From assembly GCF_031458235.1 (NCBI RefSeq), contig NZ_JAVDYB010000001.1, positions 4,113,001 to 4,177,000 on the forward strand: DNA of 64,000 bases. Direction: 5' to 3'. Below, piece after piece: positions 1 to 64,000 of the stretch (positions are counted from its first letter, which is position 1; each line of letters starts with the position of its first letter). Under the pieces are notes generated by a model. It saw only the letters and a program-made list of their open reading frames with translations, searched no databases and was not told the DNA's origin. The position numbers were made by a program, and so were the translations under genes. The DNA is from Catenuloplanes atrovinosus (GTDB lineage: Bacteria > Actinomycetota > Actinomycetes > Mycobacteriales > Micromonosporaceae).

Positions 1-795
1 GCGCTGCACCTGGCGGAGCAGCTTGGACCAGGTGACCATGCCGACGATCCCGTCCGGGGTGGCGCCGCGGGCGGACTGGAACGCGCGGACCGCGGTCTCG
101 GTGGCCGGCCCGAATTCGCCGTCCACGGTCACGCTCTGCCCGGCCGCGTTCAGCAGGTGCTGCAGGACCCGCACGTCCGTACCGGTCGAGCCGCGCTCGG
201 TCCGCGGCCAGGGCGCCGGCTGATCGGCCTGGGTCCACCAGGTCGTCTGCTTCGACGCGCCGGCCCGGCTGAAGCTGAAGTGCACGTGATCGGTGTGCGG
301 GTTGCTGCCGGTGTAGGTGCGCCAGCCGTCCGCGGCCTGGTAGGAGCCCCAGATCCGGCCGTCGAAGATGATGTACATGACGCCGAGCCGCCGGGCGTTC
401 GCGTGCCGGTTGCCGTGCGCGTCGGTGGCGAGCAGCCAGGCCAGGAACTCATCGGCCCGGGCGTGGTCCGCGCCGCTGGCCGCGTTGATCGTCCAGTCCC
501 AGGCGCGGCCCTCCTTGTGCTCGGTCACCTCGCCGTCGGCGCAGGAGCGGACGATGCCGGAGTCACCGGTCGTCGGGTAGGTGCGCAGCGCCAGCTCGCG
601 GAAGCCGAGCACGCCCGGCTTGGCGACCGGGTCGCAGGTGTTCTGCGGGTCGTAGGCCGCGTACGCGTCGATGGTCGTGCCGAAGACCGGTGTGACGGGT
701 GGTACGGCGGCGGCCGGGCTCGCCGCGACCAGCACGGCCGCGGTCGCCGCGACGGCCGTGACCGCGCAACGGCGAAGGGTGGCTGCGAGGCGCAT
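1..795 (-). CDS. Secreted M15-like zinc peptidase with C-terminal peptidoglycan-binding domain (3' end outside window)
   Basis: Reads from ATG at 795 leftwards off the window edge; 265 residues are visible. Residues 1-30 look like a Sec signal peptide ending in SPAAA. Residues about 35-180 carry an M15-like pattern, EHKEGRAWD (H93, D100) and NPHTDHVH (H167, H170, H172), similar to the ARB-07466-like/M15 zinc-peptidase fold. Residues 200-262 form a PG_binding_1 domain with the usual VDGEFGPATETAVRAFQ and PDGIVG motifs. A GGAG ribosome site lies just upstream of the start. By family it should act outside the membrane on peptide stems of peptidoglycan, but the exact bond is inference. It belongs to a run of wall-active genes extending to 6585. 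The C-terminus may continue beyond the edge, so total length is unknown. Confidence 0.8.
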   Translation of the reverse strand, partial: MRLAATLRRCAVTAVAATAAVLVAASPAAAVPPVTPVFGTTIDAYAAYDPQNTCDPVAKPGVLGFRELALRTYPTTGDSGIVRSCADGEVTEHKEGRAWDWTINAASGADHARADEFLAWLLATDAHGNRHANARRLGVMYIIFDGRIWGSYQAADGWRTYTGSNPHTDHVHFSFSRAGASKQTTWWTQADQPAPWPRTERGSTGTDVRVLQHLLNAAGQSVTVDGEFGPATETAVRAFQSARGATPDGIVGMVTWSKLLRQVQR

Positions 796-1180
796 CAATC
801 TCTCCGGGGGTGTGCGGGCCTCGATCGGGAGACGGCCCGCGAAGGACTGTGCGCGGCGCGCGGGGCGACCGGCAACGGCCCGGCGCGTTTGTGGGACGGC
901 GGGACGCCCGCGCGGCACGGACGTGCGCGGACCTCAGGCTCCTGGGACGGGCGTGGGACGCGCGCCCGGCACCCCGGCCGTCCCGGCGGATCCCAGGCGC
1001 GTCCCGGGCCGCGCGCCGCGCACCTCGTCGGCGCGGGTGACCGCGAACGGCCGTCCCAGATCGATCACGGTCGTGGACCGGGACCCCGGACGGCTGGCAC
1101 GGTGGCTGGCGAGCCGGGCGGCGGCACCGGACAGCCGGAGGGGAGGACCCGTGACCGTTCCACCGTGCGTGTGCGCCGGC
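796..1180. promoter_or_regulatory. 385-bp non-coding gap with clustered GGGACG/CGTCCC hexamers
   Basis: No convincing gene. The gap holds the promoter of the leftward peptidase gene and the 3' flank of the HTH membrane gene. GGGACG occurs at 893, 901, 944 and 955 and its complement CGTCCC at 979, 1000 and 1052, giving seven copies within about 165 bp in both orientations. This is denser than base composition alone would suggest and may be a binding-site cluster; no known regulator is assigned. Confidence 0.4.
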
Positions 1181-2329
1181 CTACCGCCCGGGCCCGGTCG
1201 CCTCGGCCGTCGGTGGCGTGGGGGTCGGCGTCGCGTTCAGCGCGGCCTCGCAGAAGGGCCACGAGCGGAAGTCCCGCGTGACGCTCCACAGCTGGCGCGC
1301 GGCGTTGATGTTCCACTCCGGATCGAACGCCTGCACCGGCGTACCCTCGAGCTTCTTGAGCGTGCTGTCGGAGATCTGGAAGACGCCCCAGTTGCGCGAG
1401 CCGTTGGTGTTCGGCGTGATGTGCAGCGGGTCGAGCCGGGACTGGCAGCGCGCGATCGCCACCGCGTGGTCCGGGTCCTCCGGGAAGACCTGCCGGATCC
1501 GGGCCTCCACCTGCTCGCGCGGCCAGGTCGCCATGCTCACCCGCTGCTCGTAGAGCGCGGCCTTGGTGGCGTCGTCGACCACCCCCCGGGGCGGCAACCC
1601 GGCCAGCACCTGGAACGCGGTGACCCGGCGCAGCGTCTCCGGGCCGAACGCGCCGTCGACGTCGAGCTTCCCGCCCGCCCGGGCCAGCAGCGTCTGCACC
1701 TCAAAGACACACTCGTCGTTCTGGCCCATGCTGACCGGGTCCTCGCACGCGCGGGAGAAGAGCATGCGGTCGTCGGCCGGGCCGGTGGCCGGCGGGTCCT
1801 GCGGGTTACGCAGCGCGTACAGCCCCGCGGCGGCGGCGAGGACCACGGCCACGCAGACGGCGGCGGCGAGCGCGATCAGACGGCGGCGGGGACGGCGCGG
1901 CGGCGCGGACTCGGACGGCTCCATCGCGATCACCGGCTCGGCCGCGGGCTGCTCGGCGGCGGGCTCCTCGGTGGCGGGCGGCTCGGGCTCCGCGCCCACC
2001 TCCACCTCCGCGGGAGCGTCCGCGGGGACCGGGGCCGGCGGGCGGGTGACCGGCTCGGTGCGGCGGACCGCCTCGGCCGCGGCCCAGAGCCGGTGCAGGT
2101 GGCGGATCTCCTCCGGGGAGGCGCCGCAGGACTTGGCGAACGACAGGACGATCCGGTAGTCCTGCGGGACGCTGGCGCCCGAACAGTACCGGTGCAGGCT
2201 CGAACTGCTGACGCCGGCCAGCTTGCCCAATTGACTGAATCCGAAGCCGCTGCGGTTCTTCAACATCCGCAGGTAGGCAGCGAACCGTTCGGTGTGGTCG
2301 AGATGTTCGTCAATGACCTCCCCCGGCAT
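1181..2329 (-). CDS. Membrane-anchored HTH protein with extracytoplasmic PG-binding and pseudo-transglycosylase domains
   Basis: A 382-residue protein from ATG 2329. An upstream in-frame GTG at 2383 would add 18 residues but those codons are AT-rich at third positions, so 2329 is preferred. Order: XRE-like helix-turn-helix (about 2-75), Pro/Glu-rich linker (90-145), basic stretch then one membrane helix (151-173), PG_binding_1 (187-260, VDGAFGPET), and a transglycosylase-like SLT domain (277-362). In that SLT family the catalytic glutamate sits in an ARCESGLDP-type motif; here it reads ARCQSRLDP, so Gln replaces Glu at about residue 296. GVFQIS and DPEWNINAA are otherwise conserved. The layout suggests a one-component sensor with DNA binding inside and wall binding outside; the enzyme is probably inactive. 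Function is inference. Confidence 0.7.
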   Translation of the reverse strand: MPGEVIDEHLDHTERFAAYLRMLKNRSGFGFSQLGKLAGVSSSSLHRYCSGASVPQDYRIVLSFAKSCGASPEEIRHLHRLWAAAEAVRRTEPVTRPPAPVPADAPAEVEVGAEPEPPATEEPAAEQPAAEPVIAMEPSESAPPRRPRRRLIALAAAVCVAVVLAAAAGLYALRNPQDPPATGPADDRMLFSRACEDPVSMGQNDECVFEVQTLLARAGGKLDVDGAFGPETLRRVTAFQVLAGLPPRGVVDDATKAALYEQRVSMATWPREQVEARIRQVFPEDPDHAVAIARCQSRLDPLHITPNTNGSRNWGVFQISDSTLKKLEGTPVQAFDPEWNINAARQLWSVTRDFRSWPFCEAALNATPTPTPPTAEATGPGR

Positions 2330-2451
2330 GGCCCGACCATACACCAAAGCGCCTGACCGGCCTTTATTGGCATTAGCAACCACTTTCAGCCAAATCGCCG
2401 CGCGCCGACTCGCGGATCGCGAAACGGCCCACGAACGACGGGGAGAACGGG

Positions 2452-3411
2452 ATGCGAACGCCGGAGACCACCGCCGAACACCTGCTGACCGGCCTGGCCG
2501 CGGAGTTGTCCGCGCAGCTGTCCAGGGAACTGGACGAACGGCAGCGACGGCTGGTGCTGGGCGCGCGGGCCCGGCTGCTGGGCCGGGGCGGGATCGCGCT
2601 GGTGGCCCGCGCCGCGGGCGTCAACCGGAAGACCGTGGCCCGCGGCGTGGCGGAGCTGGACGAGGAGTCCCGGCCGGCGGGCCGGGTCCGCGCGCGGGGC
2701 GCCGGGCGGCGTACCGCCACCGAGGCCGACGAGGGTCTGGAGCGGGCGCTGTGGCGGCTGATCGAGCCGCGCGCGGCCGGTGCCGGGCGGCCACCGCTGC
2801 GCTGGACGACCAGCTCCGTGCGCCGCCTGACGGACGCGTTGCACGCCGCCGGGCATCCGGTGTCGACCTGGACCGTGCACCGGTTGCTGCGGGCCCACGG
2901 GTTCCGGCCGGCCGGGGCGCGCCGTGGCCGCGGACCCCGGTCGGCCGGCGACCGGGAGGGCCGGTTCCGCCGGCTCGGCGAGCGGGCCGCGGACTTCCTG
3001 GGCGCCGGCGATCCGGTGGTCTGCCTGACCGCGTGGGCGGACACCGCGCCGGACGGCGGCTCCGGCCGGTGCCGGGTCCCGGTCGGCGGCGACCGGGAGA
3101 CGGCCGTGGCCGCGGTGGCGGCGCTGCGCCGGTGGTGGTCCGCGACGGGTGCGCTCGAGCATCCCGGCGCCCGGCGGCTGCTGGTGGTGGTCGACGACCC
3201 GGACACCGGCGAGGACCGCAGCCCGTGGCTGCGGGCCGGGTGCGCCGCACTCGCATCGGACGGCGGGCCGGCGGTCACGGTCGGCCACCTGCCGCCCGGC
3301 ATCAGCCGGTGGAACCGCCTCGAACGCCGGGTGTCCGAACGGGTCGCACTCGGCCCGCGGGGCGGCCTGCTGGTGGTGGACGCGGTCCGGCCCGACGGCC
3401 CGGAGAACTGA
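2452..3411 (+). CDS. Degenerate or domesticated ISAzo13-type transposase
   Basis: A 319-residue protein with SD GGGGAGA before ATG 2452. It aligns by eye along the ISAzo13 transposase family: an N-terminal HTH (LGRGGIALVARAAGVNRKTVARG), PLRWTTSSVRRL, a second helix region (VSTWTVHRLLRAHGF), RRWW, LLVVVDD and the C-terminal LPPGISRWNRLERR. Two core features are altered. The first catalytic Asp, normally in a VxVDTK segment, is replaced (VVCLTAWAD), and about 50 residues expected after it are missing. The second Asp (VVVDD) and the Glu (RLERR) are kept. The gene has uniformly high GC3 and no stops, so it looks maintained rather than decaying. Transposition is unlikely; a DNA-binding role is possible. 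Confidence 0.6.
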   Translation: MRTPETTAEHLLTGLAAELSAQLSRELDERQRRLVLGARARLLGRGGIALVARAAGVNRKTVARGVAELDEESRPAGRVRARGAGRRTATEADEGLERALWRLIEPRAAGAGRPPLRWTTSSVRRLTDALHAAGHPVSTWTVHRLLRAHGFRPAGARRGRGPRSAGDREGRFRRLGERAADFLGAGDPVVCLTAWADTAPDGGSGRCRVPVGGDRETAVAAVAALRRWWSATGALEHPGARRLLVVVDDPDTGEDRSPWLRAGCAALASDGGPAVTVGHLPPGISRWNRLERRVSERVALGPRGGLLVVDAVRPDGPEN

Positions 3412-3415
3412 GCTT

Positions 3416-3479
3416 TTTCAACCTGACGCACCGAACCGTCCGGCGTCGCCCTGCCGCCCGGCCACAGGCCAGGTTGAAA
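3416..3479. repeat. 10-bp perfect inverted repeat with 44-nt spacer
   Basis: TTTCAACCTG at 3416-3425 is the exact reverse complement of CAGGTTGAAA at 3470-3479. It begins 5 bases after the stop of the transposase-like gene, in a 268-bp gap that is AT-richer than its surroundings and precedes the secreted M15 peptidase gene. It could be a long-loop terminator, an operator dyad, or a relic of transposon ends; no matching copy was seen left of the transposase gene. Confidence 0.4.
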
Positions 3480-3679
3480 TGGCTCACTGATTGACCAATT
3501 AATTGTCTCGCAGAACCATAAATGCCCGGCAATGGCCACGCAATGCCTCTTCAGGAAATAATCGCGGTCCGGAAAAATAGGTCATTAACGGCTCCTCGCA
3601 TTGACGTTTTTATGTCCCCTCGACAGGGTGGACGGCACGCGGCCCGTACCGGCGGGCCATCGTTACGGGGAGTATCCGG

Positions 3680-4429
3680 ATGACAATACCCAAGGTATTC
3701 CGTCTGTTCGTGGCGCTGTTAATGGCGCTTACCGCAACGGCCACATTGAACGTCGTGATGGCCGGCCCCGCCTCCGCCGACGCCTGCTACACCTGGAACC
3801 GCACGCTCCGGGACGGCATGTCCGGAGAGGACGTCCGGCAGCTGCAGATCCGGGTCGCCGGCTGGACGGCCTCCGGCGAGGTGCTCTCCATCGACGGTGA
3901 GTACGGACCGCGCACCGCCGCGGCGGTGGGCCGGTTCCAGACCGCGTACGGCCTGTCCTCGGACGGCGTCGCCGGCCCGCAGACGTTCAACCAGATCTAC
4001 GCGCTCCAGGACGACGACTGCAGCCCGATCCACTTCACGTTCGCCGAGGTCACCCAGTCGTCGACCTGTGGCAGTCAGGCCAGCCTGCAGGGCGGCGCGG
4101 TGCCGGCCGCGCAGGTGCGGCAGAACCTGATCCGGTCCATGTGGCGGGCCGAGGCGCTGCGCCGTCAGCTCGGCGACGCCCCGCTGATCGTCACGTCCGG
4201 CTTCCGCAGCGTGGCCTGCAACCAGCAGGTGGGCGGCTCGGCCGGCAGCCGGCACACCTACGGTGACGCGCTGGACTTCACCGGCACGCCGAGCCTGTGC
4301 GCCATCGCGCGGCAGGCCCGCACCGCCGGCTTCAACGAGATCATCGGCCCCGGCGCCGCCGGCCACAGCGACCACACCCACCTGGCCGACAAGCCGAGCC
4401 GCACCTGGTCCGCGCCGAACTGCTTCTGA
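3680..4429 (+). CDS. Secreted PG-binding D-Ala-D-Ala carboxypeptidase-like protein (M15_3)
   Basis: A 249-residue protein from ATG 3680 with SD GGAG 8 bases upstream. A Sec signal peptide spans 1-33 (cleavage near GPASA/DAC). PG_binding_1 covers about 38-108 (IDGEYGPRTAAAVGRFQ, SDGVAGPQTF). A peptidase M15_3 domain covers 118-249: SRHTYGDALDF supplies H192 and D199 and GHSDHTHLAD supplies H232/H234, the expected zinc ligands and catalytic positions. Expected to trim D-alanine-containing stem peptides outside the cell. Codon 14 is TTA inside the signal peptide, a rare codon in actinomycetes that makes expression potentially dependent on the bldA tRNA. It is followed 76 bp later by another wall hydrolase on the same strand. 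Confidence 0.8.
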   Translation: MTIPKVFRLFVALLMALTATATLNVVMAGPASADACYTWNRTLRDGMSGEDVRQLQIRVAGWTASGEVLSIDGEYGPRTAAAVGRFQTAYGLSSDGVAGPQTFNQIYALQDDDCSPIHFTFAEVTQSSTCGSQASLQGGAVPAAQVRQNLIRSMWRAEALRRQLGDAPLIVTSGFRSVACNQQVGGSAGSRHTYGDALDFTGTPSLCAIARQARTAGFNEIIGPGAAGHSDHTHLADKPSRTWSAPNCF

Positions 4430-4505
4430 CCGCGGGTCTTCCGCACACGTCCCGGGGGTCGTGGCGCTACCGCGGCCCTCGGTCTCCACTGAGGAGGTCC
4501 CGCTC

Positions 4506-5474
4506 GTGACAATCCGTTCCTCTCCCGGCACCACCCGGTCCACGCCGGCGCGCGCGGTCGCGGCGGCCGTCGCGTTCGTCCTCGCGCTCGGCGGCGCCGT
4601 GCTCGGTCCCGCGCAGCCGGCCAGCGCGTTCCCGGGTGCGTTCTTCCACACCCAGCGCGAGGGCAACCGAGGCGTCGACACCCAGGCCGTGCAGTACCTG
4701 CTGCAGGCCCGGGGGCATTCCACCACCGCCGACGGCGTCTTCGGCCCCAACACCCGCTCGTCGGTGGTGGCCTTCCAGGACTCCCGCGGCCTGGAAGACG
4801 ACGGCATCGTCGGGCCGCAGACCTGGGGCGCGCTCATCGTGACCGTCCGTCAGGGCGACTCCGGCGCGGCGGTCCGTGCGGTGCAGGCGCTGCTGAACAA
4901 GAAGCGGCGGCTGTCGCTGGCCGTCGACGGCGTCTTCGGCTCCGGCACCCACGCGGCGGTGGTCGCGTTCCAGAACCACGCCGGGATCACCGCCGACGGC
5001 ATCGTCGGGCCGACGACCTGGCAGAACCTGGTCTGGCACTACGCGTACCCGTCGTTCACCGACATGTGCGACCAGGACCCGGACGGCAACGGCGCCGCCA
5101 ACTGGGGCACCGGCGCCAGCATCGGCTCGCTGGAGGCCGCGGCCGCGTCCTTCGCCGGCAGCGGCAACGGCCGGCTGCCGCTGGGCGACATCAGCTTCGA
5201 GCACGGCGGCGACATCCCCGGCCACAGCACCCACGAGGGCGGCCTGGACGTGGACGTGTGGCCGATCCGCACCGACTCGGCGCAGTGCACGGCCGGCCGG
5301 ATCACCTGGCAGTCGTCCGCGTACGACCGGGCGGCCACCCGGCTCCTGGTCCAGCGCATCCGGGCCACCGGCCGGGTGGAGAGCATCTTCTTCAACGATC
5401 CCACCCTCATCAGCGAGGGGCTGACCACGAACTACCCGAACCACGACAACCACCTGCACATCAACTACCTGTGA
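4506..5474 (+). CDS. Secreted murein endopeptidase-like protein (M74/MepA-like) with two PG-binding domains
   Basis: A 322-residue protein starting at GTG 4506, chosen because GAGGAGG lies 8 bases before it and a signal peptide follows at once (1-41, ending AQPASA). Two PG_binding_1 repeats occupy about 48-112 and 115-178, each with a DGVFG motif. The C-terminal domain has HSTHEGGLDVDVW (H240, H243, D248) and NHDNHLHINY (H316, H318), the ligand pattern of penicillin-insensitive murein endopeptidases of the M15/M74 group. It should cut peptide cross-links in the wall. The reading frame is open further upstream, but that part has no ribosome site and lacks the signal peptide at its N-terminus. 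Confidence 0.78.
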   Translation: MTIRSSPGTTRSTPARAVAAAVAFVLALGGAVLGPAQPASAFPGAFFHTQREGNRGVDTQAVQYLLQARGHSTTADGVFGPNTRSSVVAFQDSRGLEDDGIVGPQTWGALIVTVRQGDSGAAVRAVQALLNKKRRLSLAVDGVFGSGTHAAVVAFQNHAGITADGIVGPTTWQNLVWHYAYPSFTDMCDQDPDGNGAANWGTGASIGSLEAAAASFAGSGNGRLPLGDISFEHGGDIPGHSTHEGGLDVDVWPIRTDSAQCTAGRITWQSSAYDRAATRLLVQRIRATGRVESIFFNDPTLISEGLTTNYPNHDNHLHINYL

Positions 5475-5482
5475 GTGCCTCC

Positions 5483-5512
5483 GGGGCCGGCCGCCGTCGG
5501 GCGGCCGGTCCC
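5483..5512. terminator. GC-rich hairpin after endopeptidase gene
   Basis: Arms 5483-5495 and 5500-5512 pair over 13 bases with one G-T wobble and a GTCG loop, starting 8 bases after the stop of the endopeptidase gene. There is no U-run, as is common for actinomycete terminators. It lies between two same-strand wall hydrolase genes and may separate or attenuate their transcription. Confidence 0.55.
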
Positions 5513-5532
5513 TCGGCACGGGGGAGGTCCGC

Positions 5533-6585
5533 ATGTCAGCACGTCCACTGTCCCGGCGCACGCTGTTCGGAGCGGGGCTGAGCGGCGCCGCCATCGCGGT
5601 CGGGGTGCCGCTGTCCGGCGCCGGGCCCGCGCTCGCCACCAGCCGCATCATCCCCACCGCCACCTGGGGCGCCCGGCCGCCGAGCGAGCCGATCACGGTG
5701 CTGGCCACGCCGCCGAACAAGATCATCGTGCACCACACGGCGTCGGCGAACAGCACCGATCTCAGCCGCGCGCACGCGGAGGCGCTCGCCCGGTCCATCC
5801 AGGCCGACCACATGTCCCGCGGGTTCATCGACACCGGGCAGCACTTCACGATCAGCCGGGGCGGGTTCACGCTGGAGGGCCGGCACCGCAGCCTGGAGGT
5901 GTTGCAGGCGGGCGGCGGCCACGTGGCCAGCGCGCACACCACCGGGCAGAACGACGAGGCGGTCGGCATCGAGAACGAGGGCACCTACACCACCGCCGTG
6001 CCACCGGCGGCGCTGTACGACCAGCTCGTCGCGCTGTGCACGGACATCTGCCGGGCGTGGGGGTTCAATCCGCGCGAGATCTACGGCCACCGTGACTTCG
6101 CGGCCACCGCCTGCCCCGGCGACGTGCTCTACGCCCGGCTGGCCACGCTGCGCACGGACGTGGCGGGCCGGCTCGGCGTCGCGGTCGACCCGTGGCCCAC
6201 CTTCGGCGAGGGCGCGCGCGGTCAGCACGTGCGGACCATCCAGCACCTGCTCCGGCAGCACGGCGCGACGGTCACGGCCGACGGCGCGTTCGGCCCGGCC
6301 ACCGCCGCCGCGGTCCGCGCGTTCCAGACCTCGCGGGGCCTGACGGCCGACGGCGTGGTGGGACCGCCGACCTGGCCCGTCCTGATCGTCACGGTCCGCA
6401 ACGGCGCCTCCGGCCCGGCCGTGGAGGCGGTGCAGGACCAGCTCGCCGCGCGCGGCTACGGCGTGTCGGTCGACGGCCGGTTCGGCCCGAACACGGAGGC
6501 GGCGGTCCGCGCGTTCCAGACCGATCGGGGCCTCGCCTCCGACGGCGTCGCCGGGCCGCACACGTGGCGCGCGCTGGTGTCCTGA
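5533..6585 (+). CDS. Tat-exported N-acetylmuramoyl-L-alanine amidase (PGRP/Amidase_2) with two PG-binding domains
   Basis: A 350-residue protein from ATG 5533 with SD GGGGGAGG. Its N-terminus has a twin-arginine signal (SRRTLFG, residues 7-13) followed by a hydrophobic stretch to about 36. The PGRP/Amidase_2 domain covers about 42-215: KIIVHHTAS gives the first zinc histidine and GHRDFAATACPGD gives the second histidine and the cysteine ligand. Two PG_binding_1 repeats follow (about 218-275 and 285-349). The reaction is cleavage of the amide between MurNAc and L-Ala of the stem peptide. Together with the two genes before it, it completes three different wall-cleaving activities encoded side by side on the plus strand. 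Confidence 0.88.
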   Translation: MSARPLSRRTLFGAGLSGAAIAVGVPLSGAGPALATSRIIPTATWGARPPSEPITVLATPPNKIIVHHTASANSTDLSRAHAEALARSIQADHMSRGFIDTGQHFTISRGGFTLEGRHRSLEVLQAGGGHVASAHTTGQNDEAVGIENEGTYTTAVPPAALYDQLVALCTDICRAWGFNPREIYGHRDFAATACPGDVLYARLATLRTDVAGRLGVAVDPWPTFGEGARGQHVRTIQHLLRQHGATVTADGAFGPATAAAVRAFQTSRGLTADGVVGPPTWPVLIVTVRNGASGPAVEAVQDQLAARGYGVSVDGRFGPNTEAAVRAFQTDRGLASDGVAGPHTWRALVS

Positions 6586-6597
6586 CCAGGCCGTACC

Positions 6598-7209
6598 ATG
6601 GCGCGGGTGGAGCCCGAGGTGAACACCGCGATCGACCTGGACCGGCGGCTCGCGGACGCGATCGAGCGGCTCGGCACCGGGATGCGCGCGCTCGCGCAGC
6701 AGAGCGCGCGCACCCGGGGTCTCTCACCGCTGCAGCAGCAGGCCGTGCTGGCGCTGTTCCGCCGCCCGACCGTGCGCCGCGAGGTCAACGCGCTGGCCGC
6801 GGAGTTCGACGTCACCACGCCCACCATGTCCGACGCCGTCTCCGCGCTGGAGCGCAAGCAGCTGATCACCCGCTCGCCGGCCGCGGACGGCCGCCGCCGC
6901 TCGCTGACGCTGACCCCGCTGGGCGTGTCCGTCGCGCGCGAGCTGACCGACTGGGACGCGCCGCTGCGCGACGCGCTGGCCAGGCTGCCCGCCGAGGACC
7001 GCGCGACCACGCTGCACAGCCTGCTGCGCCTGATCGCGGACCTGCGGCGCCGCGGCGTGATGAGCGCGGCCCGGATGTGCACCACGTGCCGCTTCTTCCG
7101 GCCGGACGTGCACGACGACCCGGCCGCGCCGCACCACTGCGCGCTGCTGGGCGCGCCGCTGCCGCTGATCGAGCTGCGCACCGACTGCCCCGAGCACCAG
7201 CCGGTCTGA
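6598..7209 (+). CDS. MarR-family regulator with C-terminal cysteine motif
   Basis: A 203-residue protein from ATG 6598; an in-frame GTG at 6607 is an alternative start. Residues about 40-150 form a winged helix-turn-helix (REVNALAAEFDVTTPTMSDAVSALERKQLITR). After the dimerisation region the tail (about 158-203) holds CTTCRFF, HHCALL and DCPEH, that is four cysteines and several histidines, which could bind a metal or act as a redox switch. This tail occurs in a subset of MarR proteins; its ligand is not known to me. The gene starts 12 bp after the amidase stop and could be co-transcribed with it. A MarR-like palindrome lies at 8694-8704, but linking the two is inference. Confidence 0.82.
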   Translation: MARVEPEVNTAIDLDRRLADAIERLGTGMRALAQQSARTRGLSPLQQQAVLALFRRPTVRREVNALAAEFDVTTPTMSDAVSALERKQLITRSPAADGRRRSLTLTPLGVSVARELTDWDAPLRDALARLPAEDRATTLHSLLRLIADLRRRGVMSAARMCTTCRFFRPDVHDDPAAPHHCALLGAPLPLIELRTDCPEHQPV

Positions 7210-7212
7210 CGG

Positions 7213-8604
7213 TCAGCCGCCGGTGAAGACCTCCACCCGGCCCCGGCCGCCCTCCTTGGCGCGGTAGAGCGCCAGGTCGGCACTGTGGATCAGCGCGTCC
7301 GGCTCCTGCGCGCCATCGTCCAGCACGGCGATGCCGATCGAGGCGCCGATGATCACGGTGTGGCCGCCGACGTCGTACGGCTCGCTGATCCGGCGCCGGA
7401 TGCGGTCCGCGATGGCCCGGGCGTCGTCGCGGTCCGGCAGGCCACGGCAGAGCACCAGGAACTCGTCGCCGCCGAAGCGCCCGGCAGTGTCCTCCGGCCG
7501 GATCGTGTCGGTCAGGCGCGCCGCCACCTGCTTCAGCAGCGCGTCGCCGGCGGCGTGGCCGTACGCGTCGTTGACCGGCTTGAAGCCGTCCAGGTCGAGG
7601 AAGAGCACGGCCACCATGCCCTCGGACCCGCCCGGCCGGGTCCGGCGCCGGGCCGCGACGGCCTCGTCCACCCGCTCCAGGATCAGCGCGCGGTTCGGCA
7701 GCCCGGTCAGCGCGTCGTGCAGCCGGGCCCGGGCGAGACGGGCGGAGCGGGCCAGCGCGGACAGCCCGATCAGCACGATGGCCAGCATGGCGGCCGCGAA
7801 CGCGGCGAACAGCTGCCACGCGACCCGCCCGGTGGACTCCACCGGTGCCAGCAGCGACGCCTGCGGCGCGGTCATCACCAGCCGCCAGTCGCTGCCCGCG
7901 ACGGCGTGCGCGGAGAAGTAGTCGTCGCCGGTCACCCCGCTGGTGTGGGTGCGCAGCGCGCCGGCCAGCGCCTGGTCCGGCAGCGGCACGCCCGGCGCGG
8001 TCCCGTCGGTCGAGACGATGACCCGGCCGGCGCCGTCGATCACGTGGGAGGTGGCGGCCGAGACGCCCAGCGCGCCGGAGACGATCACGGACAGCTCGCT
8101 CACCGGGATCGGCACCACCACCATGCGTACCCCGTCCGGCGCCTCGAACGGCTGGAACGCGAGCACGGCCGGGCCGTCGTCGCCGTCCCGGACGTCACCG
8201 AACGCCAGCCGGCCGGTGCTCGCCGCGATGCGGAAGCCGCTGTCGACCGGCGCGGCCCGGGCGCTCGCGGTGGCGGTGACCGGGTCGGCGACCAGCAGGC
8301 CGCCGTCCGCGTCGAGCACCGCGTACCAGGCGGTGTCCAGTGCCGGCGTGCCGAGCTGCGCGCGCAGCTGCGCGGGCGTGCCGGAGAACTGGGTGACCGC
8401 GACGGCCCGGGTCTTGGCGTCGCTGGCGCCCAGCGTGCCGCCGATGAGCTGGCCCGCGACCCGGGCGCGCGCGTCGAAGTCGGCGAGCACCCCGGCCCGC
8501 GCGCCGGACGTGGTGCGGGCCAGGTAGAGCCCGGCGCCGGTCACCAGCGCGGCGCTGAGCAGCACGGCGACCCCGATGCTGAGCCGGCTCGCCCACGACG
8601 TCAT
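7213..8604 (-). CDS. Membrane diguanylate cyclase (GGDEF) with extracytoplasmic sensor
   Basis: A 463-residue protein. Membrane helix 1 is near residues 8-30 and helix 2 near 255-285, enclosing a roughly 220-residue extracytoplasmic Cache-like region. The C-terminal GGDEF domain (about 295-460) has an intact GRFGGDEF active site, and RPED lies five residues before GGDEF, matching the inhibitory RxxD I-site. It should make cyclic di-GMP from two GTP with product feedback. There is no EAL or HD-GYP domain. The gene is convergent with the marR gene and divergent from the sigma factor gene at 8748. Family-level function is well supported; the signal it senses is unknown. Confidence 0.9.
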   Translation of the reverse strand: MTSWASRLSIGVAVLLSAALVTGAGLYLARTTSGARAGVLADFDARARVAGQLIGGTLGASDAKTRAVAVTQFSGTPAQLRAQLGTPALDTAWYAVLDADGGLLVADPVTATASARAAPVDSGFRIAASTGRLAFGDVRDGDDGPAVLAFQPFEAPDGVRMVVVPIPVSELSVIVSGALGVSAATSHVIDGAGRVIVSTDGTAPGVPLPDQALAGALRTHTSGVTGDDYFSAHAVAGSDWRLVMTAPQASLLAPVESTGRVAWQLFAAFAAAMLAIVLIGLSALARSARLARARLHDALTGLPNRALILERVDEAVAARRRTRPGGSEGMVAVLFLDLDGFKPVNDAYGHAAGDALLKQVAARLTDTIRPEDTAGRFGGDEFLVLCRGLPDRDDARAIADRIRRRISEPYDVGGHTVIIGASIGIAVLDDGAQEPDALIHSADLALYRAKEGGRGRVEVFTGG

Positions 8605-8693
8605 GTCGTCTTCATCGGCAGGCGGAGCACGGACTGAACCCCTCCCGGCGGGCGATGCGATCCGTGACGGTCACCTCATCATCGCAACATAGT

Positions 8694-8704
8694 TAGGACT
8701 CCTA
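8694..8704. promoter_or_regulatory. AT-rich palindrome TAGGACTCCTA in the divergent dgc/sigma promoter
   Basis: TAGGA-C-TCCTA is a perfect 11-bp palindrome inside an AT-rich patch (about 8685-8710) that also contains CTATATAAC, a plausible -10 element. It lies 43 bp before the GTG start of the ECF sigma gene and about 90 bp before the cyclase start. The shape resembles MarR-family operators, and a marR gene lies nearby at 6598; the connection is inference. Confidence 0.45.
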
Positions 8705-8747
8705 TATAACCTGGGGCATGGTGTGGATCGATGGAGAGGAGACCGAC

Positions 8748-9281
8748 GTGGACCCGCTGCGTCACTTCCAGGAGGTGCACCGGCCGGCGCTGCTCGCCTT
8801 CGCGACCCGGCTCGCCCACGGCGACGTGCACCGGGCCGAGGACGTCGTGCAGGAGACGCTGCTGCGCGCGTGGCGCCACCCGGAGGCGCGCGACACGGAC
8901 GGGCACTGGAGCCGGCCCTGGCTGCTCACCGTGGCCCGGCGGATAGTGATCGACCAGGCCCGCGCCGCGCGGGCCCGGCCGGTCGAGTACCTCGACGATC
9001 CGGCCCTCGCCCACCGGCACGCCGACCCGGTCGACGAGATCGACCGGCTGCTCGACCGGCGCGAGGTGCTGGCCGCGCTGAGCACGCTCTCCGCGCGGCA
9101 GCGCACCATCCTGGTCGAGCTGCACCTCCGGGGGCGTACCGCGGTGGAGGTGGCCGCCGCGCTCGGCGTGCCGGCCGGCACGGTCAGATCGCGCGGGTTC
9201 TACGCGCTGCGCGCGCTCCGCGACGCGCTCGTGCGCCGCGGCTTCCACACCGACCCGGTCGCGCGCACCACGCGCCGCTGA
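8748..9281 (+). CDS. ECF-family RNA polymerase sigma factor
   Basis: A 177-residue protein. The start is placed at GTG 8748 because GGAGAGGAG ends 7 bases before it; an upstream in-frame ATG at 8718 would put that ribosome site inside the gene. Region 2 (about 8-75) includes DVVQETLLRAWR and RPWLLTVARRIVIDQARA. Region 4 (about 110-165) includes LSALSARQRTILVELHLRGRTAVEVAAALGVPAGTVRSR, abbreviated here by its key residues. The protein resembles SigL-type ECF factors. No anti-sigma gene is adjacent, which is unusual for ECF factors. It is divergent from the diguanylate cyclase gene. Confidence 0.87.
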   Translation: MDPLRHFQEVHRPALLAFATRLAHGDVHRAEDVVQETLLRAWRHPEARDTDGHWSRPWLLTVARRIVIDQARAARARPVEYLDDPALAHRHADPVDEIDRLLDRREVLAALSTLSARQRTILVELHLRGRTAVEVAAALGVPAGTVRSRGFYALRALRDALVRRGFHTDPVARTTRR

Positions 9282-9305
9282 CCGCACGTCGCCGGCGGCC
9301 GGCGC

Positions 9306-12300
9306 TCAGTGCGGGGCGTGCTGGTTCAGCACCGTGCGTACCCGCTGGAGCAGCTCGCGGCTGGTGAACGGCTTCTCGATCATCACGACGCCGTCGTGCA
9401 GCGTGCCGTTGCTGGTGAGCACCGGCTCGGCGTAGCCGGACATGTAGAGCACCGGCGTGCCGGGACGGATCTCGGTGATCCGGGCCGCGGCCTCGTTGCC
9501 GGTCATGCCCGGCATGATCACGTCGGTGAGCAGCAGGTCGATCCGCTCCGGGTGGGTCTGGGCGAGGTGGATGGCCTTGGCGCCGCCGTCGGCGGACAGC
9601 ACCTGGTAGCCGGCCCTGGTCAGGATGCGGCCGGTGATCTGCCGCAGCGCGTCCTCGTCCTCGATCATGAGGATCGTCTCGTGCCCGCGCTCCCCCGTCT
9701 CCGGCGCGGCCGGCCGCCCGGTGCCGCCGGTCGACGCCGGCGCGGCGGGCTGGTCCGCGGCCGGCAGCAGGATCGTGACCGTGGTGCCGATGTCGACCTC
9801 GGAGTAGAGGTGCACGTCGCCGCCGGCCGCGGTGGCGATGCCGTAGACCGTGGCCAGGCCGAGGCCGGTGCCGGAACCCCGTGGCTTGGTGGTGTAGAAC
9901 GGCTCCATCGCGCGTTCCACCACCTCGCGCGGCATGCCGCAGCCGGTGTCGCTGACCCGCAGCCGTACGTACCGGCCGGGCTTGAGGTGGTTCCCCGCGA
10001 CGTCGTCCGGCCCGAGCTCGACGTTGCTGGTGTCGATGAAGAGCGTGCCGCCGGCCGGCATCGCGTCGCGGGCGTTGTCGCACAGGTGCGCCAGCATCTG
10101 CTCGAGCCGGCCGGAGTCGGCGTGGACGGTCCACAGGTCCCGGTCGAGCTGGGTGATCAGGTGGACGTCGGAGCCGAGCGCGCGGCGCAGCATCTCCTCG
10201 GCGTCGCCGATGACGTGGTTGAGGCTGAGCACCTGTGCCCGGGTGACGTCCCGCCGGCCGAACGCGAGCAGTTGCTTGGTCAGCCCGGTGGCGCGCTCGG
10301 CGGCCCGGCGGATGTGGCCGAGGTCGGCCCGGGCGGCGGCGATCTCGTCCGGGCCGAGCGCGGTGGCCTCCTCGAACGTGTCGATCAGCATCTCCGTGTA
10401 GTTGCCGATCACGGCCAGGATGTTGTTGAAGTCGTGTGCGACGCCGCCGGCCAGCTTCCCCAGGCTCTCCAGGCGCCGGGCGTTCTGCAGGCGCCGCTCG
10501 CCCGCGTCGCGCTCGGCCTGGGCGATCAGGCGGTCGCGTTCCGCCTGCGCGATGAGCCGGTCGGTGACGTCGCGGATGGCCGCGGAGACGACCGTGCCCT
10601 CGCCCGTCTCCAGCGCGGAGAGGCTGATCTCGACGGGGAACTCGGAGCCGTCCTTGCGGACGGCCGTGACCGCGGTGCCCGCGCCGAGCCGGCGGGGTAC
10701 GGGATCGGCGAAGTACCGGGCGCGCAGCCCGGGATGCGCGGCGCGGAACCGCTCGGGGACCAGCATCTCGATGTTGCGGCCGAGCATCTCCTCCCGGTCG
10801 TAGCCGAACATCCGTTCCGCCTGTGCGTTGATCAGGGTGACGGTGCCGTCGCGCCGCACACCGACCATGGCGTCCGGCGCCGACTCCAGCAGTTCGTGGA
10901 ACATCGACTCGGCGCGCTGCCGCTCGGTGATGTCGCGAGAGATGGACGCGACGCCGGCGATCTGGCCCGAGGAATCGAGGATCGGTGACAACGTCAGCGA
11001 GACCGTGATGGCGTGGCCGTCCTTGCACCGTCGCTGGAGGTGTTCGAGCTCGATGCGCTCGCCGGCCGCGATCCGGCGCAGCAGGTCCCGCTCGAGCTGC
11101 TGCCGGCCGGGCGGCAGCAGCACGGCGGCGTTCCGCCCGATGATCTCCTCGGCGCGGTATCCGTAGATCCGCTCCGCGCCCGCGTTCCAGCTGGTGATCA
11201 CGCCGTCCAGCGTCTTGCCGATGATCGCGTCGTGCGAGGACTGCACGATGCCGGCCAGTCTCTCCCGCTCGGCCAGCATCGCGGCCCGCTCCGCCAGCGC
11301 GGCGGCGTGCGCGGCCAACTCGGTGTACAGCGCCACGTCGTCGTCGGCGAACAGCGTCCGGTACCGGTTGAGCATCACCAGCGCGGCCCGGCCGTGCCGG
11401 GTGTCGAACGGCGTCGCGGTCACGAACCGGGTGCCGGACGCGGCGACCAACTCCACCGCGACCGCGGGCGGGTGCGTCCAGCCGGCCAGCGCGTCGATGG
11501 TGAGCGGCGGCGCCAGCAGGTCACGGACCTCGCGCTCGTCGACCTCCCGGTCGATCAGCGGCTCCTCCGCGTCGGTCAGCACGCGCGCGCACCCGCCCGC
11601 GCCGGGGAACACCACCGCCACCAGGTCGCAGCCGAGCACCTGGCGAGCGCAGCGGCAGTAGTGCTGCCAGGTCCGGGTCGCGGGCGCGTCCGGCGGCGCG
11701 GTCAGCATGTGCCGGCTCATCGCGTAGGCGGCGCCGGACGACCAGGAGCGGCGCAGCCAGCGCGGCGGCACGAAGGCCAGCAGGTAGAGCAGGCCGGAGA
11801 CCAGCGCGAGCAGGCGCGCGTGCACGGCCACGGCCGGACCGCCGGCCATCACCAGCACCGCCGTCCCGAACAGCGCGGTGGCGGCCGCGGCGTACCTCAG
11901 CCGGATCCGGGCCGCGCCCGCGCGCCGCCCGGCCTGCGCCGCCAGCAGCCCCGCCGCGAGCACCTCCAGCGCGAAGAACACGCCCGAGGCCGCGCCGATC
12001 ACCGGCCGCGGCAGCGGGACGTCCCGGGAGAGCAGAACCGGCAGCGCGGTGCCGGCCCAGGCGACGGTCGCGCCGGCCAGCGCCCACCACGGCACCCGCC
12101 GCAACCGGCCGACGAGACGCAGCGTGATCACCGGTTTCGCGAACAGCAGCGCGAGGAACACCCGCGTCACCACCGGCGGCACCGACTCGGCGAACACCTG
12201 GATCACGCCGAGGACGAACAACAGCGACACGGACGCGAACACCCACATCGCGTCGCGCAACAACGGGTCGCGTCGGCGCAGGTAGCTGAACGCCATCCAC

Positions 12301-12359
12301 CCGAGAATCACCACGTAGACCGTGGTAACCGCTACCAGCGCCATAGCCAGTGCCCCCAT
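9306..12359 (-). CDS. Hybrid sensor histidine kinase with 7TM-like, GAF, two PAS, kinase and receiver domains
   Basis: About 1017 residues from ATG 12359. The frame stays open to 12524, but that stretch has AT-rich third positions and no ribosome site, so it is left out. Layout: about seven membrane helices (1-230), GAF-like region (about 250-385), PAS (about 395-515, SSHDAIIGKTLDGVITSWN), PAS (about 520-645, SAPDAMVGVRRDGTVTLIN), a short repeat AQAERDRLI, HisKA with the phospho-acceptor in GGVAHDFNNILA, HATPase_c (DNARDAMPAGG, GTGLGLATVYG), and a receiver domain ending the protein with the acceptor Asp in LLTDVIMPGM. It should autophosphorylate and pass phosphate to its own receiver. The gene is convergent with the sigma factor gene. 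The partner regulator is not evident. Confidence 0.88.
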   Translation of the reverse strand: MGALAMALVAVTTVYVVILGWMAFSYLRRRDPLLRDAMWVFASVSLLFVLGVIQVFAESVPPVVTRVFLALLFAKPVITLRLVGRLRRVPWWALAGATVAWAGTALPVLLSRDVPLPRPVIGAASGVFFALEVLAAGLLAAQAGRRAGAARIRLRYAAAATALFGTAVLVMAGGPAVAVHARLLALVSGLLYLLAFVPPRWLRRSWSSGAAYAMSRHMLTAPPDAPATRTWQHYCRCARQVLGCDLVAVVFPGAGGCARVLTDAEEPLIDREVDEREVRDLLAPPLTIDALAGWTHPPAVAVELVAASGTRFVTATPFDTRHGRAALVMLNRYRTLFADDDVALYTELAAHAAALAERAAMLAERERLAGIVQSSHDAIIGKTLDGVITSWNAGAERIYGYRAEEIIGRNAAVLLPPGRQQLERDLLRRIAAGERIELEHLQRRCKDGHAITVSLTLSPILDSSGQIAGVASISRDITERQRAESMFHELLESAPDAMVGVRRDGTVTLINAQAERMFGYDREEMLGRNIEMLVPERFRAAHPGLRARYFADPVPRRLGAGTAVTAVRKDGSEFPVEISLSALETGEGTVVSAAIRDVTDRLIAQAERDRLIAQAERDAGERRLQNARRLESLGKLAGGVAHDFNNILAVIGNYTEMLIDTFEEATALGPDEIAAARADLGHIRRAAERATGLTKQLLAFGRRDVTRAQVLSLNHVIGDAEEMLRRALGSDVHLITQLDRDLWTVHADSGRLEQMLAHLCDNARDAMPAGGTLFIDTSNVELGPDDVAGNHLKPGRYVRLRVSDTGCGMPREVVERAMEPFYTTKPRGSGTGLGLATVYGIATAAGGDVHLYSEVDIGTTVTILLPAADQPAAPASTGGTGRPAAPETGERGHETILMIEDEDALRQITGRILTRAGYQVLSADGGAKAIHLAQTHPERIDLLLTDVIMPGMTGNEAAARITEIRPGTPVLYMSGYAEPVLTSNGTLHDGVVMIEKPFTSRELLQRVRTVLNQHAPH

Positions 12360-12552
12360 CCGATATGGCGATATCAGACAGTCCATCCGCATGTTAGGCC
12401 GGGCGAAATCGCTTTCGCGGCGGAAAACAAAAACCGCATAGCACATGGCGGTACGAATGCGTACCGAATTCGTCGGAAGGGCACGGTGCACCGGGCGCGG
12501 CCAGCGGCCGTCCCGCCGGAACATACCCCCTGGTCAGTCCGTCAATCCGGCG

Positions 12553-13122
12553 TCACGGAAGGAGGAGGGCGAGACCGTGCTCGAAGCGCGCGTCGAAGGA
12601 CTCCTCGGCGAGCGCGGGCAGCAGGCGGCGCAGGGCGGGCCGGTCGCCGGGGTCGAGCGCGCCGGTGGCGCGGGCCGGCAGCGCCTGCTCCTCCTGCACG
12701 AGGCCGAGCACGAAGTAGACGATCGCCCACAGCGTCCACACCGCCTCGCGCTCGTCCAGGCCGGCGTCGAGCAGCGCGGCGGCCAGCGCCTCGGCCACGT
12801 CCAGCGTGGCGGGCTCGGCCGCGTACGTTCCCGCGACGATCGCGGCGCCGTCGCGGTGGGCGAGCAGCGCGTGGCGGTAGCGGCGGGCGATCTCGACGGC
12901 GCGGGCCCGGCCGCCGGCCGGCAGGTCGTCCAGGCGCACGCCGGCCACGATCGCGTCGGCGATCAGCTCCTCCAGCCGGGCCTTGCTCTTCGCGTGCCAG
13001 ACCACCGTGTTCATCCGGACGCCGAGCCGGGCCGCGATCGCGCGCAGCGAGACGCCGGCGGCGCCCTCGTCACGCAGCACCTCCAGCGCGGCGCGCACCA
13101 CGTCCGCTTGACTCTTGGTCAC
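12553..13122 (-). CDS. TetR-family repressor
   Basis: A 189-residue protein from GTG 13122. The N-terminal HTH (about 5-50) reads VVRAALEVLRDEGAAGVSLRAIAARLG with recognition helix MNTVVWHAKSK; the C-terminal half resembles TetR_C of the tetracycline-repressor type. It is divergent from a flavin monooxygenase gene, a layout typical of a substrate-responsive repressor controlling its neighbour. Two operator-like sequences lie in the 41-bp gap and over this gene's start, implying autoregulation as well as control of the monooxygenase. The ligand is unknown. Confidence 0.87.
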   Translation of the reverse strand: MTKSQADVVRAALEVLRDEGAAGVSLRAIAARLGVRMNTVVWHAKSKARLEELIADAIVAGVRLDDLPAGGRARAVEIARRYRHALLAHRDGAAIVAGTYAAEPATLDVAEALAAALLDAGLDEREAVWTLWAIVYFVLGLVQEEQALPARATGALDPGDRPALRRLLPALAEESFDARFEHGLALLLP

Positions 13123-13155
13123 CGACCCAGTCTACTGTCTTGGTCACTGACCAAG
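13114..13155. promoter_or_regulatory. Paired TetR operators between tetR and monooxygenase genes
   Basis: CTTGGTCACTGACCAAG at 13139-13155 is a perfect 17-bp palindrome. A second copy at 13114-13130, CTTGGTCACCGACCCAG, differs at two positions; their centres are 25 bp apart. The first overlaps the edge of the AAGGAGG ribosome site of the monooxygenase gene, the second overlaps the GTG start of tetR, so one repressor could silence both genes. Confidence 0.8.
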
Positions 13156-13163
13156 GAGGAGAC

Positions 13164-14393
13164 ATGGACGTCGTCGTGGTGGGTGCCGGGCCGACCGGAC
13201 TGTGGCTGGCCGGGGAGTTGCGGCTCGGCGGCGCCTCGGTCACCGTGCTGGAATCGCGGCCCGAGCGCGACCGGCACTCCAAGGCGCTCACCGTGCACCC
13301 CCGCACGCTGGAGATCTTCGATACGCGCGGCGTCGTGGACCGGTTCCTGGCCGAGGGGCTGCGCGTGCCGAACGGGCACTTCGCCTCGCTGCCGGACCGG
13401 CTGGACTTCTCCGTGCTGGACACGCCGTACCCGTACACGCTGGTGCTGCCCCAGGCCCGCACGGAGGAACTGCTGGAGGAGCGCGCCCGCGCGCTCGGCG
13501 CGGTGATCCGGCGCGGCGTCCGGGTCGCCGGCCTGGCGCCGGACGGCGTACGCCTGGACGACGGCTCCACGGTCGCCGGGCGGTACGTGGCCGGGTGCGA
13601 CGGCACGCGCAGCACGATCCGCGACGCGGCCGGCATCGGCTTCCCGGGCACGGACACGACCGTCCGGGGCTGGCTCGCCGACGTGGTGCTGGACGCGCCG
13701 CCGGCCGGTGGCGTGCTCACGCTCAGCGGCCCGCACGGCGGCCTGATGGTGGTGCCGATGCCCGGCGGCCTGCACCGCCTGGTCGGCGTGGACGCGCGAC
13801 CGGCCGATGATCGCGCGCCCACGCTGGACGAGGTGCGGGCGACCGTGCTGCGCGTCGCGGGCACCGACTTCGGCATGCGCGATCCCGACTGGCTGTCCCG
13901 GTTCGGCAACGCCGCCCGGCAGGCCGACGCCTATCGCAGGGGACGCGTGCTCCTGGCCGGGGACGCCGCGCACATGCACTTCCCGGCCGGCGGCGTCGGC
14001 ATGAACGTCGGCATCCAGGACGCGCACAACCTCGGCTGGAAGCTGGCCGCGGTCGCCGGCGGGCGCGCGCCGGACGCGCTGCTGGACACGTACCACGCGG
14101 AGCGGCACCCGGTCGGCGCCGAACTGCTGGAGCACACCCGCGCGCAGACCGCGCTGATGACCGCGTACTCCGCGGACGGCCAGGCGCTGCGCCGGGTGCT
14201 GAGCGGGCTGATCGCCACCGTGCCCGGCCTGTCCCGCGCGCTGGCCGAACGCCTCTCCGGGCTGTCCGTGACCTACCCGGCCGGGCCGCGGACGCCCGAC
14301 CGGCCACTGCCGGACGGCGGCACGCTCTTCACCCGGCTGCGGGCCGGCGGGCACGTCGGCACGGTACGCCCGGACGGGCACCCCGCCGGGTGA
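13164..14393 (+). CDS. FAD-dependent aromatic-type monooxygenase (PHBH/rifampicin monooxygenase family)
   Basis: A 409-residue protein from ATG 13164 with SD AAGGAGG. The FAD fold is complete: VVVVGAGPTGLWLAGEL at the N-terminus, a CDGTRSTIR motif near residue 150 and GRVLLAGDAAHMHFPAGGVGMN near 260. These match class A flavoprotein hydroxylases that act on aromatic substrates or inactivate antibiotics. It is shorter at the C-terminus than members with an added thioredoxin-like domain. It is controlled, by inference, by the divergent TetR repressor through the paired operators. The substrate cannot be read from the sequence; a detoxification role is likely given the TetR context. Confidence 0.85.
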   Translation: MDVVVVGAGPTGLWLAGELRLGGASVTVLESRPERDRHSKALTVHPRTLEIFDTRGVVDRFLAEGLRVPNGHFASLPDRLDFSVLDTPYPYTLVLPQARTEELLEERARALGAVIRRGVRVAGLAPDGVRLDDGSTVAGRYVAGCDGTRSTIRDAAGIGFPGTDTTVRGWLADVVLDAPPAGGVLTLSGPHGGLMVVPMPGGLHRLVGVDARPADDRAPTLDEVRATVLRVAGTDFGMRDPDWLSRFGNAARQADAYRRGRVLLAGDAAHMHFPAGGVGMNVGIQDAHNLGWKLAAVAGGRAPDALLDTYHAERHPVGAELLEHTRAQTALMTAYSADGQALRRVLSGLIATVPGLSRALAERLSGLSVTYPAGPRTPDRPLPDGGTLFTRLRAGGHVGTVRPDGHPAG

Positions 14394-14429
14394 CCGCCCC
14401 GGGTCAGCGCGGCGGGGTCAGGCGGTAGA

Positions 14430-15344
14430 TCAGCCCGGCTGCGGGACGTAGCCGAGATCGGTGAGGTCGTCGCTCCCGGTCGTGTCCGGCACGCAGTAGG
14501 GCCAGCCCAGCTCCGCGCCGGGCGTGATCCGGGCGACCTGGTCGACCGGGTTCTCGTTGATGTACGCCGGGACCAGTTGTCCGTACTGCCCGGTGTCGTC
14601 GCGGAACGGGTACGGCTGGTTGTCGGCCTGGTTGATCGCGCTCCACAGCGTGCCGTCCGGCGCGAAGGCCAGGCCCGAGCCGTTGCGCACCCCGGTGGCG
14701 ACGGTCCGGTTGCCGGTGCCGTCCAGCCCGGCCCGGGCGATCGTGGCCCGCTCCGGCGTACCGGTGCGGTCGATCGGGTCGTCGTTGGTGCGCGACCCGA
14801 GGTTGTAGAAGACCGTGTCGCCGCGGACCACTGGGGTGATCCGGTCGTGTCCGCCGGTGGGCAGGCCGTCCAGGATCACCCGCTGGTTCGACACGGCGCC
14901 GCCGGCGTAGTCCCACGCGACGATCCGGCTCCGGTCGCCGAGCACGAGGATGTGGCGGCCGTGCCGGGTCGCGACCGCGATGCCCTGCGGGTGGTTCAGC
15001 CCGCCGGCCAGCGTGGTCACCGTGGGGCCCCGCCCGCCGGCCGCCGGGGTGAGCAGCACGAGCGACCGCCCGGCACCGGTGGAGACCAGCAGGCGGCCGT
15101 CCGGCGTCCAGGCCGGGCGGCGCGCGCCCGGGACGTTCGCCCAGACCTCGGCGGTCCAGCCCCTGCGCAGGTTCAGCGACCGGCCGGCGGCGGCGCCGGG
15201 GTCGACGCCGCCGGCCACGGTCAGCGCCACCGGCGACAGGGCGCCGCCGTGGCCGGGCGCGGCGGCGCCGCCCGCCTGCGGTGCGCCGAGGGCCAGCAGC
15301 AGCCCGAGGGACAGCGCCGCGGCGCCCGGGAAGGAGATGCGCAT
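14430..15344 (-). pseudogene. Truncated PQQ/sorbosone-dehydrogenase-like beta-propeller gene
   Basis: The frame from ATG 15344 encodes a signal peptide (1-26), then beta-propeller blades typical of L-sorbosone/glucose dehydrogenases (NHPQGIAVA, GLAFAPDGTLWSAINQ, ITPGAELGWPYC). It stops abruptly after DLGYVPQPG at 304 residues, where family members usually run on for roughly another 100. In a different frame immediately downstream, ending at 14404, the bases encode AGLIYRLTPPR, which looks like the usual C-terminal end of this family. The simplest reading is an internal deletion with a frameshift near 14430-14445. A catalytically reduced but still translated protein is possible, so the pseudogene call is moderate. 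Confidence 0.6.
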
Positions 15345-15474
15345 GGCTCCACCTCTCGCCGAGAAGCCGACGCATCGACGATAGTGAACGACTTCGCGCT
15401 GCGGGAGGGTTCGCGCATTCCCGCGGCGCGTGTGGGGATGCCCACCTTGCCCCGGAGCCGCGGCCGGTCAATAG

Positions 15475-15487
15475 TTGGCAGTGCCAA
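15475..15487. promoter_or_regulatory. Palindrome TTGGCA-G-TGCCAA
   Basis: A perfect 13-bp palindrome lies 24 bp before ATG 15511 and 131 bp before the divergent sorbosone-dehydrogenase-like gene. It sits between a promoter-like region and the GGAGG ribosome site at about 15497, so it could be an operator for either gene. No regulator gene is adjacent. Confidence 0.4.
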
Positions 15488-15510
15488 AAGTTCCGAAGGA
15501 GGCACCCGAG

Positions 15511-16338
15511 ATGACTCGCTCCGCTCTCTCCCGCCGGGTCGTGGTCCCCGCCGTCACCGGCGCCGTCGTGGCGGCCGCGGCCGCCGTGGCCATCGGCACG
15601 ACCGTCACGGACCACGACGGCGGGCCGGCCACCGAGCCGGTGGCCGCGGTCGCGCCCGATCACCACCACGGGCCCGGCATCACGTCCGCGCCCGGCGACG
15701 CCGAACTCGCGCCGTTCGACCTGGTCAAGACGTCAGTCCGCCGCCAGGGCGACACCGTGGTCTTCACCGAGCAGGTCCGCGGCCGGGCCGGCGCGATCAC
15801 GCCCACACCGGTCGGCGAGTTCGGCGGCAGCTCCGTGCTCAGCTACGTCTGGCCGGTCTCGCTCGACGCGTCCACGGTCGGGTTCACCGAGGACAGCGGC
15901 ACGCTCGCGCTGGCCGCCACCAGCCACCCGGACTTCGACGACACGCCGCTGGTCGACGAGAACGGCAACGGCCGCAAGGACGACGACGGCGGCCTCTGGC
16001 ACGCGCACTGGGTCGTGCTGGTGCCGGACACCACCCGGCCGGACGGCGCGCTGAAGGTCCGCGACATCCTGCCCGGTGAGACGCCCGCGCTGCCGGCGAC
16101 CTGGCCGGGCGCGCCGATCTACATCGACAGCCCGTCCTACCCGACCACGCTCACCGGGCAGACCGTCCGGATCGCCGTACCGATGCGGGCGCTGGGCTTC
16201 CCGGAGTGGTTCTCCTACGACGGCGTCACCGCGGCGCTCAAGGTCCACGCCGACCTGCACGACCCGCTGCTGCGCGTGGAGAACGTCTTCGACGTGGCCT
16301 CCGGCGACCTGTCCCTGCCCGGCCGTTTCCGCAAGTGA
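15511..16338 (+). CDS. Membrane-anchored or secreted protein of unknown function
   Basis: A 275-residue protein starting at ATG 15511 with SD GAAGGAGG. Residues about 10-32 form a hydrophobic N-terminal segment after RR, consistent with a signal anchor or signal peptide. The rest (about 60-275) is soluble, rich in beta-forming and Asp/Gly/Pro residues, with an acidic patch near 145-160 (DENGNGRKDDDGG) that could bind calcium. I do not recognise the family. It is divergent from the truncated propeller gene and may have been its partner. The next small gene starts 31 bp downstream. Confidence 0.7.
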   Translation: MTRSALSRRVVVPAVTGAVVAAAAAVAIGTTVTDHDGGPATEPVAAVAPDHHHGPGITSAPGDAELAPFDLVKTSVRRQGDTVVFTEQVRGRAGAITPTPVGEFGGSSVLSYVWPVSLDASTVGFTEDSGTLALAATSHPDFDDTPLVDENGNGRKDDDGGLWHAHWVVLVPDTTRPDGALKVRDILPGETPALPATWPGAPIYIDSPSYPTTLTGQTVRIAVPMRALGFPEWFSYDGVTAALKVHADLHDPLLRVENVFDVASGDLSLPGRFRK

Positions 16339-16369
16339 CCCCGCCACCTCCCCCGACCTGGAGTGCGAC

Positions 16370-16609
16370 ATGACCGCCAGCTGGCTTCCGTCCCTGATCA
16401 CCGCGACCCCGGAGGAGGGCTTCGACCTCGCGATCAAGCTCTCCCGGATGGCCGTCAAGAAGACCCAGCCCGACGACGAGGTACGGGCCCGCCTGCGCCC
16501 GGTCTACGCCGAGGACCCCACCGCCCTGGTCGCCATCTCGCACGTGGTGGCCGCCAACTTCCAGACCGTGGCCGCGGCCAACGGCTACTGGCGCCCGGCG
16601 ACCGCTTGA
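16370..16609 (+). CDS. Small hypothetical protein, 79 residues
   Basis: From ATG 16370, 79 residues, third positions almost entirely G or C, which supports real coding. It is mostly helical in appearance (EEGFDLAIKLSRMAVKKTQ, RARLRPVYAEDPTALVAISHVVAANF as key stretches, each helix-forming). No signal peptide, membrane segment or known motif is seen. It begins 31 bp after the preceding membrane protein gene and is probably co-transcribed with it. Function unknown. Confidence 0.6.
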   Translation: MTASWLPSLITATPEEGFDLAIKLSRMAVKKTQPDDEVRARLRPVYAEDPTALVAISHVVAANFQTVAAANGYWRPATA

Positions 16610-16731
16610 ACCCCGCACCGTGCGGCGGCCCGGACGCCCGGGCCGCCGCACGCGGTTCGGGCCGCGGCCGGGACGGCCGGGCGCGCGGCACCGCCGCGGA
16701 GCGCCGCCGGCCGGCGCGCCGTGCCGCCGGT

Positions 16732-17415
16732 TCAGTACGTCGCCCGGCCGCCGCTGATGTCGTAGACCGCGCCGGTGGAGAAGCTGACCCGGTCGGAGGC
16801 GAGCCACGCGATCAGCTCGGCCACCTCCTCCGGGCGGCCGACCCGGCGCATCGGGATCAGGCCGGTGATGTGCGCGAGCGCGTCCGGCGCGGTGTGCGCG
16901 TTCATCGGCGTCTCGATCACGGCCGGGGCGATCGCGTTGACCAGCACGCCGCTGGTGGCCAGCTCCTTGCCGAGCGACTTGGTGAGCGCGATGACCGCGG
17001 CCTTGGACGCGGAGTACGGCGACATGTTCGGGTTGCCGTCCTTGCCGGCCATGCTGGCGAGGTTCACGACGCGCCCCCAGCCGCGGTCCCGCATGCCCGG
17101 CACGAACGCGTGGCAGGTGTTGAACGTGCCGTGCACGTTGACCGCGAACGTGCGGTCCCAGCCGTCCCGGTCGATCTCCCACAGCGGCGCGTTCGGCCCG
17201 ACGATGCCGGCGGAGTTGACCAGGATGTCGACCGCGCCGATCCGGTCCGCGGCGGCGTGCACCGCGCCGGTGTCGCTGACGTCGAGCCGGATGTCCGCGC
17301 TCCCGGCCAGGTCCAGCGTGACGACCCGGACGCCGTCCGCGGCCAGCCGGACCGCGGCCGCGGCGCCGAGACCGCTGCATCCGCCGGTGATCACGGCGGT
17401 ACGGGTGCCGCTCAT
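16732..17415 (-). CDS. Short-chain dehydrogenase/reductase (sugar-acid pathway)
   Basis: A 227-residue protein from ATG 17415. It has the SDR cofactor motif TGGCSGLG near the N-terminus, NSAG near residue 85, the catalytic Ser in NLASMAG and the YSASK motif. D38-like residues (TLDLAGS) suggest NAD preference. It lies 55 bp downstream of an IlvD/Edd-type dehydratase gene on the same strand, which fits a 2-keto-3-deoxy-sugar-acid dehydrogenase step, as in L-fucose or L-rhamnose oxidation pathways. The exact substrate is inference. Confidence 0.85.
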   Translation of the reverse strand: MSGTRTAVITGGCSGLGAAAAVRLAADGVRVVTLDLAGSADIRLDVSDTGAVHAAADRIGAVDILVNSAGIVGPNAPLWEIDRDGWDRTFAVNVHGTFNTCHAFVPGMRDRGWGRVVNLASMAGKDGNPNMSPYSASKAAVIALTKSLGKELATSGVLVNAIAPAVIETPMNAHTAPDALAHITGLIPMRRVGRPEEVAELIAWLASDRVSFSTGAVYDISGGRATY

Positions 17416-17470
17416 CGGGACCGCCCTTCGCGTTCGGTGCGGGCCTCGGCCGGCTCGCGCTGGATGATCC

Positions 17471-19186
17471 TCAGTGGGATTCGCGGGAGACCTGGTCGCC
17501 GCTGCCGCCGAGCAGGAAGTCGCAGTCGGCGCCGGTGTCGGCCTGCCCGACCGTGTCGACGTAGAGGCGCTCCCAGCCGCGGACCGGCGCCGCGAACGCC
17601 TTCACCATCTCCGGCGCGGGGTCGCGGACGGCCAGCTCGATGTCCGGGATGTCCACGTCCAGCCGCCGGTTCTGCACATCGAGGATGATCATGTCGCCGG
17701 TACGGACCTTGCCGAGCGGCCCACCGGCCGCGGCCTCCGGGGTGACGTGCAAGACCACGGTGCCGTACGCGGTGCCGCTCATCCGCCCGTCGCAGACGCG
17801 CACCATGTCGCGCACACCCTGCGCGAGCAGCTTGGCCGGCAGCGGCATGTTCGACACCTCCGGCATGCCCGGGTAGCCCTTGGGCCCGCAGCCGCGCAGC
17901 ACCAGCACGGAGTCCGCGGTCACGTCCAGGTCCGGGTCGTCGAGACGGGCGTGCAGGTCCTCGATGGAGTCGAAGACGACGGCCGGGCCGCGGTGGCGCA
18001 GCAGGTGCGGCGACGCAGCCGCCGGTTTGATCACCGCGCCGCCCGGCGCCAGGTTGCCGCGCAGCACCGCGATGCCCGCGTGCGGCCGCAGCGGCCGCTC
18101 GCGCGGCCGGATCACCTCGCGGTCGTAGACGCGCGCGTCGCCGAGGTGGTCGACCAGCGGACGGCCGGTCACCGTGAGCGCGGCCGGGTCGAGCAGGTCC
18201 CGGACCTCGGCGAGCACCGCGTGCAGCCCGCCCGCGCGATGGAGGTCGTCCATCAGGAACCGGCCCGCCGGTTGCAGGTCGACCAGCAACGGCACGCCCG
18301 CGCCGGTACGGTCGAAGTCGTCCTGGGTCAGCGCCACGCCGGCCCGGCCCGCGATCGCCAGCAGGTGCACCACCGCGTTGGTGGAGCCGCCGAGCGCGGC
18401 CAGCGCCACGATCGCGTTGAGGAACGAGCCGCGGCTCAGCACGGTGCTGGGCCGGCGGCCGGTGTCGGCCAGCTCGACCGCGAGTTCCCCGGTGGCGTGC
18501 GCGGCCTCCAGCAGCCGGCTGTCCGGCGCGGGCGTGCCGGCCACGCCCGGGAGCGTCATGCCGAGCACCTCCGCGAGCAGGCCCATGGTCGACGCCGTAC
18601 CCATGGTGTTGCAATGGCCCTTGCTCCTGATCATCGACGACTCGGAGCGCTGGAACTCGGCGGCCGACAGCGTGCCCGCCCGCACCTCCTCGCTGAGCTT
18701 CCACACGTCGGTGCCGCAGCCGAGCGGGACGCCGCGGAACGTGCCGGTCAGCATCGGGCCGCCGGGCACCACCACCGCGGGCAGGTCGACCGACGCGGCG
18801 CCCATCAGCAGCGCGGGGATCGTCTTGTCGCAGCCGCCGAGCAGCACCACCGCGTCGATCGGGTTGGCGCGCAACATCTCCTCGATGGACATCGCGGCCA
18901 GGTTGCGCCACAGCATGGCGGTGGGGCGCACCTGCGTCTCGCCGAGCGACATCACCGGCAGGTGCAGCGCGACGCCGCCCGCGCGGTGAATGCCGTCGGC
19001 GACGCTGCGGGCCACCTCGGTCAGGTGCGCGTTGCACGGCGTGAGGTCGGACGCGGTGTCCGCGATCGCGATGTGCGGGCGGCCACCGAACGCGTCGGCG
19101 GGCAGGCCGCGGCGCATCCAGGCCCGGTGGATGTAGCTGTTGCGGCCGTCTCCGGCGTACCACTGCGCGCTTCGCCGTGCCTGCAT
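17471..19186 (-). CDS. IlvD/Edd-family sugar-acid dehydratase
   Basis: A 571-residue protein from ATG 19186, normal length for the family. Diagnostic cysteines for an Fe-S cluster are present in GGCDKTIPA and SKGHCNTMGTAS, and the C-terminal part has VCDGRMSGTAYGTVVLH. The family dehydrates dihydroxy acids or aldonic acids; the neighbours (lactonase, dehydrogenases) favour an aldonate substrate such as arabonate, xylonate or fuconate over branched-chain amino acid synthesis. It is divergent from the SMP-30 lactonase gene, sharing a 66-bp promoter region. Confidence 0.88.
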   Translation of the reverse strand: MQARRSAQWYAGDGRNSYIHRAWMRRGLPADAFGGRPHIAIADTASDLTPCNAHLTEVARSVADGIHRAGGVALHLPVMSLGETQVRPTAMLWRNLAAMSIEEMLRANPIDAVVLLGGCDKTIPALLMGAASVDLPAVVVPGGPMLTGTFRGVPLGCGTDVWKLSEEVRAGTLSAAEFQRSESSMIRSKGHCNTMGTASTMGLLAEVLGMTLPGVAGTPAPDSRLLEAAHATGELAVELADTGRRPSTVLSRGSFLNAIVALAALGGSTNAVVHLLAIAGRAGVALTQDDFDRTGAGVPLLVDLQPAGRFLMDDLHRAGGLHAVLAEVRDLLDPAALTVTGRPLVDHLGDARVYDREVIRPRERPLRPHAGIAVLRGNLAPGGAVIKPAAASPHLLRHRGPAVVFDSIEDLHARLDDPDLDVTADSVLVLRGCGPKGYPGMPEVSNMPLPAKLLAQGVRDMVRVCDGRMSGTAYGTVVLHVTPEAAAGGPLGKVRTGDMIILDVQNRRLDVDIPDIELAVRDPAPEMVKAFAAPVRGWERLYVDTVGQADTGADCDFLLGGSGDQVSRESH

Positions 19187-19252
19187 GAAGACCCCTTGAG
19201 ATCAAGGACACTCGATGAGATCGTAACGCTTCACCGACCCTACGGAGCACAC

Positions 19253-20116
19253 GTGATCCCGGCCTACACCGCCCGGCCCGCCGGCACCGGCGTCTTCCAA
19301 CTCGGCGAGGGCCCCGTCTGGGACCCCGGCCGGCAACGGCTGCTCTGGGTGGACATCGACGGGCACGCCGTGCACGAGGGCACGCTGGACGTGGCCGGCG
19401 GGCTGATCACCGAGACCGGCATCCGGCGGTTCGCGGCCGAGGTCGGCGCGGTCGCGGTGGCCGCGTCCGGCGAGCTGATCGTGGCCGAGCGGGAGACGCT
19501 GACCCGCGTGGCGCCGGACGGCACCCGCACCGAGCTGGCCCGGGTGCTCCCGCGCGGCACGCCGAGCCGGCTCAACGACGGCGCGGTCGATCCGGCCGGG
19601 CGGTTCCTGGTCGGCAGCCTCGGCCCGGGCCGGGAGGTGCTGGTGCGCCTCGACCCCGGCGGCCTCACCACGCTCGACGCCGACCTCCGGCTCTCCAACG
19701 GGCTGGCCTGGAGCCCGGCCGGCGACCGGATGTACAGCATCGACACCGTCCCCGGCACGATCTGGGCCCGCGACTACGACGCCGTCACCGGCGCGACCGG
19801 CGAGCGGCGGGAGGCGTTTCGCGTCACGGACGGCTCGCCGGACGGCATGTGCGCGGACGTGGAGGGCAACCTGTGGATCGCGGTCTGGGGCGGCGGCCGG
19901 GTGGAGCGCCGGACCCCGGACGGCCGGCTGCTGGCCACCGTCACCGTCGGCGCGCCGCACACCACGAGCGCCGCCTTCGCCGGGCCGGACCTGGACGTGC
20001 TGGTCATCACCACCGCCGTCGACGGCCCGGCCGAGCCCGACGGCGCGGGGCGGCTGTTCACCGCCCGGGTGGACACCACGGGATTGCCGGTCCCGTACTG
20101 GGCGCCCGGCCGGTGA
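19253..20116 (+). CDS. SMP-30/gluconolactonase-family lactonase
   Basis: A 287-residue protein from GTG 19253, supported by CGGAG 5 bases upstream. It has the family motifs LGEGPVWD near the N-terminus (first metal ligand Glu), RLNDGAVDPAGRFLVGS, SNGLAWSP and GSPDGMCADVEGNLWIA. These enzymes open sugar lactones to aldonic acids using a divalent metal. Its stop overlaps the start of the following dehydrogenase by one base (TGATG), so the two are translationally coupled. It is the hydrolysis step between the sugar dehydrogenase and the divergent dehydratase. Confidence 0.9.
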   Translation: MIPAYTARPAGTGVFQLGEGPVWDPGRQRLLWVDIDGHAVHEGTLDVAGGLITETGIRRFAAEVGAVAVAASGELIVAERETLTRVAPDGTRTELARVLPRGTPSRLNDGAVDPAGRFLVGSLGPGREVLVRLDPGGLTTLDADLRLSNGLAWSPAGDRMYSIDTVPGTIWARDYDAVTGATGERREAFRVTDGSPDGMCADVEGNLWIAVWGGGRVERRTPDGRLLATVTVGAPHTTSAAFAGPDLDVLVITTAVDGPAEPDGAGRLFTARVDTTGLPVPYWAPGR

Positions 20117-21129
20117 TGCGCGCGCTGGTGTTCACCGGCCCGGGTACGGCCGAGGTGCGGCGGGTGCCCGAGCCGGAGGCCGGCGCCGGCGAGGTCGTGG
20201 TGGACGTGGAGCGCGTCGGCGTCTGCGGCACCGACGTGGAGCTGTTCACCGGCGAGATGAGCTATCTGCACACCGGCCGCACCACCTACCCGCTGCGTCC
20301 CGGGCACGAGTGGGCCGGCACGGTCACGGCGGCCGGGCCGGGCGTGGACCGGTCGTGGGTCGGGCGGCGCGTCACCGGCGACACGATGATCGGCTGCGGG
20401 CGGTGCCGGCGCTGCCTCGCCGGCCGTCATCACGTCTGCGGCCGGCTGCGCGAACTCGGCATCTCCGACGGCCTGCCGGGCGCGCTCGCGGAACGGCTGG
20501 CCTACCCGGCGGCGTACCTGCGGGCGCTGCCCGGCGCGCTGGACGCGAGCGTGGGCGCGCTGGTCGAGCCGGGCGGCAACGCGCTGCGCGGCGTGGCGGC
20601 GGCCGGGGTCGTACCCGGGGAACGGCTCCTGGTCCTGGGCACCGCCACCATCGGGCTGCTCGTCGCGATGTTCGCCCGGGCGCGCGGCGCCGAGGTGCAC
20701 CTGATGGGGCATCGCGAGGACGGCCTGGCGCTGCCGCGCTCGCTGGGCTTCGCCGACGCCTGGACGCGCGCCACGCTGCCCGCCCTGGCCTGGGACGCGG
20801 TGGTGGACGCGTCCAACGCACCGCGGCTGCCCGCGCTCGCACTGGAGCTGGTCGAGCCGGGCCGCCGCGTCGTCTACATCGGACTCGCGGGCTCGCCGAG
20901 CACGGTGGACACCCGCGCGATCGCGCTCAAGGACGTCACCGCGGTCGGCGTCCTCGGCGCCTCCGCCGGCCTGGCCGGCACCGTCGCGGCGTACGCGGAC
21001 GGCTCCGTCGACCCGCGCCCGCTGATCGCCACCACGATCGGCCTCGACGCCCTCGCCGAGGTCCTCGCCGGCCGCCGCCCCGCCGGCGCCGGCCCGGGCC
21101 CGAAGATCCTGGTCGATCCTCGGGCCTGA
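20116..21129 (+). CDS. Zinc-dependent medium-chain (alcohol/sugar) dehydrogenase
   Basis: A 337-residue protein from ATG 20116, coupled to the lactonase gene by TGATG. It has catalytic zinc motifs (VGVCGTDVELF, RPGHEWAG), the structural-zinc segment CGRCRRCLAGRHHVC with four cysteines, and the cofactor fold near VLGTATIGLLVAMFARARGA. The glycine pattern of that fold is GTATIG rather than the common GxGxxG. In context it probably oxidises a sugar to its lactone, feeding the lactonase. Substrate specificity is not readable. Confidence 0.88.
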   Translation: MRALVFTGPGTAEVRRVPEPEAGAGEVVVDVERVGVCGTDVELFTGEMSYLHTGRTTYPLRPGHEWAGTVTAAGPGVDRSWVGRRVTGDTMIGCGRCRRCLAGRHHVCGRLRELGISDGLPGALAERLAYPAAYLRALPGALDASVGALVEPGGNALRGVAAAGVVPGERLLVLGTATIGLLVAMFARARGAEVHLMGHREDGLALPRSLGFADAWTRATLPALAWDAVVDASNAPRLPALALELVEPGRRVVYIGLAGSPSTVDTRAIALKDVTAVGVLGASAGLAGTVAAYADGSVDPRPLIATTIGLDALAEVLAGRRPAGAGPGPKILVDPRA

Positions 21130-21267
21130 GGGCTACGGCCGGTCGGCGGGCGCGTGCCACCCCGACCGGGCAGGCGGCGCGGCGCGCCGGAGCGGCGAAC
21201 CGGGCCGAAAGGCCCTGCCGCCGGCGGCCGGGCGGCGGCAGGCTGCCCTGGACGAGGGAGGACGGGC

Positions 21268-21753
21268 ATGCGCCGATGGATCATGGACCGGCTGTACGCG
21301 GCGAAGCGCCGGATGTACCCGGACGACCGGCCCGGGCGGCTCGCCCGGCTGCTGAACCGGCTGGACGCGGCGCAGTACGGCGCCGGGCTGCTGACGCCGC
21401 GGCGGGCCGTGACGCTGGAGGTCACCGGGCGGCGCAGCGGGCGGCCGATCCCGGTGCCGGTGGTCGTCGCCACGGTCGACGGCGAGCGCTACCTGGTGTC
21501 GATGCTGGGCGAGCGCGCCAACTGGGTGCGCAACGTGCGCGCCGCGGGCGGCCGGGCCGTGCTGCGCCGGGGCCGCCGGGAACCGGTGCTGCTCACCGAG
21601 GTCCCGGCGGCGCGGCGGCCACCGATCCTGCGCCGCTACCTGCGGCTGGCGCCCGGAGCCCGGCCGCACCTGCCGATCACGGCCGAGACGTCCGAGGCGG
21701 AGCTGCGTACCGTGGCCGAGGGTTTCCCGGTCTTCCACGTCACGCGGAGCTGA
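21268..21753 (+). CDS. Deazaflavin (F420)-dependent nitroreductase-family protein (DUF385/Ddn-like)
   Basis: A 161-residue protein from ATG 21268 with SD GAGGGAGG. The split-barrel fold is indicated by LEVTGRRSGRPIPVPV, YLVSMLGERANWVRNVRAAG and AVLRRGRREPV, typical of Ddn-like F420H2-dependent enzymes. It is convergent with the Acg-type nitroreductase gene, and their 3' ends overlap by 14 bp. Substrate unknown; family members reduce quinones or nitro compounds. Confidence 0.87.
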   Translation: MRRWIMDRLYAAKRRMYPDDRPGRLARLLNRLDAAQYGAGLLTPRRAVTLEVTGRRSGRPIPVPVVVATVDGERYLVSMLGERANWVRNVRAAGGRAVLRRGRREPVLLTEVPAARRPPILRRYLRLAPGARPHLPITAETSEAELRTVAEGFPVFHVTRS

Positions 21754-22729
21754 CCAGCACCTCGTCGAGCCCGCGGCGCGGCGTGGCCGGTCCGGGCCGG
21801 CCGTACCCGGCGCGGAGGATCACCTGGGCGTACCGCCGGTCTCCGTCGCCGCCGGCGAGGTGCCGCAGCGCCGGTACGTCCAGCGCCTGATTCATCGGCG
21901 TGACCACCAGCCCGTGCACGGTCGCGGTGAGCAGCACCCGTTGCAGCGCCTGCCCGGCACGCACCCAGTCGTAGGGGGTGTCCCCGGCCGTGGACAGCAC
22001 CATCAGGGCCGGGAAGCGCTCGAAGCGCGCCGTCATCCGGCGGCCGAGTTCCGGGTGGCCGAGCCGGAAGTCGCGCAGCGCCAGCCGGTGCCCGGAGTCC
22101 TCCGGCGCGAACGCGGCCGCCGGGACGCCGTCCGCGCGCGACGGCGGCCCGCCGGTCCAGGCCGCGATCTCGTTCCGGTAGACCGGGTCGCGCCGCAGCG
22201 TCTCCTCCGCCGCCCGGGTGAGCGCCAGCAGGCCGTCCCGGGTGACCGGGTCGCAGACGGTCAGCCTGGCGCCCTCCGCCGCGGCGGCCGCCAGGAGATC
22301 CTGCTGGACGCGCCACGGGATCGCGCCGGTCTCCAGCGGCAGCCGGCTGGTGTGCCGCCGGCCGATCGCCGCGGCCAGCCCCAGCACGCTGGCGCCGGGC
22401 GGCGCGAACGGCCCGGGCAGCACCGCGACCAGCGCGTCCGGGCGGGCGCGGTCCGGCAGGATGCGCTGCACGGGCAGCCGGCCGCGGGCGCGCATCGCCA
22501 CCCGCAGGTTGAGCGCGGCGGCGCCGACGCTGATCGCCAGCAGCCGCCCGGCCGGGTCGAGCACGCGCAGCCGGCGCCGGTCGTCGGCCAGCACCTCGAT
22601 CTCCGGCCCGGGCACGCGGAACCGCCACGGCTGCGTGTTGTGGACCGAGGGCGCCGCGACCGCCGCCGCCAGGCAGGCGTCCAGCGTCTCCGGGGACAGG
22701 GCGCCGATCACCGCGGATGCCGGTGCCAT
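21740..22729 (-). CDS. Acg-type FMN-binding nitroreductase-like protein
   Basis: A 329-residue protein from ATG 22729. Family marks include AAPSVHNTQPWRFRV at residues about 24-38 and two tandem nitroreductase-like halves, with RRHTSRLPLETGAIP in the middle. This is the Acg group, known from the DosR dormancy regulon of Mycobacterium tuberculosis and thought to store FMN rather than catalyse. It begins 2 bp after the stop of a DUF1876 gene, another family linked to that regulon, so the two form an operon. Regulation by hypoxia or nitric oxide is inference. Confidence 0.85.
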   Translation of the reverse strand: MAPASAVIGALSPETLDACLAAAVAAPSVHNTQPWRFRVPGPEIEVLADDRRRLRVLDPAGRLLAISVGAAALNLRVAMRARGRLPVQRILPDRARPDALVAVLPGPFAPPGASVLGLAAAIGRRHTSRLPLETGAIPWRVQQDLLAAAAAEGARLTVCDPVTRDGLLALTRAAEETLRRDPVYRNEIAAWTGGPPSRADGVPAAAFAPEDSGHRLALRDFRLGHPELGRRMTARFERFPALMVLSTAGDTPYDWVRAGQALQRVLLTATVHGLVVTPMNQALDVPALRHLAGGDGDRRYAQVILRAGYGRPGPATPRRGLDEVLVSSA

Positions 22730-22731
22730 GG

Positions 22732-23001
22732 CTACCGCTCCAACTGGACGCGCGTGCCGAGCACGTCCTCGAGGTCTCCGGCGGCCGTGACCAGCAGCCG
22801 GTTCCCGAGATCGGCCAGCGCCCGGGCGACCGCGATCTCGTCGCCGACCTCCGGCACCACCGGCTCGTCCGGATGGACGGCCGCCGAGCCGTGACCGATC
22901 AGCTCGTTGCTGATCTCGTCGTACAGCTGCGCCTCGGCGTACGTCCTCCGGTGCGTCTCCCCGATGAGGATCTCCACGTTCCACCGCTTCGTCGCGGACA
23001 T
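22732..23001 (-). CDS. DUF1876 (dsRBD-like) protein
   Basis: An 89-residue protein from ATG 23001 with SD AGGAGGG. It begins with KRWNVEILIGETHRRTYAEAQL, the typical opening of DUF1876 proteins, whose M. tuberculosis members (Rv1738, Rv2632c) include a DosR-regulated dormancy protein. It is first in a two-gene operon with the Acg-type gene. An 83-kDa partner or RNA binding cannot be judged from sequence; the role is probably stress related. Confidence 0.85.
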   Translation of the reverse strand: MSATKRWNVEILIGETHRRTYAEAQLYDEISNELIGHGSAAVHPDEPVVPEVGDEIAVARALADLGNRLLVTAAGDLEDVLGTRVQLER

Positions 23002-23057
23002 GACGCCCTCCTTCCTCCCGTCCCCAGGATCGGCGCCACCACACGCGCCGCCCAGGG

Positions 23058-23220
23058 CCGAAGGACCGCCAGCCCCCGCGAACCGGCCCCCGGCACCTCA
23101 GGCGGCGGCGCGATCTCCGGTGCGGCGGCGGCGCAGCGTCGCGTCCCCGAGGGCGGGAGGTACGTACGCGATGTCCAACGGTGCGGCCGAGGGGGCGGGT
23201 GCGCATGTGCGGTCCTTCGG
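23058..23220. promoter_or_regulatory. Inverted pair of CCGAAGGACC / GGTCCTTCGG between DUF1876 and WYL genes
   Basis: CCGAAGGACC at 23058-23067 and its exact reverse complement at 23211-23220 lie in the 295-bp gap separating the leftward DUF1876/acg operon from the rightward WYL gene. Each copy sits 57 to 77 bp from a gene start. Each is in the orientation expected for its own flanking gene. They are candidate operators, perhaps for a DevR/DosR-like response regulator or the WYL protein; the known DosR box is not matched exactly. Confidence 0.5.
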
Positions 23221-23296
23221 TGAGGTGGGATGTCCGCCCCACACTGGCGGCGGCAGGTGACAGGAAGTGACACCTACCGGGGGCAGAATCGGGGGC

Positions 23297-24274
23297 ATGC
23301 CGAAGACCTCCGCGCGATTGCTGGCCCTGCTGTCGCTGTTGCAGAGCCGCCGGGACTGGTCCGGTGCGGTGCTGGCCGAGCGGCTCGACATCAGCCTGCG
23401 CACCGTGCGCCGCGACGTCGACCGGCTCCGGGAGCTCGGCTACCCGATCGCCGCGGTGAAGGGGCCGGACGGCGGTTACCGGCTCCACGCGGGTACGGAA
23501 CTGCCGCCGCTGCTGTTCGACGACGAGCAGGCGATCGCGCTCACCGTCGCGTTGCAGGTCGCGGCGACCAGCCGGGGCAGCGGCATCGCGGAGGCGGCCG
23601 GGCGGGCGCTGGCCACCGTCCGGCAGGTCCTGCCGTCGCGGCTGCGGCACCGGGTGAACGCGCTCAGCGTCACCGCGGTCGACCGGCCGGTCGCGCGCCC
23701 GGCCGCGCCGGTCGGCGGCGACGTGCTCCTGGCGCTCAGCGCCGCCGTGCACGCCCGCGAGGTGCTGCGCTTCGACTACGGCGAGGATCGGCGCCGGGCC
23801 GAGCCGCACCACGTCGTCACCTGGGACGGGCGGTGGTACCTGGTCGCCTGGGACCTGGACCGGGAGGACTGGCGCACGTTCCGGGTGGACCGCATCGTGC
23901 CCCGCACGCCGAACGGCCCGCGGTTCACGCCGCGCGAGCTGCCCGGCGGCGACGTCGCCAGGTACGTGATCGGCCGGTTCCGCGGCTCCGGCGACGACTC
24001 CGGCGACTGGCCCTGCCGCGGCACGGTGATCCTCGACCGGCCCGCCGCGGACGTGGCGCTCTACACGCGTGACGGCCTGGTCGAGGCGCTCGGCCCGGAC
24101 CGCTGCCGGCTCACGCTCGGCTCCTGGTCCTGGGCGGCCCTGGCCGCCGCGATCGCCCGCTTCGACGCGGACCTCGAGGTGGTCGGCCCGGCCGAGCTGA
24201 CCGAGGCCTTCGCCCACCTGGCCCGCCGCTTCACCCAGGCCGCGCGGTCCCGGCCGGCGTCCCCGGTCACCTGA
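23297..24274 (+). CDS. YafY-type HTH-WYL transcriptional regulator
   Basis: A 325-residue protein from ATG 23297 (GGGGG upstream). The N-terminal HTH_11 domain (about 5-60) has SARLLALLSLLQSRRDWSG and ISLRTVRRDVDRLRELGYPI. The WYL domain (about 135-225) has RFDYGE, the variant PHHVVTWDGRWYLVAWD and FRVDRI, followed by a C-terminal extension. WYL proteins respond to nucleotides or small ligands and often control stress or DNA-damage genes. It is divergent from the DUF1876 operon and convergent with a membrane protein gene (8-bp overlap). Confidence 0.88.
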   Translation: MPKTSARLLALLSLLQSRRDWSGAVLAERLDISLRTVRRDVDRLRELGYPIAAVKGPDGGYRLHAGTELPPLLFDDEQAIALTVALQVAATSRGSGIAEAAGRALATVRQVLPSRLRHRVNALSVTAVDRPVARPAAPVGGDVLLALSAAVHAREVLRFDYGEDRRRAEPHHVVTWDGRWYLVAWDLDREDWRTFRVDRIVPRTPNGPRFTPRELPGGDVARYVIGRFRGSGDDSGDWPCRGTVILDRPAADVALYTRDGLVEALGPDRCRLTLGSWSWAALAAAIARFDADLEVVGPAELTEAFAHLARRFTQAARSRPASPVT

Positions 24275-24899
24275 CCGGCGACGGGCTCGGCGAGCACCGG
24301 GCCGGGTCGCTGCAGACCGGGTCCGGGTCGCCGCCACCGCGCGGCAGCAGCAGGACCAGCAGCGCGATCAGCGCGATCAGCGTGCCGGACAGCAGCACCA
24401 CGGTCCGGCGGCGCGCGGGGCGGGGCGGCGGTGCCGCCGCGGGGGCCGCGGACACCGGGGTACGCAACGGGAACGACGACGAGGGGAGCACCGTGAAGCC
24501 CTCCTCGTCGGCCAGGAAGCGGCGGTACGCGTGGCGCGCCTCCCCCAGCGCCACCTCCAGCTCCGCGCGGCCCGGCTCGCCCGCGGTCCCCTCCCGCCAG
24601 GCGACGCCGTACAGGAACCGCAGCGGGCGGCCGTGCTCGTCCCGGACCGGCGCTCCCGGCCGTACCCCCGGATCGTCCAGGTCCGCCGAGGTCACGTCGT
24701 GGGCCGCGTAGGTGATCCGGAGGCGCACGCCACCGGCCGGCACCGCGACGACCCGCGGCGGATCGTCCGGGGCGAGCGTGCGCAGCGAATCGGTCAGCAC
24801 GCCGTACGCGCGCGCCTCGACCAGGAAGTCCGGCGCGAGCACGGCGCTGTAGTCGCGCCGCCGCCCGGCCGCGACCAGCACCGGCCATCCGGCCGTCAC
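24267..24899 (-). CDS. C-terminally membrane-anchored protein, partner of the GTPase
   Basis: A 210-residue protein. It starts at GTG 24899, overlapping the stop of the GTPase gene as GTGA, so translation is coupled. Residues 1-150 are a soluble domain with no motif I recognise. A single membrane helix follows basic residues at about 165-187 (RRRTVVLLSGTLIALIALLVLLL in outline), then a short tail with two cysteines. In some actinomycete GTPase pairs a small membrane partner follows the GTPase gene. Function unknown. Confidence 0.7.
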   Translation of the reverse strand: MTAGWPVLVAAGRRRDYSAVLAPDFLVEARAYGVLTDSLRTLAPDDPPRVVAVPAGGVRLRITYAAHDVTSADLDDPGVRPGAPVRDEHGRPLRFLYGVAWREGTAGEPGRAELEVALGEARHAYRRFLADEEGFTVLPSSSFPLRTPVSAAPAAAPPPRPARRRTVVLLSGTLIALIALLVLLLPRGGGDPDPVCSDPARCSPSPSPVR

Positions 24900-26155
24900 T
24901 CCGCACCGTCCAGCCGGGAGGCGGGCAGCCGGCCCTCCAGCACGTCCACCCGGCTGCGCAGGTCGCGGATCACCCGCCGCTGGGCGAACTGGAAGTCCTC
25001 CACCTCGCGCTCGGCCTCGCTCAGCGCCCGCTCGGTGATCGCGTTCCGGGCGTCGGCGCGCGGGCCGTACAGTTCGGCCGCGGCGGCACCGATGAACGCG
25101 GTGTAGGGCGCGCTGAACGCGGCGACGCCGCTGGTCACTCGCGCGGCGTGGGCCACCACGAACGCGCCCAGCTCGGCCAGCGCGGCAGCCGGCCCGGCAC
25201 CGGTGCGGCGGCGGACGGCCTCCATCGCGGCCTCCAGCTTCTGCCGGTCGAGCGCCCGCGCGACCTGCTCGAACACGTCCGGGACGACCGCGGCCAGCGG
25301 CACGTCCACGTTGGTCGGGCGCAGCTCGCCGCCGGGCACCTTGGCGACCTCGCCCGCGTCGTCCATCTCGGCGAAGGACGGGCCGACCGCGCTGACCGGG
25401 ATCAGCCGCACCACCCGGCGGGCGGCGTGCTCGCGCACCAGCTCGCGGAAGCCGCGGTTGGACATCAGCAGCTTGCGGACCGCGCGCAGCCGCGCGTCGT
25501 CGTCGACGTCGATGTCGCGCAGCAGGTCCCACTTGGTGATGATGAACGTGACCGGCTTGTCCACGGTCAGCATCCGGTTGATCATCGCGGTCATCGCGTG
25601 CTGGAGCCGGACCCGGCCCTCGGGGACGCCGTCGTACCACTGCCGGACCCGGTGGCCGTCGACGATGCCGATCAGCGCGTCGGCGCGCTGGACCTGGGCG
25701 TCCAGCTCGGACCACAGGTGCGAGCCGGGTTCCTCGGGCTCCGTGAGGATCTTCCCGGCGTACTCCAGGTAGACCAGGCGCAGCACCGGGCGCAGCTCGC
25801 CGGAGGCGGTCCTGGTCCGTACGGTGAAGGTGAACTCGCGGGTGTCCGCCACCGCGGTGCCGGCCGGCCAGTCCCGTGCGGTGTCCTCGACCTGGCTGAA
25901 CCACTGGTTGAGCAGCGCCACCTCGGCTCGCGGCGCGGTCAGCAGGTACGACCGACCGGCCCACACCTGCATCTCGTGGTACATGCTGGCCAGCAGCAGC
26001 GTCTTGCCGGAGCCGCGCGGCCCGAGCGCGGCCACCCGGAACGTCGGCACGCCGGCCTCGTCGCCGCTGACCGGCCGGTCCACCCGCCGCGAGCGCAGCC
26101 GGAGGACGACCAGGACGACGGCCGCCAGCAGCACGATCACAAGGAGAAGGCTCAT
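24896..26155 (-). CDS. Membrane-anchored TRAFAC-class GTPase-like protein
   Basis: A 419-residue protein from ATG 26155. Residues 2-20 form an N-terminal membrane helix. The P-loop is GPRGSGKT (45-52), a Walker B-like strand is LRLVYLEYAGK (126-135, Glu where Asp is usual), and TKWD (207-210) serves as the G4 guanine-specificity motif. The C-terminal half has long helices and ends in a coiled-coil-like segment. It resembles TRAFAC-clade GTPases found in actinomycete membrane or conflict-type systems. It is coupled to the downstream membrane protein gene. Role not established. Confidence 0.7.
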   Translation of the reverse strand: MSLLLVIVLLAAVVLVVLRLRSRRVDRPVSGDEAGVPTFRVAALGPRGSGKTLLLASMYHEMQVWAGRSYLLTAPRAEVALLNQWFSQVEDTARDWPAGTAVADTREFTFTVRTRTASGELRPVLRLVYLEYAGKILTEPEEPGSHLWSELDAQVQRADALIGIVDGHRVRQWYDGVPEGRVRLQHAMTAMINRMLTVDKPVTFIITKWDLLRDIDVDDDARLRAVRKLLMSNRGFRELVREHAARRVVRLIPVSAVGPSFAEMDDAGEVAKVPGGELRPTNVDVPLAAVVPDVFEQVARALDRQKLEAAMEAVRRRTGAGPAAALAELGAFVVAHAARVTSGVAAFSAPYTAFIGAAAAELYGPRADARNAITERALSEAEREVEDFQFAQRRVIRDLRSRVDVLEGRLPASRLDGAE

Positions 26156-26204
26156 CGGTCGAGCATGGGCGCGCGCACCCGGCCGGACCAGCGCGCCGGT
26201 CCGG

Positions 26205-26921
26205 TCAGCGGACCAGCGTCAGATTTCTGGCGATGTCCGCGGCGGCGCGCCGCACCCGGCCGGTGACCGCGGGCGGGACCGCCGGCGCGACCACGATCGC
26301 GGAGAGCGAGGCGACCAGCCGCCCGCCCGGCTCACGGATGCCCACGGCCACGCAGGACAGTCCGGGAACGATGCCCTGATCGATGGCGACGCCCCGGTCG
26401 CGGATCGCCGCGCGCGCCCGGCGCCACTCCAGGCCGGACATCGGCGCCGGCGGCCCGGCGTCCTCCCGCTCCGCCAGCAGCAGCTGGCCGGCGGCCGTGA
26501 CCGGCGGAAACGTCATCAGGCCGAGGTCGAGCAGCATCCGCTCCCTGGCGACCACGGAGGACACGCAGACGATCTCGTGCTCCCGCAGCACCGCCACGCC
26601 GACGGTGCAGCCGGTCCGCAGCGCGAGCTCCCGGCACGGCTCGTACGCGGCGCCGCGCAGCCGGCGCACCGGCCGGCGCGGGTCGGTGAGCGCGCTCAGC
26701 ATCCGGCCGAGCCGGTAGCCGCCGCGCACCCGCTCGACCGCGCCGAGCGCTTCGAGCTGGTCGAGCAGCCGGTACGTGGTCGCCTTCGGCAGGCCGCTGA
26801 GCCGCGCGACCGCGGACAGGCCCACCGCGTCCACCTCGGAGAGCGCCTCCAGCAGCTGGAACGCGCCCTCCAGCACGCCGCGCCCGCGCGCCTCGGCCGT
26901 CTCCGGTCCGGTCCGATCCAT
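26205..26921 (-). CDS. IclR-family transcriptional regulator
   Basis: A 238-residue protein from ATG 26921; three more in-frame codons to 26930 are possible. N-terminal winged HTH (about 15-70): VLEGAFQLLEALSEVDAVGLSAVARLSGLPKATTYRLLDQLEALG in outline. The ligand-binding domain has GLSCVAVGIREPGGRLVASLSA. It lies 98 bp downstream of the tyrA gene on the same strand and marks the apparent left border of the antibiotic cluster. Whether it controls the cluster is unknown. Confidence 0.88.
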   Translation of the reverse strand: MDRTGPETAEARGRGVLEGAFQLLEALSEVDAVGLSAVARLSGLPKATTYRLLDQLEALGAVERVRGGYRLGRMLSALTDPRRPVRRLRGAAYEPCRELALRTGCTVGVAVLREHEIVCVSSVVARERMLLDLGLMTFPPVTAAGQLLLAEREDAGPPAPMSGLEWRRARAAIRDRGVAIDQGIVPGLSCVAVGIREPGGRLVASLSAIVVAPAVPPAVTGRVRRAAADIARNLTLVR

Positions 26922-27019
26922 CCGCCTCACCGCATCCGCCGTCGTCGGTCCAGCTCATCGCGGCGGGACGGGGAACCGCCTCCCCCATCAGGACATAATC
27001 AGCCGGGGGTACGGTCGGG

Positions 27020-28114
27020 TCAGCGACCGGCCGGGGCCGTCTCGGCGCGGGTGACGTGCCAGCCGGCCGCGTCCAGCGCCGCCACCGCGGAGCCGGCCGC
27101 GGCGGGCGGGACCTCCAGGTGGACGACCAACTCGTCCTCGGCGTGCGGCAGCGGTTCGGCCCGGTCCGCGGTGACGCCGTGCGGCGCCGCCGCGCGGAGC
27201 AGGCGGCCCAGCGCGCCCGGCTCCCGGCCGAGCACCACCCGCAGCCGGTCCGGCACCTGGGCCGGCCGGGTGCGGACCGCGCCGGCCGCGCCCCGCTCCA
27301 GCACGTCGGTGATCGTGCGCAGCGCGCGCTCGCGCCCGTCCGGGCCGGTCCCGTCCAGGGCGTCGACCGCGGCCGACAGGCGGGCGAGGTCGTCACGCAC
27401 GTCGCGCAGCACGGCCGCGATCGCGGGCGCGTTCGCGTGGACGATGCCGGTCCACAGCGCCGGGTCACCGGCCGCGATGCGGGTGACGTCCCGCGCCCCC
27501 TGGCCGATCAGCGCGTCCGTGCCGGCCGGCGCGTCCCGCAGGCGGGCCGCGGTCAGGCTCGCCATCAGGTGCGGCACGTGCGAGGTGACCGCCACCATGG
27601 CGTCGTGCGCGCGGCTGTCCAGCCGGACCGGCACCGCGCCGCACAGCACGGCCAGTGCGGTGGCGTCGTCCAGCGCCGCGGCGCCGGTCCGTCCGGAGGG
27701 GGTGAGCACCCAGGTCCGGCCGGCGAAGAGGTCCGCCGTGGCGGCCAGCGGGCCGGACCGCTCCCGGCCGGCCATCGGGTGGCCGCCGACGTACGCGACC
27801 GGGTCGGGCGCCAGCCGCAGCGCGTCGCGCTCCGGCCCCGCCTTGACGCCGGCCACGTCGGTGTAGCTGCGCGCCGACCGCCGGTGCTGCGCGTCGCGCA
27901 GCACCGGGCCGACGTGGGCGGGCGGCACCGCGATCAGTGCCAGGTCCACCGGGTGCCGGGGCGGCTCGGCCAGGCCCGCGCCGAGCGACTCGGCCACCCG
28001 GGCGGCCGTGACGTCGCGGTCGGCGAGGAAGACGGTCACCCCGGCGCGCCGGGCGGCCAGCGCCACCGAGGTGCCGATCAGCCCGGTGCCGATCACCAGC
28101 AGGCTGCGTACCAT
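27020..28114 (-). CDS. tyrA: Prephenate dehydrogenase for hydroxyphenylglycine supply
   Basis: A 364-residue protein from ATG 28114. The N-terminal Rossmann fold is VIGTGLIGTSVALAARRAGV; GHPMAGRERSGP near residue 110 is typical of prephenate dehydrogenases. It converts prephenate to 4-hydroxyphenylpyruvate, the substrate of HmaS, whose gene ends one base upstream of this start region. Glycopeptide clusters commonly carry such a dedicated copy (Pdh). It is last in the rightward-to-leftward run hpgT-cm-hmaS-tyrA. The C-terminal 90 residues contain an ACT-like regulatory region (LRVVLGREPGALGRLLRAAA). Confidence 0.9.
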   Translation of the reverse strand: MVRSLLVIGTGLIGTSVALAARRAGVTVFLADRDVTAARVAESLGAGLAEPPRHPVDLALIAVPPAHVGPVLRDAQHRRSARSYTDVAGVKAGPERDALRLAPDPVAYVGGHPMAGRERSGPLAATADLFAGRTWVLTPSGRTGAAALDDATALAVLCGAVPVRLDSRAHDAMVAVTSHVPHLMASLTAARLRDAPAGTDALIGQGARDVTRIAAGDPALWTGIVHANAPAIAAVLRDVRDDLARLSAAVDALDGTGPDGRERALRTITDVLERGAAGAVRTRPAQVPDRLRVVLGREPGALGRLLRAAAPHGVTADRAEPLPHAEDELVVHLEVPPAAAGSAVAALDAAGWHVTRAETAPAGR

Positions 28115-28115
28115 C

Positions 28116-29177
28116 TCAGGCCTGCGCCGCGGCCTGCTCGCGCTCGACCGCCTCGTACAGCGCCTTGATGTTGTTGGTGCCGAAGGTGCGCGCGCCGCGC
28201 CGCTCGATCAGCTCGTAGAACAGCGTGCGCTTCGGGTGGGTGGACGCCGTGAAGATCTGGAGCATCACGCCGGCGTAGTCGCGGTCCGCGAGGATGTTCA
28301 GCTCGCGCAGCCGCTCCACCGGCACGCCGACCGAGCCGAGCCGCCCGGGCAGCGCCTCGTAGTACTCCCCCGGCGTGGTGAGGAACGGCACGCCCTGGTC
28401 CGCGCAGGTGCGCACGCCGGACACGATGTCCTCGGTACGGAACGCGACGTGCTGCACGCCCGCGCCGTCGTGCGCCTCGATGAACGCGTCGATCTGCCCG
28501 GGGTCACGGCTGAGGTCCGGCTCGATGATGGTGAACGTGACGCCGCGGGACGCGCTCTGCACCACCTTGGACCGCATCGCCTGCTTGCCGACGATGATCT
28601 GCTCCTCGAACGTCTGCTCGAAGTCGAAGACGTCCCGGTAGCGGCGGATGGCGGGGTCCAGCTCACCGGCGGGCAGGCACACCGCCAGGTGGTCCACCTC
28701 CAGCAGCAGGCCGCCGGCCGGTCGCGGCTGCTCCGCGATGAGGCCCGGCGCGAACGGCCCGGCCGGGTCGCGGCGCGAGGTGAAGCGGTGCTCGACGTCG
28801 CCGAAGCCGTCCACCGAGGCGAACGTGACCGGCCCGCCCTCGCCGTCGGGCGTGCTGGGCGGCCCGAGCGGCGCCGCGCCGCGCGCGACCGCCTCGGCGA
28901 ACGCCGCGGCCGCGTCCTCGACCGCGAAGCCGACCGCGGCGATGCCCTCGCCGTGCCGGGCGAGGTAGTCGTGACCGCGGTGGCCGGCGGCCAGCGGCGT
29001 GGTCACCAGCAGCGTGATGTCGTGTTGGCGGAGCAGGATGGAGAGCGCGTCGGCCCGACCGGTGTCCGGGCCGCCGCGGCCGTGGACGGCGAAGCCGAAG
29101 CCGGTGCACAGCCGCGCCGCCGTCTCCTCCGCGTCCTCGCTGAAGATTTCCAGATGGTCGATCGTACGGATGTCCAT
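28116..29177 (-). CDS. hmaS: 4-hydroxymandelate synthase
   Basis: A 353-residue protein. The start at ATG 29177 is set by GGGAGCGGAG just upstream and by MDIRTIDHLEIFSED, the usual N-terminus. It belongs to the VOC/HPPD family; iron ligands are expected in VDHLAVCLP, VQHVAFRTEDI and FYELIERRG. It converts 4-hydroxyphenylpyruvate plus oxygen to 4-hydroxymandelate, the first dedicated step to 4-hydroxyphenylglycine. HmaS and HPPD are close; cluster context with HmO and HpgT decides for HmaS. One base separates its stop from the tyrA start. Confidence 0.92.
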   Translation of the reverse strand: MDIRTIDHLEIFSEDAEETAARLCTGFGFAVHGRGGPDTGRADALSILLRQHDITLLVTTPLAAGHRGHDYLARHGEGIAAVGFAVEDAAAAFAEAVARGAAPLGPPSTPDGEGGPVTFASVDGFGDVEHRFTSRRDPAGPFAPGLIAEQPRPAGGLLLEVDHLAVCLPAGELDPAIRRYRDVFDFEQTFEEQIIVGKQAMRSKVVQSASRGVTFTIIEPDLSRDPGQIDAFIEAHDGAGVQHVAFRTEDIVSGVRTCADQGVPFLTTPGEYYEALPGRLGSVGVPVERLRELNILADRDYAGVMLQIFTASTHPKRTLFYELIERRGARTFGTNNIKALYEAVEREQAAAQA

Positions 29178-29194
29178 GTCTCCGCTCCCTGGCG

Positions 29195-29557
29195 TCATTG
29201 CTCGAGGTCCGGGCGCAGCGCTTCGGCACCGCCCAGGTAGACGTGCCGGATCTCGGTCCGGCCGCGGTCCACGTCGACGTGCGCGAGCAGGCGCACCACC
29301 CGGGGCATCGCGCCCGGTACGGCGATCTCGCTCGCGCACAGCAGCGGCACGTCGTCGAGCCCGGCCTTGCGTGCGGCCTTGGCCGGGAACTCGGCGGTCA
29401 GGTCCGGCGTCGTGGTGAACAGCACGCTGACCACGTCGGTGCTGGTCAGCTCGTTGCGGGTCATGATCTCGGTGACCAGCTCGACGGTGGCCTCCATGAT
29501 CCGGGACCGGTCGTCGGCGGACACCTGGACGGCTCCCCGGATGGCGTGCACCGTCAT
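29195..29557 (-). CDS. AroH-type chorismate mutase
   Basis: A 120-residue protein. ATG 29557 is chosen because MTVHAIRGA aligns with the start of Bacillus AroH (MMIRGIRGA); an ATG three codons earlier (29566) is possible. Active-site residues of the AroH fold are visible: Arg in AIRGA, PLLCASE (Cys and Glu), Arg in PRVVRLL, HVYLGGA (Tyr) and ALRPDL (Arg). It makes prephenate from chorismate, directly upstream of TyrA. The trimeric AroH fold is less common in actinomycetes than the AroQ fold. It lies between hpgT (31 bp) and hmaS (17 bp) on the same strand, so it belongs to the antibiotic operon. Confidence 0.88.
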   Translation of the reverse strand: MTVHAIRGAVQVSADDRSRIMEATVELVTEIMTRNELTSTDVVSVLFTTTPDLTAEFPAKAARKAGLDDVPLLCASEIAVPGAMPRVVRLLAHVDVDRGRTEIRHVYLGGAEALRPDLEQ

Positions 29558-29588
29558 CGGTGCCATCCGGCCGAAGAGTCGGGGTGTG

Positions 29589-30905
29589 TCATGCGTGCGC
29601 CTCTCGTCGGGTCTCCGCGTCGATGAACGCGACCAGGCGGGTGATGCCCTCGTCGATCTCCTCGGGCGACAGGTAGCTGACCGAGAGCCGGATGGCCCGG
29701 CGTCCGCCGTCGTCCGGGTGGAAGTAGCGCATCGGCGTCCAGATCACGCCGTACTCCTCCGCGGACCGGGTGAGCGCCGCCTCGTCCGCCTCGAACCCGA
29801 CCGTCACGCCGAGGAAGAAGCCGCCGGTCGGCTCGTTCCACCGCACGCCCAGCTCGGCGCGGCGCTGCGGGGGCAGCCGGTCGGCGAGCCGGTCGAGCAC
29901 CCACCGCATGGCGTCGCCGTAGTGGCCGGCCGCCTTGGCGTTCAGCTCGGAGACCCGGCCACCGGCCGCGAGCAGCGCGCCGGCCACCACGGCCTGGCTC
30001 AGCGACGAGGTGTTGACCGTCACCATGCTTTTGATCTTCGACAGCTCGTCGGCCAGCAGCCCGGTCCGGCCGTCGTCGCCCACCACGGTCTGGTCGGCCA
30101 CGGCGAAGCCCACCCGCGCGCCGGGGAACAGCGTCTTCGAGTACGACCCGAGGTGCACCACCGCGCGGTGCCGGTCCAGCGCCTTCAGCGTCGGCACCGG
30201 CGCGCCCGGGCTGACCAGCCGGTACGGCGAGTCCTCCAGGATCAGCAGGTCCTCGCGCGCGGCCAGGTCCAGCAGCGCGGCGCGGTCCGCGAGCGACAGC
30301 GTGGACCCGGACGGGTTGGCGTGGTCGGGCACCAGGTAGAACGCGCGCGGCCGGCGCCCGGCGGCCCGCTGATCCCGGATCGCCGCCTCCAGGATGGACA
30401 GCGAGAACCCCGCCGCCGACTCCGGCACCGGGCAGAGCGTGACGTCCAGCAGCCGGGCGATCCCGGTGATGCCCACGTAGCAGGGGCTGGAGACGAGCAG
30501 CACGTCGTCCGGGTCCCGGATCAGCGCGCGGACGGCGAGCATCATCGCCTCCTGCGCGCCGACCGTGACCACGATGGACTCGGGCCGCACGTCGATGCCC
30601 TCGTCCCGGCGCAGCGAGTCGGCGATGATCTCGCGGATCTGGCCGGCGGTCGGGCCGTACTGGTAGACCGCCGTGCGCACCTGCTCGGGCGAGGCGCCCC
30701 GTTCCGCGAGGTGGTCGAGATAGCGGCGGAGGTGGGTGAGCACCTCTTCGGTCTCGAAGAATCCGTCGTACGGGCGGCCCGGCGCGAATGAGATCGCCTC
30801 GGGATAGCGCAGGGTCACCTCGTTGAGGAAGTTCATCGTGTCCAGAACCGGGTCGGAAACGCTGGAATGCAATTCCGACTTACGTAGCACGGATGATCCC
30901 ACCAC
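29589..30905 (-). CDS. hpgT: 4-hydroxyphenylglycine aminotransferase
   Basis: A 438-residue protein starting at GTG 30905 (or the adjacent GTG 30902), with CGGGAG 5 to 8 bases upstream. Fold-type I PLP aminotransferase: DHANPSG near the middle and the PLP lysine in LGSYSKTLFPGARVGF. HpgT converts 4-hydroxyphenylglyoxylate to 4-hydroxyphenylglycine, and often also acts in dihydroxyphenylglycine formation; here no second aminotransferase of this type is seen, so it probably serves both. It is first in the hpgT-cm-hmaS-tyrA run. A StrR-like half-site lies 74 bp upstream at 30979. Confidence 0.92.
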   Translation of the reverse strand: MVGSSVLRKSELHSSVSDPVLDTMNFLNEVTLRYPEAISFAPGRPYDGFFETEEVLTHLRRYLDHLAERGASPEQVRTAVYQYGPTAGQIREIIADSLRRDEGIDVRPESIVVTVGAQEAMMLAVRALIRDPDDVLLVSSPCYVGITGIARLLDVTLCPVPESAAGFSLSILEAAIRDQRAAGRRPRAFYLVPDHANPSGSTLSLADRAALLDLAAREDLLILEDSPYRLVSPGAPVPTLKALDRHRAVVHLGSYSKTLFPGARVGFAVADQTVVGDDGRTGLLADELSKIKSMVTVNTSSLSQAVVAGALLAAGGRVSELNAKAAGHYGDAMRWVLDRLADRLPPQRRAELGVRWNEPTGGFFLGVTVGFEADEAALTRSAEEYGVIWTPMRYFHPDDGGRRAIRLSVSYLSPEEIDEGITRLVAFIDAETRREAHA

Positions 30906-30978
30906 AATTCTCCCGGTCGATTCCTCAGCGCTTGTCACTCGGTTCGACAATCGCACGCGTGGCATCGGTGAACAATGC

Positions 30979-31009
30979 GTCCAACCGACTGTCAGGCCGG
31001 TTCTCCGGC
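30979..31009. promoter_or_regulatory. Imperfect StrR-type site before hpgT
   Basis: GTCCAACCG at 30979-30987 is followed, after a 10-base gap, by CGGTTCTCC, matching CGGTTGGAC at six of nine positions. It overlaps the stop of the antiporter gene and lies about 74 bp before the hpgT start, a suitable operator position. Confidence 0.5.
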
Positions 31010-32347
31010 GCTGGACGGGGACGGCCGGGCGGGGACGCCGGCCCACGTGTCGTGGTCGATCTTCCGCAGCCGCTCGTCCTCGTTCTCCGTGATGCGCGCG
31101 CAGGTGTAGCGCAGCAGCGGCGGCGCCATCACCGACGTGACGATCGCGACCAGCACGACGATCGTGTAGCCGGCGGTGTTCAGGATGCCCAGCCGCAGGC
31201 CGGTGAGCGCCACCACCACCTCCACCACGCCCCGGGAGTTCATGCCCGCGCCGATCGCCAGGCCCTCCCAGCGGCTGAGCCGGCTGAGGCGGGCGCCCGC
31301 GTACGCCCCGGCGAACTTGCCGAGGATCGCCACCGCCAGCACCACCACCGCGGCGAGCGCCACCCGGGGCTCGGCCAGCGCGGTCAGGTCCATCCGGAAC
31401 CCGGCCGTGGCCAGGAACAGCGGCGCCAGCACGGTGAGCACGACGGTGCGCAGCGCGGCCAGCTTCGCCTGGTTCGCCGCCCGCGGCAGCCCGACCAGGA
31501 TGCCGGCCACGAACGCGCCGAAGACCGGCTCCATGTGCAGCGCCTGGGTCATCGCGGCGCCGGTCAGGACGATGACGACCGCGGTGACGATGCTGGGGCC
31601 GGGTCCCTCGGCGCGGTCGGCCAGCCGCATCGCCCGGCGCACCAGCGGCCGGCCGGCCAGCACGGCGAGGGCGACGAAGCCGAGCAGGTAGCCGATCGCC
31701 TGGAACACGTGCCCGGCGGCCAGCCCGACCGTGGCGGCCATCGACACCACCGACAGCAGGAACCAGCCGACCGCGTCGTCGATCGTGCCGGCCGCCATGG
31801 TCAGCTGGCCGATGTCGCGGTGCAGCAGCCGCATGTCGGAGAGCGTCTTGGCGATCACCGGGATGGCCGTCACGCACATCGCCACGGCGATGAAGCCGGC
31901 GAACAGCGTCCGGTCCGCCACCGGTGCGCCGCTGATCCAGTCGGCCAGCAGATAGCCGACGCCGAGGCCGAGCACCAGCGGGATGAGCAGGCCGCCCAGG
32001 CTGATCCGCGCGGCGGTGGCCTTGCGCCGCCGTACCATCGCGACGTCCAGGTGGGTGCCGGTGAGCCCGACCAGCAGCAGGATGCCGAGCTGGCCGACCG
32101 CGTCCAGCAGGTTCATCTGCTGCGCGGCGGACGGGAAGATCCAGCCGGTCAGGCCGGGCAGCAGGTGGCCGAGCAGCGACGGCCCCAGGATGACGCCGGT
32201 GGCCAGCTCGCCCACGATGGCCGGCATGCCGACCCGTTCCGCGAGGCTGGCGAGGAGCCGGGCGACCAGCAACAGCGTCACCACGGCGACCAGGAACACG
32301 AGCAACTGATGGCCGCCGAGCGACGGGGGCGGCGCGGTGAACGTCAT
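30992..32347 (-). CDS. Cation:proton antiporter (CPA2/KefB type)
   Basis: A 451-residue integral membrane protein from ATG 32347 with SD GAGGAG. About 12 to 13 hydrophobic segments span residues 12-425. Typical motifs are GELATGVILGPSLLG, the AGTIDDAVGWFLL region with Asp-Asp, and GMNSRGVVEVVVALTGLRLGIL near the end. Such antiporters are a recurring accessory gene in glycopeptide clusters, perhaps helping ion balance or export, though their role is not proven. It lies between dpgB and hpgT on the same strand. Confidence 0.9.
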   Translation of the reverse strand: MTFTAPPPSLGGHQLLVFLVAVVTLLLVARLLASLAERVGMPAIVGELATGVILGPSLLGHLLPGLTGWIFPSAAQQMNLLDAVGQLGILLLVGLTGTHLDVAMVRRRKATAARISLGGLLIPLVLGLGVGYLLADWISGAPVADRTLFAGFIAVAMCVTAIPVIAKTLSDMRLLHRDIGQLTMAAGTIDDAVGWFLLSVVSMAATVGLAAGHVFQAIGYLLGFVALAVLAGRPLVRRAMRLADRAEGPGPSIVTAVVIVLTGAAMTQALHMEPVFGAFVAGILVGLPRAANQAKLAALRTVVLTVLAPLFLATAGFRMDLTALAEPRVALAAVVVLAVAILGKFAGAYAGARLSRLSRWEGLAIGAGMNSRGVVEVVVALTGLRLGILNTAGYTIVVLVAIVTSVMAPPLLRYTCARITENEDERLRKIDHDTWAGVPARPSPSSAGEPA

Positions 32348-32416
32348 CGGACGGCTCTCCTCGGATAGATCGGGCACCTGCCGGCCCTCCACCGGGTCCG
32401 GACCGCCGGCCCGCCC

Positions 32417-32443
32417 GTCCAACCGATCAACCGGCCGGCGGAC
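32417..32443. promoter_or_regulatory. Imperfect StrR-type site before the antiporter gene
   Basis: GTCCAACCG at 32417-32425 is followed after 10 bases by CGGCGGAC (32436-32443), one base short of CGGCTGGAC. It lies 70 bp upstream of the antiporter start in the 165-bp gap after dpgB. Confidence 0.5.
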
Positions 32444-32512
32444 ATCCACAGTGGAGGGTCATGGAGCGTGCCCGCCCCGCGGCGGGCACGCTCCGGTCAC
32501 GAGAGGGACGGA

Positions 32513-33178
32513 TTACGACGCGGCCGCCCGCCGCAGGGTGCGGTCGCAGGCGGCCAGGTGGGCGCCGAGTGCCTCGTCGAAGCTCTGCTGGCCGGCCTCG
32601 AGCATCAGCTGACGCCGGATCGCCACTTCGCTGCCCGGCATCGCCGCGGCGGCGGCCGCGACCTCGGCCAGCGCGCCGCCCGGCTCCTCGGTGACCACAT
32701 CGATCAGGCCCGCGGACGCGGCCGCCTCGGCCTCGATCGGCGTGCCGAGCAGCGCCGCACGGCGCAGCCCGCGGGCACCGCCCTGCCGGGCCAGCCGGTA
32801 CAGCGCCATGCCCGGCCAGGTCGCGTCACCACCGACCGGCACGACCAGGCGCGCGCCCGCGGCCGCGATCCGCACGTCGGCGGCGAGCAGCACGTCCAGC
32901 GCGATGCCGCCGCAGTCGCCCGCGGCAACCGCGACGGTCGTCAGGCCGAGCCGCTCCAGCCGGCGAACCGTCCGCTCCCATTTGGTCACCAGCCCGACAT
33001 CGAGCGTACGCGTCCACCCGGGCAGCGGAGCCCCGGACGCGTACACCACCAGGACTCCCGCGCCGAAATCGTCCTCGGCGCGGTCGCACAGCCGCTGCAC
33101 CGCCTCGACCTCGGCGGCCGACGGCGGCCGGCTCCCGTCCACGCGCAGCACCAGGTCGTCGACGCCCGCCGCGGTCAC
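32513..33178 (-). CDS. dpgB: DpgB, crotonase-like accessory enzyme for 3,5-dihydroxyphenylacetyl-CoA
   Basis: A 221-residue protein starting at GTG 33178, overlapping the dpgA stop as GTGA. It is a short enoyl-CoA hydratase-like protein: GDCGGIALDVLLAADVRIAA and a later GLIDVVTEE. DpgB assists the type III polyketide synthase DpgA and, with DpgD, promotes dehydration/aromatisation of the tetraketide to 3,5-dihydroxyphenylacetyl-CoA. Translational coupling and order dpgA-dpgB match other glycopeptide clusters, but dpgC and dpgD lie 5 kb away on the other side of the luxR and hmO genes. Confidence 0.9.
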   Translation of the reverse strand: MTAAGVDDLVLRVDGSRPPSAAEVEAVQRLCDRAEDDFGAGVLVVYASGAPLPGWTRTLDVGLVTKWERTVRRLERLGLTTVAVAAGDCGGIALDVLLAADVRIAAAGARLVVPVGGDATWPGMALYRLARQGGARGLRRAALLGTPIEAEAAASAGLIDVVTEEPGGALAEVAAAAAAMPGSEVAIRRQLMLEAGQQSFDEALGAHLAACDRTLRRAAAS

Positions 33179-34269
33179 CACTGGACCAGCGCCATCTCGA
33201 TGGTGGAGCCCGGGCCCATGGTCATCAGCACGCCGTAGTCGCCGGGCTCGGTGACGCCCTCCTCGGCCAGCCGCTCGTAGGAGAACAGGAACGAGCCGCT
33301 GGAGAGGTTGCCGTGGTCGCGCAGGACGCCGACGGTGTGCCGCACGTCGTGCCGGCTCAGGCCCAGGTTCACCACGACCGCGTCGATCACCTTCTTGCCG
33401 CCGGAGTGCACCAGCCAGTGCGCGATGTCGCTGCGGCGCAGGCCCGTGCCGGCGAGCAGGCGGTCGATCACGGTCTCCGCGTTCGCGCCCACCACGTACG
33501 GGATCTGCGGGTCGAGGAAGAAGCTGAACCGGCCGAGGTCGCTGTCCCAGTCGTAGCGCATCGCCTCGATCGCCTCGGTGATCAGGAAGCTGGCGAACTT
33601 GAGGATGCGCGGTCCCGGCCGGGGCTCGCCGGCGCCGTCGCTGATCAGCGCCACGGCCGCGGCGCCGTCGCCGAACAGGCTGTTGACCACGGCGGTACGC
33701 ATGCTGCCGTCCAGCGCGTAGGCGGCCGAGCACGCCTCGGTGCAGAGCACGACGCCCAGCTCACCCGGGTGCGCCGCGGACCATCCGGCGACCACGTTGA
33801 GCGCGTTGAGACCGGCGTTGCAGCCCATGCCCACGATGTCGGCGCGGCTGCAGTGCGGGTCGATGCCGAGGTCCTTGATGATCCGCGCGCTCAGCCCGGG
33901 GGTGAGGAAGCCGGTCGACGTGACGCAGCACAGGTGCCGCAGGTCGGACAGCGAGGCGCCGACGTCCTTCAGGCAGTTCTGCAGCGCCTGGCCGCCCATC
34001 TCGATCGCCAGGCGCTCGTGCTTGGCCAGCAGCTCGCCCTGCGGCTCCGGCCGGCGGCGCCCGTCCGCGTCCGGCTCCGGCAGCGTGAGGTGGCGGGCGG
34101 CGATGGCGCTGTTCAGATAGACGGACCGCACCTTCGGGTCGTCGATGCCGAGCACGTCGAGCAGCTCGGTCTGGGAGATCGGCGTGCCGGTCGTCGCGGT
34201 GCCCACTCCGACCATTCGGGAAATCGCCGGCGCCAGCGTTCCGGCGGGACGTTCGAGGGTGACCGTCAT
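33175..34269 (-). CDS. dpgA: DpgA, type III polyketide synthase
   Basis: A 364-residue protein. ATG 34269 is preferred because it overlaps the stop of a short leader ORF (ATGA) and gives a normal N-terminus; an in-frame GTG at 34287 is possible. The catalytic Cys is in VGMGCNAGLN (C150); the partner His is in WLVHSGGKKV and Asn in RDHGNLSSGS. DpgA condenses malonyl-CoA units to the C8 precursor of 3,5-dihydroxyphenylacetyl-CoA, for residues 3 and 7 of the peptide. It is coupled downstream to dpgB. A StrR-type half-site lies about 80 bp before the leader. Confidence 0.93.
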   Translation of the reverse strand: MTVTLERPAGTLAPAISRMVGVGTATTGTPISQTELLDVLGIDDPKVRSVYLNSAIAARHLTLPEPDADGRRRPEPQGELLAKHERLAIEMGGQALQNCLKDVGASLSDLRHLCCVTSTGFLTPGLSARIIKDLGIDPHCSRADIVGMGCNAGLNALNVVAGWSAAHPGELGVVLCTEACSAAYALDGSMRTAVVNSLFGDGAAAVALISDGAGEPRPGPRILKFASFLITEAIEAMRYDWDSDLGRFSFFLDPQIPYVVGANAETVIDRLLAGTGLRRSDIAHWLVHSGGKKVIDAVVVNLGLSRHDVRHTVGVLRDHGNLSSGSFLFSYERLAEEGVTEPGDYGVLMTMGPGSTIEMALVQW

Positions 34270-34334
34270 CGGTACATCCACCCCCACATGCGGCGCTTAC
34301 TGCAGACCAGCTTCTTGACCGACCACGTGGACAT
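34266..34334 (-). CDS. 22-codon leader peptide coupled to dpgA
   Basis: ATG 34334 has AGGAGAGG 6 bases upstream, the best ribosome site of this transcript. It encodes 22 residues, beginning MSTWSVKKLV and ending MWGWMYR, with three Trp, one Tyr, one Cys and five Lys/Arg. Its TGA overlaps the ATG of dpgA (ATGA), so reading it should drive dpgA translation. Codons are not rare. No signal peptide. It could be a translational coupler, an attenuator sensing charged aromatic tRNA, or a short functional peptide. Reality rests on the ribosome site and exact overlap only. Confidence 0.55.
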   Translation of the reverse strand: MSTWSVKKLVCSKRRMWGWMYR

Positions 34335-34411
34335 TACGCACCTCTCCTGGAATGCCGCGGATAACTGCCACGACGAACCTAGAGAGGACCATTCATTCGC
34401 GTCAAACGCGC

Positions 34412-34420
34412 GTCCAACCG
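34412..34420. promoter_or_regulatory. StrR-type half-site before dpgA leader
   Basis: GTCCAACCG at 34412-34420 lies in the 113-bp gap between the luxR stop and the dpgA leader, about 78 bp before the leader start. No good second arm is present at the expected spacing (only CGGT at 34435). Confidence 0.4.
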
Positions 34421-34447
34421 TTCGATTCTGTTTCCGGTAATGCGCAT

Positions 34448-36829
34448 TCAGCGCCGGTGATGGCGCAATCCCGACCGGCTGTGCACGTTGAGTTTTCGGT
34501 AGATCTTGGTGAGGTGCTGCTCGACCGTGCTGACCGTGATGCGCAGGTGCCCGGCGATCTGCCGGTTGGTGTTCCCGGCGGCGGCGAGCGCGGCGACGCG
34601 CTGCTCGGCGTCGGTGAGCTTGCCGCCGTCCGCCGCCTCGGCCGGCCGCTCGGCCCGGGCCGGCTCGGCCGCGTGCCCGGCCGTGGTGGACGCGACCTCG
34701 GCCGCGTCCGCCCCCCACCGGGCCATCAGCTCGGCGGCCGACCGGAAGTGCGTCAGCGCGCTCTGCGGGTGCCCCATGGCCTCGTGGTAGAGCCCGAGCG
34801 CGTGCAGGTACGGCAGCACGAACGGGGTGTCGAACATGGCCGCCGGCACCGGCACCGCGAGGTACGTCCGCGCCGCCTCCGGGTCGACCAGGTCGGTGGC
34901 CGCGCGGACCGCGACCGACAGCGGCAGGCCGGCCACGATGCCCCAGGCCGGCGGCGGGACGAGGTCGAGCACCTCGCGGATCTCGCCCAGCGCCGTCCCG
35001 CCGTCCCCGGCGCGCAGCGCCGCCACCGCCTTGATCATGCCGATCAGCGCCCGGCGCATCGGCACCCGCGCGACCCAGTCCTCCTTCAGCAGCGCGTTGC
35101 ACCAGGTGGCCACCTCGTCCGGCCGGCCGGTCCGCACCAGCATGACGAGCGCGTAGAGCGCGGGTGTGAGCGAGGTGCCGGCGCGGATCCCGTCCAGCAT
35201 CTGATCGGCCTGCTCGGTCGCCAGGTCGTCGTACGCGGACGTGGCCGCGGACGTGAGGTAGGTGACCGCGGCCATCGGGCCCGATCCGGCCAGCGACGGC
35301 TCGACGGGCGGGCCGGTCTCCGCGCTGCGCTCCACGCCCAGCCCGGCGCGCCGGTACAGCTGCCAGAGCTGGGCCAGGCTCGATCCCTCGTCCGGCATCC
35401 CGGCCAGCCGCATCAGTTCGTCGGCCTCGCCGAACTCGCCCCACCACAGCAGATGCCCGACCACGATCAGCACGCCGGACGGGGTGAGCAGCCCGCCCCG
35501 CGCGTCGCGTGCGAGGCCGTGCAGCCACCGCGCGGCGCGGCTCGGATCGGCGTGCCACTGCGCGTCCGCGGCCAGCACCGCGGCCTGGGCGCGCTGCTCC
35601 TGGCCGGAGCTGGCGCCGACCGCGTAGCGCAGGCTGTTCACCGCGCTGTCGACGTCGCCGGCCGTCATCGCCTCCCGCGCCGCCTCGCCCAGGATGTCCA
35701 CCCGCCAGGTGCCCTTGCCGCCGTCCTGCGCGGTGACCAGGTGCTCCGCCACCGCGCTCGCCGGCGCGCCACTGGCGTGCAGCAGCTCGGCCGCGCGGCC
35801 GTGCAGGGTGGCCAGGCTGCCCAGCGGGATGCTGGCCAGCACCGCCGAGCGGGTGTGGCCGTGCCGGAAGCCCTCGGCCCCGTCCGCGCTCTCCGCGCCG
35901 GCCAGGCCGATCTCGTACAGGTCCCGCATGCACTCGCGCACCAGCACGACGTCCGCGCCGCCGAGCTCGGCGACCAGCGCCGGGGTGGCGTATTCGCCGA
36001 GCACCGCCATCAGCCGCGCCACCTCGGCCGTGGCGGGCGAGGACCGGTGCAGGATGCGCAGCACGGCCTGCCGGAAGTTGACGCCGGGCTCGCCGGACGC
36101 CGGCCCCGGCAGCGCGGTGCGGTCGTCGAGGAGCGCGTGCACCAGCAGCGGGTTGCCGCCGCTGACCTCGATGCAGAACCGGATGGACTCCGCGTCCGCC
36201 GCACCGCCGAGCCGCTCGATCACCTGCTCGGCGACCTCCGCCGGGGTGAGCGGCGCCAGCTGGATCCGGTGACAGTAGGGCAGGTGCAGCATCTCGGCCC
36301 GCAGACCGGCCGTGTCCCGCTCGTAGGACGTGCACTCGTTGAGCACGATGACCAGCTCGGAGTGCTCGATCCGCCGGACCACGTAGCCGAGGAAGCGCAG
36401 CGACTGCTCGTCGGCGAAATGCACGTCGTCGATGCCGATGACGACCGGCCGGCCGCCGATGAAGCGATGGATCGCGGCCCCGATCTCATCCATCGCCCGG
36501 TGCTCGTCGCATCCGCCGAACCACGCCGCGTCCGGGAAGGGGCCGGGCATGCCGGCCGCGCGCATCGACTCGACGAGCCGGTCCAGCACGCCGAACGGGC
36601 GTCCCCGTTCTCCCGCCGAGGCGGTGACCATGAAGCACAGGCCGCCCAGGCGCCGCGCGTGCGCGGTCATCTCCTGCGCGAGCGCCGTCTTGCCGGCGCC
36701 CACCGGGCCGCTGATCAGCAGCACAGCGCCCTTCCCCCGGGTGGCCGCCGCGTAAACGTCATCGAACAGAAGCAATCTCGAATTCTGCTCACTCAGCGTC
36801 ACAGGTCCCCCGTACTCAGCAATTCTCAT
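34448..36829 (-). CDS. LuxR-family (LAL) pathway regulator with ATPase domain
   Basis: A 793-residue protein from ATG 36829 (AGG 5 bases upstream; GTG 36802 is an alternative). The N-terminal AAA-type domain has Walker A GPVGAGKTAL and Walker B VVIGIDDVHFAD. A long helical, TPR-like middle follows. The C-terminal LuxR HTH (last about 60 residues) reads LTDAEQRVAALAAAGNTNRQIA and VSTVEQHLTKIYRKL. It resembles the LuxR-type regulators paired with StrR-like regulators in teicoplanin-type clusters (Tei16* type). It is divergent from hmO across a 636-bp gap and convergent in direction with the dpgA operon (same strand, upstream). Confidence 0.9.
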   Translation of the reverse strand: MRIAEYGGPVTLSEQNSRLLLFDDVYAAATRGKGAVLLISGPVGAGKTALAQEMTAHARRLGGLCFMVTASAGERGRPFGVLDRLVESMRAAGMPGPFPDAAWFGGCDEHRAMDEIGAAIHRFIGGRPVVIGIDDVHFADEQSLRFLGYVVRRIEHSELVIVLNECTSYERDTAGLRAEMLHLPYCHRIQLAPLTPAEVAEQVIERLGGAADAESIRFCIEVSGGNPLLVHALLDDRTALPGPASGEPGVNFRQAVLRILHRSSPATAEVARLMAVLGEYATPALVAELGGADVVLVRECMRDLYEIGLAGAESADGAEGFRHGHTRSAVLASIPLGSLATLHGRAAELLHASGAPASAVAEHLVTAQDGGKGTWRVDILGEAAREAMTAGDVDSAVNSLRYAVGASSGQEQRAQAAVLAADAQWHADPSRAARWLHGLARDARGGLLTPSGVLIVVGHLLWWGEFGEADELMRLAGMPDEGSSLAQLWQLYRRAGLGVERSAETGPPVEPSLAGSGPMAAVTYLTSAATSAYDDLATEQADQMLDGIRAGTSLTPALYALVMLVRTGRPDEVATWCNALLKEDWVARVPMRRALIGMIKAVAALRAGDGGTALGEIREVLDLVPPPAWGIVAGLPLSVAVRAATDLVDPEAARTYLAVPVPAAMFDTPFVLPYLHALGLYHEAMGHPQSALTHFRSAAELMARWGADAAEVASTTAGHAAEPARAERPAEAADGGKLTDAEQRVAALAAAGNTNRQIAGHLRITVSTVEQHLTKIYRKLNVHSRSGLRHHRR

Positions 36830-37465
36830 TGCGACCTGGGGTTTCACCTTACCGCCGCTCCGCCAGCTGAGAAACCCTTCATCCACTTCGGACTCCCGCG
36901 CTTCACGGCGGGCCTCTTGGACTCTCTCATACGGTACGGGAATCTCAAAGTTTCCTCGAAGGAGGATAAAACCTCAATGATCGAGACATCGGTCGCGGCG
37001 ATATCGCATACGATCCACCGCAGCTCAGCGGCTATCCGCGCGCCATCACCTAGATCGATGTCGGCGATCGGACAGCCGGCCCGGACAACGGGGCCCAGCT
37101 CAGTGCACATGTGATGACCAGCCGAATCCCGCACGCAGCGCTCGCCGTACACGCGAATCCCAGCGACCGAGCCGGCACCCGGTGCACCCGGGGAGGACCG
37201 CCGGCCGCCCCGGGCCCGCTCGTGGGCGGGACACGGATCACGGCGAACCGCTCGAATGGGAATATGAACTCGGAAATGCACCTCATCGTGTCCAGTAACA
37301 CTTTGGCCGAATACGCTATGCGAGCCATAAGATTTCTGCGACTCCCGGCTCCGTCGATACGGGAGTGTCAATGCCGGATAATCGAGAGAACGAACCAGGG
37401 GACCCGATGCCGACCGACTACCTGGAACTTTCATGTCGAAGGCCCGCACGAGCGGGAGAGGACGG
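36830..37465. promoter_or_regulatory. 636-bp divergent region between luxR and hmO
   Basis: Lower GC than its surroundings and no secure gene. On the plus strand a 45-codon ORF (36977-37114, starting MIETSVAAIS) has a strong GAAGGAGG site 9 bases upstream, but its codon use is not typical. On the minus strand an open frame ending at 36844 encodes a plausible-looking stretch (CPIADIDLGDGARIAAEL) also with weak GC3 bias. ACTCCCG-N12-CGGGAGT at 37341-37366 is a 7-bp inverted repeat about 100 bp before the hmO start and may be an operator. The region likely holds promoters for both genes. Confidence 0.5.
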
Positions 37466-38626
37466 GTGATCGTGGACCGCAATGCCGACCCGGTCACCGC
37501 GGACGATTTCGCGCGCGCCGCCGCCGGAATCCTTCCCGCCGAGATCTGGGACTTCATCGCCGGCGGCAGCGGTGCCGAGACCACGCTCGCGGCGAATCGC
37601 ACCGCTTTGGACAGCGTCTTCCTGCGCCCCCGCGTGCTGCGTGACGTCTCCGCCTGCACCACCCGGTCGACGCTGCTGGGCCGGCCGGTCGATCTGCCGG
37701 TCGCCACCGCACCGGTGGCCTATCAGCGCCTGGTGCATCCGGACGGTGAGGCGGCCACCGCGCGGGCCGCGGCCGCGGCGGGGGTGCCGTTCGTCGCCAG
37801 CACGCTCAGCAGCGTCCCGCTCGAACAGGTCATCGAGGCCGGCGGGCGGGTATGGTTCCAGCTGTACTGGCTGCGCGACGACGACGCCACGCTCGGCCTG
37901 GTCCGGCGCGCGGAGCGGACCGGCTGCGACGCCATCGTGCTCACCGTGGACGTGCCGTGGATGGGCCGCCGCCTGCGCGACATCCGCAACCGGTTCGCGC
38001 TGCCCGCGCACATCCGCGCCGCCAACATCACGACCACCGACGCCGCGCACGAGCGCAACGGGCACGGCTCCGCGGTCGCCGCGCACACCAGCCAGGAGTT
38101 CACCCCCGCGTTGACCTGGTCGGTGGTCGACCGGATCCGCCAGGCGACCCGGCTGCCACTGGTGCTGAAGGGGTTGCTGGCCCCGGAGGACGCGGTGCAG
38201 GCGATCGAGTACGGCGTGGACGCGATCGTGGTCTCCAACCACGGCGGGCGCCAGCTCGACGGCGCGGTCCCCAGCATCGACGCGCTCCCGGAGATCGTCG
38301 ACGTGGTGCGCGGCGGCTGCGAGATCCTGCTCGACAGCGGCATCCGCACCGGCACGGACGTGCTGCGCGCGCTGGCGCTCGGCGCCTCGGGCGTCCTGAT
38401 CGGACGGCCGCTGATCTGGGGGCTGGCCGTCGGCGGCGAGCGCGGCGCGGCCCGGGTGCTGGAACTGCTCGCCACCGAGCTGCGCGACGCCATGGGCCTG
38501 GCCGGGTGCGAGGACATCGCCGCCGCCCGGCGGCTGCGCACCACGCGGACCCCGTCGGTGTCCGCGGGCCGCGCCGCACCGCCCGCCGTCCAAGCGTCCA
38601 TCACCGCCGGTTGGACGGTCGCCTGA
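37466..38626 (+). CDS. hmO: 4-hydroxymandelate oxidase
   Basis: About 386 residues. GGAGAGG sits just before GTG 37466 and GTG 37472; an upstream ATG at 37433 is also in frame, so the exact start is uncertain. FMN-dependent alpha-hydroxy-acid oxidase: EIWDFIAGGSGAETTL near the N-terminus, VSNHGGRQLDG with the catalytic His-Arg, and DSGIRTGTDVLRALALGA for phosphate binding. It oxidises 4-hydroxymandelate to 4-hydroxyphenylglyoxylate, between HmaS and HpgT. It is one of only two cluster genes on the plus strand. Its last codons contain a StrR-type dyad (38588-38616). Confidence 0.9.
   Translation: MIVDRNADPVTADDFARAAAGILPAEIWDFIAGGSGAETTLAANRTALDSVFLRPRVLRDVSACTTRSTLLGRPVDLPVATAPVAYQRLVHPDGEAATARAAAAAGVPFVASTLSSVPLEQVIEAGGRVWFQLYWLRDDDATLGLVRRAERTGCDAIVLTVDVPWMGRRLRDIRNRFALPAHIRAANITTTDAAHERNGHGSAVAAHTSQEFTPALTWSVVDRIRQATRLPLVLKGLLAPEDAVQAIEYGVDAIVVSNHGGRQLDGAVPSIDALPEIVDVVRGGCEILLDSGIRTGTDVLRALALGASGVLIGRPLIWGLAVGGERGAARVLELLATELRDAMGLAGCEDIAAARRLRTTRTPSVSAGRAAPPAVQASITAGWTVA
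38588..38616. promoter_or_regulatory. Perfect GTCCAA-N17-TTGGAC dyad inside the hmO 3' end
   Basis: GTCCAA at 38588-38593, 17 bases, TTGGAC at 38611-38616; flanking bases extend the arms (CGTCCAA/TTGGACG). This is exactly the form reported for StrR-like regulators such as Bbr. Its place is odd: within the last 40 bp of hmO and downstream of the convergent dpgD, so it is not an obvious promoter site. Confidence 0.6.
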
Positions 38627-38634
38627 CCGCCGGA

Positions 38635-38668
38635 GACGCGGGCCGGGCCGGCGCACCGGCCCCCCGCG

Positions 38669-38670
<2 letters not shown>
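38635..38670. terminator. Hairpin between convergent hmO and dpgD
   Basis: GACGCGGG...GGGCCGG pairs with CCGGCCC...CCGCGTC over about 15 bases with a small bulge and a GCA-type loop. It fills the gap between the two convergent stops and could end transcription from both sides. Confidence 0.6.
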
Positions 38671-41683
<3,013 letters not shown>

Positions 41684-41832
41684 GTTCCCTCCCGCCGATT
41701 GCCGGCACCCGGCAAGGATAGGCTAACAAACTGCATTCCAGAAATGCGCGGTCGGACACTTCGGTACGGTTGACAGCCGCCCTGACAACGCTGCGATAGT
41801 GACTCCGCCGACAATTCCCGGTGGGAGGGTTC

Positions 41833-43368
41833 ATGAATGTCAGTGCCGAACCGGTGTTCCTCAGGCCCAACGCGATCATCGAGCCGCTGGTCGACCGGTT
41901 CTACGCGTGGCTGCACGTCGTGTCGCCGGCCACGGCGGCGATGAACCTGGCGAAGGCGCAGATCCCCCTGCTGGAGTCGTACCCGCGCGACGGCGTCGCC
42001 GGCCCGTCGCGCGGCGCGGAGGTCGAGGCGCTGCTGGACTCGATCCGGACCGACCGCGCGGACATGCTGGCGCTGGCCGGCGCGATCACCGAGGCCGACG
42101 ACCTGATCCGGCGCAGCGCCACCGGTTTCGAGCTGACGCACCTGTACCCGAAGCTGCCGCCGGCGCTGCACGGGCTGGCCGAGCCGGCCTACGACACCGG
42201 CAACCAGGCGTCGCTGCGCCTGCGCGAGCCGCTGCTGTACGCGAGCCGGTACTACGACGCCAGACGCCAGTCGGTCCAGGTCTCCCTGGACACCGGCGCG
42301 GCGAGGCCGTCCATCCTGGACACGCCGCGGCTGTCCCGGCCGGACGCGCTGGACCTGCACGTCCCGTTCACCCACCCGGGCATCGACGCGCTGTTCGCGG
42401 CGCGGATCGCGCCCACCACGACGGACCGGCTGCGCGAGGTGCTCGGCCTGGACGACGTCGGGACCGCGCGGCTGCGGCGGTTGCTCACCGACGCGCCGCG
42501 GCTGTCACCGGACCGGCACATCGAGAAGGGCGGGCGGATTCGCTACTTCGGGCACGCGTGCCTGGTGATCCAGTCGGCCGGGACCACGATCGTCACCGAC
42601 CCGTTCATCAGCGCCGGCGACGGCCACGATGATCGGTACACGCTCGCCGACCTGCCGGACCGCATCGACCTGGTACTCATCACGCACGGCCACCCGGACC
42701 ACCTGGTGCTGGAGACGCTGCTGCCGCTCCGCACCCGGATCGGCGCGGTGGTGGTGCCCCGCTCCTCGCGCGGCAACCTGTGCGACCCGTCGATCGGGCT
42801 GTTCCTGCGCGCGCTGGGCTTCGAGGTCCTCGAGGTGGACGACTTCGACGAGGTCCCGATCCCGGGCGGCGGGGTGGTGGCGACGCCGTTCCTCGGTGAG
42901 CACGGCGACCTGGACATCCGCGCCAAGTCCACGTTCGTGGTACGGATCGCGGACGCGACCGTCTACGTGGGCGCGGAGTCGTCGGGCGCCGACCCGGTGG
43001 CGTACCGCTACGTCCGCGACCGGATCGGCCAGATCGACCTGGCGTTCCTCGGCATGGAGTGCGAGGGCGCGCCGCTCGACCGGCTCTACCACGGGCTGCT
43101 GACCCGGCCGGTGAGCGCGCCGATGAGCGAGTCGCGCACGCTGTCGCGCGCCACGGCCGCGCAGGCCATGGCGATCATGACGGAGCTCGGCGCGGACGAG
43201 GGCTACATCTACGCGATGGGCCGGGAGAGCTGGCAGAGCCACGTCATGGCCGCGCCGGACGCCGACGACACGTTCCAGCTCAAGCAGATCGAGGAGTTCC
43301 TCGGCTGGTGCTCCGGCAACGGCATCACCGCCGAGCGTCTCGCCGGCCGCCGCGAGTGGCGCTGGTAG
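41833..43368 (+). CDS. CmlA-like diiron amino-acyl beta-hydroxylase, copy 2
   Basis: A 511-residue protein from ATG 41833 with GGGAGGG 5 bases upstream. The N-terminal about 240 residues form the CmlA-type arm; the C-terminal metallo-beta-lactamase fold begins IRYFGHACLVIQS. Iron-ligand motifs are THGHPDHL (HxHxDH), GEHGDLDI, ESSGAD and SWQSHVMA. It is a full-length paralogue of the protein at 46240-47832. CmlA-type enzymes hydroxylate the beta carbon of aminoacyl groups held on NRPS carrier domains; in glycopeptides this yields beta-hydroxytyrosine. The presence of two copies suggests two target residues. It is on the plus strand, opposite the reductase gene. Confidence 0.8.
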   Translation: MNVSAEPVFLRPNAIIEPLVDRFYAWLHVVSPATAAMNLAKAQIPLLESYPRDGVAGPSRGAEVEALLDSIRTDRADMLALAGAITEADDLIRRSATGFELTHLYPKLPPALHGLAEPAYDTGNQASLRLREPLLYASRYYDARRQSVQVSLDTGAARPSILDTPRLSRPDALDLHVPFTHPGIDALFAARIAPTTTDRLREVLGLDDVGTARLRRLLTDAPRLSPDRHIEKGGRIRYFGHACLVIQSAGTTIVTDPFISAGDGHDDRYTLADLPDRIDLVLITHGHPDHLVLETLLPLRTRIGAVVVPRSSRGNLCDPSIGLFLRALGFEVLEVDDFDEVPIPGGGVVATPFLGEHGDLDIRAKSTFVVRIADATVYVGAESSGADPVAYRYVRDRIGQIDLAFLGMECEGAPLDRLYHGLLTRPVSAPMSESRTLSRATAAQAMAIMTELGADEGYIYAMGRESWQSHVMAAPDADDTFQLKQIEEFLGWCSGNGITAERLAGRREWRW

Positions 43369-43381
43369 ACGCGGACGGCCG

Positions 43382-43415
43382 GGGGCCGGACCACCGGATG
43401 CGGCGGTCCGGCCCC
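43382..43415. terminator. Hairpin between convergent hydroxylase and strR-like genes
   Basis: GGGGCCGGACC (43382-43392) pairs perfectly with GGTCCGGCCCC (43405-43415) around a 12-base loop, directly after the plus-strand stop and before the minus-strand stop. Likely a bidirectional terminator. Confidence 0.7.
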
Positions 43416-43436
43416 TCTCGCGCCGGCGGCGCCGGG

Positions 43437-44426
43437 TCAGCTGGCCACCCGATGCCCCGGCACCCGGGTCGCGAAGTCCGCCCACAGGTCGGCGAACTGA
43501 CGCGCCAGGTCGGCCACCACGTCGGTGCAGTGCGGCGGCACGTTGTCGACCATCGTCTCCCACTCCTTCGCCCAGTGGGCGTGCAGCGACAGCAGCCGCA
43601 ACAGGTTCCGGCCGGTGTCGGTGTACCGCAGCGCCGGATCCCCCATCAGCCGCTTGATGACGACGGCGCGGTCGATCATCGGCTCGTGCCGCTCACCGGT
43701 ACGTACCAGGTTCAGCGTGTGCCGGTCCCGGCCCCTGCCCTTCGCCGCCGGTTGCGCGGCGTCCCGCCCGCGCCGTGACGGCACCAGCTCCGCGCCGCTG
43801 AGCAGCCGGTTGCGCACGTCGCGCGCGGTCTCCGGGGAGATCGCCGCGGCCTTGGCGACCTGGCGCAGCGACAGGTTGGGGTTCTCCGTCATCAGCTGGC
43901 CGGCGAGCAGCCGGCCCGCGCTGCAGTCCAGCGGGCGCACCCGGCCGTCCTGCCCGATCCGGCTGGACGCCGGCGCCGAGCCGCCGGTCATCCGCCGCCG
44001 GATGTCCGCGACCGTGCCCGGCGAGATGCCGGTCACCGCCGCGACCCGCCGGTCCGACCACTGTGGATGCGACAGCGCGATGCGCTCGGCCGCGCGCTTG
44101 CGGTCGGCCAGCGCCAGCGGCAGGCCGTGGGAAACGTTGAGCCACACCGACAGTACGAACGCCTCGTCCTCGGTACCGTCGAAGAAGCGACCGGTGATGG
44201 TGTTCTCACCGCGCCGGATCGCGGCCTGGATCCGGTGGGTGCCGTCGATGACACGCATGGTGGGGCGGTGCACCACGATCGGCGGCAGCTCCTGCTGCAC
44301 CGCGGCCATCGCCTCCACGTGGATCAGGTCGGCCCCGGCCTGCCGGGGCGATCCGCTCAGCACGAGCGAGCTGATCTCCATGTCGATGACCGGCTGCCGG
44401 TTGATGTCCTCTTCCTCTGGTGTCAA
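43437..44426 (-). CDS. StrR/Bbr-like pathway-specific activator
   Basis: A 329-residue protein. The start is TTG 44426: TAGGAG lies 5 to 7 bases before it and the reading matches the DINRQPV region near the N-terminus of this family. ParB/Sulfiredoxin-like N-terminal part (RVIDGTHRIQAAIRRGE), then HTH motifs (SLRQVAKAAAISPETARDVRNRL). The StrR group activates streptomycin, balhimycin and teicoplanin genes by binding GTCCAA-N17-TTGGAC-type dyads, several of which occur in this cluster. Its own 585-bp upstream gap has no full dyad. It is convergent with the plus-strand hydroxylase gene. Confidence 0.9.
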   Translation of the reverse strand: MTPEEEDINRQPVIDMEISSLVLSGSPRQAGADLIHVEAMAAVQQELPPIVVHRPTMRVIDGTHRIQAAIRRGENTITGRFFDGTEDEAFVLSVWLNVSHGLPLALADRKRAAERIALSHPQWSDRRVAAVTGISPGTVADIRRRMTGGSAPASSRIGQDGRVRPLDCSAGRLLAGQLMTENPNLSLRQVAKAAAISPETARDVRNRLLSGAELVPSRRGRDAAQPAAKGRGRDRHTLNLVRTGERHEPMIDRAVVIKRLMGDPALRYTDTGRNLLRLLSLHAHWAKEWETMVDNVPPHCTDVVADLARQFADLWADFATRVPGHRVAS

Positions 44427-45011
44427 AGCAGCTCCTAAGCTCGTGACATCGCGCGCGCTCGAGGGGGACCGGCGCGCGGGTGAAGTCAGGGCGGGCCTCG
44501 AACGAGGCCAGGCACACGACGGCTCGGTACGGCCGTGCCTCCGGCCTGAGCCCATGCCGGAGCGCCGCGCCGGAACAGGGGGTTTCCGGGCGGTTTCGGG
44601 CATGGGGTGGCCGATGACCGATTCGGCGGATCCGTGGCTGACGGCGCGCACTTCCGTGCAGGGGGCGCGGAGGCACGCGTGGGGCGATCCACCGGATGGG
44701 ATGGGCACGCCGCAGTCGGCGCGTCGCGGAGGCGTTCCGCGCGCGATCGTGTGGCCACGACCGGTCCACAGTGACCGGTCCGGGCACGTCGGCGTCGCGC
44801 TGTCAACGGGACGGAACGCGCGGCGGAACTCAGTCTTCGATCATGGACTCTTCTCCCCGTGTGTGTGGCGGCTATGACCTGCCGTGTTCGCGGGCATTGT
44901 GTGGCGCTTGCCCCGACGGCCCCAAATTACATCCACTTGTTGCGATGGGTAACCCCTGTTCCACTCCCCGTAGCGGCACCCCTAACCCCTACCCCGGGGT
45001 GCCGGCCGGGG
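44427..45011. promoter_or_regulatory. 585-bp gap upstream of strR-like gene
   Basis: No convincing gene on either strand. A 9-bp direct repeat GACCGGTCC occurs at 44759-44767 and 44773-44781 (14-bp period, about 340 bp upstream of the TTG start). The 44870-45010 portion is AT-richer and ends with the self-complementary CCCCGGGGTGCCGGCCGGGGTC near the stop of the DAHP synthase gene, possibly its terminator. The promoter of the activator gene is expected here. Confidence 0.5.
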
Positions 45012-46067
45012 TCACACACCGGCGGGGACCTGCGTGAAGGCACCGGCCGGCAGCGCCAGCTCGCGTCCCACGACGGGCGGCAGTGTCGCCACAATGTCCG
45101 CGATTTCCCGGATATCGGACTCGGGCAGTGCCTGGTCGCCGTCGCAGAGCGCCATCTTCGGCTCCGGGTGGACGTCGATGAGCAGACCGTCCGCGCCCAC
45201 CGCGATCGCGGCCCGGGTCAGCGGCACCACCAGATCGCGGCGCCCGCCGGAGTGCGACGGGTCCACGATCACCGGCAGGTGCGACAGCCGCTGGGCCACC
45301 GGCACCGCGCTGATGTCCAGGGTGTTGCGGGTGGCGGTCTCGAACGTCCGGATACCGCGCTCGCAGAGCACGATGTCCAGGTTTCCGCGCTGCGCGATGT
45401 ACTCCGCGGCGCTCAGCCACTCCTCGATGGTGGCGCTGAAGCCGCGCTTGAGCAGCACCGGCTTCCCGGCCGAGCCGACCGCCTGGAGGAGTGCGAAGTT
45501 CTGCATGTTGCGGGCGCCGACCTGGAGCATGTCCGCGTAGGACGCCACCATGTCCACGCTGCCGGGATCGATGACCTCGGTGACGACCGGCAGACCGGTC
45601 TCCGCGCGCACCTCGGCCAGGATGCGCAGACCGGCCTCGCCGAGCCCCTGGTACGAGTACGGCGATGTGCGCGGCTTGAACGCGCCACCGCGCAGCAGGG
45701 AGGCGCCGGCGGACCGTGCCAGCCGCGCCGCCTTGAGCGTCTGCTCCGGCGACTCCACCGCGCACGGACCGGCGATCACGGTCAGCGTGCCCGGGCCGAT
45801 CGGCACGCCGCCGACCCGGATCACCGACCGGTCCGCGTGATGCTCCCGGCTGACGAGCTTGAACGGCACGGACACCCGGATCACCTGGAGCACCCCGGGC
45901 AGGCTGCCCAGGTTGAGCGCCTCGAAGTCGGCCACGTCGCCGACCAGCCCGACGATGGTCCGGGACAGGCCGCGACTGACGAACGCCTGCCCGCCGGCCG
46001 ACCGCACCGAACCGACGACCGCGTCCACGTCCGCCGGGGTAGCACCCGGCGCCATCACGACGACCAT
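45012..46067 (-). CDS. DAHP synthase (AroF, type I beta) for aromatic precursor supply
   Basis: A 351-residue protein from ATG 46067 with SD AGGAGAG. The N-terminal ferredoxin-like regulatory region (about 1-75) precedes the barrel with VIAGPCAVES, LRGGAFKPRTSPYSYQG, LLKRG, ERGIRTFE and VIVDPSHSGGRR. It condenses PEP and erythrose 4-phosphate at the head of the shikimate pathway. Glycopeptide clusters often carry an extra copy (Dahp) to raise tyrosine and hydroxyphenylglycine supply. It stands alone between the strR-like gene and the first hydroxylase gene, both on the same strand. Confidence 0.92.
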   Translation of the reverse strand: MVVVMAPGATPADVDAVVGSVRSAGGQAFVSRGLSRTIVGLVGDVADFEALNLGSLPGVLQVIRVSVPFKLVSREHHADRSVIRVGGVPIGPGTLTVIAGPCAVESPEQTLKAARLARSAGASLLRGGAFKPRTSPYSYQGLGEAGLRILAEVRAETGLPVVTEVIDPGSVDMVASYADMLQVGARNMQNFALLQAVGSAGKPVLLKRGFSATIEEWLSAAEYIAQRGNLDIVLCERGIRTFETATRNTLDISAVPVAQRLSHLPVIVDPSHSGGRRDLVVPLTRAAIAVGADGLLIDVHPEPKMALCDGDQALPESDIREIADIVATLPPVVGRELALPAGAFTQVPAGV

Positions 46068-46239
46068 GACAAGTCTCTCCTCTTCTCACCCTCACGGGTT
46101 GCGCTCGGTCTTCCTGGATTCGCGGCACGCCGCCGCACACGGCAGCGGCGACCCTCGTGGTGCACCGGTTCTCCCACCTGCCCGGAGACCGACACTCCAC
46201 GAAGGCCGCCGCCCGAGGAGCACACCCCTGACCGTGCGA

Positions 46240-47832
46240 TCAGGGCTGCGACCAGTTCCATTCGTGCTGGTCGAGCAGATGGGCGAACTTCACGCCCTTG
46301 TTCGCGCACCAGGTCTCGAACTTCGCGATCTGCTGCAGCTGGTACGAGTCCTCGTTGTAGCTGGTGGCCATGACGTGGCCGAGCCAGCTCTCCTCCCCCA
46401 TCGCGTAGATGTACGCCTCCTCCGCACCCAGTTCGGTGACGATCTCCGCGGCCTGCGCCGCGTCGGAGCCGGACATCTTGCGGGTCTCGGCCATCTTCTT
46501 GGGCAGCGCCTTGGTCAGGTACGGCTGGTACTGCCAGCTCAGCGGCGCACCGTCGCACTCCATGCCGATGAACGCGATGTCCACCCGGCCGAGGTGGGCG
46601 CGGACGTAGCGGTAGAGCACCGGGTCGACGCCGGAGGAGTCCGCGCCCACGAAGATCGACTTCCCGCCGAGGCGGACGAAGTACGTCGACTTGGCGCGGA
46701 TGTCCAGGTCGGCGTGCTCACCGAAGAACGGCGTGGCGACGATCTTGCCGCCGGGGAACTCCACCTCGTCGAAGTCGTTCACCTCGATCGCGGGCAGCCC
46801 GTAGCTGCGCAGGTACAGCGCCAGCGAGGGGTCCGGCAGGTTGCCGCGGGAGCTGCGCGGCACGATGAACGTGCCCACCCGGCCGCGCAGCTGGAGCAGC
46901 GTCTCCGGCACCAGGTGGTCGGAGTGGCCGTGCGTGATCAGCACGTAGTCGATGAAGTCCGGCAGGTCGTTGTAGGTGTACCGGCCGGTCGCGCCGGTGT
47001 CCGCGCTGATGAACGGGTCCGTCATGATGGTCACGTCGGGCGTCTGCATCAGCAGGCAGGCGTGGCCCCAGTAGCGGATTCGGGCACCGGCCGCGACGTG
47101 CCGGTCCGAGGCCAGCGCGGACTCCGGCACCAGCAGGCGGGAGAGCTGCGCCGCCTGCGCGTCGTCGAGCTCCAGCGCCTCGCGGAGCGCGCCCGGCGTG
47201 GTGGGCCGGACCCGGGACCGGAACAGCGCCTCCAGGCCGGGGTGGTGGAACGGGATGGAGAGCTCCAGCACGTCCGGCGAGGGCAGCCGCGGCGTGCTCA
47301 TCACGAACGGCCGCTCGATCCCGGTCTCCACCGAGATCTGCACCGACTGACGGTCCTCGGTGTACGCCTTGCTCTTGTAGACCAGCGGCTCCTGGAAGTG
47401 CATCGAGGGCGCGTTGTTGGTGTCGTAGGTGACCTCCACCAGGCCGGCCAGCTCCGCGGGCAGCTTGGGGTAGAGCGGCCGGAGGTCGTACCCGGTCGCC
47501 TCCGCCAGCACCAGCTTCTCCGCCTCCGCGATCGCCTCGGCGAACCGGATCATGTCGGCGCGGTCCCGCCGGATGGTGGCGAGCAGCGCCGCCACCTCGT
47601 CGGCGCGCTTGTCGTCGACGTTGATGAAGAACCCGCCGCGGAACTTCGGGTCGCGGCTGCCCCGGAAGTGCCACTCCGGCGCCTGGAGGTAGGACTCCAT
47701 CATCGGGATCAGCCGGTTGGCCAGCGTCATGGTGGCCATGACCGGCGCCGTCGCGTACATCGAGGCGTAGAACCGGTCGACCAGCGGCTCGATGATGGTG
47801 TTGGGCCGGAGGAACACGTGCTCGTCGCTCAT
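46240..47832 (-). CDS. CmlA-like diiron amino-acyl beta-hydroxylase, copy 1
   Basis: A 530-residue protein from ATG 47832 with SD AAGGAG. Same architecture as the gene at 41833: N-terminal arm domain, then the metallo-beta-lactamase fold with RIRYWGHACLLMQT, THGHSDHL, GEHADLDI, DSSGVD and SWLGHVMA. Length matches CmlA. In teicoplanin/A47934-type clusters this single-gene route beta-hydroxylates tyrosine on the NRPS, replacing the BpsD/OxyD/Bhp route of vancomycin. It begins 2 bp after the stop of the second halogenase gene, at the end of the oxy/halogenase operon. Confidence 0.88.
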   Translation of the reverse strand: MSDEHVFLRPNTIIEPLVDRFYASMYATAPVMATMTLANRLIPMMESYLQAPEWHFRGSRDPKFRGGFFINVDDKRADEVAALLATIRRDRADMIRFAEAIAEAEKLVLAEATGYDLRPLYPKLPAELAGLVEVTYDTNNAPSMHFQEPLVYKSKAYTEDRQSVQISVETGIERPFVMSTPRLPSPDVLELSIPFHHPGLEALFRSRVRPTTPGALREALELDDAQAAQLSRLLVPESALASDRHVAAGARIRYWGHACLLMQTPDVTIMTDPFISADTGATGRYTYNDLPDFIDYVLITHGHSDHLVPETLLQLRGRVGTFIVPRSSRGNLPDPSLALYLRSYGLPAIEVNDFDEVEFPGGKIVATPFFGEHADLDIRAKSTYFVRLGGKSIFVGADSSGVDPVLYRYVRAHLGRVDIAFIGMECDGAPLSWQYQPYLTKALPKKMAETRKMSGSDAAQAAEIVTELGAEEAYIYAMGEESWLGHVMATSYNEDSYQLQQIAKFETWCANKGVKFAHLLDQHEWNWSQP

Positions 47833-47834
47833 TC

Positions 47835-49073
47835 TCACTCCTTGTGATCGAATAGTGGGCTGTCCGCACCGGAGGACACGCCGGCGATCAGGTCCACGAA
47901 CGACTCCGCCGCGGCGTGCTCGCTGTTCGTGACCTCCCTGGCCCGCTGGAAGTACGAATCCGCGGGCGCGTCCGTCCCGTGGAAGGACGCCAGGACGCCG
48001 GTGACGGCCGCGTACTCGCGGCGGTACCGCGTCTCGAACTCGGTCAGCGCGGTCTTCTCGTCCACGCCGCCCGCGAGCACGCCGCCGACCGACCGCGCCG
48101 CGAGCACCGCGCCGTAGGTCGCCAGGTGCACGCCGGAGGAGAGCACCGGGTCGACGGCGCACGCGGCGTCGCCGGCCAGGATCACCCCGGGCCGCCAGAA
48201 CGACGTGCGCTCGTAGGAGGAGACCTCGGTGACCCGCAGCCTCCCGTACCCGCCGGCCCGCACCCGCGACGCCTCGGCCAGCAGCCGCGCGACGACCGGG
48301 CACTCGGCGATCAGCGCCGCGAAGAACGCCTCCCGATCGCCCTCGGCCGGCACCGCCGACCCGGGCGGCAGCACCGCGCCGACGCTGCACAGCCCGCCGA
48401 TGATCTGGGTGTACCAGAACCAGCCGCCGCCGAAGGCCGCGATCAGGTTCCCCTCGTACGGCGCCGGCTCCGGGCACCGTCCGAAGTAGCCGGACACCGC
48501 CGTTCCGCGCGGCAGGCCGGGGTGCGGCCGGACCGCGCCGACGCCGGCGTCCAGCGGGCCCTCCCCGCCCGTGGCATCCACCACGAACCGCGCACGCACC
48601 GCGCGGCCGGCACCGTCCGGGCCGGTGTAGCGCAGGCCGGATGCCCGGCCGTCGCCCTCGGTCACGCCGGTGGCCGTGCACCCCTCACGCACCTCGACGC
48701 CCCGCCGCCGCGCGTTGCGCAGCAGCATCTCGTCGAACCGTGCCCGCTGGACCTGGTACCCGAACGACGTCTGCGCGGTCAGCCGCGGCGAGTCGGCGAA
48801 CGAGTACGTCCACGGCTCCGGATCGGTGCCCCAGCGGAAGGCGCCGCCCCGGCTCACCGTGAAGTCGGACGCCGCCAGCTCGCCGGTGAGGCCGAGCATC
48901 CGGCACACGCCGTGCACGGTGGCCGGCGGCAGCGTCTCGCCGAGCCGGTACCGGGGGAAGACCTCCTTCTCCAGCAGCAGCACCCGATGGCCGTCCATGG
49001 CCACCAGCGTCGCCACCGTCGCGCCGGCCGGCCCGCCGCCGGCCACCACCACGTCGAACTCCTCCACCGGCAT
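47835..49073 (-). CDS. Second flavin-dependent halogenase, signature motif altered
   Basis: A 412-residue protein; ATG 49073 gives MPVEEFDVVVAGGGPAG, identical in opening to the other halogenase (ATG 49082 is possible). FAD motif GGGPAG and the FRWG, YQVQRARFDE and GDAACAVDP segments are kept. The halogenase signature WxWxIP, intact in the neighbour as WFWYIP, reads WFWYTQ here, and GESLLP reads GETLPP. It is also about 75 residues shorter at the C-terminus. A47934-type clusters carry two halogenases; this one may be inactive or specialised. It follows oxyC by 25 bp and precedes hydroxylase copy 1. Confidence 0.85.
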   Translation of the reverse strand: MPVEEFDVVVAGGGPAGATVATLVAMDGHRVLLLEKEVFPRYRLGETLPPATVHGVCRMLGLTGELAASDFTVSRGGAFRWGTDPEPWTYSFADSPRLTAQTSFGYQVQRARFDEMLLRNARRRGVEVREGCTATGVTEGDGRASGLRYTGPDGAGRAVRARFVVDATGGEGPLDAGVGAVRPHPGLPRGTAVSGYFGRCPEPAPYEGNLIAAFGGGWFWYTQIIGGLCSVGAVLPPGSAVPAEGDREAFFAALIAECPVVARLLAEASRVRAGGYGRLRVTEVSSYERTSFWRPGVILAGDAACAVDPVLSSGVHLATYGAVLAARSVGGVLAGGVDEKTALTEFETRYRREYAAVTGVLASFHGTDAPADSYFQRAREVTNSEHAAAESFVDLIAGVSSGADSPLFDHKE

Positions 49074-49098
49074 CTCCACCATCCCCGTCCGCCGCCCG

Positions 49099-50331
49099 CT
49101 ACCAGGTGACCGGCAACCGGTCCGGGCTGTCGATGAACGCCCGCCGGAGCCGTACCGAGTCGGCGGGCACGGCCAGGCTCAGCCCGGGGAACCGCCGCCA
49201 CAGGCTCTGGTAAGCCATGCGCAGCACCGCGCGCGCCACCGCCGCACCGATGCAGTGGTGGATGCCGTGCCCGAACGCCAGGTGCGGGGCCGCGGCACGG
49301 CTCGCGTCCAGCGTGTTCGGCTCCGGCGTGAGCGCCTCGTCCCGGTTCGCCATCAGGATCGAGCAGAGGACCATGTCCCCGGCCCTGATCAGCTGCCCGT
49401 CCACGACCACGTCCCGGACGGCCATCCGCGGCGTCGGCTGCTGGATCGCGGACAGGTACCGCAGCAACTCGTTGACCAGCCGGTCCGCCTCCTCGCGGCC
49501 GGCGAAGAGCAGTCGCCGCTGGCCGGGATTCTCCAGCAGCGCCAGGATGCCGTAGCCGAGCATCCCCGCGACGCTCTCGACGCCGCCGAGGACGAGCGCG
49601 GTGCACACGCCCTTCAGCTCCTCGTCGGTGACGTCCGCACCGTGCTCGCGCACCAGCATGCCGATGAACCCCTCGTCCGGGTCCTTCCGCTGCGCGGTGA
49701 TGAGCTTGTTCAGGTACCGGTTGAACGCCGCGCTGTCCGCCGCCCGGGCCTTGTACCCGCGGCTGAGATCGACGTTCTGCCGGACCCGCCGGATGAACTC
49801 GGTCCGGTCGTCGCGCGGGATGCCGAGCAGCTCGCACAGGGTGCCGCCGCCGACCGGGTCGGCGAACAGCACCTGCACGTCCGCGGGCGGGCCCTCGGCC
49901 TCCACCTCGTCGAGGCACTCGTCGATCAGCGCCTGGATCGCGGGCTCCAGGCGGCGGATGCGCCGTACCGTGAACTCCGGGGTCAGCATCCGCCGCAGGC
50001 GGGTGTGTTCCGGCGGATCGTAGGCGCCGATCTGCCCGACCACCTCCGGCGGAACGGGCACGCCCTCGCCGCCGGCCGGTTCCGCGTCGGACACCCGCGG
50101 CCGCGTCGAGAAGTTCTCGTGGTCGCCGATGATCCGCCGTACGACGTCGTAGCCCATCGCCTGCCAGACGTAGTCCCTGCCGGTCTGGGTGATCGCGCCG
50201 CCGGTGATCCGGATCAGCGGACCGTGCGCCCGGAGGGCGAACATGTCCTCGTGCGGGTCGCAGCCGGTCCGCCGCATGTACTTCGCGGACGGCTCCACCA
50301 GCGGCGCGGCCTCGTCGACGTCGGGTTCCAT
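49099..50331 (-). CDS. oxyC: OxyC, cytochrome P450 for the AB ring (residues 5-7)
   Basis: A 410-residue protein from ATG 50331, 11 bp after the halogenase stop. Heme-binding segment FGHGIHHCIG with the axial Cys; ERR-type ExxR motif in NELLRYL; the I-helix reads LGGVESVAGMLGYG, lacking the usual AGxxT acid-alcohol pair, as in known OxyC. In vancomycin, OxyC makes the final biaryl bond between residues 5 and 7 on the NRPS-bound peptide recruited by the X-domain. Placed between the two halogenase genes, as in A47934-type clusters. Assignment from resemblance to OxyC, order and context. Confidence 0.88.
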   Translation of the reverse strand: MEPDVDEAAPLVEPSAKYMRRTGCDPHEDMFALRAHGPLIRITGGAITQTGRDYVWQAMGYDVVRRIIGDHENFSTRPRVSDAEPAGGEGVPVPPEVVGQIGAYDPPEHTRLRRMLTPEFTVRRIRRLEPAIQALIDECLDEVEAEGPPADVQVLFADPVGGGTLCELLGIPRDDRTEFIRRVRQNVDLSRGYKARAADSAAFNRYLNKLITAQRKDPDEGFIGMLVREHGADVTDEELKGVCTALVLGGVESVAGMLGYGILALLENPGQRRLLFAGREEADRLVNELLRYLSAIQQPTPRMAVRDVVVDGQLIRAGDMVLCSILMANRDEALTPEPNTLDASRAAAPHLAFGHGIHHCIGAAVARAVLRMAYQSLWRRFPGLSLAVPADSVRLRRAFIDSPDRLPVTW

Positions 50332-50342
50332 GGCGGGCCGGC

Positions 50343-51818
50343 TCACGCGGGACGGTAGGGCAGCCACTTCATCCCGTCGGGCGAGACCACCAGCCCGCCG
50401 GGGAAGATCGGCAGCTCGGGTTCGGCGTCCGCGCCCAGCACGGCCTTCATCTGCACCTGGCCGCCCTCCTGCATCACCTGCTTGACCACGTGCGACTTGA
50501 ACATCGGCACCATGTTGCCGTCGTCGCTGGAGGCCATCTGGTCCACGGCCGCGGCGAACTCGGCGCTGCGCTCGGCGATCCGGCCGGACGCGGCCAGCGC
50601 GGCCTCGCCGGAGGAGACGCCGCCGATCAACTCCACGAACGACTCCAGCTCGGTGCGCTTGTTGTTGGTGACCTTCTTGGCCTGCCAGAAGTACGACTCC
50701 TCGTTCACGTTCATCTCGTAGAACGACACGAGGAACTCGTAGAACACCCCGTACTCGCGGCGGTACCGCGCCTCGAACTCGGTCAGCGCGGTCTTCTCGT
50801 CCAGGTCGTCCGCGAGCACGCTGTTGATCGAGCGGGCGGCCAGCAGCGCGCTGTACGTCGCCAGGTGCACGCCGGAGGAGAACACCGGGTCCACGAAGCA
50901 CGCGGCGTCGCCGACCAGGATCATGCCGGGCCGCCAGAAGCTCGTCTGGTGGTACGAGTAGTCCTTGCGCACGCGCAGTTCGCCGTACCGCCCGGTGGTG
51001 ATCCGGCGCGCGTCCGCCAGGTACTCGGAGATCAGCGGGCACTCCGCGATCAGCGCCTTCAGCGCCTGCTCCCGGTCGCCCTGGATCTTGTCCGCGTCCT
51101 CCCGGCGCACCACCGCGCCGACGCTGGTCATCGTGTCGCTGAGCGGGATGTACCAGAACCAGCCGCTGTCGAACGCGACGCTGAGGATGTTGCCCGAGTA
51201 CGGCGCGGGCAGCCGCTTGCCGTTCTCGAAGTAGCCGAACAGCGCCAGGCTGCGGAAGAACTCCGAGTAGTTCCGGGTGCCGCCGACGCTGTTGTAGAGC
51301 CGGCTCTTGTTGCCGGACGCGTCGACCACGAACCGGGCGTACACCTCGCGCTCCGCGCCGTCCGGGTCGGTGTAGCGCAGGCCGGTCACCCGCTCGTCAC
51401 CCTCGATCACGCCGGTGACCGCGCGGCCCTCGCGCACCTCGACGCCCTTGCGCCGCGCGTTGCGCAGCAGGATCTCGTCGAACCGCGCCCGCTCGACCTG
51501 GTAGGCGAACGACGTCGGGCCGGTCATCTTCGGCGAGACCGCGAACGAGAACGTCCACGGCTCCGGGCGGGCGCCCCACCGGAAGGTGCCGCCCCGCTTG
51601 ATCGGGAAGCCCGCCTCGGCCAGTTCCTCGGTGACGCCGAGCATCCGGCACACCCCGTGGACGGTGGAGGGCAGCAGCGACTCGCCGATCTGGTACCGGG
51701 GGAAGACCTCCTTCTCCAGCAGCAGCACCCGATGGCCCTGCATGGCCACCAACGCCGCCAGCGTCGAACCCGCCGGCCCGCCGCCGGCCACCACCACGTC
51801 GAACTCTTCCACTGGCAT
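50343..51818 (-). CDS. Flavin-dependent halogenase for glycopeptide tyrosines
   Basis: A 491-residue protein from ATG 51818. FADH2-dependent halogenase: GGGPAGS at the N-terminus, GESLLPSTVHG, the WFWYIP signature (WxWxIP) near residue 210 and GDAACFVDPVFSSG. It resembles BhaA/StaI-type enzymes that chlorinate tyrosine or beta-hydroxytyrosine on the NRPS, using chloride, oxygen and reduced flavin supplied by a separate reductase. Followed by oxyC after 11 bp. The sulfotransferase gene lies 95 bp upstream. Confidence 0.93.
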   Translation of the reverse strand: MPVEEFDVVVAGGGPAGSTLAALVAMQGHRVLLLEKEVFPRYQIGESLLPSTVHGVCRMLGVTEELAEAGFPIKRGGTFRWGARPEPWTFSFAVSPKMTGPTSFAYQVERARFDEILLRNARRKGVEVREGRAVTGVIEGDERVTGLRYTDPDGAEREVYARFVVDASGNKSRLYNSVGGTRNYSEFFRSLALFGYFENGKRLPAPYSGNILSVAFDSGWFWYIPLSDTMTSVGAVVRREDADKIQGDREQALKALIAECPLISEYLADARRITTGRYGELRVRKDYSYHQTSFWRPGMILVGDAACFVDPVFSSGVHLATYSALLAARSINSVLADDLDEKTALTEFEARYRREYGVFYEFLVSFYEMNVNEESYFWQAKKVTNNKRTELESFVELIGGVSSGEAALAASGRIAERSAEFAAAVDQMASSDDGNMVPMFKSHVVKQVMQEGGQVQMKAVLGADAEPELPIFPGGLVVSPDGMKWLPYRPA

Positions 51819-51913
51819 GTCGCACCGTCTCTCGATCGAGTGACTGATCTACTGTGGTTGATTCTCTCGTCGCATCGCGTCGTCGTGAAGCAATTCAGAT
51901 AGACACTGGCGAA

Positions 51914-52750
51914 TCAATGGTCATAACCGAACCGGGCGGCCAGCGCCGCGAATTCGGACCCGTCCCGCAACCGTTCCCGGTAGGCGTCCTCGATGTCCTG
52001 ACCCATGAAGGCGAGCGACTGGCCCTGCTTCCCCTCGCCGATGAACGAGAATGCGTTCCCCGGCTCTTTCCCGGCCCATCTCGTCACCGGCGGCGGTTTC
52101 CGGCCCGCCTTGTCCTTCTTCTCCATCTCGCGCATGCGGTCGATCGTGCTGCCGTCCACCGCGAGCTGGATGTCCCGATCCCGGACGGGCCGGCCGAGCT
52201 CCAAAAATTTGACGATCTCGGTGAACTCGCCGACCGGATCGCCGCGCATGTCCTCGTACCGTACCGTCAGAATCTCGATGTCCGGAAAACTCCGCCGGAC
52301 GATGTCGGGCGAGCTCCACGCCTTCAGATTCTCGGTCCACGATCCGATTCCGATGCGGCCGCGATCGGCGAAGAAACTCTCGTGCGCGATAAAGCCCTCG
52401 GCGATCCGCCGGCACGCCGCCGTGTCGTCCCGGGAGATGTGCATCATCCGCAGGCTGCTGAGCAGCACGTCCCGCGGGTTCCGGACGATGTAGACCGCCT
52501 TGCGCGACAGGTCACGGTAGAGGCGCAGCAGGGGGACGTCGGGCAGGAAGTGGGTCTTGACGAGGTACGAACCGTCGTCGTCCCACGGCGGCACGCCGCC
52601 CTCCGCGATCATCGGATGGATGTCGGGGATCAGCTGTTGCAGACCTCGGAGACTCTCGGCCGGAGCACCACCGATGTAGGCCGTCAGCATGCTGCGCAGC
52701 CAGGTGTTGCCGGACTTGGGGTAGCTGGCGATCCAGGAGATCCGGGTCAT
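51914..52750 (-). CDS. PAPS-dependent glycopeptide sulfotransferase (StaL-like)
   Basis: A 278-residue protein from ATG 52750 with SD AAGGAG. PAPS-binding motifs: SYPKSGNTWLR (5'-phosphosulfate loop, residues 9-19) and VYIVRNPRDVLLSSLR (3'-phosphate). It resembles StaL of A47934, which sulfates the N-terminal hydroxyphenylglycine. Third codon positions include many A/T (for example AAA TTT TTG, AAT, GGA, AGT), unlike the almost fully G/C third positions of its neighbours. It sits between oxyB and the halogenase with larger gaps (95 and 39 bp) than the rest of the operon. Both facts suggest a later insertion. Confidence 0.92.
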   Translation of the reverse strand: MTRISWIASYPKSGNTWLRSMLTAYIGGAPAESLRGLQQLIPDIHPMIAEGGVPPWDDDGSYLVKTHFLPDVPLLRLYRDLSRKAVYIVRNPRDVLLSSLRMMHISRDDTAACRRIAEGFIAHESFFADRGRIGIGSWTENLKAWSSPDIVRRSFPDIEILTVRYEDMRGDPVGEFTEIVKFLELGRPVRDRDIQLAVDGSTIDRMREMEKKDKAGRKPPPVTRWAGKEPGNAFSFIGEGKQGQSLAFMGQDIEDAYRERLRDGSEFAALAARFGYDH

Positions 52751-52789
52751 CGTGCTCCTTCTGTTCGTGCCGGTCCGGGCGGATGACGG

Positions 52790-53986
52790 TCACCACGCGA
52801 CCGTCAGGCTGGTCAGTCCGTACGCCGGGGTGCTCGTCCGGAACGCGGGCGGCAGGTCCGGGTCGGCCTGCCGCAGGCCCGGGAAGCGCCGCCACAGCGC
52901 GGTGTAGACGGCGCGCAGCTCCAGGCGGGCCAGCGCGGAGCCGAGACAGTGGTGGACGCCGTGCCCGAACGCGACGTGCGGGACCGGGTCGCGCGTGACG
53001 TCGAGGCGGTCCGGGTCCGGCAACAGCCCGGGGTCGCGGTTGGCGGCGGGGAGCGAGCAGAGGACCGTCTCGCCCTTCCTGATCACCTGGTCCCCGACGG
53101 CGACGTCCTCCATCGCGGTCCGCGGCGTGGGCGCGTACGGCACGGTCAGGTACCGGATCAGCTCGTCGACCGCCCGGTCCGCCGACCTGTCGTCGCCGCG
53201 CAGCGCCGCGAGCTGCTCCGGGTGGCGCAGCAGCGCGAGCACGCCCAGCCCGATCATGCCCGAGATGTTGTCGTCGCCGGCCAGCATGACCTGCACGCAG
53301 AAGCCCCGCAGCTCCTCGTCCGTGATCTGGTCGCCGTGCTCGGCGACGATCGCCCCGATCAGCCCCTCCCCCGGGTCCTTCCGCTCCCTGGCCATCATCG
53401 TCACCAGGTAGCGGGAGAACGCCTCGCCCGCGGCCGCGCGCCGCCGGGCGCTCAGCGACGCGTCCAGGTGCCGGTGGCACAGCTGCAGGAACATGGCGCG
53501 GTCGTCCCGCGGCACCCCGATCAGCTCGCACAGCACGGCGCCGGGCACCACGTCGGCGACCAGCTCGATCAGGTCCGCCGGAGGCCCGGCCCGCTCCACC
53601 GCGTCCAGCCGCTCCGCCACGATCTCGTCGATCAGCGGTGCCAGGCGGCGCATGCGGCGCTGGGTGAAGGCCGGCATCAGCAGCGACCGGAGCCGGGTGT
53701 GCTCGGGCGGGTCGTAGTCCATCAGGTTGCCGACCAGCTCACGCGGCCGGAAGAGGCCCGGCCCGCCGCCGTCGTCCCGCCGGTCGAAGCGGCGCCGGGT
53801 GCTGAACCGGCGGTGGTCGCCGAGCACCTGCCGTACGACGGCGTGGTCCGCGGCGAGCCAGGTGGACTCCGCGTCCGCGCCGGACCCGATGGTGATCCTG
53901 GTCAGGCCGCCGGCGGCGCGCAGCTCGTCCGCCGGGTCGAAGCCCTGCCGGAGCGTGTGCAGCGGAGGCGTGTGCTCACCACTCAA
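52790..53986 (-). CDS. oxyB: OxyB, cytochrome P450 for the C-O-D ring (residues 4-6)
   Basis: A 398-residue protein starting at TTG 53986, inside the last codons of oxyE (11-bp overlap), with GGAGGAG about 9 bases upstream. I-helix MLAGDDNISGMIGLGVLALLRHPEQ and PTPRTAMEDV, SLPAANRDPGL are nearly as in known OxyB; heme site FGHGVHHCLG. It makes the first diaryl ether cross-link (residues 4 and 6) on the carrier-bound peptide. Identification by these motifs is strong. Confidence 0.92.
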   Translation of the reverse strand: MSGEHTPPLHTLRQGFDPADELRAAGGLTRITIGSGADAESTWLAADHAVVRQVLGDHRRFSTRRRFDRRDDGGGPGLFRPRELVGNLMDYDPPEHTRLRSLLMPAFTQRRMRRLAPLIDEIVAERLDAVERAGPPADLIELVADVVPGAVLCELIGVPRDDRAMFLQLCHRHLDASLSARRRAAAGEAFSRYLVTMMARERKDPGEGLIGAIVAEHGDQITDEELRGFCVQVMLAGDDNISGMIGLGVLALLRHPEQLAALRGDDRSADRAVDELIRYLTVPYAPTPRTAMEDVAVGDQVIRKGETVLCSLPAANRDPGLLPDPDRLDVTRDPVPHVAFGHGVHHCLGSALARLELRAVYTALWRRFPGLRQADPDLPPAFRTSTPAYGLTSLTVAW

Positions 53987-55130
53987 CGGGAAGCTCCTCC
54001 ACCGCGAAGGGCGCCGGCCGGCCCGGCTTGAAGCGCAGTTCCTCCTCCGGGACGGCCAGCCGCAGCGACGGGAACCGGCGGACCAGCGCGGGCAGGATCA
54101 CCTGAAGTTCCAGCCGGACCAGCGGCGCACCGATGCAGTGGTGGATGCCGTGCCCGAACGCCAGATGGGTGACGTCCGGCCGGGTGATGTCGAACCGGTC
54201 CCCCGGCGCCCGGTTGATCGCCATGATCGAGCAGGTCACCACGTCGCCGGCGTGGACGTCCCGGCCCGCCACCCGCACGTCGGTGCGCGCCACCCGGGGC
54301 GAGGGCGCCTCGACGACCGACCCGAAGCGGAGCACCTCCTCGATCGCGCCGTCCAGCAGCTCGGGTCGCTCGCGCAGCAGCGTGAACTGCTCCGGATGGG
54401 TCACCAGCAGCAGCACCGCCACCGCCAGCTGCGCCGCGATCTGCTCGGTCGCCATGGTCAGGCTCGCCTCGGCCAGCCCGGCCAGTTCCTCGTCGGTGAC
54501 GGCGTCACCGTGCTCGCGGATCAGGGCGCCGAGCATCCCCTCGCCGGGGTCGCGGCGCTTGCGAGCGGCGAGCTTCTCGGTGTAGGCGACGACGCCCATG
54601 CCGGACGCCACGCGCTGCCGGGCGACCCGGCTCTCCCGGGTCTCCCGGATCATGCGCGACAGCTCGCCCTGGTCGTCGCGGGGCACGCCGAGGAACTCGC
54701 AGGCGATGAACGCGGGGATCGGCCAGGCGGCGTACCGGACGAAGTCGGCCGGGGACCCCACGCTCTCGAAGTCGTCCAGGCCCTCCTCGACGATCTCCTC
54801 GATCCGGGACCGCAGCCGCTCCATCCGCCGGACCGAGTACGCCGGCGCCACCGTCCTGCGCAGCCGGGTGTGGTCGGGCGGGTCGTAGGCCTGGAGGATG
54901 CCGGGCAGCCGGGCCCGGTCCGCCTCGTCGTCGACCGGCCGCGCGGAGCTGAACCGCTGATGGTCGGCGAGGATCTCACGGACCTCGTCGTAGCCGGTCA
55001 CCAGCCACTGCTTGCGGTCGCCCATCCCCGGCTCACTGTCGTACTCGTGGATCGGCCCGTCCTTACACAGCTCGTCGAACTCCGGCACCGGGTCGAGCCG
55101 GATGCGCTGATGCGGCAGGGGAAGTGCCAT
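53976..55130 (-). CDS. oxyE: OxyE, cytochrome P450 for the F-O-G ring (residues 1-3)
   Basis: A 384-residue protein from ATG 55130, 21 bp after oxyA. Heme site FGHGIHHCIG; EEVLRFG supplies the ExxR motif; the I-helix reads SLTMATEQIAAQLAVAV. It resembles OxyE of teicoplanin-type clusters, which links residues 1 and 3. Its presence implies a four-ring product with aromatic residues at 1 and 3. Order oxyA-oxyE-oxyB supports the call. Confidence 0.88.
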   Translation of the reverse strand: MALPLPHQRIRLDPVPEFDELCKDGPIHEYDSEPGMGDRKQWLVTGYDEVREILADHQRFSSARPVDDEADRARLPGILQAYDPPDHTRLRRTVAPAYSVRRMERLRSRIEEIVEEGLDDFESVGSPADFVRYAAWPIPAFIACEFLGVPRDDQGELSRMIRETRESRVARQRVASGMGVVAYTEKLAARKRRDPGEGMLGALIREHGDAVTDEELAGLAEASLTMATEQIAAQLAVAVLLLVTHPEQFTLLRERPELLDGAIEEVLRFGSVVEAPSPRVARTDVRVAGRDVHAGDVVTCSIMAINRAPGDRFDITRPDVTHLAFGHGIHHCIGAPLVRLELQVILPALVRRFPSLRLAVPEEELRFKPGRPAPFAVEELPVEW

Positions 55131-55151
55131 CGGATCTCCTATGCGTGCGCG

Positions 55152-56327
55152 TCACCAGTCGAGCAGCAGGGCTTCCACGTCGAACGGCGGCGGCCCCAGC
55201 CTGATCTCGCGGTCCGGCTCGGCCAGCCGCAGCGTGGGAAAGCGGTGTGCCAGCGCCGGGATCGCGGTCCGGAACACCAGCTCGGCCATGGAGCGGCCGA
55301 GGCAGTGATGGATGCCGTGCCCGAACGCGACATGCTCCACCCGGTCCCGGGTCAGGTCGAAGTCGTCCGCCGGGTCCGGGAAGTCGCGGCGGTTCGCGGC
55401 CAGCAGCGAGCAGGTGACGGCGTCGCCGGCCCTGATGAGGTGGTCGCCGATCCGCACGTCCGACATCGCGACGCGCGGATGGGTCTTCTCGTCCGTGGTG
55501 AGGTACCGGATCAGCTCGTCCAGCCAGTCCGGCACGGCCTCCGGCTTCTCCCGCAGCAGCGTGAACTGCCCGGGGTGCAGCGCCATCAGCCACGCGCCCG
55601 CGGCCAGGAACCGGGCCACCTGGTCCGCGCCCGCGCCCATCACGAACGCGGCCACGCCGGTCAGCTCCGCGTCGGTGATCTCGTCGCCGTACTCGCGGAC
55701 CACGACGCCGAACATGTCGTCGCCGGGATCGCGGCGGGCGCGCGCCGCCACCTTGTTCATGTAGGTCATGTACTTGTTCCCGGCCGCGACCCGCCGCTTG
55801 TCCGACCGGTCGGTCCGGCTGGCGTGCAGGCAGCGCGCCAGATCGGCCTGGTCGTCCCGGGGGATGCCGAGGAAGTCGCAGGTCGCGGTGGTCGCCACCG
55901 CCCAGCCGAAGCGCGGTACGAAGTCCACCGGCCCGCCGATCGCCTCGATCGCGTCCAGGCTGTCCTCGACGATCCGCTCCACCTGCGGCTGGAACCTCTG
56001 CATGCGCCGGACCGCGAACGCCGGCGCGACCATCCGGCGCAGCCGCGTATGCTCCGGCGGGTCGTAGTGGGTCAGGAAGCCGGGCCAGGCCAGGCCGGCC
56101 GCGGTACCGCCGTAGAGCAGCCGGGCGCTGAATTCGGCGCCGCCGAGCACGCGGCGGACCTCGTCGTACCCGGTGGCGAGCCACGCGGTCCGGCCACCCG
56201 GCTGCTCCTCCGCGCCCAGCACGGTCAGCGGGCCCTCGGCCATCAGCTCGCGGAGCTGCGGCACCGGGTCGAAGCCGTCCCGCCGGTGCAGCTCCGAGGC
56301 GCGGCTGACGTTGATCTTCTCGAACAC
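55152..56327 (-). CDS. oxyA: OxyA, cytochrome P450 for the D-O-E ring (residues 2-4)
   Basis: A 391-residue protein from GTG 56327 (AAAGGA 9 bases upstream). It begins with FEKINVSRASELHRRD, and the middle (FVMGAGADQVARFLAAGAWLM) and the C-terminus (FDVEALLLDW) match OxyA proteins closely; heme site FGHGIHHCLGR. It makes the second diaryl ether, residues 2 and 4. A StrR-type dyad 20 bp upstream (56347-56375) suggests its own promoter, so the oxy/halogenase operon may start here. Confidence 0.92.
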   Translation of the reverse strand: MFEKINVSRASELHRRDGFDPVPQLRELMAEGPLTVLGAEEQPGGRTAWLATGYDEVRRVLGGAEFSARLLYGGTAAGLAWPGFLTHYDPPEHTRLRRMVAPAFAVRRMQRFQPQVERIVEDSLDAIEAIGGPVDFVPRFGWAVATTATCDFLGIPRDDQADLARCLHASRTDRSDKRRVAAGNKYMTYMNKVAARARRDPGDDMFGVVVREYGDEITDAELTGVAAFVMGAGADQVARFLAAGAWLMALHPGQFTLLREKPEAVPDWLDELIRYLTTDEKTHPRVAMSDVRIGDHLIRAGDAVTCSLLAANRRDFPDPADDFDLTRDRVEHVAFGHGIHHCLGRSMAELVFRTAIPALAHRFPTLRLAEPDREIRLGPPPFDVEALLLDW

Positions 56328-56346
56328 GCCACGGGTCCTTTCGCTC

Positions 56347-56375
56347 GTCCAACCGTCCGCATCGGGCGGCTGGAC
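56347..56375. promoter_or_regulatory. StrR-type operator upstream of oxyA
   Basis: GTCCAA-N17-CTGGAC, with extended arms GTCCAACCG and CGGCTGGAC. It lies in the 56-bp gap between the mbtH stop and the oxyA start, 20 bp before GTG. One arm has C for T relative to the TTGGAC consensus, a change tolerated in reported sites. Confidence 0.8.
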
Positions 56376-56383
56376 ACCGTCAC

Positions 56384-56593
56384 TCAGGCGCCGACCTGCT
56401 CGATCAGGCTCTTGGGCCGCAGGTCCGTCCAGTTCTCCTCGACGTAGGCCAGGCACTCCCGCCGGGTGGCCTCGCCGTACACGCGGGTCCAGCCGGCCGG
56501 CACCTCCGCGAACGCGGGCCAGAGGGAGTGCTGGCCCTCGTCGTTGACCAGGACGAGGAAGGAGCCGTCTTCGTTGTCGAACGGATTGGTCAT
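56384..56593 (-). CDS. MbtH-like NRPS adenylation-domain partner
   Basis: A 69-residue protein from ATG 56593 with SD GGGAGAGG. Conserved signature: [19 protein letters not shown] with SLWPAF, then [17 protein letters not shown]. MbtH proteins bind and stabilise adenylation domains of the peptide synthetases; in glycopeptide clusters they also support tyrosine-loading modules. It lies 64 bp downstream of the ABC transporter gene on the same strand. Confidence 0.95.
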
Positions 56594-56657
56594 CGTGGGT
56601 CCTCTCCCGCTCCGGCCGGGCCGGAGCTTCTCGGCATGTCGGTGCGGCCGGGCCGCG

Positions 56658-58631
56658 TCATCCGCCTCCGCCGCGCACCACGTAGTGCACCGGCTCGGGC
56701 TCGTCGTCGTAGAGTTCCGCCGCGTCCGCCGCCGGGGCCTCGGGCTCGGCGGTGCCGCCCGGCCGCGCGAACTGCGTGTGGTAGAGCACCGCGTAGAGAC
56801 CGTTCCGGGCGAGCAGTTCCTCGTGCGTGCCGCGCTCCCGCACCCGTCCCTCGTCGATGACCAGGATCTGGTCCGCCTCGCGGATGGTGGACAGCCGGTG
56901 GGCGATCACCAGTGAGGTGCGGTTGTGCAGCGCGGTCTTGAGCGCGCGCTGGACCGCGGCCTCCGACTCGGAGTCCAGGTGCGCGGTGGCCTCGTCCAGC
57001 ACGACCACCGTGGGCGCCTTCAGCAGCAGCCGCGCGATGGCCAGGCGCTGCTTCTCGCCGCCCGACATGCGGTAGCCGCGATCGCCGGTGACGGTGTCGA
57101 GCCCGTTCGGCAGCGACCTGATCAGGTCCCAGATCTGGGCCGCCCGGCACGCCTCGATCAGGTCGTCCTCGGTGGCGGTCGGCCGGGCGTAGAGCAGGTT
57201 CTCCCGGATCGTGTCGTGGAAGAGGTACGCGTCCTGGCTGACCACGCCCACGGTCTCGCGCAGCGAGTCGAACGTGAGGTCGCGCAGGTCGTGCCCGCCG
57301 ACGCGGACGGTGCCGGAGTTCGGGTCGTACAGCCGGGACACCAGGTGGGTGAGCGTGCTCTTCCCGGCTCCGGACGGGCCGACGAGCGCGGTCATGCTGC
57401 CGGCCGGTACGTGCAGGGTCACCCCGCGCAGCACGTCCTGCATCGATTCCGCGCGCTCACGCCCGGCCCGCACGTGCTCCAGCGACGGCAGCGAGACCTC
57501 GTCCGCGGTGGGGTAGCGGAACGAGACGTTCTCGAACTCGACGTCCGGCACCACGTTCCTGGGCAGCGCGACCGCGCCCGGGCGCTCCTTGATCAGCGGC
57601 TCGAGGTCGAGCAGCTCGAACGTGCGGGAGAAGCTCACCACCACGGTCTGCGCGGTCTTCTGCAGTCCGGAGAGCTGGACGATCGGGCCGAACAGCCGCC
57701 CGAGCAGCGTGGCGATGGCGACCAGCGCGCCGAGTGCGATCGCGCCGTCGAGCACCAGCGCGCCGCCGATGCCGTAGACCAGCGCGGTGGCCAGCGAGGC
57801 CATCAGGCCCATCATGACGAAGGCGAGCCGGCCCCACACCGCGATGCTGACACCGATCCGGCGGATGTGCTCGGCCCGCCGGGTGTACTCGGCCATCTCC
57901 TCGTCCGGGCGGCCGAACAGCTTGGCGAGCATCGCGCCCTGCACGTTGAGCCGCTCCTGGAGCTGCCCGCCCAGGCCGGCGTTCGCCTCCATCTGCCGGC
58001 CGGTGCGCCGCTGGATCACCTTTCCCACGTAGATCCACGGCACGATGAAGATCGGGATGATCACCAGCGTGATGACGGCGACGAACCACGACAGGTAGAA
58101 CATCTCGGCCAGCACCAGCAGCACCGTGAGCGCGCTGGTGGCCGCCATCAGCAGGTAGCCGAACTCCTGCTGCGCCATGATCAGTTCGGTGTGGACGCGG
58201 CCGACCAGCACGCCGGTCTGGGTTCGGGTGAAGAACGCCACCGGCATCCGCCGGACGTGGTCGAGCGCCTGGATGCGCAGGTCGTAGGTGACCCCCTCGC
58301 CGATCCGCCCGGAGATGTACGCGGACACCAGTTGCAGCGCGGCGCCGACCACGGCGAGCCCGGCGGCCAGGCCGGCGGTCCTCGCCACGAGCCCGAGGTC
58401 GTTCTTCAGAATGCCGTCGTCGACCAATTGCATCAGCAGCAGCGGAATGGCGACCACGATGAGCGAATCCAGCGTCGCGACGACGGCGAATATCGCCACC
58501 TTGCCGATGTGCGGGCGAAAATAGCCGAGCACTCTGCGCACCGTTCCCGGGCGGACCGAGGTCTGCCAGGGGTCCGGATCATCATCGCTTCGATGGGGTT
58601 CCCCGCCGAATTGCATCACTACCTGTGACAC
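56658..58631 (-). CDS. ABC exporter (fused TMD-NBD) for the antibiotic
   Basis: A 657-residue protein. GTG 58631 is preferred because AGGGGAA lies 5 bases upstream; ATG 58616 is possible. Six membrane helices (about 40-340), then an NBD with Walker [10 protein letters not shown], signature MSGGEKQR and Walker [14 protein letters not shown]. It is the half-size, homodimeric exporter type found in all glycopeptide clusters (Tba/StaU-like) and should export the mature compound. It lies between a glycosyltransferase gene and mbtH. Confidence 0.92.
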
Positions 58632-58708
58632 GAAAGTTCCCCTATCACGGGATTCGCGAAGTCATTGATCTACATCATGCTGAGCCGGGCCGATGTCCAC
58701 GAGTGGGT

Positions 58709-59863
58709 TCACGCCACCATTTCCGGCGCGTTCCGGCCGATCGCCTCGCACAGCCGGCGCGCGGCCACGTCCGTACCGTCGGTGCGGACGGTGCCGGCCA
58801 CCGCGGCCGCCCGGGCGCGGACCTCCGGCGCGGCCACCGCGTCGAGCGCGCCGGACAGCGACTCGACGGTGGGGACCGGGCCCGGGTGCGCCACGCCGAT
58901 CCCGAGTTCGGCGACCCGCTCGGCGTACCGCGGCTGATCCGCGATCTGGGGCACCACGATCTGGGGTACGCCGGCCAGCGTGGCCACGTGCGTCGTGCCC
59001 GTGCCGCCGTGGTGGACGGCGACCGCCACCCGGCCGAACAGCGCCCGCAGGTTCACCTCGCCGATCGCGAGGCAGTCGTCCCCGTCGCCGGGCTGCGTCA
59101 GGCCGGCCCACCCGCGGGAGATGATCAGCCGCCCGCCCCGCGCCCGGACCGCCGCCACGGCCACCCGCGTCACTTCGGCGGGCGCCGGCCCGCTGCCGAA
59201 ACCGAGGTACACCGGGGGCGGACCGGCCCGCAGGAACGCCTCCAGCGCGGGCGCCAGCGGCCGCTCGTCGGGCAGCATCCACGCACCGGTCGGCGCCGCG
59301 CCGGCGCCCGGCCGCGGCGGCGCCAGCACCGGGTCCGCGGCCAGCCACGGCCGGTCGGTGCAGTAGTAGTCGTAGACGTTCCGCACCGGCGGCAGGCCGA
59401 TCGACGCGCGCCGCTCGTTGAGCGGGCCGCCGAACATCCGGTCGGCACCCCGGTTGTACGACTCGCGCTGCTCCGGCGTGGGCAGCAGGTACGGCGAGGC
59501 GATCGCGTAGAAGTACCGGATGCCCAGCTTCTCGGCCACCGACCGGACCGCTGCCGCGCCGGACGGCAGGCCGCTGGCCACGATCGCGTCGCAGCCCTCG
59601 GCCACCGCCGGCACCGTGTCGAACCGCTCGGCGAGCCGCGCGGCCACCAGCTCGGGCTCCGGTCCCCGGCCGGCCTCGCGCGGCCCGTCCAGCATCGAGC
59701 GGTCGGCCAGCACGAGCGGCACCCCGGTCTCGGCCAGCCGCTCCGCGAAGTTCGACGGCGCGCACATCCGCGCGTCCGCCCCGAGTGCCCGCAGCCGCGC
59801 GGCCAGCGCCACCAGCGGTTCGACGTCGCCGCGCGGCCCGCGCGACCAGAACAGGACTCGCAT
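58709..59863 (-). CDS. Glycopeptide glycosyltransferase 1 (GT-B, Gtf family)
   Basis: A 384-residue protein from ATG 59863 with SD GAGGAGAG. N-terminal acceptor domain begins [21 protein letters not shown], as in GtfA-E; the C-terminal donor domain has YLGFGSGPAP and VHHGGTGTTHVATLAGVPQIVVP. It transfers an activated sugar to a hydroxyl of the peptide aglycone; which position and sugar cannot be told. Preceded by a StrR-type dyad 23 bp upstream. It is followed (78 bp) by the ABC exporter gene. A little shorter than typical (about 390-408). Confidence 0.88.
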   Translation of the reverse strand: MRVLFWSRGPRGDVEPLVALAARLRALGADARMCAPSNFAERLAETGVPLVLADRSMLDGPREAGRGPEPELVAARLAERFDTVPAVAEGCDAIVASGLPSGAAAVRSVAEKLGIRYFYAIASPYLLPTPEQRESYNRGADRMFGGPLNERRASIGLPPVRNVYDYYCTDRPWLAADPVLAPPRPGAGAAPTGAWMLPDERPLAPALEAFLRAGPPPVYLGFGSGPAPAEVTRVAVAAVRARGGRLIISRGWAGLTQPGDGDDCLAIGEVNLRALFGRVAVAVHHGGTGTTHVATLAGVPQIVVPQIADQPRYAERVAELGIGVAHPGPVPTVESLSGALDAVAAPEVRARAAAVAGTVRTDGTDVAARRLCEAIGRNAPEMVA

Positions 59864-59886
59864 CTCTCTCCTCGGGGCGGTGGCGT

Positions 59887-59915
59887 GTCCAACCGGCCGC
59901 ATTGCGCGGCTGGAC
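59887..59915. promoter_or_regulatory. StrR-type operator upstream of glycosyltransferase 1
   Basis: GTCCAA-N17-CTGGAC with arms GTCCAACCG and CGGCTGGAC, the same arms as the oxyA site. It fills the 59-bp gap between the 2,3-dehydratase stop and the glycosyltransferase start, 23 bp before ATG. Confidence 0.8.
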
Positions 59916-59922
59916 GGCGGTC

Positions 59923-61341
59923 CTAGGACAGCCGCACGGCGCCGGCGTTCACGCAGGACAGCAGCGTGCGCGCCTGGACGTTGAGGTAGTGGCCGTGGCC
60001 GGCCAGGTCGCCGAGCTGGCCGGCGGTGGCCCACTGGAAGCCGGGCGGCGGTTGCGCCCCGACCTCGTCCGCGGTGACGTCGACCAACAGGTACCGGTTC
60101 TCCGCGTTGAGGAACCGACCGCCCTCCTCGGAGTGCGTCGCCGCGTAGCGAATCCGCTCGGGCGGCGCCGCCAGCACCAGGTCCAGGAACGGTGGGCGGT
60201 GTTGCGCGGGCAGGTGCAGCCAGTTGGCCGGGTCGCACTGCACGGTCGGGGCCAGCTCCACCGTGTCCAGGAACCCGGCCTCCGGCTTCGCCTGGACCAG
60301 CAGATGCGGTACGCCGCCGATGTTCCGGACCAGGAACGCGGTGACCCCCTTGCCGGTCGGCTCGATCAGCGGCTGCGACCAGCTCGGCACCTCCCGGCTG
60401 CTCGCCTCCACCGCGACCGCCACCACCCGGAAGTAGCGGCCGTCCGGCCGGTGGATCGACCACGCGCCGCGCTCCCAGCCCGCGATCCCGGCCAGCGGCC
60501 GGCGCTCGGCCACCGCGTTCCACCGGGACCGCTCGACGGTGAACCAGGATCGCAGCTCCGCGTCGGTGTGCAGCGCGCCCGACTCCGGGACGGCCATCGG
60601 CAGGCAGGCGATGACCGTGCGCGCGTCCATGTTGACCACGTTGTCCAGCCGCAGCAGCTCGCCGATCTGGCCGAGCGTGAGCCAGCAGAAGTCCTCGTGC
60701 GGCACCACCTCGCCGACCGCCTCGACCAGCATGTTGCGGTTGGACTTGCGGTAGAACCAGGAGCCGTGCTCGGACTGGAGCACGTCGGTGAGCACCCGGC
60801 CGCGGCCCGCGCCGGCGAAGTGCTCCAGGTAGCGCACGCCGGCGCCGCGGTGCACGCCGGTGTAGTTGCTGCGGGTGGCCTGCACGGTCGGCGAGAGCTG
60901 GAGCCGGTTCGGGTTGCCCGGCTCCATCTTGGCCTGGAGCAGGAAGTGCAGGACGCCGTCGAACTCCTTCACCAGGATGCCCAGGATGCCGACCTCCGGC
61001 TGGCGGATGATCGGCTGCTCCCAGTTGCGGATCAGGCCCTCGCCGAGCGTGACGGACAGCCCCTCGACGCTGAAGAATCGGCCGGTGCGGTGCACCAGGT
61101 CGCCCGTACCCGGCGCGAACGACCAGCCGTCCAGGTCGGCGAACGGTATCCGGTCGACCCGGAACCGGTGCGCCCGGGCCCGGTCGGCGAACCACGGCGG
61201 GAAGTCCTCGGTCCGCATCATGTGGCCGTGCCCGGTCTGCTCCGCCGAGCGCCGCAGCCGGTGCGGCAGCGCGTCGTCGACGCGGGGGCGCAGGCCGGCG
61301 GGCGCGGTCAGCACGGCCGGGCGCGAGTTCACCGCCGTCAC
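59923..61341 (-). CDS. NDP-4-keto-6-deoxyhexose 2,3-dehydratase (EvaA-like)
   Basis: A 472-residue protein from GTG 61341, overlapping the aminotransferase stop as GTGA. Two internally similar halves are visible: [37 protein letters not shown] and later [32 protein letters not shown], each cited by its core, a known feature of this Nudix-like dehydratase family. It removes the C-2 hydroxyl of NDP-4-keto-6-deoxyglucose, opening the 2,6-dideoxy-3-aminosugar (vancosamine/epivancosamine-type) route. It is coupled to the aminotransferase gene. Later steps (methyltransferase, epimerase, ketoreductase) are not in the window. Confidence 0.93.
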
Positions 61342-62459
61342 AGCGTCTCCAGGACGGTACGGAGCGCGTCGATGACCCGGTCCTGCACGGACTCGGGCAG
61401 CGACGGGTACATCGGCAGCGAGAAGATCTCGCCGGCCAGCGCCTCGGTGACCGGCAGCGAGCCCGGCCGGTAGCCGAGGTGGGCGAAGCCGCTCATCGTG
61501 TGCACCGGCCACGGGTAGCTGATGTTCAGCGCGATGTCGTGACGCGTGAGCGCCTCGAGGATCTCGTCGCGGCGGGGGTGGCGGACCACGTACACGTAGT
61601 AGACGTGGGTGTTGCCGGGGGCGGTGGCCGGCAGCCGGAGCCCGTCCGGCGCGACGAGGTCGCCGAGGCGTTCCTCGTACCGGCGGGCGACCGCGTTGCG
61701 CCCGGCGATGTACTCGTCCAGCCGGCGCAGCTTCCGCCGCAGGATCTCGGCCTGGACCTCGTCCAGCCGGGCGTTGTGACCCGGCGTGCGCACGACGTAG
61801 TAGACCTTGTCCATGCCGTAGTAGCGCAGTTGCTTGAGGTCGCGGTCCACCCGCTCGTCCGCGGTCAGGACCGCACCGCCGTCGCCGTACGCGCCGAGCA
61901 CCTTGGTCGGATAGAACGAGAACGCCGCGGCGTCGCCCATGGTCCCGGCCAGCCGCCCGTGCCGGCGCGCGCCGTGCGCCTGCGCGCAGTCCTCCAGGAT
62001 CTTGAGCCCGTGCCGCTCGGCCAGCGCGGTCAGCGGCGCCATGTCGACGCACTGACCGTAGAGATGCACCGGGACGACGGCCCTGGTCCGTGGCGTGATC
62101 GCGGCGGCGACCCGGTCGACGTCCATCAGGAAGTCCTCGGCGCGCACGTCCACGAAGACCGGCGTCGCCCCGGCTCCGGCGATCGCCACCACGGTCGGCG
62201 CCGCCGTGTTCGACACGGTGATCACCTCGTCGCCGGGCCCGACGCCCAGCGCCTCGAGGCCGAGCTTCACCGCGTTGGTCCCGTTGTCCACGCCGGTGGC
62301 GTGGCCGAGCCCGTGGTACGCGGCGAACTCCGCCTCGAACCCGCGGACGCTCTCGCCGAGCACCAACTGCCCGGAGCCGAAAACCGTCTGCACCGCGTCG
62401 AGGATGTCGTCCTTCTCCTTGGCGTACTCCGGCAGGTAATCCCATACACGAGTGGTCAC
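61338..62459 (-). CDS. NDP-sugar 3-aminotransferase (DegT/DnrJ/EryC1, EvaB-like)
   Basis: A 373-residue protein from ATG 62459. PLP-dependent sugar aminotransferase: [27 protein letters not shown], and the PLP lysine in [17 protein letters not shown]. With the 2,3-dehydratase it installs the 3-amino group of a dideoxyaminosugar. Strong match to EvaB-type proteins; the exact sugar depends on genes beyond the edge. Overlaps the 2,3-dehydratase gene by four bases. Confidence 0.92.
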
Positions 62460-62495
62460 TGGGCTGGCTCCCGATCGTCGAAGGGCGGTCTGACC

Positions 62496-63707
62496 TCACA
62501 CGGCGGCGGCGGGCCTCTCCCGGCTGACCGTGTCGAGCAACTGGCGCGCGACCGTCGCGGCGGCGTCGTCGCGGATCGTGGCCGCGACCGCGGCCGCCCG
62601 CGCCCGTGTCCCGGGCGCCAGCGCCGTGGTGAGCGCGGCCGACAGTGACTCGCGGGTGGGGTCCGGGCCGTCGTGGGCCACGCCGGCGCCCAGCGCGGCC
62701 ACCCGCTCGGCGAAGTACGGCTGGTCCGTGTCCCGGGGGATCACGATCTGCGGGCTGCCGGCGCGGGTGGCCACGGTGGTCGTGCCCGCGCTGCCGTGGT
62801 GGACGACCGCGGCCACCCGGCCGAACAGCACCTGCAGGTTGGTCTCCTCGACGACCAGGCAGTCGGCGCCGTCGTCGGGCGCGGCGAGGTCGGCCCAGCC
62901 GCGGGACAGGATCACCCGCAGGCCGCGGGCCCGGATCGCCTCGATCGCCACGGTGGCGGCGTCGTCGGTGCCGGACTGGCTGCCGAACCCCACGTACACC
63001 GCGGGCGGGCCGGCCGCGAGGAACGCCTCCAGCTCCGCCGAGAGCGGCCGGTCGTCCGGCAGTATCCAGGCGCCGGTCTGCACCGCGTCCTGGCCGGGCC
63101 GCAGCGGTGCCAGGACCGGATCGGCCGCCATCCAGGGCCGGTCGGTGTGGCCGTACCCGAAGATGTCCGCCACCGGCGGCAGCCCGATCGCGGCCCGCCG
63201 ATCGTTGACCGGGCCGGCGAACCGGTCGCGGAACCGCTGCGCGCGCTGCTCCCACAGCACCCGGTTGTCGGTCACGCCGGGGGTACGCCGCTCGTCCAGC
63301 GGCGGCGGGTGGTGCGGCGACGGCAGGTAGACCGGTGCGTGGGTGGCGTAGAAGTACGGAATGCCGAGCCGCTCGGCGACCGACCGCACCGCGACCGCGG
63401 CGGACAGCTCCCCGGTCGTCACCACCGCGTCGCAGCCCTCGGCCGCCGGCGGTACCTGGTCGAACTGCATGGCGACGGCCTCGTACGCCATCCGCCGCTC
63501 CTCCTCGGGCGTCGGCCGCCGGCGCAGCATCATGCGCATCGCCCGGCCGATCGGCACCAGCGGCACGTCCACCTCGGCCAGCCGCTCGGCGGCCAGCGGC
63601 GGCGCGCACATCAGCACCTCCGCGCCCAGCTCTCGCAGCCGCACGCCCAGCGCCACCAGCGGTTCCACGTCGCCGCGGCTTCCGCAGGTGGTCAGCAGCA
63701 CACGCAT
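62496..63707 (-). CDS. Glycopeptide glycosyltransferase 2 (GT-B, Gtf family)
   Basis: A 403-residue protein from ATG 63707 with SD AAGAGGAGG. Begins [21 protein letters not shown], typical of GtfA/B/C/E; donor domain has [12 protein letters not shown] and [24 protein letters not shown]. Full length for the family. The GSAG variant near the active His differs from the GGTG of glycosyltransferase 1, as among GtfA/B/C. It lies 36 bp upstream of the aminotransferase gene and 58 bp downstream of a third glycosyltransferase gene. Confidence 0.9.
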
Positions 63708-63765
63708 CTCGTACCTCCTCTTCAACGGGGCCCGGCGCGTTCCCGCGCCCTCCGGCGCGGACGGC

Positions 63766-64000
63766 TCAGGCGGGGACGGCGGACTCGGCCACGTCGAGCA
63801 GCAGCCGCGCGGCCACCGTGGCCCCGTCGGCGCGGATCGTGCCGGCCACGGCGGCGGCACGCTCGCGGGTCCGCGGGCTCAGTGCCGTCGCGAGCGCGGC
63901 CGACAGCGACTCGACGGTCGGGGTCGGGCCGTCGTGCGCCGCGCCGATGCCCAGCGCCGCCACCCGGCCCGCGAGGTACGGCTGGTCCACCAGCTGCGGC
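63766..64000 (-). CDS. Glycopeptide glycosyltransferase 3 (5' part outside window)
   Basis: Only the last 77 residues are inside the window. They read [22 protein letters not shown] and [33 protein letters not shown], the C-terminal end of a GtfA/B-like GT-B enzyme, closely similar to glycosyltransferase 2. It indicates a tandem family of three glycosyltransferases reading leftwards from beyond the right edge. Confidence 0.85.

Follow-up and report, generated by a model that had tools for sequence, protein, structure and literature searches.

What kind of glycopeptide antibiotic is specified by a locus in which a sulfotransferase gene lies among cross-linking and deoxyaminosugar genes? To our knowledge, the pairing of a sulfotransferase with deoxyaminosugar genes is rarer still in glycopeptide clusters than a sulfotransferase gene as such. 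The latter is described as rare in passages of one published account (PMC11727664). We studied a 64,000-nucleotide stretch of the Catenuloplanes atrovinosus genome (hereafter the window), calling genes by codon-position GC and naming them via NCBIfam, Pfam and PDB sequence searches. These searches recovered all of the genes named in the original prediction (Hpg and Dpg supply, MbtH, Oxy enzymes, halogenases, Gtf, Eva and others) and added a second CmlA-like gene, an FAD reductase, a cation antiporter, a StrR-like regulator and a LAL regulator that it had missed. The cluster spans about 74 kb, from 27020 to about 101260 in coordinates extended past the right window edge (all features on the minus strand unless marked plus), and by its gene content it is complete. 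It very probably directs synthesis of a glycopeptide antibiotic that belongs to type III, with four rings and no acyl group, and is of the same kind as UK-68,597; the cluster is one more representative of this rare, already known kind rather than a new one. Four comparators were used: the teicoplanin-like cluster of a family relative (G069), two from another genus of the family (G043 and G068), and the A40926 (dbv) cluster of Nonomuraea gerenzanensis; gene presence or absence in them was scored by tblastn at E 1e-15 within the cluster stretches compared.

Past position 64000, where the original prediction suggested looking for NRPS modules and the remaining sugar genes, we found gtfB, evaC, evaD, rmlA and vanA/S/R/R/X/H together with four NRPS genes that were neither absent nor truncated (1841, 4058, 1058 and 2077 amino acids; 4.3 to 31.5 kb beyond the edge), each aligning with the G069 cluster over 100-101% of the query length. 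They encode seven modules with seven A domains. In the Hpg and Dpg modules, which letter stands fourth in the code varies with the alignment, so the adenylation codes were read by comparison with A40926, using the residues that we take to be assigned to its modules. They agree fully with A40926 at modules 2, 4, 5 and 7, differ from it by one letter at modules 1 and 6 and by two at module 3, and fall into classes of the Hpg-Tyr-Dpg-Hpg-Hpg-Tyr/Bht-Dpg type. A seven-module NRPS with Hpg, Tyr and Dpg codes places the cluster among those for the lipid II-binding dalbaheptides, as does its precursor supply set of DpgA-D with HmaS, Hmo and HpgT.

The left end is formed by a prephenate dehydrogenase gene for tyrosine/Hpp supply (27020..28114; NF005112, 335 bits, cut-off 294; 74-76% identity to the three family relatives). 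Next to it lie HmaS, a 4-hydroxymandelate synthase of the HPPD family (28116..29177; TIGR01263, 333 bits, cut-off 277; 85% to G043), whose name was preferred over HPPD because of gene context, a chorismate mutase (29195..29557; TIGR01796, 150 bits, cut-off 82; 89% to G043) and an aminotransferase for Hpg and Dpg (29589..30836; PLP aminotransferase families, none shown over cut-off), called HpgT because of its position and homology (87-89% to the three family relatives). All four Dpg proteins passed their curated cut-offs: DpgB (32513..33181; NF042431, 297 bits, cut-off 140), DpgA (33175..34206; NF042429, 625 bits, cut-off 425), DpgD (38669..39466; NF042430, 466 bits, cut-off 400) and DpgC (39463..40764; NF042432, 748 bits, cut-off 530). 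Hmo, a 4-hydroxymandelate oxidase (37466..38626, plus strand; 86% to G043), scored below the cut-offs of the FMN-dependent 2-hydroxyacid oxidase family and was named by context, while DAHP synthase (45012..46067) exceeded those of both NF006421 and TIGR01361. An MbtH-like protein (56384..56593; PF03621) accompanies these enzymes. Regulation would fall to a LAL/LuxR-type regulator (34448..36724; AAA_16 and GerE; 59-75% to the three family relatives) and to a second protein that we presume to be of the StrR-like family (43437..44426; HTH_23 only; 79-85% to the same relatives), and transport to a StaN-like CPA2-type cation antiporter (30992..32422; TIGR00932 below cut-off; 78-84% to the three) and an ABC exporter (56658..58532; ABC transporter models; 73-80% to all four comparators). 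The siderophore-interacting-protein-like FAD reductase (40880..41599; PF04954/PF08021), with a 63% counterpart in G069 and none in the other three comparators, is a possible electron donor.

The four-ring type, originally predicted from oxyE, was borne out: OxyE for the 1-3 ring (53976..55130) is clearly orthologous to the enzyme of known structure (3oo3, 695 bits, next group 366), and OxyA (2-4 ring; 55152..56327; 5hh3, 783 bits), OxyB (4-6 ring; 52790..53986; 4tx3, 752 bits) and OxyC (5-7 ring; 49099..50346; 1ued, 650 bits, next 405) are also present, the combination of types III and IV. The acylated, teicoplanin-like type IV is distinguished by an N-acyltransferase, and those of G069 and N. 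gerenzanensis were unmatched in 121 kb here, as were the mannosyl- and methyltransferase genes identified in the relatives. G069 and A40926 share NRPS code classes, the four Oxy enzymes, Hal1 and Dpg/Hpg supply with this cluster, but possess an N-acyltransferase gene (G069 a mannosyltransferase too) and gave no sulfotransferase or Eva match. Two hydroxylases of the CmlA family were found, a StaM/Dbv28-like beta-hydroxylase (46240..47832; PF18456, 256 bits; 81-87% to the four comparators) and a second di-iron enzyme (41854..43368, plus strand; PF18456; 72% to G043, 56% to the former). The FADH2-dependent halogenase Hal1 (50343..51812) is 85-92% identical to one halogenase in each of the four comparators and has an intact WFWYIP motif. 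Its short paralogue Hal2 (47835..49082; 61% to Hal1) lacks the C-terminal tail and reads WFWYTQ in place of the motif; it is probably not a chlorinase, and we judged extra chlorination by it unlikely.

Between hal1 and oxyB lies the sulfotransferase gene (51914..52750; Teg14 258 bits, StaL 233 bits). In a 13-row tree that drew nine rows from five family genomes, the enzyme grouped with StaL, Teg12 and Teg14 (support 100/100), as expected from its earlier assignment to the StaL type, on a branch separate from StaL and from Teg12/14. It is 45% identical to StaL and 46-47% to Teg12 and Teg14, so any sulfation site and, strictly, its substrate are putative. The TEG cluster from environmental DNA, whose enzymes share this clade, has three sulfotransferases (Teg12/13/14), compared with one here. 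The gene has the lowest GC (0.655) and GC3 (0.87) among the cluster genes listed, and the oxyB-hal1 junction in G069, G043 and G068 is too short for a sulfotransferase gene. Because the NRPS, Oxy and Hal1 proteins share 72-92% identity with those of these three non-sulfated family relatives, while the sulfotransferase is so distant from StaL and so low in GC, the latter looks like the later addition to the cluster.

Among 354 family genomes searched, none other contained a sulfotransferase above 44% identity, so the UK-68,597 (auk) cluster was not seen elsewhere among them. Five held related enzymes (39-44%) outside recognisable glycopeptide clusters; the idea that these loci are further glycopeptide clusters was rejected, as no Dpg, Oxy or Eva gene was found at E 1e-20 in the 20 kb surroundings of each. 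Other NRPS genes adjoin the matches in three of the five (L167, L168 and L169), and the L169 surroundings also contain VanR/VanS-like and halogenase-like matches of 30-48%. A general-motif scan of named genome contigs returned at least 80 loci; those listed are distant sulfotransferases, none exceeding 37% identity, and they do not bear on how rare such genes are. Plasmid records, searched at both DNA and protein level, yielded the chromosome of the A40926 producer, which served as a comparator, but no sulfotransferase match.

The sugar block runs rmlA-evaD-evaC-gtfB-gtfC-evaB-evaA-gtfA, without evaE, and its evaC and evaD genes are encoded on the opposite strand. It comprises a residue 6-type GtfA (58709..59863; 3h4i, a GtfA chimaera, 484 bits, GtfA 446, GtfB 430; own branch with relatives, 98/97), the NDP-hexose 2,3-dehydratase EvaA (59923..61341; PF03559, 515 bits; 82% to G068), the sugar aminotransferase EvaB (61338..62459; models below cut-offs; 86-88% to G068/G043; named by context), a GtfC/GtfD-type enzyme for a second sugar on glucose (62496..63725; GtfB 546 bits, GtfD 543; own branch with relatives, 100/98) and a GtfB-type glucosyltransferase (63766-64974, of which 63766..64000 in the window; 586 bits to GtfB, next 488; own branch with relatives, 99/98). 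All three predicted Gtf genes were thus found, the third lying mostly beyond the window. At 384 amino acids the GtfA protein is short, and we dismissed the idea of a remnant on its full-length alignment with relatives. EvaC, encoded beyond the window edge, implies a C-methylated trideoxy sugar of the vancosamine series. A genome-wide search for an evaE orthologue found none, the best match reaching 30-31%. Next to vanH, an epimerase-like gene (extended 101420-102370) shares 35-37% identity with the EvaE candidates from G068 and G043, whereas those two are 84% identical to each other; it is at most a weak candidate for the missing EvaE. The G043 and G068 clusters share EvaA, EvaB, EvaD, the three Gtf branches, two CmlA-like genes and two halogenases with this one, but differ in having an EvaE candidate and mannosyl- and methyltransferase genes. 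Sulfotransferase, EvaC and RmlA had no match in any of the four comparator clusters. At the level of genes, the cluster supports the proposal that sulfation would be combined with deoxyaminosugars.

We presume that the sulfotransferase of auk is of the StaL kind, as is the one found here. The parts of a review concerning auk, from Actinoplanes sp. ATCC 53533, list auk7-auk14 as sugar and Gtf genes and report a GtfA orthologue and no evaE, yet a product bearing only a vancosaminyl-glucose disaccharide, at residue 4. Read as gene order and compared by description rather than sequence, this one list gives the same succession of RmlA, EvaD, EvaC, GtfB, GtfC, EvaB, EvaA and GtfA, again in a type III cluster. 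UK-68,597 is termed sulfated in literature passages; sulfation with vancosamine thus has a direct precedent, which the original prediction had rightly raised with caution, and so the combination is not new. The self-resistance genes differ. Here the ligase reached 611 bits with the D-Ala-D-Lac ligase model (cut-off 550) and is of the VanA type, VanX reached 401 bits (cut-off 320), vanS and vanR overlap, and a second vanR and vanX-vanH are present. A query with A40926 VanY found no homologue within 121 kb, with one match each in G043 and G068 and none in G069, and the genome's sole PF02557 gene lies 2 Mb from the cluster. By contrast, auk is described as having a vanY gene, a Ddl-like ligase, and vanR and vanS genes that are not contiguous.

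The likeliest product is UK-68,597 or a near analogue. Within this explanation, it is possible, though less likely than not, that the cluster makes a distinct new sulfated four-ring relative of UK-68,597, which might carry 4-oxovancosamine or an additional, third sugar at residue 6; the full-length GtfA-type gene, the lack of evaE, the separate sulfotransferase branch and the divergent resistance set would fit, but auk likewise has the GtfA orthologue and no evaE, and only the disaccharide. We regard as rather unlikely the fuller version, an undescribed compound sulfated at a site unlike that of StaL or Teg12-14, perhaps with a 4-oxo sugar, with a third sugar placed at residue 6 by the GtfA-type enzyme and with a sulfotransferase branch inserted once at the oxyB-halogenase junction. 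That the cluster is published auk itself, and the genome that of the UK-68,597 producer, is highly improbable: the sugar gene and Gtf order, the absence of a closer sulfotransferase among the family genomes and the complete vanHAXRS set that one paper reports for the auk producer's genome speak for identity, but because of the missing vanY homologue, the VanA-type ligase and the contiguous vanSR it does not look like auk as described. We take A47934 (sta, Streptomyces toyocaensis) to have a four-ring core as here, and to be the glycosyltransferase-free cluster of the passage that follows. A review passage citing Pootoolal 2002 reports no glycosyltransferase genes in sta, unlike the three GT1 genes here. 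StaM- and StaK-like genes and a StaL-family sulfotransferase are shared between sta and this locus. An sta-like cluster that acquired sugar genes could account for two halogenases, the second short, the StaM-like hydroxylase and the StaL-type sulfotransferase, but is very unlikely given the closeness of NRPS, Oxy and Hal1 to non-sulfated relatives, the short oxyB-hal1 junction in those relatives and the divergent, GC-poor sulfotransferase, in a comparison covering StaL and two solved P450s of sta.

For a UK-68,597-kind product, the heptapeptide would be made by the seven-module NRPS and cross-linked on the assembly line by OxyA, OxyB, OxyC and OxyE, with beta-hydroxylation by the StaM-like enzyme and chlorination by Hal1. 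GtfB would add glucose at residue 4 and GtfC/D would then place the vancosamine-series sugar on it, while the sulfotransferase may transfer sulfate from PAPS to an aglycone phenol. The product would be exported and bind D-Ala-D-Ala, and the producer would rebuild its wall with D-Ala-D-Lac. A complete cluster of this kind provides an independent tailoring set for combinatorial work: GtfA/B/C, EvaA-D and a sulfotransferase that shares 45-47% identity with known enzymes. It also makes it possible to compare, between close clusters, how the sulfotransferase was gained and how resistance modules were exchanged.

The genome of Catenuloplanes atrovinosus is a single contig of 8.9 Mb, in which the window occupies bases 4113001-4177000. 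We added 57 kb to the right of the window and called genes by codon-position GC on the joined 121 kb, so that positions above 64000 continue the window numbering. All genes named in the original prediction were found by gene calling together with family and structure matches, and the order oxyA-oxyE-oxyB-sulfotransferase-halogenase-oxyC-halogenase-CmlA was found as given. Absent from that list were a cation antiporter (30992-32422), a LAL regulator (34448-36724), a siderophore-interacting-protein-like FAD reductase (40880-41599), a second CmlA-like di-iron hydroxylase (41854-43368, plus strand) and a StrR-like regulator (43437-44426). The FAD reductase adjoins this hydroxylase and, given its 63% counterpart in the teicoplanin-like cluster of G069, may serve as electron donor. 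Most cluster genes lie on the minus strand, the plus strand carrying Hmo, the second CmlA-like gene, EvaC, EvaD, the VanA-type ligase and the second VanR.

Four glycopeptide clusters were used for comparison: that of the A40926 producer Nonomuraea gerenzanensis (97 kb) and those of the Micromonosporaceae genomes G069, G043 and G068 (120 kb each). We call G069 teicoplanin-like because its cluster encodes both an N-acyltransferase and a mannosyltransferase and lacks Eva genes. The left end was set at 27020 because two genes tested further left, an IclR regulator and an unassigned gene, were not matched in any of the four comparators. Also left of the cluster are a transposase-like gene of the DDE_Tnp_ISAZ013 family (2452-3411) and, 23 kb away, an M15_3 peptidase with a peptidoglycan-binding domain (3680-4429), whose Pfam family differs from that of VanY. 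In the comparators, 73 genes had no match in our sequence or less than 40% identity. Of the ten that were scanned, three encode mannosyltransferases, two N-acyltransferases and two methyltransferases, and these seven had no match in our 121 kb at E 1e-10.

The search beyond 64000 that had been proposed yielded both NRPS and further sugar genes: GtfB (63766-64974, minus), the C-methyltransferase EvaC (65320-66534, plus), the epimerase EvaD (66549-67151, plus), RmlA (67203-68276, minus) and NRPS-D, C, B and A (68273-95469, minus; 1841, 4058, 1058 and 2077 aa). Seven adenylation domains were found. Co-aligned with the comparators, they give nine-letter codes that match A40926 exactly at modules 2, 4, 5 and 7, with one letter different at 1 and 6 and two at 3. 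Because the fourth code position of Hpg and Dpg modules varies with the alignment, we read the modules by comparison with A40926 and not by letters; its residues we take to be Hpg-Tyr-Dpg-Hpg-Hpg-Tyr-Dpg. A second large NRPS, with multiple condensation domains in its 5464-aa open frame, lies about 220 kb from the cluster (C1:4432810-4446165).

Against solved structures, OxyA scored 783 bits (second solved P450, 5ex8, 695; next class 360), OxyE 695 (next class 366), OxyB 752 (362) and OxyC 650 (405). OxyE orthologues (79-80%) occur in three other of 354 family genomes, all of one other genus, and in none of the four other genomes of the own genus; at E 1e-80, eight further family genomes matched through other P450s at 42-45%. 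Among 394 evenly drawn class genomes 16 matched, including the own, the best other at 52%. Hal1 (50343-51812) shares 85-92% identity with one halogenase in each of the four comparators. Hal2 (47835-49082), a paralogue with 61% identity to Hal1, is shorter (415 versus 489 aa), lacks the C-terminal tail and has WFWYIP altered to WFWYTQ; similarly short copies in G043 and G068 (matches of 402 and 401 aa) retain the motif's P. By analogy with StaK, described as inactive (PMC11727664), Hal2 is probably not a chlorinase.

In a 13-sequence tree the cluster sulfotransferase (258 bits to Teg14, 233 to StaL) grouped with StaL, Teg12 and Teg14 at 100/100 support, and the nine remaining sulfotransferases, drawn from five further genomes of the family, fell outside this group. 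No recognisable glycopeptide cluster was seen in the 20 kb at each of these five sites; other NRPS genes occur at three (L167, L168, L169), and none was found in the 20 kb of L165. Tandem pairs of StaL-related genes, the second copy altered in the first motif, were observed at L165, L167, L168 and L169 (G320, G334, G104 and G331), the last also with VanR/VanS-like and halogenase-like matches. At E 1e-20, six of 354 family genomes matched, including the own, the best copies in the other five at 39-44%; at E 1e-60 the own genome stood alone among 397 order genomes, a threshold at which relatives of the 39-44% type would be lost as well. Both the GC (0.655) and the GC3 (0.87) of the gene are below those of all other genes compared, and the oxyB-hal1 junction of 157 to 303 bases in G069, G043 and G068 leaves no room for it. 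The simplest reading is that the sulfotransferase would be a later single-gene insertion. Several sulfotransferases are described for the A. bartoniae glycopeptide cluster (PMC11727664).

The three GT1 enzymes each group with relatives on a separate branch (support 98/97, 99/98 and 100/98); the names GtfA, GtfB and GtfC/D follow PDB scores, the last being a near tie of GtfB and GtfD. EvaA, EvaB, EvaC, EvaD and RmlA are present. EvaA, EvaB and EvaD are shared with G043 and G068, EvaC and RmlA have no match in either, and G069 matched none of the Eva genes. A search of the own genome with the EvaE candidate of G068 found no orthologue (best 30-31%); the candidates of G068 and G043, which are named from their position, share 84% identity with each other. 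An epimerase-family gene adjoining vanH (101420-102370, minus; 35-37% to these candidates) is possibly the missing sugar 4-ketoreductase.

UK-68,597 had been proposed as a possible precedent for sulfation combined with dideoxyaminosugars. A review lists its sugar genes as auk7 RmlA, auk8 EvaD, auk9 EvaC, auk10 GtfB, auk11 GtfC, auk12 EvaB, auk13 EvaA and auk14 GtfA; taken as gene order, they run as they do here (PMC8987122). The same review describes auk without evaE, with evaD-C and evaA-B in separate operons and with vancosaminyl-glucose at residue 4 (PMC8987122). Counting on from auk14, our sulfotransferase would hold number 20. Auk20 is, we assume, a sulfotransferase, and with the matching sugar block UK-68,597 is therefore a direct precedent for sulfation combined with vancosamine.

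The resistance module, just past the window, comprises a VanA-type D-Ala-D-Lac ligase (95900-96943, plus), VanS (96996-98090, minus), VanR (98047-98736, minus), a second VanR (98927-99610, plus), VanX (99644-100261, minus) and VanH (100307-101257, minus). Two VanR-type regulators thus stand against one VanS; the second, 88% identical to the first, is an apparent duplication within the module. It is improbable that the cluster is auk itself and the genome that of the UK-68,597 producer, even though that producer's genome is said to have a complete vanHAXRS set (PMC8698665) and no other of the 354 family genomes searched holds a close sulfotransferase. Published descriptions give auk a vanH, a vanY, a Ddl-like ligase, and vanR and vanS at separate places (PMC7325946, PMC8698665), whereas in our cluster the vanS and vanR frames overlap, the ligase scores above the D-Ala-D-Lac cut-off and the 121 kb contain no vanY homologue. 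The A40926 VanY query found counterparts in G043 and G068 and none in G069 or our 121 kb; the sole PF02557 gene of the genome lies 2 Mb from the cluster. The cluster apparently has its own resistance module, distinct from the one described for auk. No second auk-like cluster was found described in the literature surveyed, a weak negative since most subscription papers lay outside the survey. A putative sulfated product with a vancosamine-series sugar is predicted from the genes; the cluster itself is a further complete member of the UK-68,597 kind, ordinary in kind and rare in combination.
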